NCBI GenBank assembly: GCA_024710005.1
Contig: JANJVQ010000025.1
Location: forward strand, 1 to 64,000
Reading direction: 5' to 3'
Source: Paludibacter sp.
GTDB lineage: Bacteria > Bacteroidota > Bacteroidia > Bacteroidales > Paludibacteraceae
DNA length: 64,000 nucleotides
The notes under the pieces are model-generated. The model was not told where the DNA came from and did not search any database. It saw only the letters and a program-made list of their open reading frames with translations. Each line of letters begins with the position of its first letter. Position 1 is the stretch's first letter. Shown one piece after another: positions 1 to 64,000 of this stretch. The translations under genes were made by a program, and so were the position numbers.

Positions 1-102
1 TTGTTTGTTCTGATTATATTCTTTAAATCGCATATATTTAATTGTATATCAAGGATATAAAGATAATAACTTTTATCCAAATAACCAAAATATCGGACAC
101 AA

Positions 103-150
103 AAAAGAGGCTGACTCATTTTTATTTTGAGACAGCCTCTTTTACTTTTC
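103..150. terminator. Bidirectional hairpin terminator
   Basis: A 16-bp stem with one mismatch (103-118 pairs with 128-143) encloses a 9-nt loop and is flanked by A-rich sequence on the left and T-rich sequence on the right, so it can end transcription from either side. It sits 17 bp past the stop codon of the minus-strand sulfatase at 160-1521 and closes that operon. Nothing else is visible in bases 1-159. Confidence 0.8.
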
Positions 151-159
151 TCCAAATTT

Positions 160-1521
160 TCATTTCACAGGCTTATCCATTTCCACTCCCAAATCGCCCT
201 GCGACTTCATCCACTTCTGAAGTTCCTTGTGTAAACGCTTAAAGGTTTTTTCATGCCCTACGCTTCCCATCAGGTTATTGAATTCAATCGGGTCATTTTC
301 AACATCATATAATTCGAACTCAGGCCGGTGTTTGTAACGATTCATCACAAATTCAGCATGCTTACTCTTTTGCTTCTTCCAGCTAATAAACCAGTCAGCT
401 TTTTCGATATGCTTCTCAATATATTCTGCTTCAGGCGTTAAGTTCCAAATCAAGCGATATTTTCCGTCGGAAATTGCACGTATGGGATAAGCAGGGCCTT
501 CCGGAACATTATTATGAACATGGTATGCATATTTTCTATGTTTATCAGTTTTGCCTTTGAGCAACTTCAGGAAGCTTATACCATCAAGTTTCTTCACTTT
601 CTCGCCACCAGCCTGCTCAATAATCGTAGGCAATACGTCTTCATACTGAACAATGGCGTCGGTTTCTGCACCGGGTTTAATCACCTGCGGCCACGAAGCA
701 ACCATAGCCGATTTAACTCCGGCACTCCAGTTGGTCCACTTACCTCCGGCAAACTGCGAACCTTGTTCCGACATAAAAATCACGAGGGTATTTTCATACA
801 GACCATGTTTTTTCAGGATATTAACCGCATCGCCGACTTCCTGATCCAACAAATGTACTTCTGCCAGGTAACGGGCATATCTTTCGCGGGTTTCTTTGGT
901 GTCAACAAAATAGGGGGGCAACACCAGTCTGGAACGGTCAAATACCGATGCGTCACCACCGGTTGAGGGCATGTGAGGATTAATAGATGCCAATACCAGG
1001 CAGAAAGGCTGATCCTTATCACGACTCATAAACTCTTCGATTCCATCTGTTGTATATGACGGATCGTTGCTTACGCAATTTTCCACAAATCCGGGAACCA
1101 TTTCAAACGGGAAGTTCTCCAGCGGTTTGATGTGCAATTTACCGGCAATTCCAACCCTGTACCCAAGGTCCCCAAGATAGTGCGGCATCGATTTCACATC
1201 CGGTTTCACCTGACTGTGATTGGGGTATCCGCCGTGTTTAATCGGGAATAAACCGGTATATAAGCTGTGACGGGTAGGAACACTCATCGAAGCCGAATTG
1301 TAAGCATTATTGAATTTTATACCGTCTTCAGCAATTTTATCAATATTGGGTGTTTTTGTGTTTTTAGAGCCGAAACAACTGATATCATAATAGGAGCAAT
1401 CATCAGCAAGAATTAATAAAACATTGGCTGGTTTCTGCTTTTCAGCTGCAAGAGCTGATTTTTGTCCTGATACCGCCAATGCAGCACACACGGACACAAA
1501 TGGAATAATTTTTTGTTTCAT
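160..1521 (-). CDS. Ser-type sulfatase, secreted (S1 family)
   Basis: A 453-residue sulfatase that would hydrolyse sulfate esters on glycans in the periplasm or outside the cell. An N-terminal signal peptide (about residues 1-26) precedes the alkaline-phosphatase-like fold. The metal-binding pair D40-D41 lies in ILADDCSYYD. The active-site signature SVPTRHSLYTG starts at S80, the residue converted to formylglycine; serine means an anaerobic-type maturase (anSME) is needed, and none is encoded here. The closest relative in the window is the sulfatase at 45847-47253, which shares the DDCSY start and a YPNH stretch after the signature. It is the last gene of the minus-strand operon; its ATG overlaps the TGA of the upstream fusion gene by 4 nt (ATGA), implying translational coupling. 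The substrate is not predictable. The class is certain, the specificity unknown. Confidence 0.93.
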   Translation of the reverse strand: MKQKIIPFVSVCAALAVSGQKSALAAEKQKPANVLLILADDCSYYDISCFGSKNTKTPNIDKIAEDGIKFNNAYNSASMSVPTRHSLYTGLFPIKHGGYPNHSQVKPDVKSMPHYLGDLGYRVGIAGKLHIKPLENFPFEMVPGFVENCVSNDPSYTTDGIEEFMSRDKDQPFCLVLASINPHMPSTGGDASVFDRSRLVLPPYFVDTKETRERYARYLAEVHLLDQEVGDAVNILKKHGLYENTLVIFMSEQGSQFAGGKWTNWSAGVKSAMVASWPQVIKPGAETDAIVQYEDVLPTIIEQAGGEKVKKLDGISFLKLLKGKTDKHRKYAYHVHNNVPEGPAYPIRAISDGKYRLIWNLTPEAEYIEKHIEKADWFISWKKQKSKHAEFVMNRYKHRPEFELYDVENDPIEFNNLMGSVGHEKTFKRLHKELQKWMKSQGDLGVEMDKPVK

Positions 1522-4500
1522 TTTTTTCTGATATTAATTTTTACACGCTGACCGTATTTCACTTGATCAACTTCACCCTTCCATAACCCATTTCCGAGTG
1601 ATACAAAAGCAATGTTACCGGCTACGGGTTTCCCTTCTGCAAGATAAATGGCAAATTCACCTCCTTCTATCAAATCAAAAGTAAGTATTTCAGGGGCATA
1701 TCTAATATTTTCGATGGCTTCACTGCAAAGGTATTTTTGTGTGGCGCCAATTACCGACCAGCCATTGTGAATAGGAGAAAGCTGATAATAACAATGATTA
1801 AAGTCTTTTACTTTTACCGGAATTTCATCTTTCAATACGGCTCCGGTTTGTTCAAAATAATTGAAGGCCAACAAACCCTCAACAGGTACTTTCCATTTTT
1901 TATCCATACCCTGAATGATTGCTGATGCGTCTTTATAATCATTTGTATTGATGGTCGACTCTAATGTGACCGGCTTATCATATAAATTGTATGCAACAAT
2001 GCTTACAGCATCATTTTTCAATGGCGCCGCAACAAAAAACAATTCCGGGACATCAAGCGGAGATGTGTAATAACTTTTTGGTAATGTAGTTCCCGGCGCC
2101 AAAGGACGTAACAATCTCCCATCACTGAAACACAGAGGCATCACATTTCCCAAAACAATTTTATCGGGAGCATCCGAAAGATAAACCGGTCCGCCTGAAA
2201 TCGCTTTCGACAAGGCCATCAATTCACCACAAATGGAGTCGGATGAATGGAACATATCATGGTCACCCCAAACCGTGGGACCCATGTAGACTGCATTCTG
2301 GAATGATTGCAGGATATGCTGTTTTGCTTTCGGAAGATCATTTAATTTATAATCAATACTCGTGCGGGTACTATTTACATTCAGGGTATTAAGCAACACC
2401 ACATTGTTTTGCGCCATGCAATTCATGGTGGTATAGGGATAATTCCTTGTTGCAATTGAGTCGACGCTTCGGGAAGTCAGCCAGGCCTGTTGCGCCGGAT
2501 TCTCAGCACCATTGGTCATCATCATACCTGAGGTCTGCCAGTCGATTTTCAGAAAATCAAAACCTGCATTTACAGATGGTTCAAAATAGTGCTCATAAAG
2601 CCGTACAATCTTGTCTTTATCATTTTTCGGCATATACAGACCAGTTGACGGCACTTCGCGCAAACAGTCATTGAGTTCGCCAAAGCCATTGTTTTCCTTC
2701 GTAAACCCCTGCCAGTAACCATGCATGTTAAGCCACAACCCAAACCATTTGAGGGAAGTTGTATCGCGTTCTGCCAGAATTTTGCCGTAACCATCCGGAA
2801 ATAATTCGGGGTCAGTATTAAAAGAAGTCAGGGTACGCTTATTCTTTTTATTTTCTTTTATTTCAGTTCTATCCTGATGACCGTCGTCAATCAGCATAAA
2901 ACGTATCGGCACTTCCGATTTTTTCAAATCCTGAGCGGCTTTTACCAGCAAAGCTTCGTTGATATTGGTACGGTATTCTTCCCACGAACACCATCCCAGG
3001 TATTTGTAGGGTTCTGAATAAGACTTCTCCGAACGCAACCTGAAAGTTTTCGATATTGATTTATCTTCGGACAGTTTTTCGAAAAGGCGGTAGGATGCTT
3101 CAACAGGTGTATCGGCGACAGCCCAGGCCAGTAAAGGAACTTTACCTGTAATACTTTCTGTTCCGTAGGTAGCATGCCGCAACAAAAATCCTTTCTCCGC
3201 ATCTGCAAAAAGATAACAAACACTGAGCGGATTGGCCATGGGAAGTAAAGCCATACTACGACCATCCGTCAGCTTTATCATCAGAAAAACAGCATTGGGA
3301 TTAATCTTCGAGTTAAAAAGATTGGCATAGGTATCTGACCTAAAATACCAGGGCAATGCGCGGTTGATATGGCTTGGAACAATTGATGTGTTTAAAAACC
3401 CATCATTGCTCGTGAAAATCCCTTCCACATAAGGGGGTAATATCAATTCATGATCTTTTAAAATTCCATTTTTATCTGGATGAAAAGTTTGTTCTTCGCT
3501 GAACACAAGTCCGTATGTTCCAACATCTTTTAAATCAATATTATTTGCTGCAATATAATTTCCATTCTGTTGACCGTAGACCGTAGACCGTAGACTGGCA
3601 ACCGATGTCTGGCGTCCGGCGACTGAAGTCTGGCGACCGGCGTCTGGCGACCGGCGACTCTTGAGAACATCAAAATGATACACACACATATGATAATAGG
3701 TTTCACCCGGTTCCAATACTGTTGATGGAAAATCCGGCTGATTGGGACTATCGGGGAAATGTTGTGTTTCCATGGCAAATGCCGTTCGGTGATGATATAC
3801 CTCTCCATATTTACCGGTACCTTTACCATTGAAGAAATTACCGCCATAAAACTGGATGCCGGGTTCAGTGGTGAGTACCGTCATCAATCTGCCATTGGAG
3901 GGTTCGTAAACCACCGCTGCTTCAATAAACTCATGTTGACCTTTATCGAGTATCCAGTTGTGGTCGTAGCCTTTGGCATGTTTCAAATCAGAAAAGTCCT
4001 GATCGACCCTTTCGCCTATCGGAGTTGGTTTTGTAAAATCCATGGGCGTTCCTGTAACTGAAGCCATTTCCCCTGTGGGAATCAATGTTTCGTCTGTTGG
4101 ATTGTATTTACTTGCATTGATTTGCAGTACATGCGAATTGATTGATTTAGCTACACCAGAGGAGAAACCATGCAAATTAAAGAAGGTATGGTTGGTAAGA
4201 TTGACAACCGTTTTTTGATCAGTAGTCGCCCAATACTCAATTTTTAACGCATTATTACGGGTCAGTGTATATACTACCGTAACGGATAAATTTCCGGGAT
4301 ACCCCATCTCTCCAGCTGCCGATAGATATTTCAGTTCTAATGCATCTTCTTTATTTTTATTTTTAAATGGACGTGCTTCCCACACCACATTATGAAAACC
4401 TTTCGGTCCGCCATGCAGGCTGTTTTGACCGTTATTCAGAGGCAACTGGTAGCTTACGCCATCCAGCGAGAATTTCCCCTGAGCGATGCGGTTGCCAAAA

Positions 4501-4811
4501 CGACCAATCAGCGCCCCGAAATAGGATCCTCGTGCTTTTTTAAACGCATCGAAAGAAGCAAAACCGGTTACCACATCGTCAAACTTACCGGATTTATCGG
4601 GAGTCCACAAATTCAGCACCTTGCCTCCGAAATTAGAAATCTGGGTTACCATGCCGTTCTTGTTTCTCAGGGTATAAAGCCGGACTTCTTTCCCGTCAAT
4701 GTTACCCCTGAATTCATTTTCATCGAACAACCTCACCTGCTTATCTGACGCGACAACAGGTAACATGACAAATATAATCAGGCACAATGATATAACACTT
4801 CTTCTCAGCAT
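1518..4811 (-). CDS. Fusion: aldose 1-epimerase + Sip1/raffinose-synthase-like (GH36-like) protein
   Basis: A 1097-residue exported two-domain enzyme. Residues 1-22 look like a signal peptide. Residues about 25-383 are a complete aldose 1-epimerase (mutarotase) with expected catalytic residues H133 (SLHGG), H208 (NLTNHTFFNLHG) and E348 (METQHF). Residues about 413-1097 resemble the Sip1/raffinose synthase group related to GH36 alpha-galactosidases: LGWCSWEEY, MLIDDGHQD, nucleophile candidate D757 in LKIDWQ, and DHDMFHSSD. Between them, residues about 384-412 are low-complexity (GRQTSVAGRQTSVA) and are encoded by a heptamer repeat like those found between genes elsewhere in this window. The two domains therefore look like formerly separate genes joined through an intergenic repeat. 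The gene lies 32 bp downstream of the GH43 gene and overlaps the next sulfatase by 4 nt. Mutarotase identity is strong; the hydrolase or transferase activity of the second half is inferred. Confidence 0.85.
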   Translation of the reverse strand: MLRRSVISLCLIIFVMLPVVASDKQVRLFDENEFRGNIDGKEVRLYTLRNKNGMVTQISNFGGKVLNLWTPDKSGKFDDVVTGFASFDAFKKARGSYFGALIGRFGNRIAQGKFSLDGVSYQLPLNNGQNSLHGGPKGFHNVVWEARPFKNKNKEDALELKYLSAAGEMGYPGNLSVTVVYTLTRNNALKIEYWATTDQKTVVNLTNHTFFNLHGFSSGVAKSINSHVLQINASKYNPTDETLIPTGEMASVTGTPMDFTKPTPIGERVDQDFSDLKHAKGYDHNWILDKGQHEFIEAAVVYEPSNGRLMTVLTTEPGIQFYGGNFFNGKGTGKYGEVYHHRTAFAMETQHFPDSPNQPDFPSTVLEPGETYYHMCVYHFDVLKSRRSPDAGRQTSVAGRQTSVASLRSTVYGQQNGNYIAANNIDLKDVGTYGLVFSEEQTFHPDKNGILKDHELILPPYVEGIFTSNDGFLNTSIVPSHINRALPWYFRSDTYANLFNSKINPNAVFLMIKLTDGRSMALLPMANPLSVCYLFADAEKGFLLRHATYGTESITGKVPLLAWAVADTPVEASYRLFEKLSEDKSISKTFRLRSEKSYSEPYKYLGWCSWEEYRTNINEALLVKAAQDLKKSEVPIRFMLIDDGHQDRTEIKENKKNKRTLTSFNTDPELFPDGYGKILAERDTTSLKWFGLWLNMHGYWQGFTKENNGFGELNDCLREVPSTGLYMPKNDKDKIVRLYEHYFEPSVNAGFDFLKIDWQTSGMMMTNGAENPAQQAWLTSRSVDSIATRNYPYTTMNCMAQNNVVLLNTLNVNSTRTSIDYKLNDLPKAKQHILQSFQNAVYMGPTVWGDHDMFHSSDSICGELMALSKAISGGPVYLSDAPDKIVLGNVMPLCFSDGRLLRPLAPGTTLPKSYYTSPLDVPELFFVAAPLKNDAVSIVAYNLYDKPVTLESTINTNDYKDASAIIQGMDKKWKVPVEGLLAFNYFEQTGAVLKDEIPVKVKDFNHCYYQLSPIHNGWSVIGATQKYLCSEAIENIRYAPEILTFDLIEGGEFAIYLAEGKPVAGNIAFVSLGNGLWKGEVDQVKYGQRVKINIRKK
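3570..3660. repeat. Heptamer-type repeat inside coding sequence
   Basis: This stretch contains CCGTAGA three times in tandem and a perfect 14-bp tandem duplication (3628-3641 and 3642-3655, two 7-bp periods). It resembles the intergenic repeats at 38323, 45749, 50534, 52554 and 53502, but here it is translated as the linker of the fusion protein. A copy-number change of one 7-bp unit would shift the reading frame. Confidence 0.75.
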
Positions 4812-4843
4812 GATTGTTTCTTCCTTTCTCCGAATTGTATCAG

Positions 4844-5986
4844 TTAAAAGCTCTTTTCTGTGGTAGAAGGCCCGTCAACAGTGAGCACCCCGTTTTTATC
4901 AATCGACATTTCATCAATGAATACCACCCTTTTTTTGCCGGTTGCTGATGTACGTCCGTGGTACACGCAATACATTTTTTTACCGTCGCGTGACCAGGTG
5001 ATGCTATTGTGACCGGTACCGGTTACGATGCCACCCTGTTCTGTGTTTTTCTGTAAAACCGGATTATTATCCGCTTTTTGGAAAGGACCCAGCGGATGCT
5101 CAGCTGTTGCATATCCAACGGCATAATGCTGTCCGCCATAGAAATTGGCCGAATACATCATGTAGATTTTATCTTTGTGCTCAAAAGCAAAAGAACCTTC
5201 CGTCCAGCGACGGTTCACCTCCCCGCTTGTTACCGAGCGACTCTCCCACTCCGCCTGTTTGTCGTCCATTTTTTTAGGAGGTTGCAACAACAAAACCGGT
5301 TCACCTATGATGGCTGTAAAATCATTTGCAATTTCAACTCCGTAAATCCAGCTTTCTTCAATTTCATCGAACATACCTTTTGCTTTTGCCCAGTCGGCCA
5401 CTTCACTCTCCACCGGATTCTTATAACAACATCTTGAATAATACAAGTAAGATTTTCCATTGTATTCCAATATATTGCCATCGATAACCGGATAACCCGG
5501 GTCAAACAAAGGTTTATCAGACATATCGACAAACGGACCGGTCGGTTTATCTGAAACAGCAACCCCGATACGGAAATTTTCCAGTTCATTAGTTGGATTT
5601 TCTTTCCAATCGGCACTGAAGAACATATAGAATTTACCATTTTTCTCATACACTTCCGGCGCCCAGAAGTTTTTTAATGTCCACGAATCAGCTTTAGCCC
5701 CTTCATAGACCATTCCTTCATAGACCCAGTCGCGCAGGTTTTCAGAAGAGTAAGTCCCGAAACCTTGCTTCCCGTCGGGCGAAAAGGTTCCATACATGTA
5801 GTACTTTCCATCGGAAGCTAACAACACATACGGGTCACCCATAGCGATAGCCAGAGGATTGCTGTAAACAATGGCATCTTTACCTTTTGAACATAAATTC
5901 ACATTTACTGCAACAGCCACTAAAATCGAAACTGCCATCAGAATTAAGAGAATGAAGCTTGTTTTTTTGTTTTTGAAAAGTCCCAT
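4844..5986 (-). CDS. Glycoside hydrolase family 43-type enzyme
   Basis: A 380-residue five-bladed beta-propeller glycosidase of the GH43 type, a family that removes arabinose, xylose or galactose residues by inversion. The three catalytic acids are readable: D51 (GDPYV, base), D169 (VIDGNIL, pKa modulator) and E263 (TEGSF, acid). FWAPEVY (107-113) and H326 (TGTGHNS) are also typical. Residues 8-30 form a hydrophobic N-terminal segment, either an uncleaved anchor or a signal peptide; the cysteine at 32 lacks a good lipobox. The gene sits between the fusion gene (32 bp downstream) and the sulfatase at 6215-7900, with a large inverted repeat in the upstream gap. Which sugar it releases cannot be told from sequence; GH117 and related propellers share this fold but the motif set fits GH43 best. 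Confidence 0.88.
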   Translation of the reverse strand: MGLFKNKKTSFILLILMAVSILVAVAVNVNLCSKGKDAIVYSNPLAIAMGDPYVLLASDGKYYMYGTFSPDGKQGFGTYSSENLRDWVYEGMVYEGAKADSWTLKNFWAPEVYEKNGKFYMFFSADWKENPTNELENFRIGVAVSDKPTGPFVDMSDKPLFDPGYPVIDGNILEYNGKSYLYYSRCCYKNPVESEVADWAKAKGMFDEIEESWIYGVEIANDFTAIIGEPVLLLQPPKKMDDKQAEWESRSVTSGEVNRRWTEGSFAFEHKDKIYMMYSANFYGGQHYAVGYATAEHPLGPFQKADNNPVLQKNTEQGGIVTGTGHNSITWSRDGKKMYCVYHGRTSATGKKRVVFIDEMSIDKNGVLTVDGPSTTEKSF

Positions 5987-6012
5987 ATAATACTTTATTA
6001 ATGATTTATTTT

Positions 6013-6201
6013 AAACCACAAAAGGCACAAAAGAAAGACTAAGGGAACACAAAAGTGAGAATTAAAAATTATAAATTAAGAATTAATAGAGGGGGGCATC
6101 ACTTCCGCTATTAGCTATTCACTATTCACTATTCACTATTCACTATTCGCTATTAGTTCTTTTGTGTTCCCTTAGTCTTTCTTTTGTGCCTTTTGTGGTT
6201 T
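6013..6201. repeat. Perfect 43-bp inverted repeat flanking a heptamer array
   Basis: Bases 6013-6055 and 6159-6201 are exact reverse complements over 43 bp, separated by 103 bp. No open reading frame lies inside. The arms run almost up to the start of the GH43 gene on one side and the end of the sulfatase gene on the other. The structure looks like a non-coding mobile or hairpin-forming repeat (MITE-like) and could also act as an intra-operon terminator or RNA stabiliser. A genome-wide copy count is needed to tell these apart. Confidence 0.85.
6107..6155. repeat. Tandem heptamer array
   Basis: Seven consecutive 7-bp units: GCTATTA, GCTATTC, four copies of ACTATTC, then GCTATTA. The array lies in the loop of the 43-bp inverted repeat. 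It is not a CRISPR: units are only 7 bp and there are no spacers. Confidence 0.9.
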
Positions 6202-6214
6202 CTGTGATTTGGTT

Positions 6215-7900
6215 TTATTTCTTATTAAGTTTCTGATTATCCTCTTTTCTTTTCTTCCAGATATGTTCCTCATTTTTCCGGCTGTCGCGGGAACGTTCAT
6301 TGTACTCACGTGCATCCAGCGGGAATACCTGAATCCTGTTTGCCCAATTCATCCATTCATCGAACATCTTTTTGGTCCGTTCCGGATATTGAGCTGATAA
6401 ATCATTCGATTCTGAACGATCTGCTTCTATATCGTATAATTCAAGTTTGCCTATAGACGCATCTCCTCCCTCTTTCGTTTTGGCAACTAATTTCCATTTG
6501 CCATCACGCATACCGATGTTGGCCTCATGCTCCCAGTAAATAGGCTTACGATTGTTATCAATCAGACTAAAGGTAGAGAGCAGACTTTGCCCCTCAAGCG
6601 GTTGAATCTTAGGATTTTTCTTTACAATTTTACTGTAATCAGCCTTGCTTACCTCCACAGCAGTAGCCATTACATCAACCATGTGAGCCGGTTTGTTATA
6701 GAATTTACCCTGATATTGTGGTTGAACTCCTTTTGGCCAGTGCACAATAAAGGGTGTTGCGATACCCCCTTCATGTATCCAGTGTTTAAACATTTGGAAG
6801 GGTGAGTTACTGGCATTGGCCCAGGCAAGTCCGTACGATTCGAAAGAAGCATCGGTGCTGCCAATTTCTCCGGTTTTGTCATCATGCGATATCATTTCGG
6901 CACAGGCGCCGTTGTCCGACAAGAACATGATGATGGTATTCTCGAGCTGACCAGATTTCTCCAGTTCCGCGATAATCCGTCCGATGCCCTGATCCATATT
7001 ATCAATCTGAGCAGCATACACTTCCATGCGATGTGCCAGTTCCGGCCTCAATCGTTTCGGTATCGTATACCAGGCAGCCGCATCTTCGTGACGTTCCGGA
7101 TAAACCGTATTTTCGGGGATAACACCCATTTTCTTCATACGTTCGAATCGCTCTTCTCTCAAAACATCCCAACCTTTGTCATATTTTCCCTTGTATTTGG
7201 CAATATCCTTTTCCAGCGCGTGTAAAGGCCAATGAGGTGCTGTATACGCGACATACATGAAGAATGGCTGTTTTTTCTTTTTGCTCTGATTTTCACGGAT
7301 GAAACTAACAGCCGAATCGCTGATGGCATCGGTATAATAAAATGGTTGTTGAGGCTTGATGATATTATTTCCGCTTGCCAATCCATGGGGTGTAAAGAAA
7401 CTGCCACCTCCGGGAATGGTTCCGAAGAAACGGTCGAAACCACGTTGCAAAGGCCAGTTATGTTTATCAGCAGCCTGCGTTTCATCATAATTACGCGTCA
7501 AATGCCATTTTCCACTCATGTAGGTAGCATAACCGGCTGTTTTTAGCACCTCAGCAATGGTCATGCACCGGTCATTCAATTCGCCCTGATACTGTGGAGT
7601 ACCCAGGTTGGCAACCGTCATCCAGCCCATACCGGCCTGATGCGGATACAGTCCGGTCATCAACGAAGCACGGGTCGGACAGCTGCGGGCGCCATTGTAA
7701 AACTGGGTGTAACGGATACCCTGATTTGCCAAACGATCGAGATTCGGCGTTTGAATTTCGCCACCGTAACAGCCGATATCCGAATAACCCATGTCATCAG
7801 CCATGATTAAAATCACATTGGGTTTATCCGAAGCATTTGCAATCAGGGGGAACGACAAAGCTCCGCTCATGACTGTGCTAAAGATTGAATTAATTCTCAT
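6215..7900 (-). CDS. Ser-type arylsulfatase
   Basis: A 561-residue sulfatase with a signal peptide (about 1-23). Metal ligands D35-D36 lie in IMADDMGYSD, and the signature SCPTRASLMTG begins at S73. The cysteine at position 74 is the variable second residue, so this is a serine-type enzyme even though the common relatives read CCPTR. The following LYPHQAGMG and the lysine motif SGKWHL are typical of arylsulfatases of the Bacteroidota. The C-terminus is rich in charged residues. It lies 38 bp downstream of the sulfatase at 7939-9291 and is probably co-transcribed with it. Class certain; target sulfate position unknown. Confidence 0.93.
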   Translation of the reverse strand: MRINSIFSTVMSGALSFPLIANASDKPNVILIMADDMGYSDIGCYGGEIQTPNLDRLANQGIRYTQFYNGARSCPTRASLMTGLYPHQAGMGWMTVANLGTPQYQGELNDRCMTIAEVLKTAGYATYMSGKWHLTRNYDETQAADKHNWPLQRGFDRFFGTIPGGGSFFTPHGLASGNNIIKPQQPFYYTDAISDSAVSFIRENQSKKKKQPFFMYVAYTAPHWPLHALEKDIAKYKGKYDKGWDVLREERFERMKKMGVIPENTVYPERHEDAAAWYTIPKRLRPELAHRMEVYAAQIDNMDQGIGRIIAELEKSGQLENTIIMFLSDNGACAEMISHDDKTGEIGSTDASFESYGLAWANASNSPFQMFKHWIHEGGIATPFIVHWPKGVQPQYQGKFYNKPAHMVDVMATAVEVSKADYSKIVKKNPKIQPLEGQSLLSTFSLIDNNRKPIYWEHEANIGMRDGKWKLVAKTKEGGDASIGKLELYDIEADRSESNDLSAQYPERTKKMFDEWMNWANRIQVFPLDAREYNERSRDSRKNEEHIWKKRKEDNQKLNKK

Positions 7901-7938
7901 GATATTTTGTGTTTTAATGAATCAAACTTACTGGTTAA

Positions 7939-9291
7939 TTATTGATTGGCAAACTGGCGATAAGCCTTATTGAACCAATCTATAGCAGCTTTTTTCATTT
8001 CAGCCGTCAATTTCCGATTATTTTCAGCTACATTTTGTTTTTCCGCACAGTCTTTAACTATATTATAAAGTTCTGTTTCACTACCATCCGGATTGGTCAA
8101 CAGTTTCCAATCACCTTTACGCACCGCTATTTGCGGACTGCGGGTTTTATTTTTATTGTTGATAGTAGAAGAATTTACACCGAACTCCCAGAAGACAGGT
8201 TTCTCACGTTCCACATCAGCTTTTCCCAATAATACAGCAGAGCGATCTTCACCATCGAGTTGATATCCTTCCGGCAACTGAACTCCTGCAATTTTGCACA
8301 AGGTAGGAAATAAATCGGTTGCTGCCATAACAGCGTTTTCATTTACCTGATTGGGAGCTATTTTTGCCGGCCAGCGCACGATAAACGGCATGCGGATACC
8401 TCCTTCATACAAAGTTCCCTTTTTTCCACGGAGACCTTTGGTACGCGCCACGCCATAATCGGGATTAGGACCATTGTCGCTGGTAAAAATCACCATGGTA
8501 TTTTCGTCTACACCTAAATCTTTCAACCCTTGCATCAACCGGCCAATTTGGATGTCATAATCTCTTAATACCAGTTTAAAAGCTTCCGGTTTTTCCCAGT
8601 CACCCCTTTCAGTTTCCATATCGTCGGGATTGGGAACAAAAGGAGTATGTACATCATCGGGCCATAAATTTACAAAAACAGGTTTCCCCTGATTGTGCTT
8701 AAAGAACTCCAGGGTTTTATCCACAAAATAAGCGGTTCTGTCCCAACGCTTAATACTATCACGACTGCTCCATATCCAGTTAGAGTCAGTTAACAGTGGA
8801 TCGGGGTCCGGACTTTCCCAGGTGGATTTATATTCATCAAAACCATAACTATGAATCGATGGTGCATTGTCCACATCACGACCACCCCCCATGTGCCATT
8901 TACCAAAATGACCGGTAGCATAACCGTTTTGTTTCAACGTTCTGGCAATTGTTGGGGCTTTTTCTGACAAATAGTCATTCTGAAAATTTTTCCTGTTACC
9001 TTCTCTTGATTGTAAAAAAGTGCGAATTCCCCACCGCGTTGGATACATGCCGGTAGTAAGTCCGACACGTGAAGGGGAACTAATCGGAGCTACCGTGTAA
9101 TACTGCATAAAACGAATACCTTCGTTTGCCATCTGATCGATATTTTTAGTATTCACGTAATCTCCTCCATAACACGATAAATCTGCATAAGCCATATCAT
9201 CCGTGTAGATAATAATAATGTTAGGTTTTTCGGCAGCAACCAGTGCCAGGCTACTTCCAAGCAGAAGCGGTAATGTTAACTTGTTTTGCAT
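7939..9291 (-). CDS. Ser-type sulfatase, tandem duplicate
   Basis: A 450-residue sulfatase with a signal peptide ending near A20. Metal ligands are D31-D32 (YTDDMAYAD); the signature SSPSRVGLTTG starts at S71. The protein is closely similar along its length to the neighbour at 9421-11037, sharing GMYPTRWGI, FGKWHMGGGRDV and KRWDRTAYFVDKTL, so the two arose by tandem duplication. Unlike the neighbour it has no sorting domain, so it should stay in the periplasm. It is the first gene of the operon that runs down to 160, with its own promoter at 9328-9392. Confidence 0.93.
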   Translation of the reverse strand: MQNKLTLPLLLGSSLALVAAEKPNIIIIYTDDMAYADLSCYGGDYVNTKNIDQMANEGIRFMQYYTVAPISSPSRVGLTTGMYPTRWGIRTFLQSREGNRKNFQNDYLSEKAPTIARTLKQNGYATGHFGKWHMGGGRDVDNAPSIHSYGFDEYKSTWESPDPDPLLTDSNWIWSSRDSIKRWDRTAYFVDKTLEFFKHNQGKPVFVNLWPDDVHTPFVPNPDDMETERGDWEKPEAFKLVLRDYDIQIGRLMQGLKDLGVDENTMVIFTSDNGPNPDYGVARTKGLRGKKGTLYEGGIRMPFIVRWPAKIAPNQVNENAVMAATDLFPTLCKIAGVQLPEGYQLDGEDRSAVLLGKADVEREKPVFWEFGVNSSTINNKNKTRSPQIAVRKGDWKLLTNPDGSETELYNIVKDCAEKQNVAENNRKLTAEMKKAAIDWFNKAYRQFANQ

Positions 9292-9327
9292 GAAAAAAAA
9301 CTATAATGATTATGAAAAAAATCTTTA

Positions 9328-9392
9328 CAAAGATAAAATCGTCGCTATAAAAATATTAGCAAAATTGACCCAAAAAGAGGTAAAATTGACAA
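9328..9392 (-). promoter_or_regulatory. Promoter with variant two-part operator
   Basis: On the minus strand a -7 box TATCTTTG (9335-9328) lies 37 bp before the start codon at 9291. Two direct copies of the minus-strand word GTCAATTTT lie at 9369-9361 and 9390-9382, exactly 21 bp apart, with the same 24-bp gap to the -7 box as in the ten TGAACA-type promoters of this window. The architecture is the same but the half-site differs, so this operon may answer to another regulator of the same kind, or be a weak site for the local one. Confidence 0.6.
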
Positions 9393-9420
9393 GAAAAGCT
9401 TAGTGACACACTTGAATTAA

Positions 9421-11037
9421 TCATTCCTTAATGAATTTACTGTAATATTTTTTATTTTCTGATTCAAGCATGAGGAAATAAATCCCTTTGTTGAGAGCAC
9501 TAACATCAATTTTTGATTCCTGCTGTTTGCCCGGAATAATGGTTTCACCACTGAGATTAAGTACTGACACCTTATAAGTCTGAAATGCAGTATGTATATT
9601 CAGCATTTCACCTACCGGATTAGGAAAAACCCTCATTACCTGTGATACAGAAATCTGTTCTACATCTGAAGTCCAGTCGGCATATTGCCGGTAAGCTTGT
9701 CCAAACCACTGCAATGCCATTGGTTTCAACCGGCTCGTTACTTCCGGATTTGCCGACGCCACGTTTGTTGTTTCCAGAAAATCAGTTTTCATGTTGTAGA
9801 GTTCTGTTCGGCCACCATCAACATCTACCAATAATTTCCAGTCACCATCTCTCACGGCAATATGGGGACTCTTAGGATCGGCCAGAAACTTACCAAACTG
9901 CCAGAAAAGCGGTTGAGGACGTTCTTCGTGCACTCCACCCAGCAGAATACTACTTCTGTCCAAACCATCCAACTGAAAATCGTTTGGCAGAGGCGTTCCT
10001 GTAATCGAGCACAAGGTGGGGAATAAATCTACCGAACAAAGTACTGACTGTGAGTTATACTGATTCGGAGCAATTTTACCCGGCCAATGTGCAATAAAGG
10101 GTAAACGGATTCCACCTTCGTACAATTGTGATTTTTGTCCTCTCAAGTTTAACGTCCTTTTTCCTGAATACCGGGGATTTGGACCGTTGTCGCTCGTGAA
10201 CAAAATTAACGTTTCCTCTTCTAAACCTAAATCCTTGATTCCCTGAATCAAACGACCGATTTGCTTATCCAATTCGGTGAGTACTATAGTAAATGATGAC
10301 TCTAACTCACGTGTGTTACTGGGGTTAGGATTACCATCCCCAACACCATCACCGTCCGAATCTACATTAAACACAAACGGGGTATGAACATCATCGGGCC
10401 AAAGGTTGATATAACAAGATTTGTTTCCCTTGTTTCTGGATAAGAAATCAAGTGTTTTATCAACAAAATAGGCGGTTCTGTCCCATCGTTTCACTTCGTC
10501 TGAATTAGCCCATATCCAATTAGTGGAAGTTAATTTCGGATCAGGATTCGGACTTTCGTAAGTCGATGAGAATTCATCAAAACCATAAGTTGCAATAGAA
10601 GGGGCATTGTACACATCACGGCCGCCACCCATGTGCCATTTTCCGAAATGCGCAGTTGCATAACCGTTTTGTTTCAGTGTTCTTGCCAGTGAAGGGGCCG
10701 CATTATTCAGAAAATCATTTTGTTCTGCATTGGCATTCCCATTCCTTGTTTGAAGAAAAGTGTTGATTCCCCACCGTGTGGGATACATACCGGTCGTTAC
10801 AGCCACACGAGACGGAGAACTAATCGGACAGGCTGAATAATACTGAGCAAAGCGTATCCCATCCTTAGCCAGTTTATCTAAATTGGGTGTTTGATAGGGA
10901 CCACCGAAACTTGTGAGGTCAGCAAAGCCCATATCATCAATATAAATTAAAATGACATTCGGTTTCTCAGCTGCTACTGCATTAGTAGCATTTGCCCCGA
11001 TGAGAAAAGGCAAAATCCATTTACTTTGATTCATCAT
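9421..11037 (-). CDS. Ser-type sulfatase with T9SS sorting domain
   Basis: A 538-residue sulfatase. Signal peptide about 1-23; metal ligands D34-D35 (YIDDMGFAD); signature SSPSRVAVTTG starting at S73. The catalytic part matches its tandem neighbour at 7939-9291. Two additions distinguish it. A DSDGDGVGDG insert near residues 225-234 resembles a calcium-binding thrombospondin type 3-like loop. Residues about 465-538 form a T9SS C-terminal sorting domain (VFPNPVGEMLNI, KGIYFLMLES). It is therefore predicted to be exported to the cell surface while its twin stays inside. It is the last gene of the operon that starts at 14556, 34 bp after the sulfatase at 11072. Confidence 0.93.
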   Translation of the reverse strand: MMNQSKWILPFLIGANATNAVAAEKPNVILIYIDDMGFADLTSFGGPYQTPNLDKLAKDGIRFAQYYSACPISSPSRVAVTTGMYPTRWGINTFLQTRNGNANAEQNDFLNNAAPSLARTLKQNGYATAHFGKWHMGGGRDVYNAPSIATYGFDEFSSTYESPNPDPKLTSTNWIWANSDEVKRWDRTAYFVDKTLDFLSRNKGNKSCYINLWPDDVHTPFVFNVDSDGDGVGDGNPNPSNTRELESSFTIVLTELDKQIGRLIQGIKDLGLEEETLILFTSDNGPNPRYSGKRTLNLRGQKSQLYEGGIRLPFIAHWPGKIAPNQYNSQSVLCSVDLFPTLCSITGTPLPNDFQLDGLDRSSILLGGVHEERPQPLFWQFGKFLADPKSPHIAVRDGDWKLLVDVDGGRTELYNMKTDFLETTNVASANPEVTSRLKPMALQWFGQAYRQYADWTSDVEQISVSQVMRVFPNPVGEMLNIHTAFQTYKVSVLNLSGETIIPGKQQESKIDVSALNKGIYFLMLESENKKYYSKFIKE

Positions 11038-11071
11038 GTTAACTAAACAATTATCTGTTTTTATACCGGTA

Positions 11072-12508
11072 TTATTCTTCTGTTACTTTCCACTCTTTGG
11101 GTGGTTTAAATCCTTCACGACCCACAGCATAATCCGGTAGCGGACGTGGAGGTTCAATGGCATCGTAAGGTTTTACGTACTTTTTAAGTTCCGCAGCCTT
11201 TTCTTTATGCGTTTTTATCAGGTTGTTTTTCTCAAACGGATCTTCATTTATTTTGAAAAGCATGTCAGATTCCATTTTCATCTTCTCATTGTGCCCTTTT
11301 TCAATAAATTTCCATTCATTCGAAACAACTGCTCCCGACCCTAAGTATAAATTTCTGTCGATAGATTCTTTTTTACCGCTTAACACCGGCAACATGCTAA
11401 CACCATCGAACTGAGCTTTTGACTTAACATTCAACACATCCAAGACTGTCGGCATCACATCCACATAACCTGTTACCTGGTTGATGGTTCTGCCTCCTTT
11501 TAACTGTGCAGGCCAGCTAAGCAGAGCCGGTACACGTACGCCACCCTCGAATTCCAAAAATTTGCGGCCTCTCAATTCACCGCTGGAACCCACATCAGGT
11601 CCGTTGTCGCTGAAAAACAAGAAAATTGTATTATCGAATTCACCTGCATCTTTCAGCTTTTTTATTATCTCCCCTATCCCTCTGTCCATGCACGTGACCA
11701 TGGCTGCAAAAGTTTGTTCCTGGGTATTTCCTCTTCCGGTTTTATCCCCTTTTCCAAAACGAGGCTTTGAAAGATCAAAACCATAGAGTTTCAAATCTTC
11801 ATCCTTTGCCTGCAAGGGGGTATGCGGAGCATTGTAGGCGACATAAATGAAAAACGGATTATCCTCCTTTGCATATTCGTTGATACATTTAACAGCATGT
11901 TCCGTTATCAAATCTGTACTGTAACCTTTGTCATACGAACTTTCCCAGTCGTTGTGCCAGTCAAGCTCACCTTCTCTTTCTAATGAAAAGAAATCAATAG
12001 CGCCATTCAGGTGACCGTAAAAATGGGTAAAACCTTTATTCAGGGGATAGTATTTTTTGCGGGAATGTCCTAAATGCCACTTCCCAATGATGGCACGGTG
12101 TTTATAGCCTGCTTTTTCGAGTTCCTGCGGCAAGAAAATCTCTTCCGGTTCAATGCCATAATCACGCCAGGGCGGTATAACTACATGACGAACTCCCATC
12201 CTGTTCGGATACCGGCCGGTAAGCATACCGGCTCTTGTTGGTGTTGATACAGGCGCCACGTAAAAACGGTTCAACCGTATCGCCGACTCGGCCAGCAGGT
12301 CCAGGTTCGGTGTCATGATTTTACTGCCATGATAACCGACATCACCCCATCCCAGGTCATCAGCTAATATAATAACTACATTCGGTTTTTCTTTTACGTC
12401 GGCAAAACTTTCGGCACAACCGGCAGAAGCAAAGGTAACTCCCGCTGCGGCAAGCGTAAAACCCCATGCTTTATTGAAATTGGTACTTGATTTCATTTGG
12501 TTAATCAT
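11072..12508 (-). CDS. Ser-type sulfatase, lipoprotein, arylsulfatase B-like
   Basis: A 478-residue sulfatase. The signal peptide ends in the lipobox SAGC, with C31 as the likely lipidated residue; translation may start at M1 or M5. Metal ligands D50-D51 (LADDLGWGD); signature STPTRAGMLTG starting at S88. The order GRYPNRMGVRH, LPQELEKAGY, GKWHLGHS and FYGHLNGAIDFF resembles the arylsulfatase B/J group, which includes GalNAc-4-sulfatases; this resemblance is read by eye and does not fix the substrate. It follows the six-hairpin-like lipoprotein by 11 bp and precedes the T9SS sulfatase by 34 bp in one operon. Confidence 0.92.
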   Translation of the reverse strand: MINQMKSSTNFNKAWGFTLAAAGVTFASAGCAESFADVKEKPNVVIILADDLGWGDVGYHGSKIMTPNLDLLAESAIRLNRFYVAPVSTPTRAGMLTGRYPNRMGVRHVVIPPWRDYGIEPEEIFLPQELEKAGYKHRAIIGKWHLGHSRKKYYPLNKGFTHFYGHLNGAIDFFSLEREGELDWHNDWESSYDKGYSTDLITEHAVKCINEYAKEDNPFFIYVAYNAPHTPLQAKDEDLKLYGFDLSKPRFGKGDKTGRGNTQEQTFAAMVTCMDRGIGEIIKKLKDAGEFDNTIFLFFSDNGPDVGSSGELRGRKFLEFEGGVRVPALLSWPAQLKGGRTINQVTGYVDVMPTVLDVLNVKSKAQFDGVSMLPVLSGKKESIDRNLYLGSGAVVSNEWKFIEKGHNEKMKMESDMLFKINEDPFEKNNLIKTHKEKAAELKKYVKPYDAIEPPRPLPDYAVGREGFKPPKEWKVTEE

Positions 12509-12519
12509 TATATCTTATG

Positions 12520-14556
12520 CTAATTTATTGCCACATCTTTATTAAAATAAGCTTCCGTATTTCCCGGCGACAACATGGTCCACAGCGAAGCAACTACCCA
12601 ACCCGGTCCGAAAAGCCGGTTATAATATCCTTTGCCATTCACACCGTAATCCCAGTTTGTATGTTGTACCACTTCAGGATAATATCCCGGTTTGGCAACG
12701 CCACACAACCGCCCTTCTACCGGCAGCAACTGATCCTGCATGCTGCTTGCCATCACCTTCCCAAACGCTTCGAGGCGTTTGTCACCGTTTTTCCGCGACA
12801 ACCAGTTCAGCACATCAATAAATTCAAATACATAAACATCGATGTGGTTATTCTCAACCGAAACATTCCCCCAGCCTCTCGATTTCAATCCAAGATCTCC
12901 AAGCATCTGACCTTTGGCAAACGGTACATCCCAGGTATAATAATAGCTCAAAGAAAAATACACGCTTTGGGAAGCATAATCGACGTACTCCTGTTTACCT
13001 GTGGTAAGCCACAAATAGTAGTAAGCAGTGGTTATATAAATTGAAGCTTCCTTATCCTCACAACGGGCATCTAAGGTAGATGAAAAATAAACACCTTTAT
13101 CCACACTTTCTTTTTTCATATAGGTGGCCGTTTTCTCGGCAACTTCAAGATATTTTGGTTCATTAAAATATTTATACGCCATTGTCAGCGGTAATACCGC
13201 GCAGGAACTGCTACCACCTGTATCATCAATTACGTTCATGTTGTTGTCAAATTTCCGGGGGAAACTGTTATCTTCCCTTTGCAACACGATGAATCTTTGT
13301 AATAAAGTTTGAATCTTTTTCTCCCATTCAGGATGACTGCGTCCTTTGGATTTCTCATAATCCAAAAAGTACAGCAAGGCCATCACCCCTTCACTTTGCC
13401 GGCGAATACTTAATTCATCCCATTCGTGATTCCGTTTAAAATCAATCTTTTCACGAATAAAGCCATTGCTTGTAAAACCATTAGCCAGATAACTGTCATA
13501 TATGGCATAAGCATCTTTCACGAGTTGTGCATCCCCGGTTTGCTCCCCGTACTGAAGGGCATAAAGTGCATTCAGCAAAACCCTTCCGATAAAACCGACT
13601 TCTATAATTCCCCTTTTTTCACACTGATCAATATGAACATGAACACCCGAATAACCTTTTAAGGGATATTCATCGGTAAAACTCTGACGGAAATAATCGG
13701 CCAAATGTTGCTTAACTTCATCCGGGGTATGTTCGGGTACAAGCTGTTCGGGTTGATAACTGTCATAAGCATATTGCCACATTTCTTTTACAAATGCGCT
13801 ATAGGAAGACGCTTTCCCTTTCACAACTTCATAGGTCAATACAATCTCTTCTCCTTTTTTGAGGTGTTTAAATACCGTGATCGGATTTGTCAACTGCAAC
13901 TTGCGGGTATATGCCTTCGGATATTCAGCGACAGGATATGAAACAGCCAAATAAGCATTTTTATCTTCTTTACCAAACCCAACACTTCCAAGGTCACTTT
14001 CTCCATACATGATAACTTCACCATTGTTATACGGCAACAAGTAATCATTCTCAATTTTGTTGGTATGTCTTAACGCGTAATAATGCTGGTTTACCGGATT
14101 ATAAGCCGCAACCATCGGTGTGCTCAACCTGTCTTCACGAAACATCCATTCATCCGACACTTTCATGGAAGGAGCGCCATCAGAAACAAATAAATTTCGC
14201 TTATACCACAGACCGGGCAATAAAAAGTCGAGCGTATCGTGGGGCATATTTTCCAACTGGAAGTTCAGGCTTACATGAAAATTAACATCCTTATTTGCTT
14301 TCACGGTTAAAGTATATACCGATTTACCCGCTCCGGTGATCTGGTTCTTTAGTTCAAGTTTTACATCCTTATTTTTACCCTGGAGTTTATGTATTTCATT
14401 TACCTTTATTAACTGCGATTCTGCCGGGTTGCCAGCAGTTTTAGTTTTAAGGGTGATGACCGGCAACAGGGAAGTATCTTCAACCGGGGTAGGATTAAAT
14501 AATGAACACGACATCAGCAAAAGTGAAATCGCTGATATGTACAAAAGTTGCTTCAT
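12520..14556 (-). CDS. Lipoprotein with probable (alpha/alpha)6 six-hairpin domain
   Basis: A 678-residue lipoprotein (lipobox LMSC, C17). No named family is recognised with confidence. Residues about 60-265 look beta-rich. Residues about 300-640 alternate short helices with aromatic and acidic loops (VHVHIDQCEKRG, ALQYGEQTGD, EWDELSIRRQSEG, DDTGGSSSCAVLPL, NWDYGVNGKGYYNRLFGPGW), the look of an (alpha/alpha)6 glycosidase or lyase with an N-terminal beta-sandwich. By context, as first gene of an operon with two sulfatases and with a regulon-type promoter, it probably acts on oligosaccharide fragments at the outer membrane or in the periplasm. It could equally be a polysaccharide lyase or a non-catalytic toroid. 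Confidence 0.7.
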   Translation of the reverse strand: MKQLLYISAISLLLMSCSLFNPTPVEDTSLLPVITLKTKTAGNPAESQLIKVNEIHKLQGKNKDVKLELKNQITGAGKSVYTLTVKANKDVNFHVSLNFQLENMPHDTLDFLLPGLWYKRNLFVSDGAPSMKVSDEWMFREDRLSTPMVAAYNPVNQHYYALRHTNKIENDYLLPYNNGEVIMYGESDLGSVGFGKEDKNAYLAVSYPVAEYPKAYTRKLQLTNPITVFKHLKKGEEIVLTYEVVKGKASSYSAFVKEMWQYAYDSYQPEQLVPEHTPDEVKQHLADYFRQSFTDEYPLKGYSGVHVHIDQCEKRGIIEVGFIGRVLLNALYALQYGEQTGDAQLVKDAYAIYDSYLANGFTSNGFIREKIDFKRNHEWDELSIRRQSEGVMALLYFLDYEKSKGRSHPEWEKKIQTLLQRFIVLQREDNSFPRKFDNNMNVIDDTGGSSSCAVLPLTMAYKYFNEPKYLEVAEKTATYMKKESVDKGVYFSSTLDARCEDKEASIYITTAYYYLWLTTGKQEYVDYASQSVYFSLSYYYTWDVPFAKGQMLGDLGLKSRGWGNVSVENNHIDVYVFEFIDVLNWLSRKNGDKRLEAFGKVMASSMQDQLLPVEGRLCGVAKPGYYPEVVQHTNWDYGVNGKGYYNRLFGPGWVVASLWTMLSPGNTEAYFNKDVAIN

Positions 14557-14606
14557 GAAAAATTAAATTATGATGTTGATTTACTTTGCCTGATTTAATA
14601 ACAAGG

Positions 14607-14671
14607 CAAAGATAAACGAACATATTAATTCAGATTTTCACAGATGTTCGCAATACTGACAAAACTGTTCA
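14607..14671 (-). promoter_or_regulatory. Promoter with regulon operator (minus strand)
   Basis: Minus-strand half-sites TGAACAGTTTTG (14671-14660) and CGAACATCTGTG (14650-14639) start 21 bp apart; 24 bp further is the -7 box TATCTTTG (14614-14607). The start codon at 14556 follows 50 bp later. The spacing is identical to the plus-strand regulon promoters. It should drive the operon 14556-9421. Confidence 0.75.
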
Positions 14672-14707
14672 AAACACAGGCACATTGCCTATTGCCGGAG
14701 CAGGAAA

Positions 14708-17700
14708 TCAATCTTTTTTCATGAATTCTCTCGGAGAAGTACCGTACACTTTTTTAAAGCATCGGGAGAAGTAACTGGGTGAAGCAAAACCGGTAATATA
14801 GGATACCTCAGATATATTATTCCCTTCCTGGAGCAACCGCAAGCCTTCCTTGAGTTTCACTTTGTTGATGTATTCAGTTGCCGACATACCCACCAGACCT
14901 TTTAATTTGGTATGCAGCAATGTCCTGCTAATACCAAGGTCTTTCGTCAGGTTAACGATAGAATAATTTTCTTCCGACAAATGACTCATGATATGCTCAT
15001 TGATTGTTTCAAGCAACTTCTTATCTCTGGAATTGATTACGGCGGATTCAAAAACAGAATCGGTATTTTCCCTGAAATAGTTGCGTTGATTTTCCTGGGT
15101 AGTCAGGATGTTTTTCACCTGTTGAACTAAAATTGCCGCGTTAAATGGCTTCTTGATATAAAAATCAGCGCCATATTCATAGCCTTCAGCCACATTATCA
15201 TCGCCGGCCTTGGCAGTTAACATGATGAAGGGGATGTGACAGGTTTCAATCGAAGTTTTCATCAACCGGCACAATTCAAGTCCGTCCATCTCCGGCATCA
15301 TCAGGTCACTGATGATTAAATCGGGCGTGGTTTCGAGGGCAGCAGCAAATGCTTCCTTTCCGTTCGTGCAAAGCTTAATCCGGTAATCAGCTTCAAAGAT
15401 ACTTCCTATAAACTGCAACATATCGGGGTTGTCTTCCACAACCAGCAAATAAGGTATTTCATCGGACTTATGATGATTATCGACTGCCTGACTTGCAACA
15501 GGATTAATCAGTTCATTCTCCAGCACATCCGGAACCAGATATTGATAACTCACAATTTGCTCATTATCAAATTTACTTTCCGATTTTTCATGCTCTTCAT
15601 AACTTTTTACATCCACATTCAGCACAACAGTAAATTTACTTCCTTTGCCTATTTCGCTTTTCACATCAATCCGGCCCTTATGCGAAGCCACCAGTTGCTT
15701 TACCAGATTCAGACCGATACCAAACCCACTGTTTTTATCGTGGTCGCTAATCTGGTAGTATTTTTCAAAAATTTTATGCAGATTCTTTTCCGATATTCCC
15801 CTGCCTGTATCTTCCACCTGAATTCGCAGCATTTTCACGCCGTTTTCGAGGAAATATCCAGCCGACAGCTTCACTTCTCCCTGTGGCTCTGTATATTTGA
15901 ACGCATTAGAGAGTAAATTATACACAATTTTTTCAACTTTAACAGAATCGAAATACACCGGATATTTGGCCACGGTAATATCCATGGTAAAATGAATCTT
16001 CTTTGATTCGGCCCAGGATCTGAATCCGTTTCCAAGTTCAAGTATAAACCTCAATGCATATCCTTCATGCACCGTGATTTTCTCTTCTTCCGTTTCAATC
16101 TTACCCAATGAGATTAATTCTTCAATCAGGTGTTTCATCCGTTCCGCATTGCGTCTGATCATGCGTAGTTTTTCTTCCAAATCGGGAGACAGGTTAAATT
16201 GCGTCAACAGGTTCTGTATGGGCGAAATTATCAGTGTAAGCGGCGTATTCAGTTCATGCGACACATTGGTAAAGAAATTAAGTTTCAGGCGGTTTATTTC
16301 CTTGATACGTTCTTTCTCATTTTTTTCTTTCAGGGCAGCACGTTCTTCTTCCCGCTTTTTGTTCATGTGCCGGTTATAGTAAAACGCAATCCCCAAAAGC
16401 AGGAGTGTATAAATAACATAAGCCAGATCTGTTCTCCAGAATGGGGGCAACACCTTTATCCTGATCGATCTTACATCGGTATCCGCCCAACTGATATTGT
16501 CGGCCACTTTCAACATAAACGTATAATCTCCCGGTGACAGATTAGAAAATGAAACCTGTCTTTGTGTTCCCATGTTAATCCAGTCCTGATCCGAATTTGT
16601 CATTTTAATATCGAACGACAAATTTTTCGAATAAAACAAGGTGGGCAGTGTAAATTCAAAGGAAATAAATTTTGCCTGTTCACTGGTAAGTACAATTTCC
16701 TCTACCTCATTAATTGATTTCTTGATTGGAGATTCGGGATCATCGGGAACGACACTTTTCCCCATGATTTTAAAATCGGTGATATCAATCGCAGCCTTGG
16801 AATGAGGCATCACCAATGCCTGAGGGTCGAAACTGATTAAGCCATCGATGGTACCAAAATATAAGCGTCCATTTCTGTCCTTGTAAGCCGAATTATAATT
16901 GAACTGATTATTGGGTAAGCCCTCCTGTACGGTGAAGTTACTGAATACCTTGTGAATCAAATCATATTTGCTCAATCCGTTATTTGTTGTAATCCATAGA
17001 TTCTTATCATTATCCTGGATAAGTGAGAAAACCGTATTGGAAGGAAGACCTTCGGTTGTTCTGAAAACAGTAATTGAATCTTTTTTGGTATTCAACAAAT
17101 TCAGTCCACCATTGTGAGTGGCAATCCAAATGTTCTTTTGGTGATCTTCATAAAGGTAATTGATAAATAAATCTGAAATTGAATTACGACCGCCCGGCCG
17201 GTAATTTTTCAGGTTATTCATCTCCTTGTTGTATTTGAATGCACCCAGATTCCGGGAGCCCAGCCATATTTCCCCCCTGCTGTCTTCTAAGAGCACATTC
17301 ACGGTTTCATTGAAAAAAATGTCGGGTTCAAATTGTTTAAACTCATTGGTGATTTTATTATAGGTCATCACACCATTACTGGTCGCAATCCAGATCAGAC
17401 CACTTCTGTCCTGTAAAATGGCAAAAATATTATCAACGTTAAATGCCTGATACTTTTCTCTGTTATATAAGGTAAAACGTTGTGATGACTTTTCGAGCTT
17501 ATTCAGCCCACCTAAAAAGGTGCCAATCCACAAATCGCCATCCCGGTCGAGCATAACCGAGTGCACATTGTCATACGACAGGCTGTTTTGTCCGGGCACT
17601 TGCTTGTACACTTTAAAAGCATCATGCTTTTTATCAAAGTAGTTTAAACCTCCATCCTCGGTAGCTATCCACATATTATCCTGATTGTCACCAATAATCT

Positions 17701-18754
17701 GACGTACTGCTTTGCCACTGATATACTGCCTCGAATCGCCGGATTCATAAATATTGAACTGCTGATAGATTTTAAGCGAAAGATTGACACCTCCGAAATA
17801 GGTACCAACCAACATATTTTTATAATTATCGAAATAGATGGAGTGAATCGCATTATCATTTATGCTGTTTTTATCTGACAAATTGTGCAGAAAAATCTGC
17901 ATTTTCTTTGTTGCCGGATTGTAGATATTCAACCCTCTCTCAGTACCAATCCACAAACGTCCAAAATCATCTTCTGTCACACAGTGCACATAGTCATTGC
18001 TTAAACCCTTAACCTGAACAAAGTTACCCGATTGTTGGTCAAAATAGCAGATACCTTTATTTCCGGTACCAATCCATAGTCTTTTTCCGGAATCAATATA
18101 CAGGTGAAAAATATTATTGGATATCAGGGCATTCGGGTTTGCAGGGTTACTTTTATAGTGACTGACAGTATTGCTCTCCAGGTTAATATGGAAAAGTCCG
18201 CTTGTTGATCCAACCCAAAGTCTTCCGGAATCATCAATTACCAGACTGGTACAAAAGTTATTGATTTCAAGATTATTTTCACTCTTATATGAAACGAAAT
18301 CACGAGCAACAGGATCAAAGACTTTCAATCCTACAGAAGACGCAGCAAATATCTTTCCGTCTTTGGTTTCAATAATGTCCCTGATAATTAATTTCCGGTT
18401 GATTGTCTGAAATTTATTATTTGCACGATCGAATATTGCCACCCCGGTAATGGTCGACACCCAAAGGGTTTTCTTACTATCCTGATAAGTGCAATGTACC
18501 AGGTTACCCGGCAGTGATGTGGAATCGTTGAATTGATGTTCGTATTTCACGATGGTTTGACCATCGTAACGACACAAACCTGCCTTGGTACCAAACCAGT
18601 AATACCCTTTATAATCCTGCATGATGGAAAAAACGGTATTACTGGGTAGTCCGTCTTTATTGGTAATATGTGAAAAACGTATTTTACTGGTCGCTCCTCC
18701 AGCAATCAATATGCTGAAAACAAACAACAATATAAAACTAATCCACCTATTCAT
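14708..18754 (-). CDS. Hybrid two-component system sensor/regulator (HTCS)
   Basis: A 1348-residue regulator combining sensor, kinase, receiver and DNA-binding domain in one chain. A signal or anchor segment (5-22) is followed by two-component propeller repeats (about 25-670, recurring forms of LWIGTxxGL), a Y_Y_Y domain (about 690-770) and one membrane helix (about 777-793). The cytoplasmic part has a HisKA domain with H833 in SHELNTPLTL, an ATPase domain (NLLSNAFKYTE, VEDTGRGIS, GFGIGLNLV), a receiver with D1150 in IISDLMMPEMDG, and a C-terminal AraC-type helix-turn-helix (ISEVSYITGFASPSYFSRCFKK). Such proteins sense an oligosaccharide in the periplasm and activate PUL genes. It is the only DNA-binding regulator in the window, so the recurring 21-bp-spaced direct repeats are probably its operators. 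Its own promoter lacks them. Confidence 0.97.
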   Translation of the reverse strand: MNRWISFILLFVFSILIAGGATSKIRFSHITNKDGLPSNTVFSIMQDYKGYYWFGTKAGLCRYDGQTIVKYEHQFNDSTSLPGNLVHCTYQDSKKTLWVSTITGVAIFDRANNKFQTINRKLIIRDIIETKDGKIFAASSVGLKVFDPVARDFVSYKSENNLEINNFCTSLVIDDSGRLWVGSTSGLFHINLESNTVSHYKSNPANPNALISNNIFHLYIDSGKRLWIGTGNKGICYFDQQSGNFVQVKGLSNDYVHCVTEDDFGRLWIGTERGLNIYNPATKKMQIFLHNLSDKNSINDNAIHSIYFDNYKNMLVGTYFGGVNLSLKIYQQFNIYESGDSRQYISGKAVRQIIGDNQDNMWIATEDGGLNYFDKKHDAFKVYKQVPGQNSLSYDNVHSVMLDRDGDLWIGTFLGGLNKLEKSSQRFTLYNREKYQAFNVDNIFAILQDRSGLIWIATSNGVMTYNKITNEFKQFEPDIFFNETVNVLLEDSRGEIWLGSRNLGAFKYNKEMNNLKNYRPGGRNSISDLFINYLYEDHQKNIWIATHNGGLNLLNTKKDSITVFRTTEGLPSNTVFSLIQDNDKNLWITTNNGLSKYDLIHKVFSNFTVQEGLPNNQFNYNSAYKDRNGRLYFGTIDGLISFDPQALVMPHSKAAIDITDFKIMGKSVVPDDPESPIKKSINEVEEIVLTSEQAKFISFEFTLPTLFYSKNLSFDIKMTNSDQDWINMGTQRQVSFSNLSPGDYTFMLKVADNISWADTDVRSIRIKVLPPFWRTDLAYVIYTLLLLGIAFYYNRHMNKKREEERAALKEKNEKERIKEINRLKLNFFTNVSHELNTPLTLIISPIQNLLTQFNLSPDLEEKLRMIRRNAERMKHLIEELISLGKIETEEEKITVHEGYALRFILELGNGFRSWAESKKIHFTMDITVAKYPVYFDSVKVEKIVYNLLSNAFKYTEPQGEVKLSAGYFLENGVKMLRIQVEDTGRGISEKNLHKIFEKYYQISDHDKNSGFGIGLNLVKQLVASHKGRIDVKSEIGKGSKFTVVLNVDVKSYEEHEKSESKFDNEQIVSYQYLVPDVLENELINPVASQAVDNHHKSDEIPYLLVVEDNPDMLQFIGSIFEADYRIKLCTNGKEAFAAALETTPDLIISDLMMPEMDGLELCRLMKTSIETCHIPFIMLTAKAGDDNVAEGYEYGADFYIKKPFNAAILVQQVKNILTTQENQRNYFRENTDSVFESAVINSRDKKLLETINEHIMSHLSEENYSIVNLTKDLGISRTLLHTKLKGLVGMSATEYINKVKLKEGLRLLQEGNNISEVSYITGFASPSYFSRCFKKVYGTSPREFMKKD

Positions 18755-18776
18755 ACTTTCAATTAATTAAAACGAA

Positions 18777-18812
18777 CAAAGATAATAAAATCGTTGCATC
18801 CAAGTCATGCAA
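18777..18812 (-). promoter_or_regulatory. Promoter of the HTCS gene
   Basis: A minus-strand -7 box TATCTTTG (18784-18777) lies 22 bp before the HTCS start codon. The 24-bp/21-bp half-site pair seen at other promoters is absent here. Instead a small inverted repeat TTGCAT/ATGCAA (18794-18799 and 18807-18812) lies upstream. This fits constitutive or separately controlled expression of the sensor. Confidence 0.5.
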
Positions 18813-18820
18813 TCAATTCG

Positions 18821-19912
18821 TTACCACAGTTTCATTTTCAGCCGGTCGTTTTCACTGATGACGCAATTGCTGAATTCAACTTCAACTCCCTGCTTTACCG
18901 TCATCCGTACAGCTTTACCGGGTAAAACCACATTCAGATTATATTTTCCATGTTTCAGCACAAATTGAAGGTCAGAAAGATTGGTTACTTCAATCAAACC
19001 CTTTTCGGCATTGATTACCCTCACATCCAGACTTGCCTTTATCAGGCTCTTGATATACTGCTCTTTACCTGCAACATATCCCTGAAAAAGAGCCAGTGTT
19101 CTTCCGGCAAACAAGGCTTCCTTAATCGCCTCTTCGGTTCTTTCTTTCGCGAATACGAGTGTCATGGTGCGTTTCGCTCCATCTCCATAGGCTGTACCCG
19201 TAAGGTGATGGATATCCGTATTTGCAGTAACCGTCATTCCGGTTTCTTTTACCCAGGTCATCACCCTTGGATACCAATTAAAACCATTACACAACTCAAC
19301 GCCATGAATCAGTTTATCTTTAATCAGTTTTTTATGGATGTCGTACATGGTGGTAGAGTCATCGGGCCATCCCGGATGATTCCATAATATGAATGCCCCC
19401 TGGCTTACTGCTTCTTTGATGGCGTCTACCGGATCCTTGACTTCCAGCTTGTTTGCATTCTCGATAAACAGGGCATTGAGGTGACCGATTGGTTTCTTTC
19501 GCGTTATTTCAGCACCTTTAATAACAATGAATCCTATATTATTTCCATGGGCAACAGCCAACTCATTCGACTTATTGAAATCTGCAACAACATATTCTTT
19601 GTGAGGTCGATATTCGATGTGATCGGTGATGGCAATGGCATCCAATCCATCATTCCAGGCTTCATTTACCCTGGCCACAGGCGACACATGTCCATCAGAA
19701 AAGAAAGTATGGGAATGAAAATCACATTTTAATGTTTTGTATCCATCGATATCCGGAATCCGGATCACGCTTCTGGTTTCTGTGTAGTTATTCTCAGGAA
19801 ACTTATACACTTCCGAATCCCGTTTCTGAGCCTGTACTGAGCTCAAAGTTTGCAATGTAACAAAAAACGCTAACAACAGGCAGTTAGCACTAAATCGCCG
19901 GTTAATCTTCAT
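18821..19912 (-). CDS. Secreted PHP-domain metallohydrolase
   Basis: A 363-residue protein with a signal peptide (about 1-28). A PHP-type metal-dependent phosphoesterase domain follows, with metal ligands readable in DFHSHTFFSDGH (about 65-76), ITDHIEY (about 95-101), KGAEIT, NHPGWP and ANTDIHH. The C-terminal about 100 residues are beta-rich. PHP domains hydrolyse phosphate esters, but exported CehA/McbA-like members in glycan loci are mostly uncharacterised and some may act on other bonds. Its start codon region has a regulon-type promoter facing the plus-strand sulfatase operon. It lies 66 bp upstream of the HTCS gene. Confidence 0.85.
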   Translation of the reverse strand: MKINRRFSANCLLLAFFVTLQTLSSVQAQKRDSEVYKFPENNYTETRSVIRIPDIDGYKTLKCDFHSHTFFSDGHVSPVARVNEAWNDGLDAIAITDHIEYRPHKEYVVADFNKSNELAVAHGNNIGFIVIKGAEITRKKPIGHLNALFIENANKLEVKDPVDAIKEAVSQGAFILWNHPGWPDDSTTMYDIHKKLIKDKLIHGVELCNGFNWYPRVMTWVKETGMTVTANTDIHHLTGTAYGDGAKRTMTLVFAKERTEEAIKEALFAGRTLALFQGYVAGKEQYIKSLIKASLDVRVINAEKGLIEVTNLSDLQFVLKHGKYNLNVVLPGKAVRMTVKQGVEVEFSNCVISENDRLKMKLW

Positions 19913-19955
19913 TTTGACAACTATTTAAAATTTAGAATGATATATTAAACTATTA

Positions 19956-20021
19956 CAAAGATACATGAATATCTCAATGTTAGGCTTTCAATCATGTTAA
20001 GTTTTATGACACTATTGTTCA
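19956..20021 (-). promoter_or_regulatory. Promoter with regulon operator (minus strand, divergent)
   Basis: Minus-strand half-sites TGAACAATAGTG (20021-20010) and TTAACATGATTG (20000-19989) start 21 bp apart; a -7 box TATCTTTG (19963-19956) follows after 25 bp, one more than at the other promoters. The distal half-site overlaps the distal half-site of the opposite promoter. It drives the PHP gene and possibly the HTCS gene behind it. Confidence 0.7.
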
Positions 20022-20080
20022 TAATTGACTATTTTCAGAACAATAGTGAACGAAAAACCTGATAAAAAGTTTTAGCTTTG
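20016..20080 (+). promoter_or_regulatory. Promoter with regulon operator (plus strand, divergent)
   Basis: Half-sites TGTTCATAATTG (20016-20027) and AGAACAATAGTG (20037-20048) start 21 bp apart and are followed after 24 bp by the -7 box TAGCTTTG (20073-20080). An 11-bp perfect inverted repeat (20010-20020 with 20038-20048) arises because half-sites for both directions interleave. It drives the operon 20127-26296. Confidence 0.72.
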
Positions 20081-20126
20081 TGGCACTCAAAACAAACAAG
20101 ACACAAACATTAACACTTCAATAACC

Positions 20127-21572
20127 ATGAAAGTATTAAAAAGCAATTTAATTTTATCGCTTGCCGTAACAGGTGTAGCGCCTGCACTCTTATACTCTTG
20201 TGCAGAAGAACCCCAAAAGCCGAATGTTATTTTCATCCTGACGGATGACTTAGGGTACTCCGAATTAGGATGTTACGGTAATTCATTCAATGAGACACCT
20301 AACATTGACAAACTGGCTGAAAATGGCATTCGTTTTACAAACGCATACTCGGCCCAGACGGTAAGCTCACCTACCAGGGCTGCCCTCATGACAGGGTTGT
20401 TCCCTCCCCGTACCGGCATCATTGATTACCTGCGTCCTGATGACACCAAGCATTTGAATGAAGATTACACAAGCTTAGCCGAGGTGTTCAAAAGCAAAGG
20501 CTATCACACCGGCATCATCGGAAAATGGCATCAAACCGGCTATACAAGAGCTGGCGCACCCTATGAATCATCACCTGACAAACACGGTTTCGACGAAGTC
20601 ATTGTATCGGAAAATGAAGGAATCGCCAATGGAACATGGTTCCATCCTTACCATTTCAACAAAGATATTGAAAAGCTATTGGCAGGCTCCAAAGAATTTC
20701 TTGTTGACCGGCTGAATGAGGAAGCATTACGGTTTATCGACAGACAAAACGACGAAAAGCCATTCTTTTTGTATTTGAGCCATTATGCAGTACACACACA
20801 GGTTCAGGGCAAACCGGAAGATGTTGAATACTTTCGCAACAAACCGGGAGCGGGTGTAAGCGCACCATCGCCAAACAATCCGGAAAACGATCCTTATAAA
20901 AAATGGCCGGCCGACTATCGCGCCAACAAAAACAATCCACATTTAGCTGCACAGTTGAGGGATATTGACCGGGGTGTCGGCGCTATTTTGCATAAACTAA
21001 AGGAAAAAGGTCTGCTCGAAAATACCCTGATTGTATTTACCAGCGATAATGGAGGCGAAACCAATGTCACCACCAACGCTCCATTACGCGATGGAAAAAG
21101 TTCGCAGTATGAAGGCGGTATCCGCATAGCTAAAATTGTCTATTTCCCGGCAATGATTCCTCAAGGTAAGGTGATTGACGAGCCGGTAGTCACCTACGAT
21201 TACCTGCCTACTTTCTGTGATATGTTGGGAGTTCATAAAAAAGACCTGTATCAGCAACCCGATGGTTTTTCGCTGTGGTCACTCTGGACAGGCAAGAGCG
21301 AATCTCTCAAAGAAAGAGCACTTTACTGGCATTATCCGCTGGATAAGCCTCATTTTCTGGGAGGACGGTCATCGGCCGCCATTCGTTCGGGCGACTGGAA
21401 ACTGATGCAGTTTTACGACTCAGGAGCTCTTGAGTTATACAACCTGAAAGAGGACATCGGTGAAACAAATAATTTAGTATTGCAACATCCTGACATCGTG
21501 AAAGATCTCATGGCAAAACTAAATGCATGGAGAGAGGATGTAGGGGCAGTTGTGCCGGAAATTCAGAATTAG
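20127..21572 (+). CDS. Ser-type sulfatase, lipoprotein
   Basis: A 481-residue sulfatase. The signal peptide ends with LLYSC, giving a likely lipidated C25. Metal ligands D40-D41 (LTDDLGYSELG); signature SSPTRAALMTG starting at S80; later IIGKWHQTGY and TSDNGGET are the usual lysine/histidine and DN motifs. First gene of the first plus-strand operon, 46 bp after the -7 box, followed after 42 bp by another sulfatase. The family is arylsulfatase A-like; the sulfate position it removes is unknown. Confidence 0.94.
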   Translation: MKVLKSNLILSLAVTGVAPALLYSCAEEPQKPNVIFILTDDLGYSELGCYGNSFNETPNIDKLAENGIRFTNAYSAQTVSSPTRAALMTGLFPPRTGIIDYLRPDDTKHLNEDYTSLAEVFKSKGYHTGIIGKWHQTGYTRAGAPYESSPDKHGFDEVIVSENEGIANGTWFHPYHFNKDIEKLLAGSKEFLVDRLNEEALRFIDRQNDEKPFFLYLSHYAVHTQVQGKPEDVEYFRNKPGAGVSAPSPNNPENDPYKKWPADYRANKNNPHLAAQLRDIDRGVGAILHKLKEKGLLENTLIVFTSDNGGETNVTTNAPLRDGKSSQYEGGIRIAKIVYFPAMIPQGKVIDEPVVTYDYLPTFCDMLGVHKKDLYQQPDGFSLWSLWTGKSESLKERALYWHYPLDKPHFLGGRSSAAIRSGDWKLMQFYDSGALELYNLKEDIGETNNLVLQHPDIVKDLMAKLNAWREDVGAVVPEIQN

Positions 21573-21614
21573 AACTTATAAATTTCAACATATAACCCTA
21601 TAAGTCATAGAAGA

Positions 21615-23168
21615 ATGAAAATTCAATCATTATTAACCGGCATGGCGGGTTCTTGTCTGACACTGGCTTGTTTTCAGGCTGAAGCAAAAAGTCCGAATAT
21701 CGTCCTCATCATGACCGACCAGCAACGGGCCGATTTACTGGCAAGAGAAGGCTACCCTTTGAACACCATGCCAACTGTTGACGAGTTGGCATATAACGGA
21801 ACCTGGTTCAACAAAGCCTATACAACCAGTCCGGCCAGTGTGCCGGCCCGCACTTCCTTACTGACCGGCAGATATCCGAAAGCAACCCATGTGAGATGCA
21901 ATCAAAACGAACAAGACGCCTTCTTCGATAAAGATATTTTCCATGTACTTAAAGAAAAGGGCTACATGACTGCTTTGGTAGGAAAGAATCACTCTTACCT
22001 GAGGGCTAACCGGCTTGATTACTGGTCGGAATACAACCACGGCGGAAAAGTAGGTCCATCCGGAACAGCAAAAGGCGATCAGTTTGATAAATTCTTAAAA
22101 GGCACTCAATTGTATGCCTCGTTTGAACCGGCTCCCGGCGGAATTGAGAGTCAGCCAGTATATCGCATGGTTGACGAGGCCAATGCCTGGGTCGATCAGG
22201 TAAAGGACAAACCTTTTATGCTCTGGCTTTCCTTTGCAGAACCCCATAATCCCTATCAGGCATGTGAGCCCTATTTCTCGATGTTCAAAGGCAAGCTGCC
22301 TCCACTGACAACCGGGGCAAAAGAAAGGCTGCTGAAAGGGGAACGCTACGAAACGCTCGCGGAAATGATGGCAATCGGACACGTGGGATACGAAGATCAG
22401 TTAGAGGAATTACGTACAATCTATTTAGGCATGATGCGCATGATCGATGATCAGATCAAACGATTCATCGACAACCTGAAATCGCAGGGCTTGTACGAAA
22501 ACACCATCTTTATTTTCATTTCCGATCACGGCGATTATGTAGGTGAATATGCCCTGATGAAAAAAGGAGCCGGACTGGATGAGATTGCCGCACGTGTGCC
22601 CATGCAATGGAGCGGACCCGGCGTGCAGGCATCAGCTAAGCCACACAAAGCCCATGTTTCATTTGCCGACATCTTTCCCACGGTTTGCGAAATTGTCGAA
22701 GCCCCCATACCTGTCGGCGTACAGGGCAGAAGTCTGTGGCCGATGTTGCAGGGCAAAGCATATCCTGAGACTGAATTCCAGAGCGTGTATGTGGAACATG
22801 GATATGGTGGTCAGTTCTACACGAGAAAAGACGGCACCGACTACCTGGGCGAAGGCGCTGTGACCAAAAACAAATACTTCTTTGATGAACTAAATACCTG
22901 GACACAAAGTGGATTTACCAAAATGGTTCGCAAGGGTGACTGGAAAATCATTTTCGACATGGAAGGAAACGGCCAGCTTTACAACCTGAAAAAAGACCCC
23001 TTAGAGTTGAAAAATCTTTTTGACAAAAAGGCCAGCAGTCGTGTTAAAGCGGAACTGCTCGCAGAATTGCTGAAATGGGAAATTGCTACCGGTGATCCCT
23101 TACCAACACCCCGCAACAGGTATCATTTCAAGAAATACAAACACAATTACTTGTTTAACGAACAGTAA
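21615..23168 (+). CDS. Ser-type sulfatase (TDQQR subgroup)
   Basis: A 517-residue sulfatase with a signal peptide (about 1-24). The first metal motif is MTDQQRADLL (D35), a variant typical of choline-sulfatase and glucosamine-sulfatase-like subgroups rather than the DD of its neighbours. The signature SVPARTSLLTG starts at S75, with alanine instead of the usual serine or threonine at the fourth position. FISDHGDYVGEYALMKKG contains the C-terminal metal ligands. The gene ends 10 bp before the ATG of the next sulfatase. Sulfatase class is certain; relation to N-acetylglucosamine-6-sulfatases is only suggested. Confidence 0.93.
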   Translation: MKIQSLLTGMAGSCLTLACFQAEAKSPNIVLIMTDQQRADLLAREGYPLNTMPTVDELAYNGTWFNKAYTTSPASVPARTSLLTGRYPKATHVRCNQNEQDAFFDKDIFHVLKEKGYMTALVGKNHSYLRANRLDYWSEYNHGGKVGPSGTAKGDQFDKFLKGTQLYASFEPAPGGIESQPVYRMVDEANAWVDQVKDKPFMLWLSFAEPHNPYQACEPYFSMFKGKLPPLTTGAKERLLKGERYETLAEMMAIGHVGYEDQLEELRTIYLGMMRMIDDQIKRFIDNLKSQGLYENTIFIFISDHGDYVGEYALMKKGAGLDEIAARVPMQWSGPGVQASAKPHKAHVSFADIFPTVCEIVEAPIPVGVQGRSLWPMLQGKAYPETEFQSVYVEHGYGGQFYTRKDGTDYLGEGAVTKNKYFFDELNTWTQSGFTKMVRKGDWKIIFDMEGNGQLYNLKKDPLELKNLFDKKASSRVKAELLAELLKWEIATGDPLPTPRNRYHFKKYKHNYLFNEQ

Positions 23169-23178
23169 AGATTTTCTC

Positions 23179-24696
23179 ATGAAGAAAGCTTTGTATTCCG
23201 GCTTATGCCTGCTTGTTGCCCAATCAACCATGCAGGCATTTGCAGCGAAAAAACCGAATGTAATTCTTATTCTGGCTGATGACCTTGGTTACGGAGAGCT
23301 GGGTTGTTACGGACAAAAAACAATTGAAACCAAAAACATTGATGCACTTGCAAACAGAGGCATCCGTTTTACACAACATTATGCCGGTTCTGCTGTTTCA
23401 TCACCATCGCGTTCGGTTTTGCTGACAGGCTTGCACACCGGACACACACCCATACGGGGAAATGACGAATTAAGCAACAGAGGAGAGGTATGGAGTCATC
23501 AGGCTATGCTTGATAATCCGGCACTCGAAGGACAATATCCCATGCCCGGAGACACATACACATTAGGAAAGATGGCTCAACAAGCCGGCTATACAACTGC
23601 CATGATTGGTAAGTGGGGACTGGGATATCCGGGCTCAGCAAGCACCCCGAATAAAATGGGGTTCGATTTTTTCTTTGGATATAACTGTCAACGACAAGCG
23701 CATAGTTATTACCCGATGTTTCTGTATAGAAATGAAAAAAGAGTTTATTTAGATAACGCTCCTTTGCTTGTCCCTAAGCAATCTTTGAATAAAAAAGCTG
23801 ATAAATACAACCCGGAAAGTTACAAACCATTCAGCCGGAAACAATATTCAGGAGATTTGATGTTTGAGGAACTGTCCGCGTTTGTTGATAAAAATGATGA
23901 CAAACCTTTTTTTCTGATGTGGACTACGCCCATTCCGCATGTAGCATTGCAGGCACCTCAGCGATGGATAGAGTATTATGTAAAGAAACTTGGGGATGAA
24001 GAGCCTTATACAGGAAGCGCAGGATATCTTCCCTCGAGGTATCCACGGGCAACCTACGCAGCCATGATAAGTTACCTCGACGAACAAATTGGGCACTTGG
24101 TCGATCAATTGAAAAAAGCTGGCATCTATGAAAATACGGTGATAATATTCACGAGTGACAATGGTGCCACATTTAATGGTGGTACTCAATCGATATTTTT
24201 CAACAGCAATGGCATTTTCAACAGTGAAAAAGGCTGGGGTAAAACATCCCTGCACGAAGGTGGTATAAGGGTTCCCCTGATTGTATCCTGGCCATCGAAA
24301 ATCAAAACATACCGGGAGTCAGGTCATATTTCGTGTTTCTATGACTATATGTCCACTCTGGCTAAAATCATGGGAGGAAAAAGTAAACAGACCGATGGCA
24401 TCAGTTTTTACAATGAATTAGTTGGCAAGAAACAGCAGGAACATTCGTTTCTATACTGGGAATTCCCTGAAGGTTCCGGTCAGAAAGCCATCCGAATGGG
24501 AAAATGGAAAGGTTTATGGCAAAATATCCGGAAAGGTAATTCACACCTGGCATTATACAATCTTGAAACAGACCCGAGAGAACAATACGATTTAGCTGAA
24601 CAACACCCCGACATTGTATCCAAAATGAAAACCATTATGGAAAAGGGACATGTTGTTTCTGAAAACCCTAAATTCAACTTAAACAACCCTAAGTAA
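23179..24696 (+). CDS. Ser-type sulfatase
   Basis: A 505-residue sulfatase when started at the ATG at 23179, which gives a clean signal peptide (about 1-22) and follows the upstream stop by 10 bp. An in-frame ATG at 23083 would add 32 residues inside the previous gene and is rejected. Metal ligands D34-D35 (LADDLGYGELG); signature SSPSRSVLLTG starting at S74; GKWGLGYPGS replaces the common GKWH. The last third has TSDNGATFNGG. Third sulfatase of the operon, followed by the metallophosphoesterase at 24743. Confidence 0.93.
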   Translation: MKKALYSGLCLLVAQSTMQAFAAKKPNVILILADDLGYGELGCYGQKTIETKNIDALANRGIRFTQHYAGSAVSSPSRSVLLTGLHTGHTPIRGNDELSNRGEVWSHQAMLDNPALEGQYPMPGDTYTLGKMAQQAGYTTAMIGKWGLGYPGSASTPNKMGFDFFFGYNCQRQAHSYYPMFLYRNEKRVYLDNAPLLVPKQSLNKKADKYNPESYKPFSRKQYSGDLMFEELSAFVDKNDDKPFFLMWTTPIPHVALQAPQRWIEYYVKKLGDEEPYTGSAGYLPSRYPRATYAAMISYLDEQIGHLVDQLKKAGIYENTVIIFTSDNGATFNGGTQSIFFNSNGIFNSEKGWGKTSLHEGGIRVPLIVSWPSKIKTYRESGHISCFYDYMSTLAKIMGGKSKQTDGISFYNELVGKKQQEHSFLYWEFPEGSGQKAIRMGKWKGLWQNIRKGNSHLALYNLETDPREQYDLAEQHPDIVSKMKTIMEKGHVVSENPKFNLNNPK

Positions 24697-24742
24697 ACAT
24701 TTTAAGCTTAATATCGTTTTACTTAAAACAAAATTTAAAGAG

Positions 24743-26296
24743 ATGAAAAGATATATTAAAAATTTGTTATTCACTACCCTATTCATTTTCACATTTGTAT
24801 CCTGCGCAACCGCAGCACCAAAAGTGATGCTGGAAATGGACTTCACGAAAGATTCAACTTACTGGAAAGCCGTTTTTCCAACACCACAATGGAATGAAGC
24901 AAAAACCAATTACTTTGTCAATATTAAAACGCTTAAGAAGAATATGTATGGTTTTGAAGGTGCTTTCGGCGCATTCAATCCGGGCGAAAATGTAATGGCA
25001 CAGCCTGTGTATCTCGAAGATTCGACACAATTCAGAAAATGGGCATTCCGGTTGAGCAACAAGGGGAATTCCTATATAGAGTTGCCGCAACTGACTAATG
25101 TTGGTCGGTTTACGGTCTTTTGTAAAAATGCAAGCGCCATGGAACCGGGCGAATTTTACATTCAACAATTGAATGGGAAAAACTGGGAAACCATCCGCAC
25201 TATCTACCTACCGCCACACTACAATCAAAACTACGAACAAGTGGTGGAAGAATTCCTGAATATCGATAAAAAAGTAAAACTGCGTATTTACGGGGCAACC
25301 AAGAACATCCATGTGTATGGCATCAGGGCGCATGCATACGACAAAAACGAACCACAGGAAAAACCATTACGGTTGATTTTACTACCGGATCCTCAATCGT
25401 ACGCCCAGTTTAAGAGACTGAATTTTCTATATGGATTACAAACCAGCTGGATTGCCAATCAATCCGATAGCGTTATGTTTGTACTGAACCAGGGTGATTT
25501 AACCCAGAAAAACAACGATCCAGAGTTTTCAGTATCGGCTGGAGCCATGACCATCTTATATGGTAAAAAAGTGCCTTACACCTTCGTGCCGGGTAACCAC
25601 GACATGGGTAATCCGACCAACGCGAACGAACGAAACACCACTTACTTAAACAAATACTATCCTGTTTCCAGGTATGAACGCTTACCCTGGTTTGGCGGCG
25701 TTTTCGAAGCAGGCAAAATGGATAACAGCTGGCACACTTTCCAGTGGAGAGATTACAAGTTTCTGATTTTATCTCTGGAATTTGGTCCACGCGATAAAGT
25801 GTTGAAATGGGCACGCGAAATCGTGGAGCAACATCCCTACCACAATGTCATCCTGAACACCCACGCGTACATGTTCCGCGACGACACCCGTCAGGGGAGC
25901 AAACCCGATCACCCGGGACGACCGCAAAGTTACGGCATCGGGAAAGATACCGGCGATGATTATGCCAACGACGGACAGGAAATCTGGGATAAATTAGTTA
26001 AACTGTATCCCAATTTTATCTTTACATTCAACGGGCATGTCACCAGTCGCGGTGTTGGTCACCAGGTCGACACCGGCGTAAACGGGAATAAAGTATATCA
26101 GTTCCTGGCAAACTACCAGGGAGGAGTTGACGGAACGGTAAACGGAGGAAACGGTTTCCTGAGAATCGTGGATGTTAATCCGGAAAAAGGGACTTTCAGG
26201 ATCCAGACTTACTCTCCTCATACCAAAACATACAAAACTGAAGCTGATCAGCAATTCTTTTACGAAAATGTTCGATTCGTAAAATCAGGCAAATAA
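24743..26296 (+). CDS. Metallophosphoesterase lipoprotein with N-terminal beta module
   Basis: A 517-residue enzyme with a calcineurin-like phosphoesterase fold. The signal peptide ends in FVSC, so C21 may be lipidated. Residues about 27-207 form a beta-rich module (WAFRL, SYIELPQL, VGRFTVFCKN, VKLRIYG) related to the module repeated through this locus. The catalytic domain has the motifs LPDPQSY, NQGDLTQ, GNHD (284-287), NTHAY and FNGHV. It is one of four paralogs (27104, 47420, 50775) and the only one without a T9SS domain, so it would stay attached in the periplasm or outer membrane. It follows three sulfatases in one operon. Substrate unknown: a phosphomonoester or phosphodiester on the target glycan is an inference. 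Confidence 0.85.
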   Translation: MKRYIKNLLFTTLFIFTFVSCATAAPKVMLEMDFTKDSTYWKAVFPTPQWNEAKTNYFVNIKTLKKNMYGFEGAFGAFNPGENVMAQPVYLEDSTQFRKWAFRLSNKGNSYIELPQLTNVGRFTVFCKNASAMEPGEFYIQQLNGKNWETIRTIYLPPHYNQNYEQVVEEFLNIDKKVKLRIYGATKNIHVYGIRAHAYDKNEPQEKPLRLILLPDPQSYAQFKRLNFLYGLQTSWIANQSDSVMFVLNQGDLTQKNNDPEFSVSAGAMTILYGKKVPYTFVPGNHDMGNPTNANERNTTYLNKYYPVSRYERLPWFGGVFEAGKMDNSWHTFQWRDYKFLILSLEFGPRDKVLKWAREIVEQHPYHNVILNTHAYMFRDDTRQGSKPDHPGRPQSYGIGKDTGDDYANDGQEIWDKLVKLYPNFIFTFNGHVTSRGVGHQVDTGVNGNKVYQFLANYQGGVDGTVNGGNGFLRIVDVNPEKGTFRIQTYSPHTKTYKTEADQQFFYENVRFVKSGK

Positions 26297-26330
26297 TACA
26301 GTAACTGCTCCGGTTAATAACTAGGTAGAT

Positions 26331-26395
26331 TGAACATAATTGAATGTTTTCAGGACATTGATGAAAAACAAACAATTATATTCAATCTACCTTTG
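26331..26395 (+). promoter_or_regulatory. Promoter with regulon operator
   Basis: Half-sites TGAACATAATTG (26331-26342) and AGGACATTGATG (26352-26363) start 21 bp apart; after 24 bp comes the -7 box TACCTTTG (26388-26395). A 20-bp inverted repeat with one mismatch (26323-26342 with 26373-26392) overlaps the site. It drives 26425-33141. Confidence 0.78.
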
Positions 26396-26424
26396 TTTTG
26401 TGAATTAATACTACATCATCTATC

Positions 26425-27090
26425 ATGAAAATAAGCACAAATAATCTTCTGATTCTGGCATTTTTCTGTACCTGTTTTACCATTCAGGGACAAAAATTAC
26501 ACATTGCCGAAGAATTCTCCAGTCCCGAATGGGAAGCCGAACTACTGAGGCTCAACCCGGGCAACCAACAAAACGATTATGCATTCGGCGACAACCCATA
26601 TACTACTCCCGCAATCGGCGGCGGTAATGCGTATAACGATTTAAATAATTTTCAATTGTATTTTGGTAAATACAGGCTATTTGGCAGTATCGAATGCCTG
26701 GAAGTACAACCTTGTCCACTGGGAGAATCGCACACCCACAAACACCCTACAGCCAATGTTGCAGTCGCTCTGCGCATCGCGAACCCTGCAGGGTACATTG
26801 AGTTACCGGAGGTTCCCAACGCGGGAAAAATAACCATTCATGCCCGTAACGGCAACAAAGGTAGTAACACCAGGCTGGGACTCGAACGCTACGATAAAAA
26901 CATCGGCACGTGGATACCCATACATGCATTCTTACTAAAGGCATGGGGAAGTTACGAAGGCACCCGCGACGAAGTTGTGTCGTTTGATGTGAATGCTGAT
27001 ACCCCGATTAAACTTCGACTCATCAACAATGTGGAGGTAACGACCAGGTTTGTCAATGTATACAGAATTGAAATCGAAGAAAAACTTTAA
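26425..27090 (+). CDS. Secreted stand-alone beta module protein
   Basis: A 221-residue exported protein (signal peptide about 1-22) made of a single copy of the recurring locus module: it opens with AEEFSSPEWEAELLRLNPG, then YFGKYRLFGSIECLEV, ALRIANPAGYIELPEV, NAGKITIHARNGN, and closes with TPIKLRLINN and VYRIEIEE. No enzyme motif and no T9SS sorting domain are present. The module looks like a carbohydrate-binding beta-sandwich, but no named family is recognised. It is the first gene of its operon and ends 13 bp before the next start. Binding of the locus substrate is an inference. Confidence 0.8.
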   Translation: MKISTNNLLILAFFCTCFTIQGQKLHIAEEFSSPEWEAELLRLNPGNQQNDYAFGDNPYTTPAIGGGNAYNDLNNFQLYFGKYRLFGSIECLEVQPCPLGESHTHKHPTANVAVALRIANPAGYIELPEVPNAGKITIHARNGNKGSNTRLGLERYDKNIGTWIPIHAFLLKAWGSYEGTRDEVVSFDVNADTPIKLRLINNVEVTTRFVNVYRIEIEEKL

Positions 27091-27103
27091 AATCAGGAAA
27101 ACC

Positions 27104-28840
27104 ATGAAAAGAATTTTACTATACATTTCGATATCTATTCTCCTCACAAATCAGGCATATACGGCTCAAACGATTTTAGATATTGACTTTACCCGCGATT
27201 CAGTTTCGTGGAAGACCGTTTTTCCGGATCTGACATTAACAAACGGACAAAAAGAATTCAGTATGAAAGCTGATGTCGTAACGTCCGGCGAATGGGTATT
27301 CAATGGTACATTCGGTCGCTTCGATGCCGGTTCAGGCACCATGGCGCAACCAGCCTATGTTGAAGACTTTAAAAAATTCCGCCGTTACGCTTTCCGGCTG
27401 GATAATATGGAGAATTCCTACATCGAACTACCAACATTAGAGAATGTGGGCAGGTTTACTGTTTTCTGTAAAAATGAGAACGGTTATGCCAACAGCGAAC
27501 TGGCGTTTTTCATCCAGCAACAAGTCGGCGACTCTTGGGTAAACCTGCGTACCGTTTTCGTGCCACCACATCACAACCAAAACTATGAGTTACAGATGGA
27601 AGAATTTCTGAACATCAACAGTGCGGTTAAATTGCGGTTATTTGGACCAACACGTAAACTACATGTATATCAGATACGGGTAAAATCCTATGATGCCTCG
27701 GAGCCGAAAGAAAAACCATTGAAGATTATCATCCTGCCCGATGCCCAAAGCTACCTGAAACAAGCTGCTCTCAACCATGTTTATGTGTCGCAACCTGCCT
27801 GGATAAATCAAATTGCGGACAGTGTAAAATTTGTACTGAACCTGGGTGATATCACGGATGACAACAGTCACGACCAATGGTCGAAAGCTGCCGGTGCACT
27901 GAATTTGCTGGAAGGAAAAAAAGTTCCATTCACTTTCTGTGCAGGTAATCACGACATGGGTACCGGAGCTAAATTTGCCGACACGCGCAGCACCAACCTG
28001 ATGAACAATTATCTACCACTGGAGCGTTACCAGCGTCACGATTATTTCGGAGGTGTTTTTGAACCGGGGAAAATTGATAATACCTGGCATGTCTTTTCAA
28101 GGGGTGATTACAAATTCTTGTTATTCTCAATGGAATATGCCCCCAGAACCAAAGTACTGAACTGGGCAAAAACCATCATCGAAAAACACCCGAAGCACAA
28201 TATCATCATCAACACACATTCATATTTGAGTGACAACAACGAACTCAGAACCGGGGTTTCTCAGGAAATAGGCAACCATACCGGTGGTAACTTTGCCAAT
28301 GATGGGTTGAGGATGTGGGAAAAGCTGGTCAAGCTGTATCCGAACTTTCTGTTTGTATTCAACGGACACGTGATGGGCGATGGCACAGGTTATAAAGTCA
28401 GCACAGGTGACAATGGTAACAAGGTGTATCAATTTTTAAGTAATTATCAGGCTGGAGTGGAAGGACTGACACAAGCTGAGAAAAATGGCATGTTGCGCGT
28501 TCTGGACTTATACCCCGAACAAAAAGCATTTAGGATCACTGCATACTCTCCATTCTACGATGGCATACTGAATAAACCCGATCATAATTTCTATTATACC
28601 AATGTAGATTTCATCAAAGATGATGCTTCAGGCACCACTACCCCCCGTGAAAATATTTTCGCACTCGAAGGACGTACGCTGATTACAGGTAGACCAACTG
28701 ATATTTATGTGTATAATCTGACGGGGATACTATTGTACAGCTGTAATTCAGCGGGTGAGACAACGCTGCCTTCAAACATTGGCAATGGGTTGTTCATCGT
28801 GAAAAGCGCATTGGGGAATCAAAAGATAATGTTAAAATAA
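27104..28840 (+). CDS. Metallophosphoesterase with T9SS sorting domain
   Basis: A 578-residue paralog of the 24743 enzyme. The start at 27104 is chosen because it gives a signal peptide (about 1-19); an in-frame ATG at 27050 overlaps the previous gene. Residues about 22-200 are the N-terminal module (RYAFRL, SYIELPTL, VGRFTVFCKN). The catalytic domain carries LPDAQSY, NLGDIT, GNHD (281-284), NTHSY and FNGHV. Residues about 515-578 are a sorting domain (YVYNLTGILLYS, GNGLFIVKSALGNQK). It should therefore be on the cell surface. It sits between a stand-alone module protein and a GH43/module protein in one operon. Confidence 0.86.
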   Translation: MKRILLYISISILLTNQAYTAQTILDIDFTRDSVSWKTVFPDLTLTNGQKEFSMKADVVTSGEWVFNGTFGRFDAGSGTMAQPAYVEDFKKFRRYAFRLDNMENSYIELPTLENVGRFTVFCKNENGYANSELAFFIQQQVGDSWVNLRTVFVPPHHNQNYELQMEEFLNINSAVKLRLFGPTRKLHVYQIRVKSYDASEPKEKPLKIIILPDAQSYLKQAALNHVYVSQPAWINQIADSVKFVLNLGDITDDNSHDQWSKAAGALNLLEGKKVPFTFCAGNHDMGTGAKFADTRSTNLMNNYLPLERYQRHDYFGGVFEPGKIDNTWHVFSRGDYKFLLFSMEYAPRTKVLNWAKTIIEKHPKHNIIINTHSYLSDNNELRTGVSQEIGNHTGGNFANDGLRMWEKLVKLYPNFLFVFNGHVMGDGTGYKVSTGDNGNKVYQFLSNYQAGVEGLTQAEKNGMLRVLDLYPEQKAFRITAYSPFYDGILNKPDHNFYYTNVDFIKDDASGTTTPRENIFALEGRTLITGRPTDIYVYNLTGILLYSCNSAGETTLPSNIGNGLFIVKSALGNQKIMLK

Positions 28841-28848
28841 AGTTGATC

Positions 28849-30693
28849 ATGCAATTGAGGATTTCGTTTATATTATTGTTGGTTAGTATCGGTTCCTTTA
28901 CCGGCTTTCAGGCGCAAAACCTGCTTATTTCAGAGGATTTTTCATCATCAGCCTGGGAAAAGGAATTACTGAGACTCAACCCCGGAAATGATACTGAAGG
29001 AAAACCGATAAATCCGGATGCCCTTAATCCGCTTGCATATTCCACACCTGCTACAACCGGTACAAACGCATATAACAATCTTAACAGTACAGGATTATAT
29101 TTCGAAAAATATAAATTAAACGGTGCGATTGAAACCTTAGATGTGTTACCGTGTCCCTTAGGAGATCAATACACACATGTCAACTCATCACCCATCGAAA
29201 TCCCCTTCGCTGATCCGACCATTTACAGCGAAAACGGTAAATTTTATCTGGCAGGAACCCGGCCGGGTAGTCCGCTGGGTTTTGTTATGCTCGAATCGAC
29301 CGACCTGAAAGAATGGACACTTTCGACCTCCGATGCCTCCGGCATGGTACTGAAAGCAGGTGCAGGATCTTATGGAGAATCAGGCTTCTGGGCACCGCAA
29401 TTTCTAAAAGTCAATTCGACTTATTACATGACCTACACAGCGAGCGAGCATGTCGCGATTGCTTCATCGCCAACATTAAATGGCTTATACACCCAAAGTA
29501 ACATCACTTCCATCGACCCGGATGTAAAAAACATCGATTCTTACCTTTTTAAAGACGATGATGGAAAATATTACCTGTATCATGTCAGGTTCAACAAAGG
29601 TAACTTCATTTGGGTAGCCGAGTTTAACATGGCAACCGGCAAAATCAACAAGCAAACATTGAAGCAATGTTTAACCAAAACGCAAGCCTGGGAGGCAACC
29701 CCGGCTTACGAGTCCAATACTATTATGGAAGGTCCTACCGTTATCAAAAAAAACGGGATATATTACCTATTTTACTCCGCTAACCATTTTCAAAGCATTG
29801 ATTACGCGGTGGGCTATGCCACAGCTACCTCGCCCATGGGTCCCTGGACTAAACATACGGGTAACCCGATCATCCATCGTTCAATCGTAGGTGAGAACGG
29901 TTCTGGACATGGCGATTTATTTTTTGATCAACACGACAATCCTTATTACGTTTATCATGTTCATCGTAATGAAACAACTGTGGCGCCTCGTAGAACACGT
30001 ATAGTACCGTTGACATTTTCTTTCAATTCCTCAACCGGCAAATATGATATTTCGGCGAATGTAAATGGATTGATTATCCCCAAAGTCAGGGCAACCGGTC
30101 AAGCACAATACAAAACCATCGAGTCCAATTTAACGGGAACTCAAAAAGCGGTGGCTTTCCGCTTCAACAACAACGAATCGGGAATGTTTGAACTACCCGA
30201 ACTACCCCATGCCGGGGAAATGACCCTGCACATCCGGAACGGGAATCAAACCAGTCCGACAGAGCTGGCCCTTGAAAAATACGAAGAAGGAAATTGGCAA
30301 AGCTTACACACTTTCAACCTGCAAAATTGGGGAGCGTATTCAAATTTCAGGGATGAAATATTGAAATACGACATCAACTCAACAACGCCCGTTAAACTGA
30401 GGTTAATCAACAATATTGCAACGACAAAGAGATACATCAATCTCTACAGGATTGACATTACGGATAACAACTTATCTGGCATTCCAAAGAATACTAAGCA
30501 TAAGAATTTGCAAATATCAGGAAGGAGAATTCGGGCACAACAACCGGTTTCATTTCAGGTATTTGATTTATCAGGAAAAAGCCTGATAACAACCGGAGAA
30601 GTACAGGAATTTGAGTTGCCCGGTACCTGGGGAAAGGGTATGTATATAATCAAAAGCCAGTTAGGAACAGAAAAGATAATCATAACAGAATAA
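28849..30693 (+). CDS. GH43-type domain nested inside the locus module, T9SS-exported
   Basis: A 614-residue protein from ATG 28849 (an upstream TTG at 28843 adds two residues). After the signal peptide, residues about 25-113 are the first half of the recurring module (SEDFSSSAWEKELLRLNPG to CPLGDQYTH). A complete GH43-like propeller is inserted next, about 117-415, with D122 (ADPTIY), FWAPQF, D230 (IDSYLF) and E294 (EGPTV). The module then resumes at about 431 (AVAFRFNNNESGMFELPEL) and ends near 540 (TPVKLRL, LYRIDI). A sorting domain occupies about 548-614. Comparison with the uninterrupted module at 26425 shows the insertion falls in the loop after CPLG-TH. It is predicted to be a surface glycosidase with its binding module wrapped around the catalytic domain. 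Confidence 0.87.
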   Translation: MQLRISFILLLVSIGSFTGFQAQNLLISEDFSSSAWEKELLRLNPGNDTEGKPINPDALNPLAYSTPATTGTNAYNNLNSTGLYFEKYKLNGAIETLDVLPCPLGDQYTHVNSSPIEIPFADPTIYSENGKFYLAGTRPGSPLGFVMLESTDLKEWTLSTSDASGMVLKAGAGSYGESGFWAPQFLKVNSTYYMTYTASEHVAIASSPTLNGLYTQSNITSIDPDVKNIDSYLFKDDDGKYYLYHVRFNKGNFIWVAEFNMATGKINKQTLKQCLTKTQAWEATPAYESNTIMEGPTVIKKNGIYYLFYSANHFQSIDYAVGYATATSPMGPWTKHTGNPIIHRSIVGENGSGHGDLFFDQHDNPYYVYHVHRNETTVAPRRTRIVPLTFSFNSSTGKYDISANVNGLIIPKVRATGQAQYKTIESNLTGTQKAVAFRFNNNESGMFELPELPHAGEMTLHIRNGNQTSPTELALEKYEEGNWQSLHTFNLQNWGAYSNFRDEILKYDINSTTPVKLRLINNIATTKRYINLYRIDITDNNLSGIPKNTKHKNLQISGRRIRAQQPVSFQVFDLSGKSLITTGEVQEFELPGTWGKGMYIIKSQLGTEKIIITE

Positions 30694-30696
30694 AAA

Positions 30697-33141
30697 ATGA
30701 ACCCGTTACATAAATTAATCTACACCCTGATAATATTGTTTTTCATTCAAGGAGAAATTAGCGCTCAAAATCAGGAAGATCTAAACACCATTAAAACAAG
30801 GCTTTTCAATTCAGTAATGAGCCAGGCAGTTTACAACCTCGCCAATCAAAATGCCGATGGCACTTTTGCCAACGTAGCTTACCCGGCAAGTTACCCGACA
30901 GATTTTACCGGCGGTCCGCGACCACACCTGACCGAGATGTATGTGATTGCCGTGGCCTATCATACCCAGGGAGCACAATATAAAAGTCCGGATTTGCTCG
31001 AAGCTTATGTAAAAGCCTGGAACTGGTGGTACACAACCAATCCTATCGATGCAAACTGGTGGTACCGTTCCATTGGCTTTCCAAATTCATTATTTCCATC
31101 ATATCTTCTGATGGCTGATGTACTTAAAACTGAATATCCTGACACATTCAATACACTAACAAACTATTTGTTAGCCGAATGGACACCCGCATTCTATGCC
31201 GAATCATTGGCCAGTCCCGATGGTGCCAACACCAGCGATGTGGCTTATTACACCTTTGCAACATCTGTGACAGCCGGGGTAGATTCCATTGCCGCCCAAA
31301 CAGCCGAAGTACTGACTAACCTCATCGCTATACAAACCACCCCGAAGGGCGAAGGCATACACCCTGACTACAGTTTTAGCGCCCATACCGGTACCGCCCG
31401 ACAATTATACCTCGGCAATTACGGAAAAGAATACATGGGTGGCATCATCCGGTTCATGCTCATGACCGATGATACCTATTTGGAAGTATCGCCGGAAAGA
31501 GTAACAATTTTCGAAAATCTTTTTTTGGAGGGCACCAGCTGGGTAGCCTACCGTGGTATCTTCGATCATCATCAACATGGCAGGCGTGTAATGCCAACTG
31601 ATGGATATTCAAAAGCCCTCAGTTGTATAAACAGCCTGATTTCACTCAACACCCCTCAAAAAGAAAAATTACAGGAACTTTCAAACTGGATGTCACGCAG
31701 TTTTGAAGCCAGTGAAAGCAATGTACAACAAGGCAATCGCATGTATTGGCGACACGACTACATGGTTCACAAAGGAGAAAATTATTTCACCAGTAACCGC
31801 ATGTCATCCACCCGCGTTTTATGCAGCGAAAGTGGCAATGGAGAAGGATTAAACAACTATTACACCGGGTCAGGGATAAATTATATATACATCACCGGAC
31901 AGGAATACCTGGAGTTTTGGGACGATATGAACTGGCGCAGGTTGCCGGGACTCACAGCTCCCCAGAAAGATCCTTCCGTTACGTTGCCAACAGTCCCACC
32001 TACGAGTCAGCGCGGACTTAACGGCGACAGCTATGCAGGGGGAACATCCGATGGTAAAACTGGTGTTACCGGATTCAAATACAACAAAGTACACAATACC
32101 GAGGTGAATATTACTGCCAATAAAGCCAATTTTTATTTTGAAGATTACTTCGTGGTGCTTGGTAACAGCGTGAAAGCAGGCAAAACTTATGGTGTACCTT
32201 TTACCACAACAATCAATCAGGTAAAATATAAAGATAATTTCAAGGTTGATAATAATGGCACAGAAACCGGTATAACAGTTGGACAAACCCTGGCTCCTGT
32301 AACATCCGACCGTGCTTACCTGAACAATATCGGTTATCAGTTTATTAAAAATACCAACCTCAATTTTGAAGTTAAAACGGTAGGTTCAACCAATATTGCC
32401 TGGATGGCATTCAATCATGGAGTTCAACCCAATAATGACAGCTATGCTTATGCAGTCTACCCGAATGTTACAGAAGAGCAATTCAATATTAAGCTGAATG
32501 AAAAGCGATTTGAGGTAGTATCCAATACAGCTTCAAACATGTGTGTGGTTGACACAACAGACAACATTGCACAAATCGTGTTCATGCAACCCGGGACTTT
32601 AAACCTGACCAGCTTAGTCAGTTCTGTCACAGTCACTGTTCCTTTGGTCATTCAACTTAAACAGCAGGACGACACAGTTTATCTCAACATAGCCAATCCA
32701 TACTGCGATACGCGTAACATTACACAAGCCAGTGTAACACTGGGCGGACTATTCGAAGGAGATGGCGCTACCATGGATATTGAAAACAACAAAACGCTTA
32801 TTACGACCCCCATGCCTACAAATGAATTTCAGGGCAGCACGGTACTTATTAAACTGACGAAGAAAACCGTTTCCGGAATCAAGGAGATTAACGACGATTT
32901 TAATGCTTTGTCAGTTGTTCCAAGTTTATTAAATGCTGGTGATGTATTGAAAGTTAGTCAAAAACACCTGACAAATGACAAATATCTATATCAAATCTAT
33001 CAAATGGATGGGAGCATCGTGAAGCAAGAAACAACCATGCGAAATTCAGAATCCTCCTTCAATATCAGCACTACAGGATTAAACAAAGGAATGTATCTGA
33101 TCAGAATGAACGGTCAATCAGCAAAATTTATCCTGAAATAA
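30697..33141 (+). CDS. PL8-type polysaccharide lyase, T9SS-exported
   Basis: An 814-residue protein with a signal peptide (about 1-23). The N-terminal alpha toroid has hallmarks of polysaccharide lyase family 8 (chondroitin AC, hyaluronate and xanthan lyases): the NWWYRSIGFP cleft, catalytic candidates N178 (GANTSD), H230 (DYSFSAH) and Y242 (GNYG), GRRVMPT, and the ESGNGEG plus NWRRLPGLT segment leading into the beta-sandwich. Three extra residues lie between the catalytic His and Tyr compared with chondroitin AC lyase as recalled. Residues about 735-814 form a sorting domain. It starts 3 bp after the GH43/module gene and is followed by a strong terminator. The exact uronic-acid polymer is not determinable from sequence. 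Confidence 0.87.
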   Translation: MNPLHKLIYTLIILFFIQGEISAQNQEDLNTIKTRLFNSVMSQAVYNLANQNADGTFANVAYPASYPTDFTGGPRPHLTEMYVIAVAYHTQGAQYKSPDLLEAYVKAWNWWYTTNPIDANWWYRSIGFPNSLFPSYLLMADVLKTEYPDTFNTLTNYLLAEWTPAFYAESLASPDGANTSDVAYYTFATSVTAGVDSIAAQTAEVLTNLIAIQTTPKGEGIHPDYSFSAHTGTARQLYLGNYGKEYMGGIIRFMLMTDDTYLEVSPERVTIFENLFLEGTSWVAYRGIFDHHQHGRRVMPTDGYSKALSCINSLISLNTPQKEKLQELSNWMSRSFEASESNVQQGNRMYWRHDYMVHKGENYFTSNRMSSTRVLCSESGNGEGLNNYYTGSGINYIYITGQEYLEFWDDMNWRRLPGLTAPQKDPSVTLPTVPPTSQRGLNGDSYAGGTSDGKTGVTGFKYNKVHNTEVNITANKANFYFEDYFVVLGNSVKAGKTYGVPFTTTINQVKYKDNFKVDNNGTETGITVGQTLAPVTSDRAYLNNIGYQFIKNTNLNFEVKTVGSTNIAWMAFNHGVQPNNDSYAYAVYPNVTEEQFNIKLNEKRFEVVSNTASNMCVVDTTDNIAQIVFMQPGTLNLTSLVSSVTVTVPLVIQLKQQDDTVYLNIANPYCDTRNITQASVTLGGLFEGDGATMDIENNKTLITTPMPTNEFQGSTVLIKLTKKTVSGIKEINDDFNALSVVPSLLNAGDVLKVSQKHLTNDKYLYQIYQMDGSIVKQETTMRNSESSFNISTTGLNKGMYLIRMNGQSAKFILK

Positions 33142-33163
33142 GCAAATTAAGAAAGATGCTCTG

Positions 33164-33214
33164 CAAGGGATAAAGATTATGCATGATTTGAATAATCTTT
33201 ATCCCTTGTTTTTT
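33164..33214 (+). terminator. Rho-independent terminator
   Basis: A perfect 16-bp stem (33164-33179 with 33193-33208) with a 13-nt loop is followed by a run of T. It ends the operon 26425-33141. Confidence 0.9.
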
Positions 33215-33240
33215 GCATACATTTAGTAAACTATCATGTA

Positions 33241-33305
33241 TGAACAAAAGTGCATGTAATCGTAACATAATTGAAAAAATGTTACAATACAAGCATATAA
33301 CTTTG
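33241..33305 (+). promoter_or_regulatory. Promoter with regulon operator
   Basis: Half-sites TGAACAAAAGTG (33241-33252) and GTAACATAATTG (33262-33273) start 21 bp apart; 24 bp later is the -7 box TAACTTTG (33298-33305). It drives 33344-40849. Confidence 0.78.
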
Positions 33306-33343
33306 TTGAGGATTAACACCAGGGATTCAAATCTGAACTTCAA

Positions 33344-34381
33344 ATGCGCGAAAACACAGTCCATATCCTGATTTTACTATTCATTTCTCTTACTACTGCT
33401 CATGCTAACAGCAATTTCAACACGACAGAAGAAAGCGATACTGATAGTCATACATTTCGTGTCATGTGCTACAACATACACCACTGCGACCCTCCATACA
33501 ACACAGGTGAAGCCACCGAAATAGATACTATCATTGGTGTGATAGCCAAACAAAATCCTGACATCGTTGCCCTGCAGGAAGTAGATGTGTACACAACCCG
33601 TTCAGGAAGTAATGTGCATCAGGCGAAAGTAATTGCCGAAAGATTAGGAATGTATTATTTTTTTGCTCCAGCGATTGATTATCAGGGAGGCAAGTACGGA
33701 ATTGCTATTTTATCTAAATTTCCTCTTTCAGAAAATAAATTAACTGAATTACCCAGACCCGACACGAGTGGCGAAAAGCGTGTATTAGCAACGAGTAAAA
33801 TTAAGCTGCCCGATGGAACTTTACTGCGGTTTGGTTGTACGCATCTCGATTTAAAGACTGTAAACAGGCAAGAACAGATTAACAAAATTAATGAAATTGC
33901 TTTAGCAGAAAATCTTCCGTTTATTGTTGCAGGCGATTTTAATGCTGTTGAAGGCTCGGTTGTTATTAACCGGCTTGATCAGGTTTTCACACGAACCTGC
34001 ACCAATTGCCCCAAAACTTCACCAGCAAGAAATCCTCAAAACGCCATTGATTACATCGCGTACAGGGATACACAAAGTAAATTTAGCGTAACAAGTCATA
34101 AGGCTGTAAATGAAACCTATGCCTCAGACCACAGACCTATTGTAGCGGATTTCAATTACATGATGGAACCATCTGCTGTTATCACGCCGGAATCAGTACC
34201 ATTCAAGAAGTTGGGCAGAAATTTAACAACCGATAAACCAACAGACATCATTATCTATAATCTATTGGGAGTTATCTTATTACAACAAAAAAACGTGACA
34301 TCAATAGACATTCCTGCAAATGTTGGCAACGGAATCTTTTTAGTCTCAACAACAAGAGGAAAACAAAAAATTCAATTATAG
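33344..34381 (+). CDS. Endonuclease/exonuclease/phosphatase-fold hydrolase, T9SS-exported
   Basis: A 345-residue protein. Signal peptide about 1-21, then an endonuclease/exonuclease/phosphatase (EEP) domain: CYNIHHC, metal-binding E79 in LQEVD, GDFNAVEGS, and the terminal D262-H263 in SDHRPIVADF. EEP enzymes cleave phosphoester bonds in nucleic acids, lipids or sugars; small exported members are often annotated as sphingomyelinase- or nuclease-like. Residues about 280-345 are a sorting domain (IIYNLLGVILLQQ, GNGIFLVSTTRGKQK). First gene of its operon and 23 bp upstream of the phosphodiester glycosidase gene. The substrate is not clear. Confidence 0.86.
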   Translation: MRENTVHILILLFISLTTAHANSNFNTTEESDTDSHTFRVMCYNIHHCDPPYNTGEATEIDTIIGVIAKQNPDIVALQEVDVYTTRSGSNVHQAKVIAERLGMYYFFAPAIDYQGGKYGIAILSKFPLSENKLTELPRPDTSGEKRVLATSKIKLPDGTLLRFGCTHLDLKTVNRQEQINKINEIALAENLPFIVAGDFNAVEGSVVINRLDQVFTRTCTNCPKTSPARNPQNAIDYIAYRDTQSKFSVTSHKAVNETYASDHRPIVADFNYMMEPSAVITPESVPFKKLGRNLTTDKPTDIIIYNLLGVILLQQKNVTSIDIPANVGNGIFLVSTTRGKQKIQL

Positions 34382-34404
34382 CATTGAGTACATTAAAAAC
34401 AAAC

Positions 34405-36630
34405 ATGAAAAAACTTACTAATATCCTGACATTTCTCTTCCTGATTGCGCTGCAAGTTGGAGCCAAAACATTAATAATCGATGGTAAAACCTACGAGGTC
34501 GATACCATTTCCAATTTCCAGGCTGGTCCGGGCACGCAGCACATACAATTAAAATTAACAGGCGCCAGCAAATTAGATGTATTTTTCCTGAAAGTAGACG
34601 CGAGCAATCCCTATATTTCGTTTAAAGCAGGATTGGGTCTTGACTCCATTTACGGCAGGGAGCGCCCCTCAACTACTGCAGATCGCAAAAGTACGCCGGG
34701 TAAAATCTATTTTGCCGGCACCAATGCTGACTTTTTCGATGTAGATAATCCCCCCTATTACGGATATCCGCTCAGCGGGTGTGTTGTTGACAACGAAGTA
34801 GCGAGAATTCCGAATCAACGCAGAACAATTGTATTTGAAGAAGATAAAATCCCTGCAATCGGGCTCATGAGTTATACCGGAAATGTTAAATCCGGCACCT
34901 TTACCTGGACTATACATGGTGTCAATCACATCCGTGGAGCCAATCAGCTCATCCTGTTTAATCAACATAACGGTAAGGTAACAAGAACGAATAACGATGG
35001 AACAGAAGTGTTGATAAAACTAAAAACCGGCGAAAGCTGGGGCGTAAGCAAAGCGATAACGGCTGTTGTTCAATCGGTACACAAAAACAAAGGTAACCTC
35101 CCTATCCCAAAAGGATATGCCGTATTATCCGGAAACGGCACAGCAGCCGCACAATTGAACGAATTGGCCGCTAATGATGAAATTCAAATTACGCTGAACA
35201 TGGAAATGGATGGGCGCAAATATGCTGTTTCGCAGATGGTGGGTAGTGACGGCCGGATACCGATGCTGTACAATGGCAAAGTAGAAACCGGTTCCAGTGT
35301 TTGGAACGAATTGCATCCCCGTACGGCTGTGGGTTATTCGCACGACAAGCAACAGCTTATTTTTTGCGTGGTGGACGGGCGAAGCACCTCATCCGTTGGC
35401 GTAACGACCTTACAGTTAGCCCAGCTGATGAAAAGCGCTGGTGCCCATACAGCTTTCAATATGGATGGAGGTGGTTCGAGTGCCATGTATATCAAAGAAT
35501 TCGGCGCGGTTAACAACACCAGCGACGGTTCCGAACGTTCGGTGGGCAACAGTTTGTATGCAGTATCATCAGCTCCGGTGTCTACAAACATTGCCTTCAT
35601 AAAACCCTATAATTCGGGTATCAGGTTAAAATCAGGCGAATCAATAACTCCGAAATTCATTGGCTATGATGCACATGGAAACATCCTGATCAAAAGTTTA
35701 AGCAATGTGGAATTAAGTTGTTCACCGGAATTAGGAAGTTTTACTATCAATACATTCGGCACTAAAACTTACACATTCAATGCAACCGGATCAGGAACAG
35801 GATTGATAACAGCTAAGTACATGGATATGACAACCCAAATAAAGGTGACAATAGTCAATCCAAATAAGGTAGAAAGAGTGAGCCGTATCTCGGAAGATTT
35901 TTCTTCACAAGCCTGGGATGCAGAACTCAAGCGATTAAATCCGGCTTACACTACCCTGACAGCCGGCAACCAATATACCAATGTCAATAACATCGACTTA
36001 TATTTCGATAAATATGCCTTTGAAGGAGGTTTTGTGGCAGAATCAAACAATCCGGATTGTGCTGATGGACACAGTAGCCACAGCATTGGTGACGCAGCGA
36101 TTGCCCTCCGGCTCAGGAACTCCGGCACTTCGTACCTGGAACTTCCGGAGATGGAAAATGCCGGTACCATTACCGTGCATGTGCGCAACGGGAACAAAAC
36201 TGCCGGGACTTCCATGCCTTTGCTGAAACAGGTGAATGGAAACTGGGAAAAAATTCATGATTTCAGTTTAAGAAGGAATGACAGCTATACTGCTACATCT
36301 GTGGATGAAGTTGTAAGCTTTGACATCAACTCGCAGGAGCCCATCAAACTGAAACTCGACCGGGGCGATAAGTTCATCAGCATTTTCAAAGTGGAAGTAA
36401 CTCCTTTTGGCGAAACATCTGTAAGAAACCCTGAGAGTGTTCCATTTCTGCTAACAGGAAGAACCTTACAAGTGGAGACTCCAACCATGATAAAATTATA
36501 TAACCTGATGGGCATCAAGGTATTTGAAGCCTATGTTGATAATCAGATTAGCATACCCATGTCGGTTGGAAATGGCATTTTCCTGATGCGGGGAGCTGAA
36601 TTTACACAAAAAGTCTTTTTAAACAGCTAA
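34405..36630 (+). CDS. Phosphodiester glycosidase (NAGPA-type) with module and T9SS domain
   Basis: A 741-residue protein from ATG 34405, giving a signal peptide (about 1-21); an upstream TTG at 34384 is less likely. Residues about 45-385 match the NAGPA (uncovering enzyme) family, which splits GlcNAc-1-phosphodiester links: GTNADFFDV, HPRTAVGYS, VVDGRS and the hallmark NMDGGGSSAMY (D354). An Ig-like beta domain follows (about 390-485), then one copy of the locus module (about 494-668: SEDFSSQAWDAELKRLNP to IFKVEVTPF) and a sorting domain (about 675-741). Its place after an EEP-fold gene suggests breakdown of a phosphodiester-bearing glycan. Family call is solid; the natural bond is inferred. 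Confidence 0.88.
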   Translation: MKKLTNILTFLFLIALQVGAKTLIIDGKTYEVDTISNFQAGPGTQHIQLKLTGASKLDVFFLKVDASNPYISFKAGLGLDSIYGRERPSTTADRKSTPGKIYFAGTNADFFDVDNPPYYGYPLSGCVVDNEVARIPNQRRTIVFEEDKIPAIGLMSYTGNVKSGTFTWTIHGVNHIRGANQLILFNQHNGKVTRTNNDGTEVLIKLKTGESWGVSKAITAVVQSVHKNKGNLPIPKGYAVLSGNGTAAAQLNELAANDEIQITLNMEMDGRKYAVSQMVGSDGRIPMLYNGKVETGSSVWNELHPRTAVGYSHDKQQLIFCVVDGRSTSSVGVTTLQLAQLMKSAGAHTAFNMDGGGSSAMYIKEFGAVNNTSDGSERSVGNSLYAVSSAPVSTNIAFIKPYNSGIRLKSGESITPKFIGYDAHGNILIKSLSNVELSCSPELGSFTINTFGTKTYTFNATGSGTGLITAKYMDMTTQIKVTIVNPNKVERVSRISEDFSSQAWDAELKRLNPAYTTLTAGNQYTNVNNIDLYFDKYAFEGGFVAESNNPDCADGHSSHSIGDAAIALRLRNSGTSYLELPEMENAGTITVHVRNGNKTAGTSMPLLKQVNGNWEKIHDFSLRRNDSYTATSVDEVVSFDINSQEPIKLKLDRGDKFISIFKVEVTPFGETSVRNPESVPFLLTGRTLQVETPTMIKLYNLMGIKVFEAYVDNQISIPMSVGNGIFLMRGAEFTQKVFLNS

Positions 36631-36681
36631 AAAACAGAACTTAATAAATCACCAAATATTAATCTTTAAATTTTATGTATT

Positions 36682-38322
36682 ATGAAAACAACTTACTCAT
36701 CCGGAATTTCCGGAAAATTATTGGCTATTGTGATGGTCGTAATTACTGTCATTTGTGTATCATTAAGTGAATTGAATGCTCAAAATTACACCCTACTTGG
36801 CAGGTATAATATTGAAGGCCCAGATTCTGCTGCAGCTATGACTATTACTGATAATCCGTATGGACTATCTTTCAGTAATCTGATTTTAAACACAAACAAT
36901 GTTGTTGTATATCAATACAATCCCACAACTGGAGAATTGAAAACATCACAATGGGGCTCAGGATTTAACACTACTAAAAACATTGAAATTCAGATTCAAC
37001 GAAATGCGAATCAGAATTTCAAAATTACACATGTAGCAGTAGGCTATTGGAATGCCACTACAGGCAGAGAAGTGAATGTTCGTGCTAATGATATTGAGAT
37101 TTCAAGAAGAGCTACTGCTTCAACAGCTAATGGTACTACTTCTATTGGCGAAGTTTATAATAGTACAAATCTTGATAATACGATAGTAGCGCATATGGCT
37201 AATATTCCTGCAATTGAGAATGATGATGTTCAATCAATCAAAATCGCAGCAAAAGGGAACACCGGTCTAAATATCAAGAAAATTGAAGTCTACGGTTTTA
37301 TAAATTATAAACTTTATGAAGACTTTGGGAATACTGCCATCGTCAATATTGCCAAAACAACCGGTACGACCATTGCAGATTTCAACCCGCTGGCACTTAC
37401 AGATTTTCGAGTTCCGGGATGGACAGGTAGTTCTAATAATCAATTAGTTTTTGCTGTAGCCAATGAGAGAGCAGCAGGTATGTTGTTTGGTGGCACTGCC
37501 TCTGACACTGCTTATATCAAATCACCTGCAATTGATCTGAGTGAAGCCTATGAAGTTACATACGAAAACCGGGCAAGGGTTTCCGGCAATAATGGTAAGA
37601 CATTAATATATGACAATAATGGATTGCTGAAGGAAGAAACCAGAACTGAATATAGTTATGCAACCGTTTCGACTGATGGATTTATCGGCTCTGCATCAGA
37701 AAACATCACTTTTGCAGTTCCCAAACAAGATGGCAGCGAACAGGTAATTGACAACATCGTGATTATTCCAACCACCAAACCCGCCCTCAACTACGCCCTG
37801 CAAAGCACCAAAGCCCTCGGCACAGCCACCAAAAGCACCTCAAAAGTCTTCAATGTGCCTTTGAAAGCTGCCAACTTAACCGGCGATGTTACGCTTACAC
37901 TGCAAAGCGGAACTAATTTCGTTCTTTCGGGTGGTACAGTAGCTCAGGCAACTGCCGAAGCAGGAACGGATGTGGAAATTACTTTCAATGCTCCTGAAAC
38001 AGCAGGTACTTATACCGATGTATTGACGATTAGTGCTGCTGGCACAACTGACCGGGTAGTGACTTTATCAGCCATTTCAGATTTGGGTACTTCTACTATT
38101 AATCTCACTGATGGCTCCGTGATTGTTACCGGCAATCAATTAACTATCAATGGACACGCCGGCAATAAAGCAAGCATCTACAATCTGTCAGGCGCAACTT
38201 TGTTTGTACAGGATAACATTAGCGATAATGCCCTGTTTACCTTACCGACCAAAGGTGTTTACCTGCTGAAATTAGAAGGAAGTAATAGCTTTCCGGCTAC
38301 TATGAAGGTGGTAATTAGATAG
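36682..38322 (+). CDS. T9SS-exported beta-domain protein, non-catalytic paralog
   Basis: A 546-residue protein with a signal peptide (about 1-34) and no recognisable enzyme motif. Its whole length matches the part of the next gene product that follows the EEP domain: an N-terminal beta domain (LLGRYNIEG to IKKIEVYGF), a second domain (LYEDFG to IDNIVIIP) with a PGW-x and DTAYIKSPAIDLS core, an Ig-like domain (FNVPLKAANLTGDVTLTL) and a sorting domain (YNLSGATLFVQDN, KGVYLLKLEG). The same two middle domains recur in the phosphoesterase at 47420. The gene looks like a copy of 38393-40849 without the catalytic head. A surface binding or adhesion role is a guess from context. Confidence 0.75.
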   Translation: MKTTYSSGISGKLLAIVMVVITVICVSLSELNAQNYTLLGRYNIEGPDSAAAMTITDNPYGLSFSNLILNTNNVVVYQYNPTTGELKTSQWGSGFNTTKNIEIQIQRNANQNFKITHVAVGYWNATTGREVNVRANDIEISRRATASTANGTTSIGEVYNSTNLDNTIVAHMANIPAIENDDVQSIKIAAKGNTGLNIKKIEVYGFINYKLYEDFGNTAIVNIAKTTGTTIADFNPLALTDFRVPGWTGSSNNQLVFAVANERAAGMLFGGTASDTAYIKSPAIDLSEAYEVTYENRARVSGNNGKTLIYDNNGLLKEETRTEYSYATVSTDGFIGSASENITFAVPKQDGSEQVIDNIVIIPTTKPALNYALQSTKALGTATKSTSKVFNVPLKAANLTGDVTLTLQSGTNFVLSGGTVAQATAEAGTDVEITFNAPETAGTYTDVLTISAAGTTDRVVTLSAISDLGTSTINLTDGSVIVTGNQLTINGHAGNKASIYNLSGATLFVQDNISDNALFTLPTKGVYLLKLEGSNSFPATMKVVIR

Positions 38323-38378
38323 TCTACGGTCTGCGGTCTCTAATGTCTGTTGACTGTTGACCGTAGACTGTAGACATT
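38323..38378 (+). repeat. Intergenic heptamer-type repeat
   Basis: The gap between two paralogous genes is filled with degenerate GTCTACGGTCTGCG-like words and GACCGTAGACTGTAGACATT, ending 17 bp before the ATG. It belongs to the family also seen at 3570, 45749, 50534, 52554 and 53502; most members end in GACATTWA just upstream of a start codon. Confidence 0.65.
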
Positions 38379-38392
38379 AAAAAAAACAAAAA

Positions 38393-40849
38393 ATGAAACA
38401 ACTTCGAATACTTCTCGTAATTTTTCTGATTAGCTCCCCCTGGCTTCATCAGCAAACGGTTTCTCAATCGGGCGATACGCTGCGTCTGGCCACCTACAAC
38501 GTGCGGGTCGACACCAGTAGCGATACCGGAAACCGCGATTGGGAAAAACGCAAAGCGCATGTGGCCGACATCATCAAAAACCTGTATCAGTTTGATATTT
38601 TCGGTGTGCAGGAATTGACAAGTTCCACGCAGCTCAACGATCTGATGGCTTATTTATCAGACACCTACAATGTTTTTTCGAAAGGCATAGGCAACACCGC
38701 CGGGACATCGGGAACCCGCAACGCCATCATTTACAAGAAAAGCCGGCTTACCTTGCTCACCAGTGGCAGTTTCTTTCTTTCTGAAACGCCTGATGTGGCT
38801 GGTATCGGCTGGGATGCCAAACTAAACCGCATCTGTGTGTGGGCTAAAATGCTCGATAATGTCACCAACAAGCAATTTTACTTCTTTAATGCGCATTTCG
38901 ACCACGTGGGTGCTGAAGCCCGTCGGCAATCGGCAAAACTGATTATCAGTAAAATTGCAGAAATTAACGGGACAGATAATTTACCGGTGTTTTTCGTGGG
39001 TGACCTGAACAGTCAGCCGGATAAAATCCCCATCTCGAACATCATCAACGGCGGGTTAATCGACAGTCGTACCCTGCCTTTGAAGAAAAATATCTTCGGA
39101 CCGGTAGGTACCACCAATGGGTGGAACAAAGATCCATCGGTACTGACCAATCGCATCGATTATGTCTTCGTAAACGACAAGGTAGATATACATGAGTATC
39201 ACTGCATCACCAAAAAATATTACAGCGATGCCTATCCTTCCGACCACCTGCCGGTGATGGTAAAGGCTATCCTTACCAACAAAGTGGTGATCCCAAGAAT
39301 TAAATCCAACGAGGTATTGCTGGGTGAATACACGATCACCACCGGAGAGAATGAAAGAAAAGCAAGTAACACAGCAGCAGGACTGCAACTTTCCGAGCTG
39401 TACATCGCTCCGGGTTTACTGCAACCAACTTTTGAAAACGATGTATTGCACCTGACCAACTGGAGTACAAGTTTCCAAATGACGGCAGGAAAAAGTGTAC
39501 AGTTTGCCATCTCGAAAGAGGCATCGGTTCTTCAGTTTAAAGTCACCCGCGTAGATGTATCCATCCGGCATCGTGGATCCGATGGCATCGTATTGCATTA
39601 CGGAGCAGCCTATAATTCGGGCACCCGCACCTCCAACCTGAACACCATGCAAATCAGCAAAGATACGCTGATGACTGTGGTCATGCAGGAGGGCGTCGGC
39701 AACAATGTTACCGCGACACCGGCAGTCATCGACAACAATCCTTTCTACATGGCTTTCGGCACGCGTTCTGCTTTGCCTACCGACACAGTTACTGTAGATC
39801 AGATCAAAGTGTATGGTATTGTAACTAAATTAGAAGAAGATTTTTCAGCTTATGATGCTGTGGCTGTCAGTGGTGATTTAACGCAGATGCCTCGAATTCC
39901 CGATGATGTATCGCTCAGCAAACAACCCGGATGGATGGCTGGTAACATATATGCTTTCAAGGCAGGAACCGGTTATATTGCCACCTTATTGTTGGGGCCG
40001 ACGAATACCGACTCGGCATTCATCACATCACCAAAACTGGATTTATCGCAACCATTCCTACTGAACTTCGGATATCGAAGCCGGATGGGAAATGATATCA
40101 ATCCTGATGGCAGATTGAATGTGTATCTCAACGACAGTTTACTGATTTGGGAAGGACAATCCACGCAAACAACCATGGAAAATGTTAGTTCAATAGCGTT
40201 TCTCGGAACAGCTGACAGCAAAATTACCTTTACTGTACCGACAATTGCAGGTAATGAAATGATGATTGATAACGTCAGCGTGGTAAGTTCATCGCAACCG
40301 GCGTTAAACCTGCCCCTGCATCAGACCATTGATTTAGGTGTGGTTCCGTTAAACACCGGCAAAACGATTCACATTCCTGTTGTTGGCGCAAATCTCAGCC
40401 GGGAACTATCGGTTGTAATGAGTGAAGGAGCAAATTTTCAACTTACTTCTGCTACAGAAATTGAGAAAGCCGAAGCCGAAGCCGGAACTAACATATCGGT
40501 AACTTTCAACCCTCCTTCGATGCCCGGCCTGTATGTCGACACCATCCTGGTTGGAACCGCGAATATGACTTCGAGGGCAATATACCTGAGAGCCGTTCAT
40601 GACTATTACAATTTAACGACATCGGTTTTCGACGGACAAATTGCCATTCATGGGAATACCATAAACATCCGGGATACAGGAATAAGTAAGGTACAACTAT
40701 TCAGTTTAACAGGTATTTTACTGCGTGAAGAAAGGGCTTCAGGCGATGAAATCAATATAAATGCGCCTGGTTTTGGATGTTATATTTTGCGTATTACCGG
40801 CAACAATAACCAACAATATTCACGGAAAATAATGATACAACCGTTGTGA
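38393..40849 (+). CDS. EEP-fold hydrolase with beta domains and T9SS domain
   Basis: An 818-residue exported protein. After the signal peptide (about 1-26), residues about 30-300 form an endonuclease/exonuclease/phosphatase domain: ATYNVRVDT, FGVQELTS, FFNAHFDHVG, VGDLNSQPD and the closing D284-H285 in SDHLPVMV. It is only distantly like the EEP gene at 33344. Residues about 310-760 contain the same three beta domains as the preceding gene, and about 760-818 a sorting domain. It closes the operon starting at 33344. The phosphoester substrate is unknown; together with the phosphodiester glycosidase it points to phosphate in the target. Confidence 0.85.
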   Translation: MKQLRILLVIFLISSPWLHQQTVSQSGDTLRLATYNVRVDTSSDTGNRDWEKRKAHVADIIKNLYQFDIFGVQELTSSTQLNDLMAYLSDTYNVFSKGIGNTAGTSGTRNAIIYKKSRLTLLTSGSFFLSETPDVAGIGWDAKLNRICVWAKMLDNVTNKQFYFFNAHFDHVGAEARRQSAKLIISKIAEINGTDNLPVFFVGDLNSQPDKIPISNIINGGLIDSRTLPLKKNIFGPVGTTNGWNKDPSVLTNRIDYVFVNDKVDIHEYHCITKKYYSDAYPSDHLPVMVKAILTNKVVIPRIKSNEVLLGEYTITTGENERKASNTAAGLQLSELYIAPGLLQPTFENDVLHLTNWSTSFQMTAGKSVQFAISKEASVLQFKVTRVDVSIRHRGSDGIVLHYGAAYNSGTRTSNLNTMQISKDTLMTVVMQEGVGNNVTATPAVIDNNPFYMAFGTRSALPTDTVTVDQIKVYGIVTKLEEDFSAYDAVAVSGDLTQMPRIPDDVSLSKQPGWMAGNIYAFKAGTGYIATLLLGPTNTDSAFITSPKLDLSQPFLLNFGYRSRMGNDINPDGRLNVYLNDSLLIWEGQSTQTTMENVSSIAFLGTADSKITFTVPTIAGNEMMIDNVSVVSSSQPALNLPLHQTIDLGVVPLNTGKTIHIPVVGANLSRELSVVMSEGANFQLTSATEIEKAEAEAGTNISVTFNPPSMPGLYVDTILVGTANMTSRAIYLRAVHDYYNLTTSVFDGQIAIHGNTINIRDTGISKVQLFSLTGILLREERASGDEININAPGFGCYILRITGNNNQQYSRKIMIQPL

Positions 40850-40872
40850 ACATTTTTCTAAACATACCTGTT

Positions 40873-40880
40873 TATATTTG
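40873..40880 (+). promoter_or_regulatory. Promoter -7 box without the operator pair
   Basis: TATATTTG lies 44 bp before the start codon of 40925. One TGAACA-like word occurs at 40847 but the 21-bp and 24-bp spacing of the regulon operator is not met, so control here may differ. Confidence 0.45.
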
Positions 40881-40924
40881 CATACAGAGAATTATTATTT
40901 TATTAACATAAAACAACTATAGTT

Positions 40925-41770
40925 ATGAAACACAAATTACTAACTTTCGCCGTATTGGCAATTTTACCCTTATTAAACATGCAGGCCGACGAACCGGTAT
41001 TACATGTATCTGAGAATTTTAGCACGCAAGCCTGGCAGGATGCATTATCAACCAATGATCCAGCCTATGTGAAACCGGCACCGGGTGGAAACTACGGTGT
41101 GTTGACTACCGCACTGTATCAGGACAAATACAAGATGGAAGGAGCTTTTGTTACCTTGCAACTCGACACTGACAACCCGACCCTCGATTGCGCCTTATTT
41201 GCAGAGAAAAGTATTGTGCATACCGATGAGAATGGTCATGCCATTTCATTTCGCCTGAGAAATTCAGGAACATCCTACTTTGAAATGCAGGAATTGCCCA
41301 ACGCGGGTGTAATCACCATTCATGCCAGAAACGGGAATAAAACGGCTACAACAACCATGAAATTGCAAAAGTATGAAATGGAAGCATGGACCGACATCCA
41401 CACTTTTGATTTAAGAATGAGTAACGACTTCAGAAACACATTTTTAGATGAAATCCTAACTTTCAACATCAACTCACCGGATCCCATCAAGCTTCGACTC
41501 AGCAGAGGCGATAAATTCATCATGCTTTTTCAGGTCGACGTAGCAGCCTATGCCCCTACCGCCGTAAAAAACCTGCAATATGCCGGATTTAACGTAAACG
41601 GAAGAACCCTGATCGCTGAAAATCCTACACAGGTTAGCATCTACAACATGCTCGGGAAAGTGGTGCATGAAGTGTATGTTGAAAACACTGTTGAACTACC
41701 GGCAAGTGTTGGCAAAGGACTTTATATTGTCAAAGGCAATCAGGGTGTACAAAAAATTCAGATAAAATAA
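40925..41770 (+). CDS. Small module protein with T9SS sorting domain
   Basis: A 281-residue protein: signal peptide (about 1-21), one copy of the locus module (about 25-212: SENFSTQAWQDALSTNDP, ISFRLRNSGTSYFEMQEL, NAGVITIHARNGN, DPIKLRLSRGDKFIMLFQV) and a sorting domain (about 217-281: SIYNMLGKVVHEVYV, GKGLYIVKGNQG). No catalytic motif. The module is close to that at the C-terminus of the phosphodiester glycosidase. It is probably displayed on the surface as a binding protein; this is inferred from domain context only. Confidence 0.82.
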   Translation: MKHKLLTFAVLAILPLLNMQADEPVLHVSENFSTQAWQDALSTNDPAYVKPAPGGNYGVLTTALYQDKYKMEGAFVTLQLDTDNPTLDCALFAEKSIVHTDENGHAISFRLRNSGTSYFEMQELPNAGVITIHARNGNKTATTTMKLQKYEMEAWTDIHTFDLRMSNDFRNTFLDEILTFNINSPDPIKLRLSRGDKFIMLFQVDVAAYAPTAVKNLQYAGFNVNGRTLIAENPTQVSIYNMLGKVVHEVYVENTVELPASVGKGLYIVKGNQGVQKIQIK

Positions 41771-41789
41771 TTTTTATCCTTCTGAATTG

Positions 41790-41911
41790 ATCGTTCGAAC
41801 CGAACGATGCGAACCAATCGAACCGAACGTCTCGAATCAATCGAATCGCTCGGTTCGATTCATTTGAGTGGGACGTCTCGAACGACTTGAGTGGGACGAC
41901 TCAAACCAATT
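41790..41911. repeat. Intergenic CGAACCGAACG repeat cluster with hairpin
   Basis: The 246-bp gap after 41770 begins with a perfect 8-bp hairpin (41790-41797 with 41801-41808), then variants of TCGAACCGAACG and CAATCGAA in both orientations, and two copies of TTGAGTGGGACG 25 bp apart. It could work as a terminator or be a decayed short-repeat array. It differs in sequence from the other repeats in the window. Confidence 0.7.
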
Positions 41912-41923
41912 GAAATGTTATTC

Positions 41924-41988
41924 TGAACAAAAATACAAGTATACAGAACATTTGTACGCATCTATAAACTTTCTCCTGAATATATTTG
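41924..41988 (+). promoter_or_regulatory. Promoter with regulon operator
   Basis: Half-sites TGAACAAAAATA (41924-41935) and AGAACATTTGTA (41945-41956) start 21 bp apart; 24 bp later is the -7 box TATATTTG (41981-41988). It drives 42017-47253. Confidence 0.75.
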
Positions 41989-42016
41989 CAGGTAAATAAT
42001 CTAACTGCAAATATCC

Positions 42017-43495
42017 ATGAACTACAACAAAATCACGTGTTTGGGAATTAGCGCCGGATTGGCGCTGTCACCACTCCAGGCAGCTAAAAACAAGCAGGCA
42101 AACGAAAAGCCCAATGTGCTTTTCATTATCATGGATGACATGAACGACTGGATTGGTGTGCTCGGGGGAAACAACCAGGTAAAAACACCTAACTTAGACA
42201 GACTTGCAGCACGTGGTGTTGTGTTTTCAAACGCCTATACTGCGGTTCCGCTCTCGAATCCCTCCAGGGCAGCTTTAATGACCGGCAAACAACCGTTTGT
42301 GACCGGGATTTACAACAACCAACATGAACTGAGCAAATTTCCCGAATCGAACAACAGTCTGTTCATGCCACAGCATTTCAAAGACAACGGGTACACCACC
42401 ATCATTGCAGGTAAAATCTTTCATACCAAACCTTCAGCCGACAAAATGAAAAGCATGTGGGACGATATGAAAAATATAGATGGTGGTTACGGTCCCTGGA
42501 TTAAAAACAACCAACTTCCGGAACACCTGACTCAACGCTGGACAAACTACGAAGCCTGGACGGGACCTGACACTGACTTTCCTGATGTCAGAAACTCACA
42601 ACGCATCATCGAATTTCTGGGAGAAAAACATGAGAAGCCATTCTTTGCCGCGATGGGGTTTTACAGACCACACACTCCCTATACAGCTCCTAAAAGATAT
42701 TTCGATTTATATCCGCTTGAAGAAATCAAACAACCGGCATTGAATCCTGATGACCTCAACGATCTTCCGGAGTACGCGGTTAACAACTTCTTGAGAGACA
42801 GAAAACAGATTCAATTACTGCGGGCTGAAGGCAACTATTACGAACAAATGTTGAGGGCATATTTAGCTTGTGTGAGTTTTGCTGATGACTATATCGGCAA
42901 AATCTTAGACGCGCTGGAGAAATCTCCTTATGCCGACAACACCTGCATCGTATTGGTTGGTGATAATGGATTTCATCACGGGGAAAAAGAGCACTGGGGA
43001 AAAACAACCCTATGGCGCGAAGCCAACCACGTGCCTTTTATCATCGCACCACCCCGCCTCAAAAACAAAATTAAACCGGCTGTTTGCGAGAGTCCGGTTG
43101 GGTTAATCGACATATATCCTACCCTGGTTGACTTCTGCGGATTATCTCCCGTAGAAAATCAGCTGGCAGGCAACAACCTGACCCCACTTTTGCACAAACC
43201 GGCTATGAAATGGGATAAAACGGCTATTTCGACTTTCCTGCCCGGCAACTTTGTGGTGCACAGCAGCAACTGGAATTACATCCGGTATAAAGATGGCAGT
43301 CACGAACTGTACAACCTCACATCCGATGAAAATGAATGGGAGAACCTGGCTGACAAACCTGCCTATAAACACATCGTCGAATCGCTGAGCAAACAAATCC
43401 CGACAAGCTGGTATATGGGTGCCGGAACAACTCCGGCAAGTCAAAACAAAGCACCTGCTCAAAGACGAAAACCCCGTGTAACCCGACCACTTTAA
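42017..43495 (+). CDS. Ser-type sulfatase, iduronate-2-sulfatase-like
   Basis: A 492-residue sulfatase with a signal peptide (about 1-22). Metal ligands D40-D41 in IMDDMNDWIG; signature SNPSRAALMTG starting at S80. The pattern DDMNDW, FYRPHTPYTAPKRYFDLY and DNGFHHGEKEHWGKTTLW is that of iduronate-2-sulfatase and its bacterial relatives, some of which act on other uronic or neutral sugars. A short basic proline-rich tail ends the protein. Its near relative at 53575 has the same catalytic part but an added module and sorting domain. First gene of an operon with a GH2 and another sulfatase. Confidence 0.93.
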   Translation: MNYNKITCLGISAGLALSPLQAAKNKQANEKPNVLFIIMDDMNDWIGVLGGNNQVKTPNLDRLAARGVVFSNAYTAVPLSNPSRAALMTGKQPFVTGIYNNQHELSKFPESNNSLFMPQHFKDNGYTTIIAGKIFHTKPSADKMKSMWDDMKNIDGGYGPWIKNNQLPEHLTQRWTNYEAWTGPDTDFPDVRNSQRIIEFLGEKHEKPFFAAMGFYRPHTPYTAPKRYFDLYPLEEIKQPALNPDDLNDLPEYAVNNFLRDRKQIQLLRAEGNYYEQMLRAYLACVSFADDYIGKILDALEKSPYADNTCIVLVGDNGFHHGEKEHWGKTTLWREANHVPFIIAPPRLKNKIKPAVCESPVGLIDIYPTLVDFCGLSPVENQLAGNNLTPLLHKPAMKWDKTAISTFLPGNFVVHSSNWNYIRYKDGSHELYNLTSDENEWENLADKPAYKHIVESLSKQIPTSWYMGAGTTPASQNKAPAQRRKPRVTRPL

Positions 43496-43540
43496 ACAAT
43501 TAAACTTTTAAATAATTAAACATAAAAACTATATATTGAA

Positions 43541-45748
43541 ATGAAGAAAGTAATGCTTACCGCGCTGGCGATTATCACGCTTGCCACACAGGCTACTGCC
43601 TGGACTCCGAAAGGAGATAAAATTAAAACTCCCTGGGCAGAAAAAATAACGCCCGAAAACGCGTGGAGAGAATATCCACGTCCACAGTTAAAGAGAGCTG
43701 AATGGACTAATCTGAATGGTTTGTGGCAATATGCCGTAACCAATATGAATACGCAAAAGAAACAGGTGAAATTTGAAGGTGAAATACTTGTGCCATTTGC
43801 CATTGAGTCCTCTTTGTCGGGTGTTGCCCGTTCGTTTTTACCAGAAGACAAACTGTGGTATCGCCGGGAATTCCAGGTGGCTGATCAATCAAAAAACAAG
43901 GTAACCATCCTGCATTTTGGCGCGGTCGATTATGAATGTAATGTTTGGGTAAACGACAAATTAGTTGGCAGCCACAAAGGCGGAAACAACCCTTTCTCGT
44001 TCGACATCACCAAATACCTGAACAAAAAAGGTACGCAGGTAGTCGAACTGAGCGTGGTTGACCCAACCGATACCGAATCTATTACCCGCGGTAAACAACA
44101 ACTCAACCAACGGGGCATCTGGTACACACCGGTATCCGGCATCTGGCAAACCGTTTGGCTTGAAACGGTGGATAAAACACACATTCGCAGTGTGCTCCCA
44201 CAGTCCGACATCAAAAAAAGCATCATCAACCTGAATTTCGATGTAGCCAATTCATCCGGAAAAGAAACGGTAGAAATCAAGGTGTTGGATAATGGCAAAA
44301 CTATCGCGACCGTTACGCAGCAAATCGCCGCGCAAATCCCGGTGGCATTGCCCAACATTGTTCGCTGGTCGCCCGAAACTCCGAAGCTCTATCAGTTGGA
44401 AATTGCTTTAAAACAACAGAATAAGGTCGTTGATCAGGTACAAAGCTATTTCGCCATGCGCGAAGTTTCGACAGTTACAGATGAAAAAGGTTTCCGCCGC
44501 GTTGGGTTGAACGGCCAGCCTATCTTCCAATGGGGAACACTCGACCAGGGCTGGTGGCCCGATGGTTTACTGACTCCTCCCTCTGTGGAAGCCATGGTAT
44601 GGGATATGATTCAACTGAAAGCCATGGGATTCAACACCATCCGCAAGCACATCAAGGTAGAACCTGCTTTATATTATTACTATGCCGATTCACTCGGGCT
44701 GATGTTGTGGCAAGATATGCCTTCGGGTTTCGCTACAGAACGCAGAGACGTTGAACATGTTTCTGCTACTGCTGAGAAAGACTGGGATGCACCGGCAGAA
44801 GTAGTAAATCAGTATAGAAAAGAAATGAATGAAATGATCGACTGGTTGCGCTTCTTCCCCAGCATTACAACCTGGGTAACGTTCAACGAAGGATGGGGAC
44901 AACATAACACCAAAGAAGTAGTGGCCTGGGCTCAGCAGAAAGACCCGACGCGGCTGATTAATGGCGTAAGCGGCTGGACGGAAAGGTTCGTGGGTGACAT
45001 GTACGACATACATAATTACCCGGCAACTTCCATGATTCTACCGGAGCATTGCGGTAACCGCATCTCAGTGTTGGGTGAGTTCGGTGGACTGGGGTTACCG
45101 GTACAGGGACATCTGTGGAACCCGAACATGCGCAACTGGGGATACAAAAACATGGATGGCAGCATGGACTTCGTGAACGACTATGCCCGTCTGATTTACG
45201 ACCTCGAAACCCTGATTGCACAGGGACTCAGTGCTGCTATTTACACCCAGACAACCGATGTGGAAGGCGAAGTTAACGGTTTCATTACCTACGATCGTAA
45301 AGTCACCAAAATACCACCCGCTTTCATGCACATCCTGCACAGCAAGTTGTACAATGTAATACCGGCAACCGGCACGACACTGATAGCCGACGGACAGTAT
45401 GGTAAGAAAATTAAACGTGAAATTGAACTGAACGGCGTAAAAAAAACAGTACAGGCACCTTTCGAAATCAAGGGAAATGCTACCGTGAAAGCTGTGCATA
45501 AATTTAATGTCAACAAAACATTTAAAAACTTATCGTTGTGGCTGAATGTAAATGACTATGCAAAGGTAAAACTCAATGGGGTAACCGTACTCGACCAACC
45601 CGTTCGCTATACCCGTCATTACAACCAGTATAACATCAGCAACTTTGCTTCTTACCTGCAAAGAGGCGAAAATGTACTGGAAATTGAAGTGACACAAAAA
45701 GAAAATGGCAGAAATATGTTGTTTGATTTTGGATTAATTGGTTTTTAA
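43541..45748 (+). CDS. Glycoside hydrolase family 2 enzyme
   Basis: A 735-residue exported GH2 enzyme (signal peptide about 1-20). Order: N-terminal jelly-roll (about 45-215), Ig-like domain (about 220-310), TIM barrel (about 315-600) and a C-terminal beta domain. The acid/base candidate is E450 in TFNEGWGQH and the nucleophile candidate E513 in VLGEFGGLG. GH2 members act as beta-galactosidases, beta-mannosidases, beta-glucuronidases and others; nothing visible selects one. It lies 45 bp after the iduronate-sulfatase-like gene and before a sulfatase, so it may cut after desulfation. Confidence 0.9.
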   Translation: MKKVMLTALAIITLATQATAWTPKGDKIKTPWAEKITPENAWREYPRPQLKRAEWTNLNGLWQYAVTNMNTQKKQVKFEGEILVPFAIESSLSGVARSFLPEDKLWYRREFQVADQSKNKVTILHFGAVDYECNVWVNDKLVGSHKGGNNPFSFDITKYLNKKGTQVVELSVVDPTDTESITRGKQQLNQRGIWYTPVSGIWQTVWLETVDKTHIRSVLPQSDIKKSIINLNFDVANSSGKETVEIKVLDNGKTIATVTQQIAAQIPVALPNIVRWSPETPKLYQLEIALKQQNKVVDQVQSYFAMREVSTVTDEKGFRRVGLNGQPIFQWGTLDQGWWPDGLLTPPSVEAMVWDMIQLKAMGFNTIRKHIKVEPALYYYYADSLGLMLWQDMPSGFATERRDVEHVSATAEKDWDAPAEVVNQYRKEMNEMIDWLRFFPSITTWVTFNEGWGQHNTKEVVAWAQQKDPTRLINGVSGWTERFVGDMYDIHNYPATSMILPEHCGNRISVLGEFGGLGLPVQGHLWNPNMRNWGYKNMDGSMDFVNDYARLIYDLETLIAQGLSAAIYTQTTDVEGEVNGFITYDRKVTKIPPAFMHILHSKLYNVIPATGTTLIADGQYGKKIKREIELNGVKKTVQAPFEIKGNATVKAVHKFNVNKTFKNLSLWLNVNDYAKVKLNGVTVLDQPVRYTRHYNQYNISNFASYLQRGENVLEIEVTQKENGRNMLFDFGLIGF

Positions 45749-45840
45749 TATCGGACGCCGGACACCAGACACCGGTCACCGGTCACCAGACAGATATCAT
45801 GAAACTGGAGTCTGGAGTCTGGAGTCTGGCGACATTTATA
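45749..45840 (+). repeat. Intergenic heptamer-type repeat
   Basis: This gap combines GGTCACCGGTCACC and three tandem TGGAGTC units (7-bp period) and ends with GGCGACATTTA seven bases before the ATG at 45847. The annotated open frame could be extended into it from an ATG at 45799, but that would encode low-complexity residues before the signal peptide. Confidence 0.75.
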
Positions 45841-45846
45841 AAAAAC

Positions 45847-47253
45847 ATGAACAAGAACCTCCCGATATTAAGTCTGGCACTCCTCAGTAACCCTGTTGCT
45901 GAGGCAGCCATGCCGGCACCGCAACAAACACCAAACGTGCTTATCATTATTGGTGACGATTGCAGCTATTCCGACCTTAACGTGTACGGCGGGCCGAACA
46001 CCAAAACACCGAACCTGCACGCCCTGGCGAAGGAAGGTATGATTTTCAACCACTGTTACCAGGCGGCTCCCATGAGTTCTCCAACCAGGCATAATCTGTA
46101 CACCGGAGTATATCCCGTACGCAGCGGAGCCTATCCGAATCACACTTATGTGGATGACGATATCAAATCCTTCGTTCAGTATTTCAAACCGGCAGGATAC
46201 AGAACCGGGTTATACGGCAAAGAGCACGTGGCACCGAAAGAGGTATTCAGTTACGACTATCTGAATGATTATCCTGATGGAAATATGGATTACAATATCA
46301 TCAGAAATTACATCAGCAAGGATAAACAACAACCTTTTTTCTTAGTGGTAGCTTCCCATGAATCACACGGTCCGTTTACCGTTGGCGATCCTTCACAATG
46401 GGATCCTTCGAAAATTAAACTCCCCGAGCACTTAGTCGACACCAAAGAAACCAGGGAAGAATTTGTAAAATATTTAGCCGAAGTGGAAGTCCTCGACGAA
46501 CAAGTCGGTAAAATGATGGAAATACTGAAAAGTGAAGGCGTTTTCGACAATACCATCCTTATTTTCCTGAGCGAACAGGGCAATTCATTCCCTTTTGCCA
46601 AATGGACTTGCTACAATCAGGGATTACACAGCGCGATGATTATCAGTTATCCGAAAGCGGTGAAACCCGGGTCGGTGAGCAATGCATTGGTGGAATATGT
46701 GGATGTTATCCCAACCTTGCTTGATATCGCGCATATCAAAACTGAGCCCGGCGTATTGGATGGTAAAAGTTTTTATCCGGTGTTGAAACAAAAAACAGAT
46801 GAGCATAAGCAATATACATTTGGCATTCAAACCACGAGAGGTATTATTGCCGGAGCTGAATACTACGGCATTCGTTCGGCCGCCACGAAAGAGTACCGTT
46901 ACATCCGCAACCTGACACCCGAAGCTACTTTCGAAAATGTAGCTACCGGCAAGAAAGATGTGGTATGGCAATCCTGGTTAAAATCAGCCCAAACCAATGA
47001 ATGGGCAGCCCGTCGTGTCCGGGAGTTCCAACACCGTCCGGCTGAAGAAATGTATGACCTTGTGAACGACCCGCTGGAACTTAACAACCTGGCTGATGAT
47101 CCTCCTTACGCCGGCGTCAAAAAAGAACTCTCGGCAGCATTGGATGCCTGGATGTTACAACAGGGCGACAAGGGACAGGAAACCGAAATGAAAGCCATTG
47201 AACGCAAAGTAGGAAGCAGAAACAAACGATTAAAGCAATCTCAAAATCAATAG
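45847..47253 (+). CDS. Ser-type sulfatase
   Basis: A 468-residue sulfatase from ATG 45847, chosen because it begins directly with a signal peptide (about 1-20); an in-frame ATG at 45799 lies within an intergenic repeat. Metal ligands D37-D38 (IIGDDCSYSD); signature SSPTRHNLYTG starting at S77; then GVYPVRSGAYPNH. It is the paralog of the sulfatase at 160-1521 at the other end of the locus, sharing the DDCSY start, LVDTKETRE and the pattern near the C-terminus. Last gene of its operon, ending at a clear terminator. Confidence 0.93.
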   Translation: MNKNLPILSLALLSNPVAEAAMPAPQQTPNVLIIIGDDCSYSDLNVYGGPNTKTPNLHALAKEGMIFNHCYQAAPMSSPTRHNLYTGVYPVRSGAYPNHTYVDDDIKSFVQYFKPAGYRTGLYGKEHVAPKEVFSYDYLNDYPDGNMDYNIIRNYISKDKQQPFFLVVASHESHGPFTVGDPSQWDPSKIKLPEHLVDTKETREEFVKYLAEVEVLDEQVGKMMEILKSEGVFDNTILIFLSEQGNSFPFAKWTCYNQGLHSAMIISYPKAVKPGSVSNALVEYVDVIPTLLDIAHIKTEPGVLDGKSFYPVLKQKTDEHKQYTFGIQTTRGIIAGAEYYGIRSAATKEYRYIRNLTPEATFENVATGKKDVVWQSWLKSAQTNEWAARRVREFQHRPAEEMYDLVNDPLELNNLADDPPYAGVKKELSAALDAWMLQQGDKGQETEMKAIERKVGSRNKRLKQSQNQ

Positions 47254-47279
47254 CAGCAAAGAACTGAAGTTACGAAAGC

Positions 47280-47316
47280 AGCCGGTATCACATAAACTTG
47301 ATACCGGCTGTTTTAT
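47280..47316 (+). terminator. Rho-independent terminator
   Basis: A perfect 11-bp stem AGCCGGTATCA/TGATACCGGCT (47280-47290 and 47299-47309) with an 8-nt loop and a T-rich tail ends the operon 42017-47253. Confidence 0.88.
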
Positions 47317-47319
47317 TTC

Positions 47320-47384
47320 TGAACAATAATACACATATTACTAACAAAAGTGAAAGAATGAATGAATCTAACCTTCTACATTTG
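47320..47384 (+). promoter_or_regulatory. Promoter with regulon operator
   Basis: Half-sites TGAACAATAATA (47320-47331) and CTAACAAAAGTG (47341-47352) start 21 bp apart; 24 bp later is the -7 box TACATTTG (47377-47384). The site begins 11 bp after the terminator stem of the previous operon. It drives the gene at 47420. Confidence 0.76.
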
Positions 47385-47419
47385 TAATGTTAAACTATTC
47401 ATCATTAAATCTATTTCAA

Positions 47420-50400
47420 ATGAAAAACAAATACTTTAAACATCTCATTTCTCTTTTACTCTTACTTTTCACAAGCACTTTAATCTTTTCAAATCCGGCC
47501 GTACTGCTTGACGTGGATTTTACCCGCGACTCAGCCGAGTGGAAAACAAAATTCCCTACACCTACCTGGAACGCAGGAAACACAGTGTATCAAACAAGCG
47601 TTACCGAACTACAGATTGACGATTTCAAATTCAATGGAGCCTATGGTAAATTCAATGCAGGATCGGGCACCATGGGACAACCACTCTATATTGAGAACAT
47701 GACCAACTTTCGCCGTTGGGCTTTCAGAATCGGAACCGATGGCAGTTCGTATCTGGAATTACCCGAATTGAGCAGCATAGGCCGATTTACGGTATTCTGT
47801 AAAAATGCAAATACCAACAACGAGGTAGCCATGAATATTCAGCGCTTTGTCGATAATAACTGGCAAACCATCAAAACGGTTTATCTTCCACCCCATCATA
47901 ATCAAAATTTTGAACTTCAGAAAGAAGAATTTCTGAACATCAACGAACCCGTTAAATTAAGACTAACTGGTTCTGATAAGAATATCCATGTGTATGAAAT
48001 CAGGGCGCATGCCTATCATCCCGATTATCCGAAAGAAAAACCATTACGTTTAATTTTAGTCCCTGATGCTCAGACCTATGCCAATCAATCGCATTTAACC
48101 CATATATACGGAAATATCGCCGCGTGGATCAATAGCATGGCTGATGAAGTGAAATTCGTGCTGCAACAGGGCGATATAACACAACTCAATGATGCTGCTC
48201 AATGGTCGATAGCCGCCGGAGCTTTGAATCTGCTTGAAGGAAGAAACATTCCCATGACATATTGTGCTGGCAACCACGACATGGGACGACACGGTGATTC
48301 CAGAAACACCACCAATATGAATGCCTACCTCCCTCACTCCCGGTATAGCCGTGATGACTATTTCGGAGGCACCTTCGAACCGGGCACAGTTGACAATACC
48401 TGGCATACCTTTTCAAAGGGTGATTATAAATTCTTGATTCTTTCACTTGAATACTTACCCCGCAACAAGGTAATCAACTGGGCAAAAACTGTCATCGAAG
48501 CGCATCCGAAACACAATGTAATTATCAACACACACTCTTACCTTTCAGCAGGAGATGCATGGAACACCGGTATTCCGCAGGACGGACTGAAAGCTACCGG
48601 CGATGAAGCTCCCAACGATGGCAAAAACCTCTGGGAAAAATTAGTGCGACAATATGCCAATGTGCGGTTTGTATTCTCCGGTCACGTACTGGGTGATGGC
48701 GCCGGGAAATTAGTAAGCACCGGATTGAATGGCAACAAAGTGTATCAGTTTATCGCAAACTATCAGGGTGGTGTGGATGGTACACAGGATGAGAGAAACG
48801 GCATGAACCGGATACTCGACATTGAACCCGAACACAGGAGATTTACCATACGTACCTATTCTGATTATCAGAAGAGGTTTAACACCAGGACGGATCAGGT
48901 ATATTATTATACCGATGTGGACTTCATAAAAGATGGACCTGTTCAACAGCCCATTGTAGAACCAACTGATATCCTTTCCGAAGAAATTTCATCAAAAAGA
49001 TGGGAGGATGAATTAAAACTGTTAAACCCTGGCTATAACACGCCGGCAATAGGAGGCAGTAACGCTTTCACCAACCTGAACAGTACGGATTTGTATTTCA
49101 ACAAGTATAAATTATCTGGCGCCATTGAATCGCTCGCCGTATTACCCTGTGCTTCTACTGAAAACATACAGCACGACCACAATGGAGTGGCTGTAGCATT
49201 CCGCTTTACCAACAATGCAAGCGGAATTTTTGAACTACCGGAAGTACCCAAAGCCGGCTTACTCACCCTGCACGTGAAAAACGGGAACGGAGAAAACACG
49301 ACCATGCTGGCATTGGAGAAATATGACGAAGGCACCTGGAAATTCATCACATCTCTGGAACTATTGCCAAGCAATGCCCTTCGTACCTCACGGGATGAAA
49401 TCATCACCTACCCGGTCAACATCAACCAACCGGTAAAGCTGCGATTGCGCAACATGGGTACCCGTTACATCAATCTTTACAGAATCAGTCTGGGAGGTGA
49501 CCCGGCTCCTGAAAATCCAAAAGAAAGCTTCATGTTCAGTGAAGATTTTACGGGTTTCACAAGCTCGTCGTTGGTCAAAAATGATGATGTACTGATCATT
49601 ACCCCCCAAATTCTACAATCAACCTTGCCGGGTTGGGAGGCTAACAACACCCTGATTCAAATAGCAGGAGACAACAAGCGCCTGAGTATTGGTTCGGAAA
49701 GCGCCGACACGGCCTACATCAAACTTCCGGTCATGGATTTGTCACAACCCTTTCACATCAGCTTTGGTTTCCGCAACCGAAAGGGCGATAATCCTGTCGA
49801 TATTATGAACATGTACCTGGATGATAATTTACTGATCTGGCAGGGCTTCAACGAGCAGTACACTTTCTCCGGCTATCAAACCGATGCTTTTGTCGGTACA
49901 GCCAACAGTCGCATCACCATGACGGTACCCAAAATGGCCAACAGCGCTATGATGGTGGATGATATCGTGATTTACCGTTCGTTAAAACCGGCTATTACTG
50001 TGCCGTTCAAGGGCGAACTCGATTTCGGAAAAGTAGCCCGTACCACCACCAAAACAATCGACATCCCGCTGAAAGGTTACAACCTGTACAGCGACATTAA
50101 ATTAAGTTTGAAAAGCGGACAGCATTTTGCCGTCACCACCGGAAATACGGTCTCACAATCCACAGCAATTGCCGGCACCACCGTGACTGTGCAATTTACC
50201 GCTCCCGAATCTTTTGGCTTGCTGACCGACACGCTAATCATCAATGGGTTCGGGATTACCCCCAGAATCATGAACCTGAAGGCTGTGGATGAAGATTACA
50301 ATGACTTGCAGGCTGATATAAATAACGGAAACATCAGCATTCATAACAAAAATATCACGTTAAGCGGTTTTTCAAACCATCAACTCATGGTTTTTAATAC

Positions 50401-50533
50401 AACCGGTACCAAGGTTGCAGCAATCAATGGTACCAGTGACACTGAAACTGTTCATTTGAAAGAAAGAGGAGCTTACATCCTGCAATTGAAAAACGGAAAA
50501 CAAAACATGACAAGGAAAGTGATTGTTCAATAA
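47420..50533 (+). CDS. Multidomain metallophosphoesterase, T9SS-exported
   Basis: A 1037-residue protein from ATG 47420, giving a signal peptide (about 1-25); an ATG 33 bp upstream is in frame but less fitting. Order: N-terminal module (about 28-210), calcineurin-like domain with VPDAQTY, QQGDIT, GNHD (284-287), NTHSY and FSGHV, then one copy of the locus module (about 517-692), then the two beta domains also found in 36682 and 38393 (SEDFTGFT, DTAYIKLPVMDLS, IDIPLKGYNL), and a sorting domain (about 967-1037). It therefore joins the three recurring accessory parts of this locus in one chain. It is transcribed alone between its own promoter and terminator. Confidence 0.87.
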   Translation: MKNKYFKHLISLLLLLFTSTLIFSNPAVLLDVDFTRDSAEWKTKFPTPTWNAGNTVYQTSVTELQIDDFKFNGAYGKFNAGSGTMGQPLYIENMTNFRRWAFRIGTDGSSYLELPELSSIGRFTVFCKNANTNNEVAMNIQRFVDNNWQTIKTVYLPPHHNQNFELQKEEFLNINEPVKLRLTGSDKNIHVYEIRAHAYHPDYPKEKPLRLILVPDAQTYANQSHLTHIYGNIAAWINSMADEVKFVLQQGDITQLNDAAQWSIAAGALNLLEGRNIPMTYCAGNHDMGRHGDSRNTTNMNAYLPHSRYSRDDYFGGTFEPGTVDNTWHTFSKGDYKFLILSLEYLPRNKVINWAKTVIEAHPKHNVIINTHSYLSAGDAWNTGIPQDGLKATGDEAPNDGKNLWEKLVRQYANVRFVFSGHVLGDGAGKLVSTGLNGNKVYQFIANYQGGVDGTQDERNGMNRILDIEPEHRRFTIRTYSDYQKRFNTRTDQVYYYTDVDFIKDGPVQQPIVEPTDILSEEISSKRWEDELKLLNPGYNTPAIGGSNAFTNLNSTDLYFNKYKLSGAIESLAVLPCASTENIQHDHNGVAVAFRFTNNASGIFELPEVPKAGLLTLHVKNGNGENTTMLALEKYDEGTWKFITSLELLPSNALRTSRDEIITYPVNINQPVKLRLRNMGTRYINLYRISLGGDPAPENPKESFMFSEDFTGFTSSSLVKNDDVLIITPQILQSTLPGWEANNTLIQIAGDNKRLSIGSESADTAYIKLPVMDLSQPFHISFGFRNRKGDNPVDIMNMYLDDNLLIWQGFNEQYTFSGYQTDAFVGTANSRITMTVPKMANSAMMVDDIVIYRSLKPAITVPFKGELDFGKVARTTTKTIDIPLKGYNLYSDIKLSLKSGQHFAVTTGNTVSQSTAIAGTTVTVQFTAPESFGLLTDTLIINGFGITPRIMNLKAVDEDYNDLQADINNGNISIHNKNITLSGFSNHQLMVFNTTGTKVAAINGTSDTETVHLKERGAYILQLKNGKQNMTRKVIVQ

Positions 50534-50580
50534 AATATCGCCGGACATCAGACGCCGGACACCGGTCGCCAAACTAATGA
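50534..50580 (+). repeat. Intergenic heptamer-type repeat
   Basis: Degenerate words ATCGCCGGACATCAGACGCC and ACACCGGTCGCC follow the stop codon directly. They resemble the other repeats of this family but lack the GACATTWA end. Confidence 0.55.
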
Positions 50581-50609
50581 ATGGTGAAATCATCAGAACA
50601 AAAAGAGAA

Positions 50610-50640
50610 AGTCAGGAAGTAATATTTCTGGCTTTTTTTA
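50610..50640 (+). terminator. Rho-independent terminator
   Basis: A 9-bp stem with two G-T pairs (50610-50618 with 50625-50633) is followed by seven T. It ends the single-gene unit at 47420. Confidence 0.75.
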
Positions 50641-50672
50641 CATGCTATATAACATATTAAAATCAACAGTTC

Positions 50673-50737
50673 TGAACATGAGTAAAGATAAACTAAACAA
50701 AAGTGCAAGTAATTAATGCCAGAACTGATTAGATTTG
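50673..50737 (+). promoter_or_regulatory. Promoter with regulon operator
   Basis: Half-sites TGAACATGAGTA (50673-50684) and TAAACAAAAGTG (50694-50705) start 21 bp apart; 24 bp later is the -7 box TAGATTTG (50730-50737). It drives 50775-55749. Confidence 0.76.
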
Positions 50738-50774
50738 TAATGTGAAATAATTACAAAATCAGTATTCGTTTATT

Positions 50775-52553
50775 ATGAAGCATTTTACAATCATTTTTAT
50801 CATTCTTTTTCAGTTCGTTTTATTTAGTTTCTCTTCAGCAAAGGAATTAATCAACATTGATTTCACGCGTGATTCGACTAATTGGAAAACAGCTTTTCCG
50901 GAACCATCCTGGAATAGTTTACAAACTGAATTTACAAGCACTGTAGAGAACCAAACCATCGACAGTTACAACTTCAATGGTATATTCGGCACTTTTAATC
51001 CGGGTGTTGGCTCCATGGCACAGCCCATTAACATCGAAAACAACAGTCAGCGTCGCAAATGGGCTTTTCGCATCACCAATGCAACCACCTCATACATTGA
51101 GCTACCTGAACTTACGGGTATTGGTCGCTTTACCGTTTTTTGCAAAAACAGCAACGGCGCCAATGAAGCCAACTTTAAGATTCAAAAATTACAGGGTGAT
51201 AATTGGGTCGATTTACACATATTTTACATTCCACCGCATTACAATCAAAATTTTGAGATGCAGATGGAAAAGTTTCTGAACATCAACGAACCAGTAAAAC
51301 TGAGAATTGCAGGAGCAAACAGAAACATCCACATTTATGCTATCAAAGCTGAATCCTTTGTTGAGGCAGAACCTCGCGAAAAACCCTTACGATTAATATT
51401 ATTACCCGATCAGCAAAGTTATGCCAATCAGTCACACCTGAATCACATTTACGGCATACAATCTTTCTGGATTAACAAACATGCCGACAGCATCAGCTTT
51501 GTCATTAATCAGGGCGACATGACACAATTAAACAATTCAGCTCAGTGGTCAATTGCTGGTGGAGCACTGGGTTTACTCGAAGGCAGGAATATTCCTTTCA
51601 CCTTTTGTGCCGGCAACCACGACATGGGAACACACGCATCAGTAAGAAATACGAATATGATGAACGCTTATCTGCCGTACAACAGATATAGCCGTCACCC
51701 CTGGTTCGGTGGTACGCAGGAAAACAACAAAGTCGACAATACCTATCATACATTCACCTGGCGCAATTATAAATTCCTGATTCTGTCGCTGGAGTTCGGA
51801 CCTCGTAACAAGGTACTCGACTGGGCCAATACCATCATCGAGCAACATCCGCAGCACAATGTAATTATCAACACACATGCTTATATGTTCCAGGACAATA
51901 CCATTATCGGCAGTGACCCTAATCATCCGGGACAGCCACGCTCTTATGGCATCGGCAGCGATACCGGGGATGAATATCCGAACAATGGATTCGAAATGTG
52001 GAATAAACTCGTCAAAAAACATCCTAATTGTCTGTTCGTGTTCAGCGGACACGTAACCGGGAAAGGTATCGGAGAGCTGGTGAGCCAGGGCGATCGTGGT
52101 AACAAGGTGTATCAATTTTTAGCTAACTATCAGGGCGGTGTGGATGGCAGTCAGGACATGCGTAACGGCATGCTGAGAATCGTTGATTTAGACCCTGAAC
52201 ATGGCTCTTTCAGCATAAAAACCTATTCTCCTTATACAGATCAATTACATCCTGATGCCGAACAACACATTCAACATCAAAATGTAAACTTCATTCCCTA
52301 CGAACCCAATGCCACGAATAATCTTGATAATGATGACATCAGGTTGATTGTTCAGAATAAGAAAATTCACATAACCAGTAAAAAGGGAGAAAAAACTCAA
52401 CTGTCGGTTTATGACATCAAAGGTTCAAAAGTAAAACAAAAAACTTTTACACATCAGGCTCAAGTACAGCTGCCTGACACGGGTTATTACGTGATAAAAA
52501 TTCACCAAAAAGAAAGCAATAATTCCTTACACAGAAAAATTATGATATTATAA
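50775..52553 (+). CDS. Metallophosphoesterase with T9SS sorting domain
   Basis: A 592-residue paralog of the other three metallophosphoesterases. Signal peptide about 1-23; N-terminal module about 25-203 (WAFRITN, SYIELPEL, IGRFTVFCKN, PVKLRIAG); catalytic motifs LPDQQSY, NQGDMTQ, GNHD (280-283), NTHAY and FSGHV; sorting domain about 522-592 (LSVYDIKGSKVKQK). It is closest to the lipoprotein form at 24743 in the stretch GSDPNHPGQPRSYGIG, whereas 27104 and 47420 lack this loop. First gene of an operon with a module protein and a sulfatase. Confidence 0.86.
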   Translation: MKHFTIIFIILFQFVLFSFSSAKELINIDFTRDSTNWKTAFPEPSWNSLQTEFTSTVENQTIDSYNFNGIFGTFNPGVGSMAQPINIENNSQRRKWAFRITNATTSYIELPELTGIGRFTVFCKNSNGANEANFKIQKLQGDNWVDLHIFYIPPHYNQNFEMQMEKFLNINEPVKLRIAGANRNIHIYAIKAESFVEAEPREKPLRLILLPDQQSYANQSHLNHIYGIQSFWINKHADSISFVINQGDMTQLNNSAQWSIAGGALGLLEGRNIPFTFCAGNHDMGTHASVRNTNMMNAYLPYNRYSRHPWFGGTQENNKVDNTYHTFTWRNYKFLILSLEFGPRNKVLDWANTIIEQHPQHNVIINTHAYMFQDNTIIGSDPNHPGQPRSYGIGSDTGDEYPNNGFEMWNKLVKKHPNCLFVFSGHVTGKGIGELVSQGDRGNKVYQFLANYQGGVDGSQDMRNGMLRIVDLDPEHGSFSIKTYSPYTDQLHPDAEQHIQHQNVNFIPYEPNATNNLDNDDIRLIVQNKKIHITSKKGEKTQLSVYDIKGSKVKQKTFTHQAQVQLPDTGYYVIKIHQKESNNSLHRKIMIL

Positions 52554-52598
52554 ATATTAGTCGTCTACACCAGACCGGTGACTGGAGACATTTATTAT
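52554..52598 (+). repeat. Intergenic heptamer-type repeat
   Basis: GTCGTCTACACCAGACCGG and TGACTGGAGACATTTA fill the gap between two genes and end about 22 bp before the ATG at 52620. Confidence 0.6.
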
Positions 52599-52619
52599 TA
52601 ACATCAAAAACATATCATT

Positions 52620-53501
52620 ATGAAACATTTGAATTACTTTTTATTTATCGCTATTTTTTCTTTTGTTTTTAATCCTTTAACAAATGCACAGGAACTATGG
52701 CTTGATGAAGATTTTTCATCTGAAGCGTGGTCATTTGCCTTAGAAGAAGCCGGATTGATGCATCCACTGGCTGGAACAGTGGTTGACATTGGAGAGACAT
52801 ATGCAACTTTCCCGTTTAAACCAAATACATACGGTGATATCGAAGGGGTACAAGGTTTTTATATCAACGGGCACTGGTCGGGCAACTGGATTGATGAACC
52901 ACAGACGGGCTTAGATGGAGGAACCATCACTCATTCGATCCGGTTGAGAAATAACAATCTATCTTACATTCAGTTACCCAAGCTATCTAATGCAGGCAAG
53001 ATAACTGTCTATGTTAGAAATTCCAATGCTACAACAAACACAAGTTATCATATTGAGAAGCTGGAAGATGATAACACAACATGGACTAATCTGACTACTT
53101 TTACCACGGCTGGATACAACAATTATCCGGAAGGTGAATTCGATGACAAACATGTTTTTGAGGTGAACAGTTCAACACCCATCACACTGAGGGTCATGAA
53201 AAATACAGCAAGATTTATGAATGTTTTTAAAGTTACCATTGAAAAGTTTGCGGCATCTGGTATCAAGAACAATTTTAGTACTCGAACCAGCATACGCATA
53301 CAGGGTAAAACAATACATATCCAATCTGAACAAGAGGCAAACAGCAACATTCAATTAATTGACCTGTCAGGTCGTCAGGTATGGAACACACATACAGCTG
53401 AAAAACAAGTACAACTCCCGGCATCGATACAACAAGGTCTGTACATCGTCAGGATGGAAAACCAGCACGGATCGCTGAATCAATCTGTTGTTATTTATTA
53501 A
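52620..53501 (+). CDS. Small module protein with T9SS sorting domain (divergent copy)
   Basis: A 293-residue protein: signal peptide (about 1-23), a divergent copy of the locus module (about 25-215) and a sorting domain (about 222-293: IQLIDLSGRQVW, QQGLYIVRMEN). The module keeps DEDFSSEAWSFAL, SIRLRNNNLSYIQLPKL, NAGKITVYVRNSN and TPITLRVMKN but replaces the FDKY/GAIE stretch with an unrelated, aromatic-rich one (FYINGHWSGNWIDE). That stretch may be the ligand-facing face. No enzyme motif. It sits between a phosphoesterase and a sulfatase. Confidence 0.8.
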   Translation: MKHLNYFLFIAIFSFVFNPLTNAQELWLDEDFSSEAWSFALEEAGLMHPLAGTVVDIGETYATFPFKPNTYGDIEGVQGFYINGHWSGNWIDEPQTGLDGGTITHSIRLRNNNLSYIQLPKLSNAGKITVYVRNSNATTNTSYHIEKLEDDNTTWTNLTTFTTAGYNNYPEGEFDDKHVFEVNSSTPITLRVMKNTARFMNVFKVTIEKFAASGIKNNFSTRTSIRIQGKTIHIQSEQEANSNIQLIDLSGRQVWNTHTAEKQVQLPASIQQGLYIVRMENQHGSLNQSVVIY

Positions 53502-53562
53502 AACACCAGTCTCCGGTCACCATACTCCAGTCAGAAGTCTGGTGTCTGGAGACATTAAATCT
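53502..53562 (+). repeat. Intergenic heptamer-type repeat
   Basis: ACCAGTCTCCGGTCACC and AGTCAGAAGTCTGGTGTCTG lead to GGAGACATTAAAT, 16 bp before the ATG at 53575. An in-frame ORF can be extended upstream through the repeat, but the extension is low-complexity and precedes the signal peptide. Confidence 0.65.
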
Positions 53563-53574
53563 AATAAAACCCAC

Positions 53575-55749
53575 ATGAACAAATCCGCCCTTTTTTGCAG
53601 CCTCGGCACATGCCTCACCCTGGCTTCGACCCAAGCCAACGAGTTGAAACAACAGGAAGAGAAACCCAATGTACTGTTCATCATCATGGACGATATGTGC
53701 GACTGGCTGGGTTATCTGGGAGGAAACAACCAGGTAATATCACCAAATCTGGATGGACTGGCAGCACGCGCCATCAACTTTTCCAATGCCTATACGGCCG
53801 TACCGTTGTCTAACCCTTCCAGATCAGCTTTTCTAACCGGCATTCAACCTTTTGTAACAGGCGTATACCACAATAATCATGTACTGGAACATCACCCGGT
53901 TGCCAACAACAGTGTATTCATGCCGCAACATTTTAAGGACAACGGCTACAAAACCCTGGCTGCCGGTAAAATATTTCACACGAAACCTGCCGCAACAGTG
54001 ATGAGTAATATGTGGGATGACATGTCTTCCATCGATGGAGGGTATGGCCCCTGGATTGACAACAATGTATTACCCGATAACCTCAAACATCAGTGGCGGA
54101 ATTTTGAAGCCAAAACGGGTCCTGAGACAGATTTTCCGGATGTAAGAAACTCGAACAAAATCATTCAGTACCTGGGTCAGACGCACGAAAAACCATTCTT
54201 TGCTGCCATGGGATTTTATCGTCCGCACAACCCCTACACTGCTCCTCAAAAGTATTTCGACATGTACAAGTTGGAAGACATTCAACGACCGGATTTTCCT
54301 GCCGATGACCTGGATGATATTCCGGCATATGCCCTCAATAATTTCCTGAATTTACGCGACTACACCAAACTGTTGAGCGAATCAGGCAATTATTATGAGC
54401 AAATGTTGCGGGCATACATGGCCTGCGTAACTTTCGCTGATGATCGCATCGGGATGATTCTTGACGCATTGGATAATTCGGCTTATGCCAATAACACCTG
54501 GATTGTGTTGATAGGTGACAATGGTTTTCACCACGGAGAAAAAGAACACTGGACCAAAACCACGCTTTGGCGCGAAGCCAATCATGTGCCGTTCCTGATT
54601 GTTCCACCGAAAGGAAACACGACATACACGGCGGGGGAATGTAAAACTCCCGTGGGCCTGATTGACATATACCCGACCCTGATAGATATTTGTGGTTTAA
54701 CACCAATTGAAAATCAGTTGCAGGGAAATAGCCTGAAACCACTGATAGAAAATAAGACTGCTGAATGGAATAAACCATCTATTTCAACTTACCTTCCCGG
54801 CAATTTCACAGTGCATTACAACAACTGGAATCTGTTGAAATATGCCAATGGTGAGTACGAATTATACAACATCAACGAAGATGAAAGTGAACATACCAAT
54901 TTAGCCCTGTTGCCTGAATACCAATACATGGTTGATTCACTGGCACAGTATTTACCATCCAAGTGGGTTACCGGTCCGCCGGAGGTATCAGTGACATCCA
55001 TCTCCGAAGATTTTTCATCTGAAGCATGGGCAGCTGAATTAAAACGCATCGATCCTGATTATGTGGAACCTGCTATCGGAAAGGCTTATACCAACATCAA
55101 CAACACGATTCGTTATTTCGACAAATACCTGATGAGCGGGGGTATCGTTACCAAGACCAACACACCTAATTGTGCAATCCCGGGAATCATACACGGAAAT
55201 GAAACACGGGCTGTTGCTTTTCGCTTTGCCAGTTCCGGAAATAAAAGTTATTTTGAACTGCCTACGATGGAGAACGGTATCAGCAATATCACCCTGCATG
55301 TGCGTAATGGAAACGCGACATTACCTGGTTCACTCACCCTGCAACGCTACGATCTGGAGGACTGGACGACCATCAGCACCCTACCGGTACAACCGGCTGA
55401 CAATTTCGGTGCTGTTTCGATGGACGAAATCATCACTTATCCCGTCAATATCAATGAAGCTGTTAAACTACGGATTCATGGTGGCGACCGCTTTGTCCAG
55501 CTTTACAGGATAGATGCGGAAGCTTACAGTGCTTCGGGATTGAACGAACGCCCTGCTTTTTTAATCACATTGCAGGGGCGCAACATCCGGGTACCAAGTC
55601 CCATGAGCATATCAGTCTTCAATACGATAGGTGTATTGCTGCATCAGGAAAAAATTGAAACAGAAATGGAATTGCCCGTTTTCATTGGAAATGGAATTTA
55701 TTTTATTCAATCTGAATTTGGAACTCAAAAGATTTTTATTACGAATTAG
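53575..55749 (+). CDS. Ser-type sulfatase (iduronate-sulfatase-like) fused to module and T9SS domain
   Basis: A 724-residue protein from ATG 53575, which starts the signal peptide (about 1-21). Residues about 30-465 are a sulfatase closely matching 42017-43495: metal ligands D39-D40 (IMDDMCDW), signature SNPSRSAFLTG from S79, DNGFHHGEKEHW. Residues about 476-653 are the locus module (SEDFSSEAWAAELKRIDPDY, VAFRFASSGNKSYFELPTM, NITLHVRNGN, VKLRIHGGDRFVQLYRI) and about 655-724 a sorting domain. It is thus the surface version of the periplasmic paralog. Last gene of the 50775 operon, followed by a hairpin terminator. Confidence 0.93.
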   Translation: MNKSALFCSLGTCLTLASTQANELKQQEEKPNVLFIIMDDMCDWLGYLGGNNQVISPNLDGLAARAINFSNAYTAVPLSNPSRSAFLTGIQPFVTGVYHNNHVLEHHPVANNSVFMPQHFKDNGYKTLAAGKIFHTKPAATVMSNMWDDMSSIDGGYGPWIDNNVLPDNLKHQWRNFEAKTGPETDFPDVRNSNKIIQYLGQTHEKPFFAAMGFYRPHNPYTAPQKYFDMYKLEDIQRPDFPADDLDDIPAYALNNFLNLRDYTKLLSESGNYYEQMLRAYMACVTFADDRIGMILDALDNSAYANNTWIVLIGDNGFHHGEKEHWTKTTLWREANHVPFLIVPPKGNTTYTAGECKTPVGLIDIYPTLIDICGLTPIENQLQGNSLKPLIENKTAEWNKPSISTYLPGNFTVHYNNWNLLKYANGEYELYNINEDESEHTNLALLPEYQYMVDSLAQYLPSKWVTGPPEVSVTSISEDFSSEAWAAELKRIDPDYVEPAIGKAYTNINNTIRYFDKYLMSGGIVTKTNTPNCAIPGIIHGNETRAVAFRFASSGNKSYFELPTMENGISNITLHVRNGNATLPGSLTLQRYDLEDWTTISTLPVQPADNFGAVSMDEIITYPVNINEAVKLRIHGGDRFVQLYRIDAEAYSASGLNERPAFLITLQGRNIRVPSPMSISVFNTIGVLLHQEKIETEMELPVFIGNGIYFIQSEFGTQKIFITN

Positions 55750-55767
55750 CTCCTTCGATGCGTTGCC

Positions 55768-55803
55768 TTAGATCCCGAACGGAAGTGAGGGATCTAATTT
55801 TCT
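55768..55803 (+). terminator. Rho-independent terminator
   Basis: A perfect 9-bp stem TTAGATCCC/GGGATCTAA (55768-55776 and 55789-55797) followed by TTTTC ends the operon 50775-55749. Confidence 0.75.
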
Positions 55804-55948
55804 ACTCCTGATTCGCATTAATTACAAAAAAAGGCCCTACACTTTGATGCAAAAATAAACTATGTAATGTTTTTACTGCTTACAAAACTTCGCTTCCTAC
55901 GGAAGCTTTTAGTCATTGTTTTAATATGATGCCCAATCCCCAAAAATT

Positions 55949-56013
55949 TGAACATAATTGCATATATCAATAACATGATTGAATGTCTGTTAATTAGCTA
56001 CTTTCTACCTTTG
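55949..56013 (+). promoter_or_regulatory. Promoter with regulon operator
   Basis: Half-sites TGAACATAATTG (55949-55960) and ATAACATGATTG (55970-55981) start 21 bp apart; 24 bp later is the -7 box TACCTTTG (56006-56013). It drives the gene at 56061. Confidence 0.79.
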
Positions 56014-56060
56014 CTTTATCAATCTTATATTCTTTTTACTAACTTTTAAATCACATTGTT

Positions 56061-57230
56061 ATGAAAACAAAAAACTTACTCCTCGTGGCTGTTTTGGCAG
56101 CCAGTACCCTGTGCCTGAATGCGCAACGATTATTGATTTCTGAAGACATCTCAAGTCCGGAATGGCAAGCAGAATTATTAAGACTAAATCCTGGCTCTAC
56201 AGATGGAACTGTTGAAACTTTAATTAACCCCAATGCACCCAATGTAACTCCTTATGCTCCAAAATCACCTGCAACTATAGGTACTAATGTAAATGCATCT
56301 TACAACACCATCAACTCGACTGATCTTTATTTTGACAAATACAAACTCAGCGGTGACATTGAAACCATAGGTGGTATGGCATCAGATGTTTGTGCTGCCG
56401 ATGGCGGAAATCACAATGTACTAATTAATAATGGCGTGTATAATGGTTCGTATTTACCAGTGGGATTTAGACCCTATAAAAACACAGGTTTTTTTGAATT
56501 CCCTGAAGTATCAAGTGCTGGTAGAATTTGGGCGCATGTAAGATGTGGTAACAACACAAATGCAACAAAAACTTATATACAAAAATGGGATGATGGAGAT
56601 TGGGTTACTCTAGACTCCTTAACATTGAAGAAAAGAAGTCTTTTAACAACTACGGTCGATGAAAATCTGTATTATAATGTCAATACAAGAACACCCATAA
56701 AACTACGAATTGCCAATTTAGTTACAACCGGATATTTTCTACAGATTTATGAAGTGAAAATAGAAGAACATGCTTCTGTCGAGCTTAAACAATCAATAGA
56801 TTCAGCAATCGCCATACGTGCAGCAAATGCCGAGAATATAGGTACTGCATTTGGGCAATACCCGCAAGCAGTTTATGATTCTTTAGGAGTTGTAATTACA
56901 ACATCAACAGGAGTATATGAGAATCTTGATGCTTCAAGAGCAACCCTCTTAAACAATATAACCAAGATGAACGATGCTATCACTTATTTTTATGCCAACG
57001 TCAACGATGTCGGCACCGGCTTCAACCCTGTCAACACCATTACCCTTAAACAATACGGCCGCAAACTGGTAACCAGCGAAGCAACCCGCATCTCCATTTT
57101 CAACACCGATGGTACGCTCTTGTATCAGCAGGATAATGTCAAAATTATGGATGTTCCGGCAAGTATAAGGCAAGGGATATATTTAGTGAAATCAAAATCT
57201 GGGGTACAGAAAATGTATTTTGGGGAGTGA
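56061..57230 (+). CDS. Module protein with helical insert and T9SS sorting domain
   Basis: A 389-residue protein: signal peptide (about 1-20), one copy of the locus module (about 23-237: SEDISSPEWQAELLRLNPG, YFDKYKLSGDIETIGG, NTGFFEFPEV, SAGRIWAHVRCGN, TPIKLRIANL, IYEVKIEEH), a helical segment (about 240-312) resembling small FIVAR-like surface repeats, and a sorting domain (about 322-389: SIFNTDGTLLYQQDN, RQGIYLVKSKSG). From about base 56995 the sequence becomes visibly more GC-rich and rich in C at third positions, so the sorting domain may have been acquired by recombination. It has its own promoter. Function unknown, probably binding. Confidence 0.8.
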   Translation: MKTKNLLLVAVLAASTLCLNAQRLLISEDISSPEWQAELLRLNPGSTDGTVETLINPNAPNVTPYAPKSPATIGTNVNASYNTINSTDLYFDKYKLSGDIETIGGMASDVCAADGGNHNVLINNGVYNGSYLPVGFRPYKNTGFFEFPEVSSAGRIWAHVRCGNNTNATKTYIQKWDDGDWVTLDSLTLKKRSLLTTTVDENLYYNVNTRTPIKLRIANLVTTGYFLQIYEVKIEEHASVELKQSIDSAIAIRAANAENIGTAFGQYPQAVYDSLGVVITTSTGVYENLDASRATLLNNITKMNDAITYFYANVNDVGTGFNPVNTITLKQYGRKLVTSEATRISIFNTDGTLLYQQDNVKIMDVPASIRQGIYLVKSKSGVQKMYFGE

Positions 57231-57302
57231 AACTGACGTATGGTCAAAAAAACAATAATAATTTATACAAAACCTTATTTTTAACCTTATTTTCTTACAG
57301 AA

Positions 57303-57424
57303 CAACCTTAGTAGCCGATTAATGTTCCTTTGACCTAAACCTTATTAGCTTATTTTGATCTGATTCTTTTTTAAATAAGGTAATAAGGTTAGATATTGAT
57401 GTTACAAATTTGCTACTAAGGTTG
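57303..57424. repeat. Nested inverted repeat
   Basis: Outer arms CAACCTTAGTAGC (57303-57315) and GCTACTAAGGTTG (57412-57424) are perfect 13-bp reverse complements; inside, AACCTTATTA (57338-57347) pairs perfectly with TAATAAGGTT (57381-57390). The about 120-bp cruciform could be a terminator, a transposon relic or an RNA element. Confidence 0.75.
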
Positions 57425-57511
57425 CTCAGTAAGTTTTTCCTTACCATCAAATAGTTAAAGCTGACAACAGGGACAAAATTATTAAACAAACACCTGTTTT
57501 CAGGCATTCTC

Positions 57512-57576
57512 TGAACATAAGTGACGCTTTTATGTACAAGATTGAAAATTTTCAAACAGGCATCTGTCTATATTTG
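57512..57576 (+). promoter_or_regulatory. Promoter with regulon operator
   Basis: Half-sites TGAACATAAGTG (57512-57523) and TGTACAAGATTG (57533-57544) start 21 bp apart; 24 bp later is the -7 box TATATTTG (57569-57576). It drives the gene at 57623. Confidence 0.78.
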
Positions 57577-57622
57577 CATATAAAATAATGTATAAATACG
57601 TTTAATTTTAAAAACAAACATC

Positions 57623-58537
57623 ATGAAAACAAAACAACTACTCTTAATGGCCGCGTTAATCGCCGGTTCAATGATTACAGTACAAGCACAAACCAAACTG
57701 GTGGAGGAGGAATTCTCGAGTCAGGAATGGGAAGATGAACTAAAACGTCTGAATCCCGGAAATGACGAATTCGGTGTACCTATCAATCCAAATGCCACCA
57801 ATGCAGTTGCATACACAACTCCCGCACCTACCGGTGGTGGTGCTGCATATAACAATTTAAACAGCACCGACCTCTATTTCAACAAATACCGTTTGTCCGG
57901 CGCCATTGAGGTGTTGGAAACAGGATTATGCAGCGAAGGGCTGACACATGCCAACCCGACTACAGGAACTGCTGTGGCATTCAGATTTACAAACCCGGGA
58001 GGTGTTTTTGAATTACCAGAATTAGCTTCTGCTGGAAAAGTTACCATTCATGTAAAAAACGGAAATGCGACCAACAATACTAACTTAGGGTTAGAAAAGT
58101 ACAATACATCAACTGAAGCTTGGGAAAAAATCCATTTATTTTTACTCAGAAAAAGAAATGATTTGAAAAATGAAAATCAGGAAGCATTACTTGATGAAGC
58201 ACTGTCATTTGATGTTAACTCAAGCACTCCTGTTAAACTTCGCTTAAACAACATCAAATATGATGATGGTTTGGCTGTCCGCTTCATCAACATGTATCGT
58301 ATCGAGGTTACAGAATATGTAGAAAGTTCCGTTCCTGTTTTACAGATTGAAGGTGTGAAACAAATCGGCCGTAGCATTGTAGTGGACGAACCGGTACAGA
58401 TAACCGTATATAACACGCTGGGCAAATTAATCATGGACGAATATGTTACCAATGAAATATCAGTTCCTGCCAAATTCGGAAATGGTGTTTTTGTCCTGAA
58501 AACCATCAAAGGTAACCAAAAAATTGTACTGCAATAA
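57623..58537 (+). CDS. Small module protein with T9SS sorting domain
   Basis: A 304-residue protein: signal peptide (about 1-22), one copy of the locus module (about 25-233) and a sorting domain (about 240-304: ITVYNTLGKLIMDEYV, GNGVFVLKTIKGNQK). The module (EEEFSSQEWEDELKRLNPGN, YFNKYRLSGAIEVLE, AFRFTNPGGVFELPEL, SAGKVTIHVKNGN, TPVKLRLNN) is closest to those at 26425 and 28849, including the INPNA stretch. No enzyme motif. It is encoded just upstream of the SusC/SusD genes and has its own regulon promoter, so it may be a surface glycan-binding partner of the importer; this is inference. Confidence 0.82.
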   Translation: MKTKQLLLMAALIAGSMITVQAQTKLVEEEFSSQEWEDELKRLNPGNDEFGVPINPNATNAVAYTTPAPTGGGAAYNNLNSTDLYFNKYRLSGAIEVLETGLCSEGLTHANPTTGTAVAFRFTNPGGVFELPELASAGKVTIHVKNGNATNNTNLGLEKYNTSTEAWEKIHLFLLRKRNDLKNENQEALLDEALSFDVNSSTPVKLRLNNIKYDDGLAVRFINMYRIEVTEYVESSVPVLQIEGVKQIGRSIVVDEPVQITVYNTLGKLIMDEYVTNEISVPAKFGNGVFVLKTIKGNQKIVLQ

Positions 58538-58546
58538 AGTTTAATC

Positions 58547-58588
58547 GCGGCAGACAGAAGCATAAATCTTTTGTCTGCTGCATTTTTT
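58547..58588 (+). terminator. Rho-independent terminator
   Basis: A 14-bp stem with two G-T pairs (58547-58560 with 58568-58581) followed by a T run ends the module gene 66 bp before the SusC-like start. No -7 box is seen between it and 58655, so the SusC/SusD genes may depend on read-through or an unusual promoter. Confidence 0.82.
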
Positions 58589-58654
58589 ACTTCCGGACAA
58601 AGAGAAACACACGATTTAAAACTATCAGATAACCCGAAAATTGAATAAAACACA

Positions 58655-61504
58655 ATGAGAAAAAGAAGATTCACGAGGATTTTCATGAGTGCATTGCTGT
58701 TGGGAGGATGCCTGTGCATCCAACCTCCTGTGCTCGCTCAGCAAATGGAAAACCACAACGAAGATTTGCTTGACTTGAATTTCAAAAAAGTAAATCCTGA
58801 CACCTACAATGGCTCCAGTTTTACCATTGATGGTGAAATGTTCCGGAACCTGCCGGTAACCCATCTGGCAAATGCTTTAACCGGGATTGTACCCGGATTT
58901 TTCACCCGCCAATCGAGTGGTAGTGTAATTAATGAAGGTCCTGACTACTGGATCCGTGGCAGACGTACGGTCTCCGAAGGTGTCCTGGTTTTGGTCGATG
59001 GACAGGAAAGATCATTCGGTTCACTATCCACATACGAGATTGACAAAATTACCATTTTAAAAGATGCCGCCGCCGTAGTATTGTATGGGATGCGTGCTGC
59101 CAACGGTGCCATCTTAGTCACCACCCGCCGTGGTATCATCGGGAAACCCCGCATCGAATTCACAGCACAGCTGGCTTCGCAGGAACCCCTGCGTGTGCCC
59201 AAGCCCCTCAATGCATACGACTACACCAGATTATACAATGAAGCCTATCTGAACGATAACCCAAATGGCAATGTTCCATTTGCAGATCCTTCATTATATC
59301 AGAACGCAACAAATCCAGAATTATATCCCAACATGGACTGGTTAGGCAAGTATTACGACACCAACCAGTTTTTACAACGATACAACCTGAATATATCAGG
59401 AGGTACCGCCCGCACCCGCTATTTTGTGAACTTCGGTGCGATGGCACATGAAGGTATGTACAATACAGATGAAGCTAACACCTACAGCACCGACAATGAA
59501 ATCAGTCGCTACAACATACGCTCCAACTTCCAGGTAGATGTTACTCCCACTACCCTGCTGACTGCCGATGTGTATGGCTGGGTTGAAAAACAAAACCGGC
59601 CGAATAACAGTTCCATCAATGCTTTCACATCGATGCTACAAACCCCGGCCAGTGCTTTCCCCGCATTTTATGTGGATCATGGTAATTACAGAACTACCAC
59701 CAACGAGAAAATAACCAGTACTGATGGTAAAATCATTGCCGGGAGCAGCAAATACACTAACCCATGGCCGCAAATCAACAAAGGTGGTTATGGAAATTAC
59801 AATGAAATATACGGTTCTTTCCGCGTAAAACTGGAACAGGATATGAAATTCCTGTTACCGGGTCTGAAGGCTTCAGGTGATATCTCTATGGATTCTCAGA
59901 TGAGCTGGGTAATCAACCGGACGAAAGGATTCGCATACTATGAATTGGTAAACGATTCTACCTTGCGTAAAACAGGTACCGATGGCACCATGAGCAATGG
60001 TGTGGGTAGCAAAAACTCCAACCGCAGGATAACTGTCGATCTGAACCTGAGCTACCAACGTCAGTTTGATAAACATGATGTTTACGCGATGGCAGGTTAC
60101 AACCAGTATGAATCGGCCGACGAAGTCTCCATTCCGGTACGCATGCAAGGTCTGAGTGGCTGGTTAGGTTATAACTATGACAAACGCTACGGCATCGACC
60201 TGATGGCATCCTATTATGGTTCCTATAAATTTGCCAAAGGCAAACGTTTCGGTTTCTTCCCATCAGTTGCCGCGAGCTGGACACTTTCCAACGAGGCATT
60301 CTTCGAAAACTCAAAAGAACTTTTCCCATATCTTCGCCTGCGTGCTTCTATCGGTCAGGTAGGTGATCACCGCGGCATCGCAGCCCATCAGTTCCTGTCG
60401 GCACTCGAACAGGTAGCCGGCGTATATAACTTCGGAAATAACATGGGTGGTGTTGGCGGTTACATCCAGTCTCAAATTGCCAACGAAAATGTGACCTGGG
60501 AAAAAGCGCTTATCTACAACATCGGTCTGGAAGGACGCATGCTCAACGAAAAACTGAGTTTTATGGCTGAGTACTTCCGTGATCAACGCAACGACATTTA
60601 CCTGGTAAATGAAAGAATCGGCGGCTTATATGGCGTATCTGCCACAGTTCGTCAGAACGTGGGTAGCATGTACTCTCAGGGCATCGATGCCAGTCTGCAA
60701 TGGTCGGATAAAATCGGTGAAGTTACTTATAATATAGGTGGTAATTATTCTTTATCCAGAAACATGGTACAGGACTTCGGGGAAGCTGACAAAGAACACC
60801 CGTGGTTGTACAGCAAAGGATATCCGGTGGGATTGCATAGCGGACTTACCGCGGTGGGATTCTTCAAACCGGAAGATTTTGATGCCAATGGTAATTTTAC
60901 TGATCCTACTATTCCAACACATACATTCGGAAAAGTGCAACCAGGAGATATTCGTTACAAAGATTTGAATGAAGATGGCGTAATCGATGCGTTAGACAAT
61001 CAACCACTCGGATCCGGCAACACGCCAAACCACATCTTCGCACTGAATCTTGGTGCCGAATACAAAGGTTTTGGATTTACTGTATTATTTCAGGGAGCTG
61101 CTGAAATTTCCCGTAACATTTCAAGTGGCGGGTATCTCGCCTTGCCATTTTATGCAGAAGGAAACATGTACGAACACCAGCTCAACTACTGGACACCGGC
61201 GACAGCTGAAACAGCTGAGTACCCGCGTTTATCAGTGAACAATGCATCGGGTGTGAACAACATACGCAATTCCACACTCTGGATTCGGGATGCCGATTAC
61301 ATCCGTCTGAAAACAGCTCAGATTTATTACAACCTGCCCGACAGATGGTTCAGAAACAGCAGCGTATTCAGAGGTGTTCAGGTATATTTCAGCGGATACA
61401 ATCTGATGACGTGGGATAAACTGAAAATCATGGACCCTGAATGGGATCCGGGAACTTTCCCCATCAACAGAAATGTAAGTATTGGTTGTACCATTAAAAT
61501 TTAA
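58655..61504 (+). CDS. susC-like: SusC-like TonB-dependent receptor lacking the N-terminal extension
   Basis: A 949-residue outer-membrane importer. A signal peptide (about 1-28) is followed almost at once by the plug domain (LANALTGIVPG, SSGSVINEGPDYWIRGRR, VLVLVDGQER, ITILKDAAAVVLYGMRAANGAILVTTRRG). The barrel has standard features to the end (DLNEDGVIDALDNQPLGS, PNHIFALNLGAEYKGFG, RLKTAQIYYNLP, YFSGYNLMTWDKLKIMDPE). The carboxypeptidase-D-like regulatory domain and the TonB-box stretch (VVVVGYGT) found in most SusC proteins, and in the next SusC gene at 63285, are absent. It forms a pair with the SusD-like gene 6 bp downstream, and would take up oligosaccharides across the outer membrane. 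How it would engage TonB is unclear. Confidence 0.93.
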   Translation: MRKRRFTRIFMSALLLGGCLCIQPPVLAQQMENHNEDLLDLNFKKVNPDTYNGSSFTIDGEMFRNLPVTHLANALTGIVPGFFTRQSSGSVINEGPDYWIRGRRTVSEGVLVLVDGQERSFGSLSTYEIDKITILKDAAAVVLYGMRAANGAILVTTRRGIIGKPRIEFTAQLASQEPLRVPKPLNAYDYTRLYNEAYLNDNPNGNVPFADPSLYQNATNPELYPNMDWLGKYYDTNQFLQRYNLNISGGTARTRYFVNFGAMAHEGMYNTDEANTYSTDNEISRYNIRSNFQVDVTPTTLLTADVYGWVEKQNRPNNSSINAFTSMLQTPASAFPAFYVDHGNYRTTTNEKITSTDGKIIAGSSKYTNPWPQINKGGYGNYNEIYGSFRVKLEQDMKFLLPGLKASGDISMDSQMSWVINRTKGFAYYELVNDSTLRKTGTDGTMSNGVGSKNSNRRITVDLNLSYQRQFDKHDVYAMAGYNQYESADEVSIPVRMQGLSGWLGYNYDKRYGIDLMASYYGSYKFAKGKRFGFFPSVAASWTLSNEAFFENSKELFPYLRLRASIGQVGDHRGIAAHQFLSALEQVAGVYNFGNNMGGVGGYIQSQIANENVTWEKALIYNIGLEGRMLNEKLSFMAEYFRDQRNDIYLVNERIGGLYGVSATVRQNVGSMYSQGIDASLQWSDKIGEVTYNIGGNYSLSRNMVQDFGEADKEHPWLYSKGYPVGLHSGLTAVGFFKPEDFDANGNFTDPTIPTHTFGKVQPGDIRYKDLNEDGVIDALDNQPLGSGNTPNHIFALNLGAEYKGFGFTVLFQGAAEISRNISSGGYLALPFYAEGNMYEHQLNYWTPATAETAEYPRLSVNNASGVNNIRNSTLWIRDADYIRLKTAQIYYNLPDRWFRNSSVFRGVQVYFSGYNLMTWDKLKIMDPEWDPGTFPINRNVSIGCTIKI

Positions 61505-61510
61505 TTCAAA

Positions 61511-63238
61511 ATGAAAAAGTATATTTATATCATATCATTTATAGCGTTGCTCATCCTCCCTGCATGCGATTTCATGGATGAGATACCAACGGAATGGCAC
61601 ACCCCAGAAGCCGCGTTCCAGTTGGAAACGACCTACGAGAGAAATATCAACCAGGGCTATGCCTACATCCGCAACGGCTATAACCGCATCAACGGGGCTT
61701 TCTTAGATGCAGCTACCAACGATGCAACAGCTACCATGCAGAACTCTAACATACACAAGCTGGCACAAGGCTTTTACAATTCCCAGTCGCCCATTCTCAA
61801 TGTATGGAATAGCTCTTATACCGGCATCAGGCAAACACATTTTACTGAAAAATACCTGAAGGAAGTTCAACTATTCCTCAATGGAAAAACCGAACAAGAC
61901 GTGGCGAACATTAAAAAAGAAGGTATCGCGCAGATGTGGGCGCTCAGGGCTTTGTATGAATTTGACCTGCTGCAGCATTACGGAGGTTACGTGATCATAG
62001 ATTCTTACATGGAAATTGCTGATCCACGGTTCAACACCCTGGCACGCAGTTCTTTTGAAGCTTGTGTGAATAACATCGTAACTTTATGTGATTCAGCTGC
62101 TAAGTACTTATCAGTTAAACATGCAAGTTTCGGGCGCATGGAAAAAGGCATGGCAATGGCCATTAAAGCTAAAACATTGCTTTATGCTGCCAGTGCGCTC
62201 TACAATCGCCCGGCCAACACCAATCCGCTGGTTGGTTATGTAAATGCCTCTGCTGTCGATGTTGAAAACCGCTGGAAAGCTGCTGCTGCGGCATTGGCTG
62301 AAGTTATCAACCTGAAAAACGGCGCTGCGAATCGTTATGTATTGCATGCAAATTATGCAACCCTTTTCAACGCAGCCCCGAATCAAAACAATGAATATAT
62401 TGTTTTTTATGCTACGGCTCAAAGTAATGGGCTCGAAAGACGTCAGTACCCGCCTACCCTTTCCTTTACTTCTGGTGGTGGTACCGTACCTTCCCAGCAA
62501 TTCGTGGATGCCTTCACCAACGCTGATGGCAGCACTTACACCCGTGCACCCGGAGCAGCACCTGTATATACCGGTCGCGATCCGCGTTTCAACATGATCG
62601 TGGGATACGATGGTTCAAGCTACGCTCCAAGAGGTACTATTTACACCCGCTTAGGTGATGGCGAAACCAATGATGGTTTGAATAAAGTGAAAGACTTCTC
62701 GACAAATACCGGATATTACATGCGCAAATTCCTGAGCACGACTATTAATTTCAGTGTTGGATCTCCGGGAAATACTTACCATTTATTCCCCTTCATTCGA
62801 TTAGCTGATGTATTGCTGATGTATGCTGAAGCCATGACACAAGCCTATGGTTTCGAATCTGATCCGCTGGGATATGGTTTGACTGCCAAAGCCGCTGTTG
62901 AAATGGTTCGCAAAAGAGCCGGTTTTAACAATGCCACCGACCAATATCTTGTAGGCGCTACAACGAAAGAACAGCAGCTTCAGAAAATATACGATGAAAG
63001 ACGTATTGAACTGGCATTCGAAGAAGCCCGCTACTTTGACTTACGTCGCTGGATGAAAACAGACGAACTGACCGAACCTATCAAAGGGATGCGTATCGAC
63101 AACAACGGAGGCACGTTAACCTACACGGAAATCACGGTGGATAACCAACGGGTATTCGAAGAGAAAATGTACTTTGCACCAATACCGAAGAATGAAATTC
63201 TGGTATTCCCTGCATTGCAACAGAATCCGGGATGGTAA
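61511..63238 (+). CDS. susD-like: SusD/RagB-like glycan-binding lipoprotein
   Basis: A 575-residue surface lipoprotein. The signal peptide ends in ILPAC (C19), followed by acidic residues DFMDE, which fits surface export. SusD-type tetratricopeptide helices follow, and the C-terminal region has the family pattern HLFPFIRLADVLLMYAEAM, AVEMVRKRAGF and YDERRIELAFEEARYFDLRRW. Such proteins sit as a lid on the SusC barrel and capture glycan. It begins 6 bp after the SusC stop codon and ends 46 bp before the next SusC-like gene. Ligand unknown. Confidence 0.95.
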   Translation: MKKYIYIISFIALLILPACDFMDEIPTEWHTPEAAFQLETTYERNINQGYAYIRNGYNRINGAFLDAATNDATATMQNSNIHKLAQGFYNSQSPILNVWNSSYTGIRQTHFTEKYLKEVQLFLNGKTEQDVANIKKEGIAQMWALRALYEFDLLQHYGGYVIIDSYMEIADPRFNTLARSSFEACVNNIVTLCDSAAKYLSVKHASFGRMEKGMAMAIKAKTLLYAASALYNRPANTNPLVGYVNASAVDVENRWKAAAAALAEVINLKNGAANRYVLHANYATLFNAAPNQNNEYIVFYATAQSNGLERRQYPPTLSFTSGGGTVPSQQFVDAFTNADGSTYTRAPGAAPVYTGRDPRFNMIVGYDGSSYAPRGTIYTRLGDGETNDGLNKVKDFSTNTGYYMRKFLSTTINFSVGSPGNTYHLFPFIRLADVLLMYAEAMTQAYGFESDPLGYGLTAKAAVEMVRKRAGFNNATDQYLVGATTKEQQLQKIYDERRIELAFEEARYFDLRRWMKTDELTEPIKGMRIDNNGGTLTYTEITVDNQRVFEEKMYFAPIPKNEILVFPALQQNPGW

Positions 63239-63284
63239 TAGCATGATTTAATTTTATTCTATACATATATTAAAATCTAATCGA

Positions 63285-64000
63285 ATGAAACGAATAGTAA
63301 TAATAGCTTTAATAAACTTTTTAATACTGAACGCGTTTGCCCAAACCCGGATTACCGGTACAGTGGTAGATGCAACCGGACTGGAAATGATCGGGAGCAG
63401 TATTGTCCAGAAAGGTACCACCAACGGGGTGATTACCGATATAAACGGGAAATTCACCCTCAACCTGTTGCCCAATGCCGAAAAGGTACTGGTGATTTCT
63501 TCGGTGGGTTACGTGAAACAGGAAGTGGATGTAAGTTCACAAACGAATATCAATGTAACTCTGCTGGAAGACCGGATTACCCTCGACGAAGTGGTAGTTG
63601 TAGGTTATGGTACACAAAAGAAAGTGTCCATCACGGGTTCAATCTCGAACGTGAGCAGCAAGGATTTGACGGATGTACCGGTAACCAGTGTCAGCAACGC
63701 GCTGACGGGTAAAGTCTCGGGTCTGGTAACCCGCCAGGTCAGCGGTCGCCCCGGCGATGACGCAGCACAGCTGTTTATCCGCGGTCAGGCGTCTTTCAAC
63801 AGTACCGCCCCTCTCGTGTTGGTCGATGGTGTTGAACGTTCCTTTAATCAAATTGATTCTGAAGACATCGAAAGTATTTCGGTATTAAAGGACGCATCCG
63901 CTACTGCCGTGTACGGGGTACGGGGCGCCAACGGGGTTATCCTGGTTACCACCAAACGTGGTGATGAAGGGAAATCCAAAATATCGCTTTCTTCTGAATA
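63285..64000 (+). CDS. susC-like: SusC-like TonB-dependent receptor (partial, runs off the window)
   Basis: The first 238 codons of a second SusC-like receptor; the frame stays open to the end of the window. Signal peptide about 1-20 (ends in LNAFAQ), a carboxypeptidase-D-like regulatory domain (about 21-100: ITGTVVDATG, GVITDINGKFTLNL), the TonB-box region (LDEVVVVGYGTQKK, about 104-117) and the plug (VSNALTGKVSGL, FIRGQASF, PLVLVDGVERS, SVLKDASATAVYGVRGANGVILVTTKRG). The start is the ATG at 63285, 46 bp after the SusD stop. A matching SusD gene probably lies just beyond the window. Confidence 0.93.
   Translation, partial: MKRIVIIALINFLILNAFAQTRITGTVVDATGLEMIGSSIVQKGTTNGVITDINGKFTLNLLPNAEKVLVISSVGYVKQEVDVSSQTNINVTLLEDRITLDEVVVVGYGTQKKVSITGSISNVSSKDLTDVPVTSVSNALTGKVSGLVTRQVSGRPGDDAAQLFIRGQASFNSTAPLVLVDGVERSFNQIDSEDIESISVLKDASATAVYGVRGANGVILVTTKRGDEGKSKISLSSE

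Follow-up and report, generated by a model that had tools for sequence, protein, structure and literature searches.

A question raised by this locus is what could bring so many sulfatase, phosphoesterase and glycosidase genes under common control. The window analysed here is a stretch of 64,000 nucleotides of DNA from Paludibacter sp. (GCA_024710005.1, contig JANJVQ010000025.1, positions 1 to 64,000 of the forward strand; contig C11), and the domain scan covered its 34 main ORFs, which are non-overlapping and of at least 120 aa. The enzymes encoded are 11 sulfatases, GH43 and GH2 proteins, a PL8-family lyase (its closest NCBIfam model is chondroitinase AC, at 203 bits and far under the cut-off of 1000), metallophosphoesterases, endonuclease/exonuclease/phosphatase-family proteins and a phosphodiester glycosidase; the other products include a PHP protein, SusC/SusD and secreted unknowns. 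Past the end of the window, the locus goes on with two GH43 genes and another SusC/SusD pair. The sulfatases, phosphoesterases and PL8-family lyase suggest that the substrate is a sulfated, perhaps phosphorylated, uronate-containing glycan. RNA-level control was looked for, and no Rfam match was found in the window at gathering thresholds. The answer that we favor was put forward in an earlier note on this DNA, namely that ten promoters share a two-part operator for the HTCS encoded at 14708-18754. The ten sites are very probably operators of this HTCS, from which it would activate transcription; the presence of a complete HTCS, scans for specificity, published operator geometry and co-occurrence with orthologs all support the predicted binding.

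All ten sites that had been claimed were present when the sequence was read out (Table 1). The minus-strand coordinates of the earlier note, 14607 and 19956, each give the lowest position of a -7 box, and the operators themselves run from 14671 to 14639 and from 20021 to 19989. As had been described, the starts of the two direct 12-bp half-sites, which form the repeat of about 21 bp that characterizes HTCS-type operators, are exactly 21 bp apart in all ten, and the gap between the proximal half-site and TAnnTTTG is 24 bp in nine and 25 bp in one (operator 20021-). The distal half-site begins with TGAACA in nine cases and TGTTCA in the other, while the proximal half-site, said to be mostly one sequence, fits NNAACANNANTG without deviation in six of the ten. 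By column the ten sites can be summarized as TGAACAnnAnTG - N9 - nnAACAnnAnTGAA, and the positions invariant in all ten (offsets from the operator start) are, for the distal half-site, T0, G1, C4, A5 and T10 and, for the proximal, A24, C25, A26 and T31. The odd distal half-site (TGTTCATAATTG at 20016) reads TGTTCA because operators 20021- and 20016+ overlap by six bases, TGTTCA being TGAACA on the other strand. The same six-base overlap of operators is found in the genome G006, at 180450-180455.

Table 1. Operators, associated genes and other features of the window, with composite matches on two further contigs. Transcription units are predicted; boxes are given with their positions.
Feature	Position	Strand	-7 box	Genes or content	G006 and G027
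HTCS, 1348 aa	14708..18754	-		Reg_prop propeller, Y_Y_Y, HisKA, HATPase_c, receiver, HTH_18; all six above Pfam curated cut-offs	
C-terminal AraC-type HTH of HTCS	about 14717-14947	-			
Palindromic core TGTTCA/TGAACA	20016..20021	both		common to distal half-sites of divergent operators 2 and 3 (direct reading)	
Operator 1	14639..14671	-	TATCTTTG 14614-14607	predicted unit 14556->160 (-), 8 ORFs: 678-aa unknown, 5 sulfatases, GH43, aldose-epimerase/raffinose-synthase-like	conserved in G006 (-7 box there TATCTTCG) and G027
Operator 2	19989..20021	-	TATCTTTG 19963-19956 (gap 25 bp)	PHP-family gene 18821-19912, then HTCS gene 14708..18754 (-)	
Operator 3	20016..20048	+	TAGCTTTG 20073-20080	20127-26296 (+): three sulfatases, metallophosphoesterase	conserved in G006, G027
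Operator 4	26331..26363	+	TACCTTTG 26388-26395	26425-33141 (+): 221-aa CBM-like protein, metallophosphoesterase, GH43, PL8-family lyase	in G027, not found in G006
Operator 5	33241..33273	+	TAACTTTG 33298-33305	33344-41770 (+): two endonuclease/exonuclease/phosphatase-family proteins, NAGPA phosphodiester glycosidase, two others	conserved in G006, G027
Operator 6	41924..41956	+	TATATTTG 41981-41988	in order: sulfatase, GH2, sulfatase (+)	conserved in G006, G027
Operator 7	47320..47352	+	TACATTTG 47377-47384	1048-aa metallophosphoesterase ORF (+), listed start 47387, likelier ATG 47420	in G027, not found in G006
Operator 8	50673..50705	+	TAGATTTG 50730-50737	50775-55749 (+): two secreted unknowns, sulfatase	in G027, not found in G006
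Operator 9	55949..55981	+	TACCTTTG 56006-56013	56061-57230 (+): 389-aa CBM-like secreted protein	nearly identical operator in G006
Operator 10	57512..57544	+	TATATTTG 57569-57576	304-aa CBM-like protein, then SusC 58655-61504, SusD 61511-63238 (+)	conserved in G006, G027
C17 composite matches	C17:89714-89778, C17:111620-111684			sulfatase/GH43 region	
C27 composite match	C27:27090-27154			before unlinked PHP-like gene	

The 34 ORFs make up ten predicted transcription units with one operator at the head of each, and among gaps of more than 130 bp between neighbouring listed ORFs on the same strand only that at 5987-6214 has no operator. This gap is filled by a dispersed inverted-repeat element.

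The operators stand well apart from chance. With a position matrix built from the ten sites (its scores thus include the training sites), 10 places in the actual 64 kb reached a score of at least 20, versus none in 60 first-order Markov simulations, the highest score in the simulated windows being 19.8. At a lower threshold, half-site pairs in the window numbered 10 at a spacing of 21 and none or one at each other spacing from 12 to 39. Leave-one-out scores of the ten operators ranged from 16.1 to 33.1, and since the simulations yielded 0.25 sites of 16 or more per window, the two weakest, 41924 (16.1) and 14671- (18.1), are not distinct on operator sequence alone; what sets them apart is a correctly spaced -7 box and recurrence in G006 and G027.

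Specificity at the scale of the genome depends on the combination of operator and promoter. With up to three mismatches, the half-site pair alone has a heavy background in the whole genome (93 matches versus 34 for the reversed pattern), while the pair together with the -7 box has 14 matches versus none for the reversed pattern. With up to two mismatches, this composite pattern occurs 12 times in the 3.24-Mb genome, nine times in the window, twice on contig C17 and once on contig C27, and each of the 12 matches is followed closely by a predicted start codon; the tenth operator of the window, with its 25-bp gap, escapes the pattern. Altogether we consider 14 candidate sites (ten in the window, three on C17 and one on C27), and in every one the distance from the start of the site to the first listed ATG is 67-118 bp, the value of 67 bp belonging to 47320, where a later ATG is likelier. 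For comparison, 184 control promoters were taken from 800 kb in 40 regions of the same genome chosen away from HTCS genes, and the best matrix score among them was 6.0. Among 48 genomes of the genus, the composite pattern with at most one mismatch occurs only in G000 (8 matches), G006 (5) and G027 (7), which are the three with an HTCS ortholog at least 88% identical. The other 45 genomes have no match at that level, six of them have one match each at two mismatches, and with up to three mismatches they hold 74 matches (1.6 per genome, at most 7) versus 33 for the reversed pattern. An expectation added in this analysis, that the operator be absent from genomes without the regulator, was thereby borne out. 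The earlier note would have been undermined had the spaced pair been equally common upstream of unrelated genes, and the genome pattern scan, the 48 genomes of the genus and the 184 control promoters all indicate that it is not.

The HTCS carries the domain set from propeller to HTH in one chain, with a periplasmic location of the propeller expected from its family, and its gene lies with susC/susD genes in a PUL. It has the only DNA-binding regulator domain among the 34 scanned ORFs. In a search of 149 genomes its orthologs were 98% identical in G027 and 88% identical in G006, and the next HTCS matches, among the matches listed, were at most 39% identical; the same 98%-identical protein is in the public record JAKIYP010000003.1, from the MAG 'Bacteroidetes bacterium isolate UR.bin82'. 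Seven orthologous promoters of the source genome and G006 were compared by ungapped alignment from the operator start. Half-sites were identical at 159 of 168 positions (95%), the 9-bp spacer at 54/63, the 24-bp gap at 114/168, the 20 bp upstream at 96/140 and the -7 box at 48/56, with flanks at 68-69%; a 1-bp difference in gap length puts promoter 20021 out of register past the operator and so depresses the figures for the gap and the -7 box. Conservation before orthologous genes where the orthologous regulator is present, as used by Ravcheev et al. (2013), was seen in both G006 and G027. A further G006 site, at 188706 (score 17.7), was dropped for having no TAnnTTTG at the right distance. 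Since the locus occurs as a whole, with operator and HTCS in one block, co-occurrence by itself is not proof that operator and HTCS belong together.

An alternative, which we consider unlikely, is that the sites belong to another regulator, either a 37%-identical HTCS paralog encoded on contig C25 or a one-component AraC protein, and that the HTCS of the locus does something else. Such regulators are at hand, as AraC-type HTH matches number 21 in the genome and four more HTCS-sized propeller proteins are encoded (on C1, C7, C13 and C25), and the C25 region holds repeats of loose similarity that share the 24-bp gap (GGAACATAACTC/CGTACAAAATTA). C25 counterparts occur in G006 and G027 as well, so presence does not separate the two. 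However, the C25-region sites score 8.0 and 5.6, far below the leave-one-out range of the ten operators, and it is the C11 HTCS gene that is encircled by operators. Moreover, the DNA-binding domain of the C11 HTCS is 35-43% identical to those of the C1, C7, C13 and C25 proteins, which makes a common operator unlikely; it is 33% identical to that of a 941-aa C15 protein and 91% identical to that of the G006 ortholog. As for operators of the other HTCSs, neither the C7 nor the C13 region showed a repeat of 7/12 or better at the tested distances, and the C1 HTCS region had one doubtful repeat only.

If the ten sites are operators of the HTCS at 14708-18754, the mechanism that we infer, covering signal, binding, activation, autoregulation and unit boundaries, would most likely run as follows. 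A glycan fragment bound on the periplasmic propeller would lead to phosphorylation of the receiver, which would free the AraC-type DNA-binding domain. Two such domains would occupy the same face of the DNA next to each other, one per half-site and two helical turns apart; once bound, the regulator would act as a class II activator and keep RNA polymerase at a promoter that is otherwise weak. Since every predicted unit of the window starts at an operator, a single signal would induce transport along with the sulfatases, phosphoesterases, lyase and glycosidases. According to the available text of PMC7366714, promoters of Bacteroidota carry TAnnTTTG at -7, and those of B. fragilis also carry TTTG near -33. 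The proximal half-site, ending 24 bp (25 in one) before the -7 box, is placed just upstream of the expected -33 element; TTTG peaks in the 184 control promoters at gaps of 19-20 bp (12 and 8). By position, therefore, the proximal half-site adjoins or overlaps the upstream promoter element in the class II manner, which fits an activator contacting polymerase. TTTG at gaps of 17-23 bp is absent from all 14 candidate promoters, and we rejected this as proof of activator dependence, as it is not significant against controls of which only 31 of 184 have one.

The sensor itself may be part of the response. One operator, 20021-, precedes the PHP gene and the HTCS gene, and positive autoregulation is predicted from this arrangement. 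The HTCS gene also has a TAnnTTTG of its own at 18784-18777, inside the 66-bp gap, near which no half-site pair was seen, and a basal supply of HTCS combined with self-amplification is plausible. G006 has no intact PHP gene and keeps the operator ahead of the HTCS, with a 24-bp gap and a -7 box about 200 bp from the HTCS start; the HTCS there is the first ATG-started ORF of at least 80 aa downstream.

It is also conceivable, if quite improbable, that the HTCS binds mainly as a repressor, or acts in both ways depending on phosphorylation. The proximal half-site is placed where polymerase could be hindered, and sequence does not settle the sign. Direct repeats just upstream of a promoter are nevertheless the usual layout of AraC-family activators. 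In the HTCSs studied, furthermore, the receiver holds back the DNA-recognition helix, and with it DNA-binding activity, until phosphorylation relieves this hold (available text of PMC11253607), which likewise argues for activation.

The 21-bp geometry was considered as a rule for the HTCS family and set aside, as control promoters also peak at 21. A motif-free repeat test (at least 9 of 14 matches) was applied to 171 promoters from 75 loci, mostly fetched through an HTCS match and including other-histidine-kinase loci, the chance-match locus L114 and the present site C27:27090. It found 29 repeats at a spacing of 21 versus 3-12 at other spacings, and the 184 controls gave 22 versus 5-13, partly short tandem repeats, so spacing alone is not HTCS-specific. 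Despite this excess at control promoters, a reading of the pair as a genome repeat or general upstream promoter element, and not as an operator, can be given hardly any credence, as none of the 184 controls scores above 6.0, the 12 best genome matches are all at the locus, the C17 region or one PHP-like gene, and the half-sites are conserved above their flanks.

Candidates for the regulon extend beyond the view of the earlier note to contigs C17 and C27. The stretch C17:80001-113946 (16 ORFs scanned) has six further sulfatases and GH43 and GH2 genes, with two good operators, one of which carries TTAATTTG in place of TAnnTTTG, and a third at C17:91484 (score 13.4, -7 box at 24 bp) that is tentative only, since about 0.9 sites scoring at least 12 are expected per 64 kb. 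The AraC-HTH genome scan, which ends at the contig end, found no HTCS on C17, only a 178-aa frame at 61894. We rejected C17 as a direct continuation of the left end of the window: the left flank in G027 maps to source contig C4, and the G027 counterpart of the C17 stretch is on another contig, C148. C17 is thus probably a separate locus. The C27 gene has a weak but above-cut-off DUF3604 match and was found only in the source genome among three searched (E <= 1e-30; G027 is 75% complete).

Operators 26331, 47320 and 50673 (three of the ten) were not found in G006, which counts against the HTCS regulon, and each of them lies at a place where G006 is without neighbouring genes. In the fetched G006 stretch, genes 26425, 27050 and 28843 by operator 26331 have only paralog-level matches; by operator 50673, this is also true of gene 50775, and gene 52620 has no match at E <= 1e-20. 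The gene behind operator 47320 is present in G006 (86% identical), directly after the GH2 gene, and sulfatase 45799, which precedes it in the window, is absent there. In G027 a 62%-identical gene replaces 56061-57230 and has its own, differing operator.

A possible but doubtful extension of the HTCS regulon is that it works as a plug-in system, in which modules, linked and unlinked, were gained with their own operators and the HTCS amplifies itself through the divergent pair with its common core. It is suggested by the three operators missing from G006 where neighbouring genes are missing, by the operator at the C27 gene found only in the source genome of the three, and by the divergent core kept in G006. 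If it is true, the divergent promoters would compete for one regulator molecule, and amplification of the sensor would be set against the first sulfatase operon.

With a cleanly defined operator, 13-14 candidate promoters and only one candidate regulator, in a lineage that is not among the model Bacteroides, the HTCS regulon would make a whole complex-glycan response testable with few DNA probes. The fixed distance from operator to promoter offers a filter for predicting targets of this HTCS, and the C17 region and the C27 PHP-like gene, for which no HTCS of their own was found, suggest that unlinked genes may be assigned to a sensor from sequence alone. The regulon also points to a candidate carbohydrate-binding domain restricted to the locus; no CBM-like protein of this kind was found in viral contigs.

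A further question is how this system compares with those already described. AraC at araI1-araI2 in E. coli similarly binds direct half-sites two helical turns apart, with the proximal half-site abutting the upstream promoter element. Unlike AraC, the HTCS is a membrane protein of the phosphorelay kind, and the promoters here are of the TAnnTTTG type of Bacteroidota. No gel-shift experiment for this HTCS was found in the literature, and in the texts available there the present operator, locus and regulator were not met. Among the titles and extracts of the literature listing no paper was plainly on point for HTCS divergent promoters or autoregulation, the available parts of PMC10994844 and PMC12125979 held nothing on HTCS operators, and PMC12596196 held none of the sought terms. 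HTCS binding to susC promoters has been examined by gel shift, and receiver-DBD fragments of BT4124 and BT4663 were used on the bt4114 and bt4662 promoters with predicted sites (PMC11253607, mBio 2024, available text).

The closest parallels come from the main text of Ravcheev et al. 2013 (PMC3878776), where 16 Bacteroides HTCSs have direct repeats averaging 21 bp apart and some unlinked targets, one HTCS regulon comprises several operons of one PUL and a distant operon, and similarity of HTCS motifs tracks similarity of the regulators. HTCS_Rgu-1 (BT4111/BT4124) of B. thetaiotaomicron has two 12-bp sites with a 9-bp spacer in that text, and the present operator resembles it in having 12-bp sites, a 9-bp spacer and several operons, a likeness of geometry and layout. 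For Bacteroides, then, the architecture, multi-operon control and unlinked targets are already in print. The present locus differs from the HTCS regulons of Bacteroides thetaiotaomicron in being rich in sulfatases and phosphoesterases, and its distance to the -7 box is fixed; 'transcription start' and 'TTTG' are absent from the main text of PMC3878776. What it adds is the fixed operator-promoter distance, divergent operators with a palindromic core in common, a CBM-like domain restricted to the locus and a site that precedes the gene of the HTCS. Its least ordinary traits are the overlap between divergent operators and the possible spread of the operator module by module.

In G006, one of two relatives in the genus with a close HTCS ortholog, only a short remnant is left of the PHP-family gene that separates operator 2 from the HTCS gene, and operator 2 is kept despite this reduction. 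A full operator is present at an unlinked PHP/DUF3604-like gene on contig C27 of the source genome (G000); a sulfate-permease gene precedes this C27 gene by about 2.5 kb. A search at E <= 1e-30 found no counterpart of the C27 gene in G006 or G027, the other ortholog-bearing relative.

Features discussed in this section, with their coordinates
Feature	Location	Strand	Detail
PHP gene remnant	G006:C20 near 180520-180715		between operator 2 and HTCS gene
PHP/DUF3604-like gene with operator	G000 C27:27090-28519 = L120:17090-18519		unlinked to window locus
Second operator-like pair	L199 13650	-	GTATCAAAATTACA...CAACAAAATTGA
Inverted-repeat element	window 5995-6205		intergenic; arms 6013-6055 and 6159-6201

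The second pair, variants included, recurs 24 bp ahead of TAnnTTTG; it was seen in five other genus genomes (G002, G032, G033, G045 and G047) and, in degenerate form, in G000 itself, and is probably the site of a different regulator.

The arms of the window element are perfect 43-nt inverted repeats separated by short tandem repeats. Numerous complete or partial copies are dispersed across the genome (71 matches, each arm and each strand tallied separately), and the element resembles a MITE or REP-type repeat.
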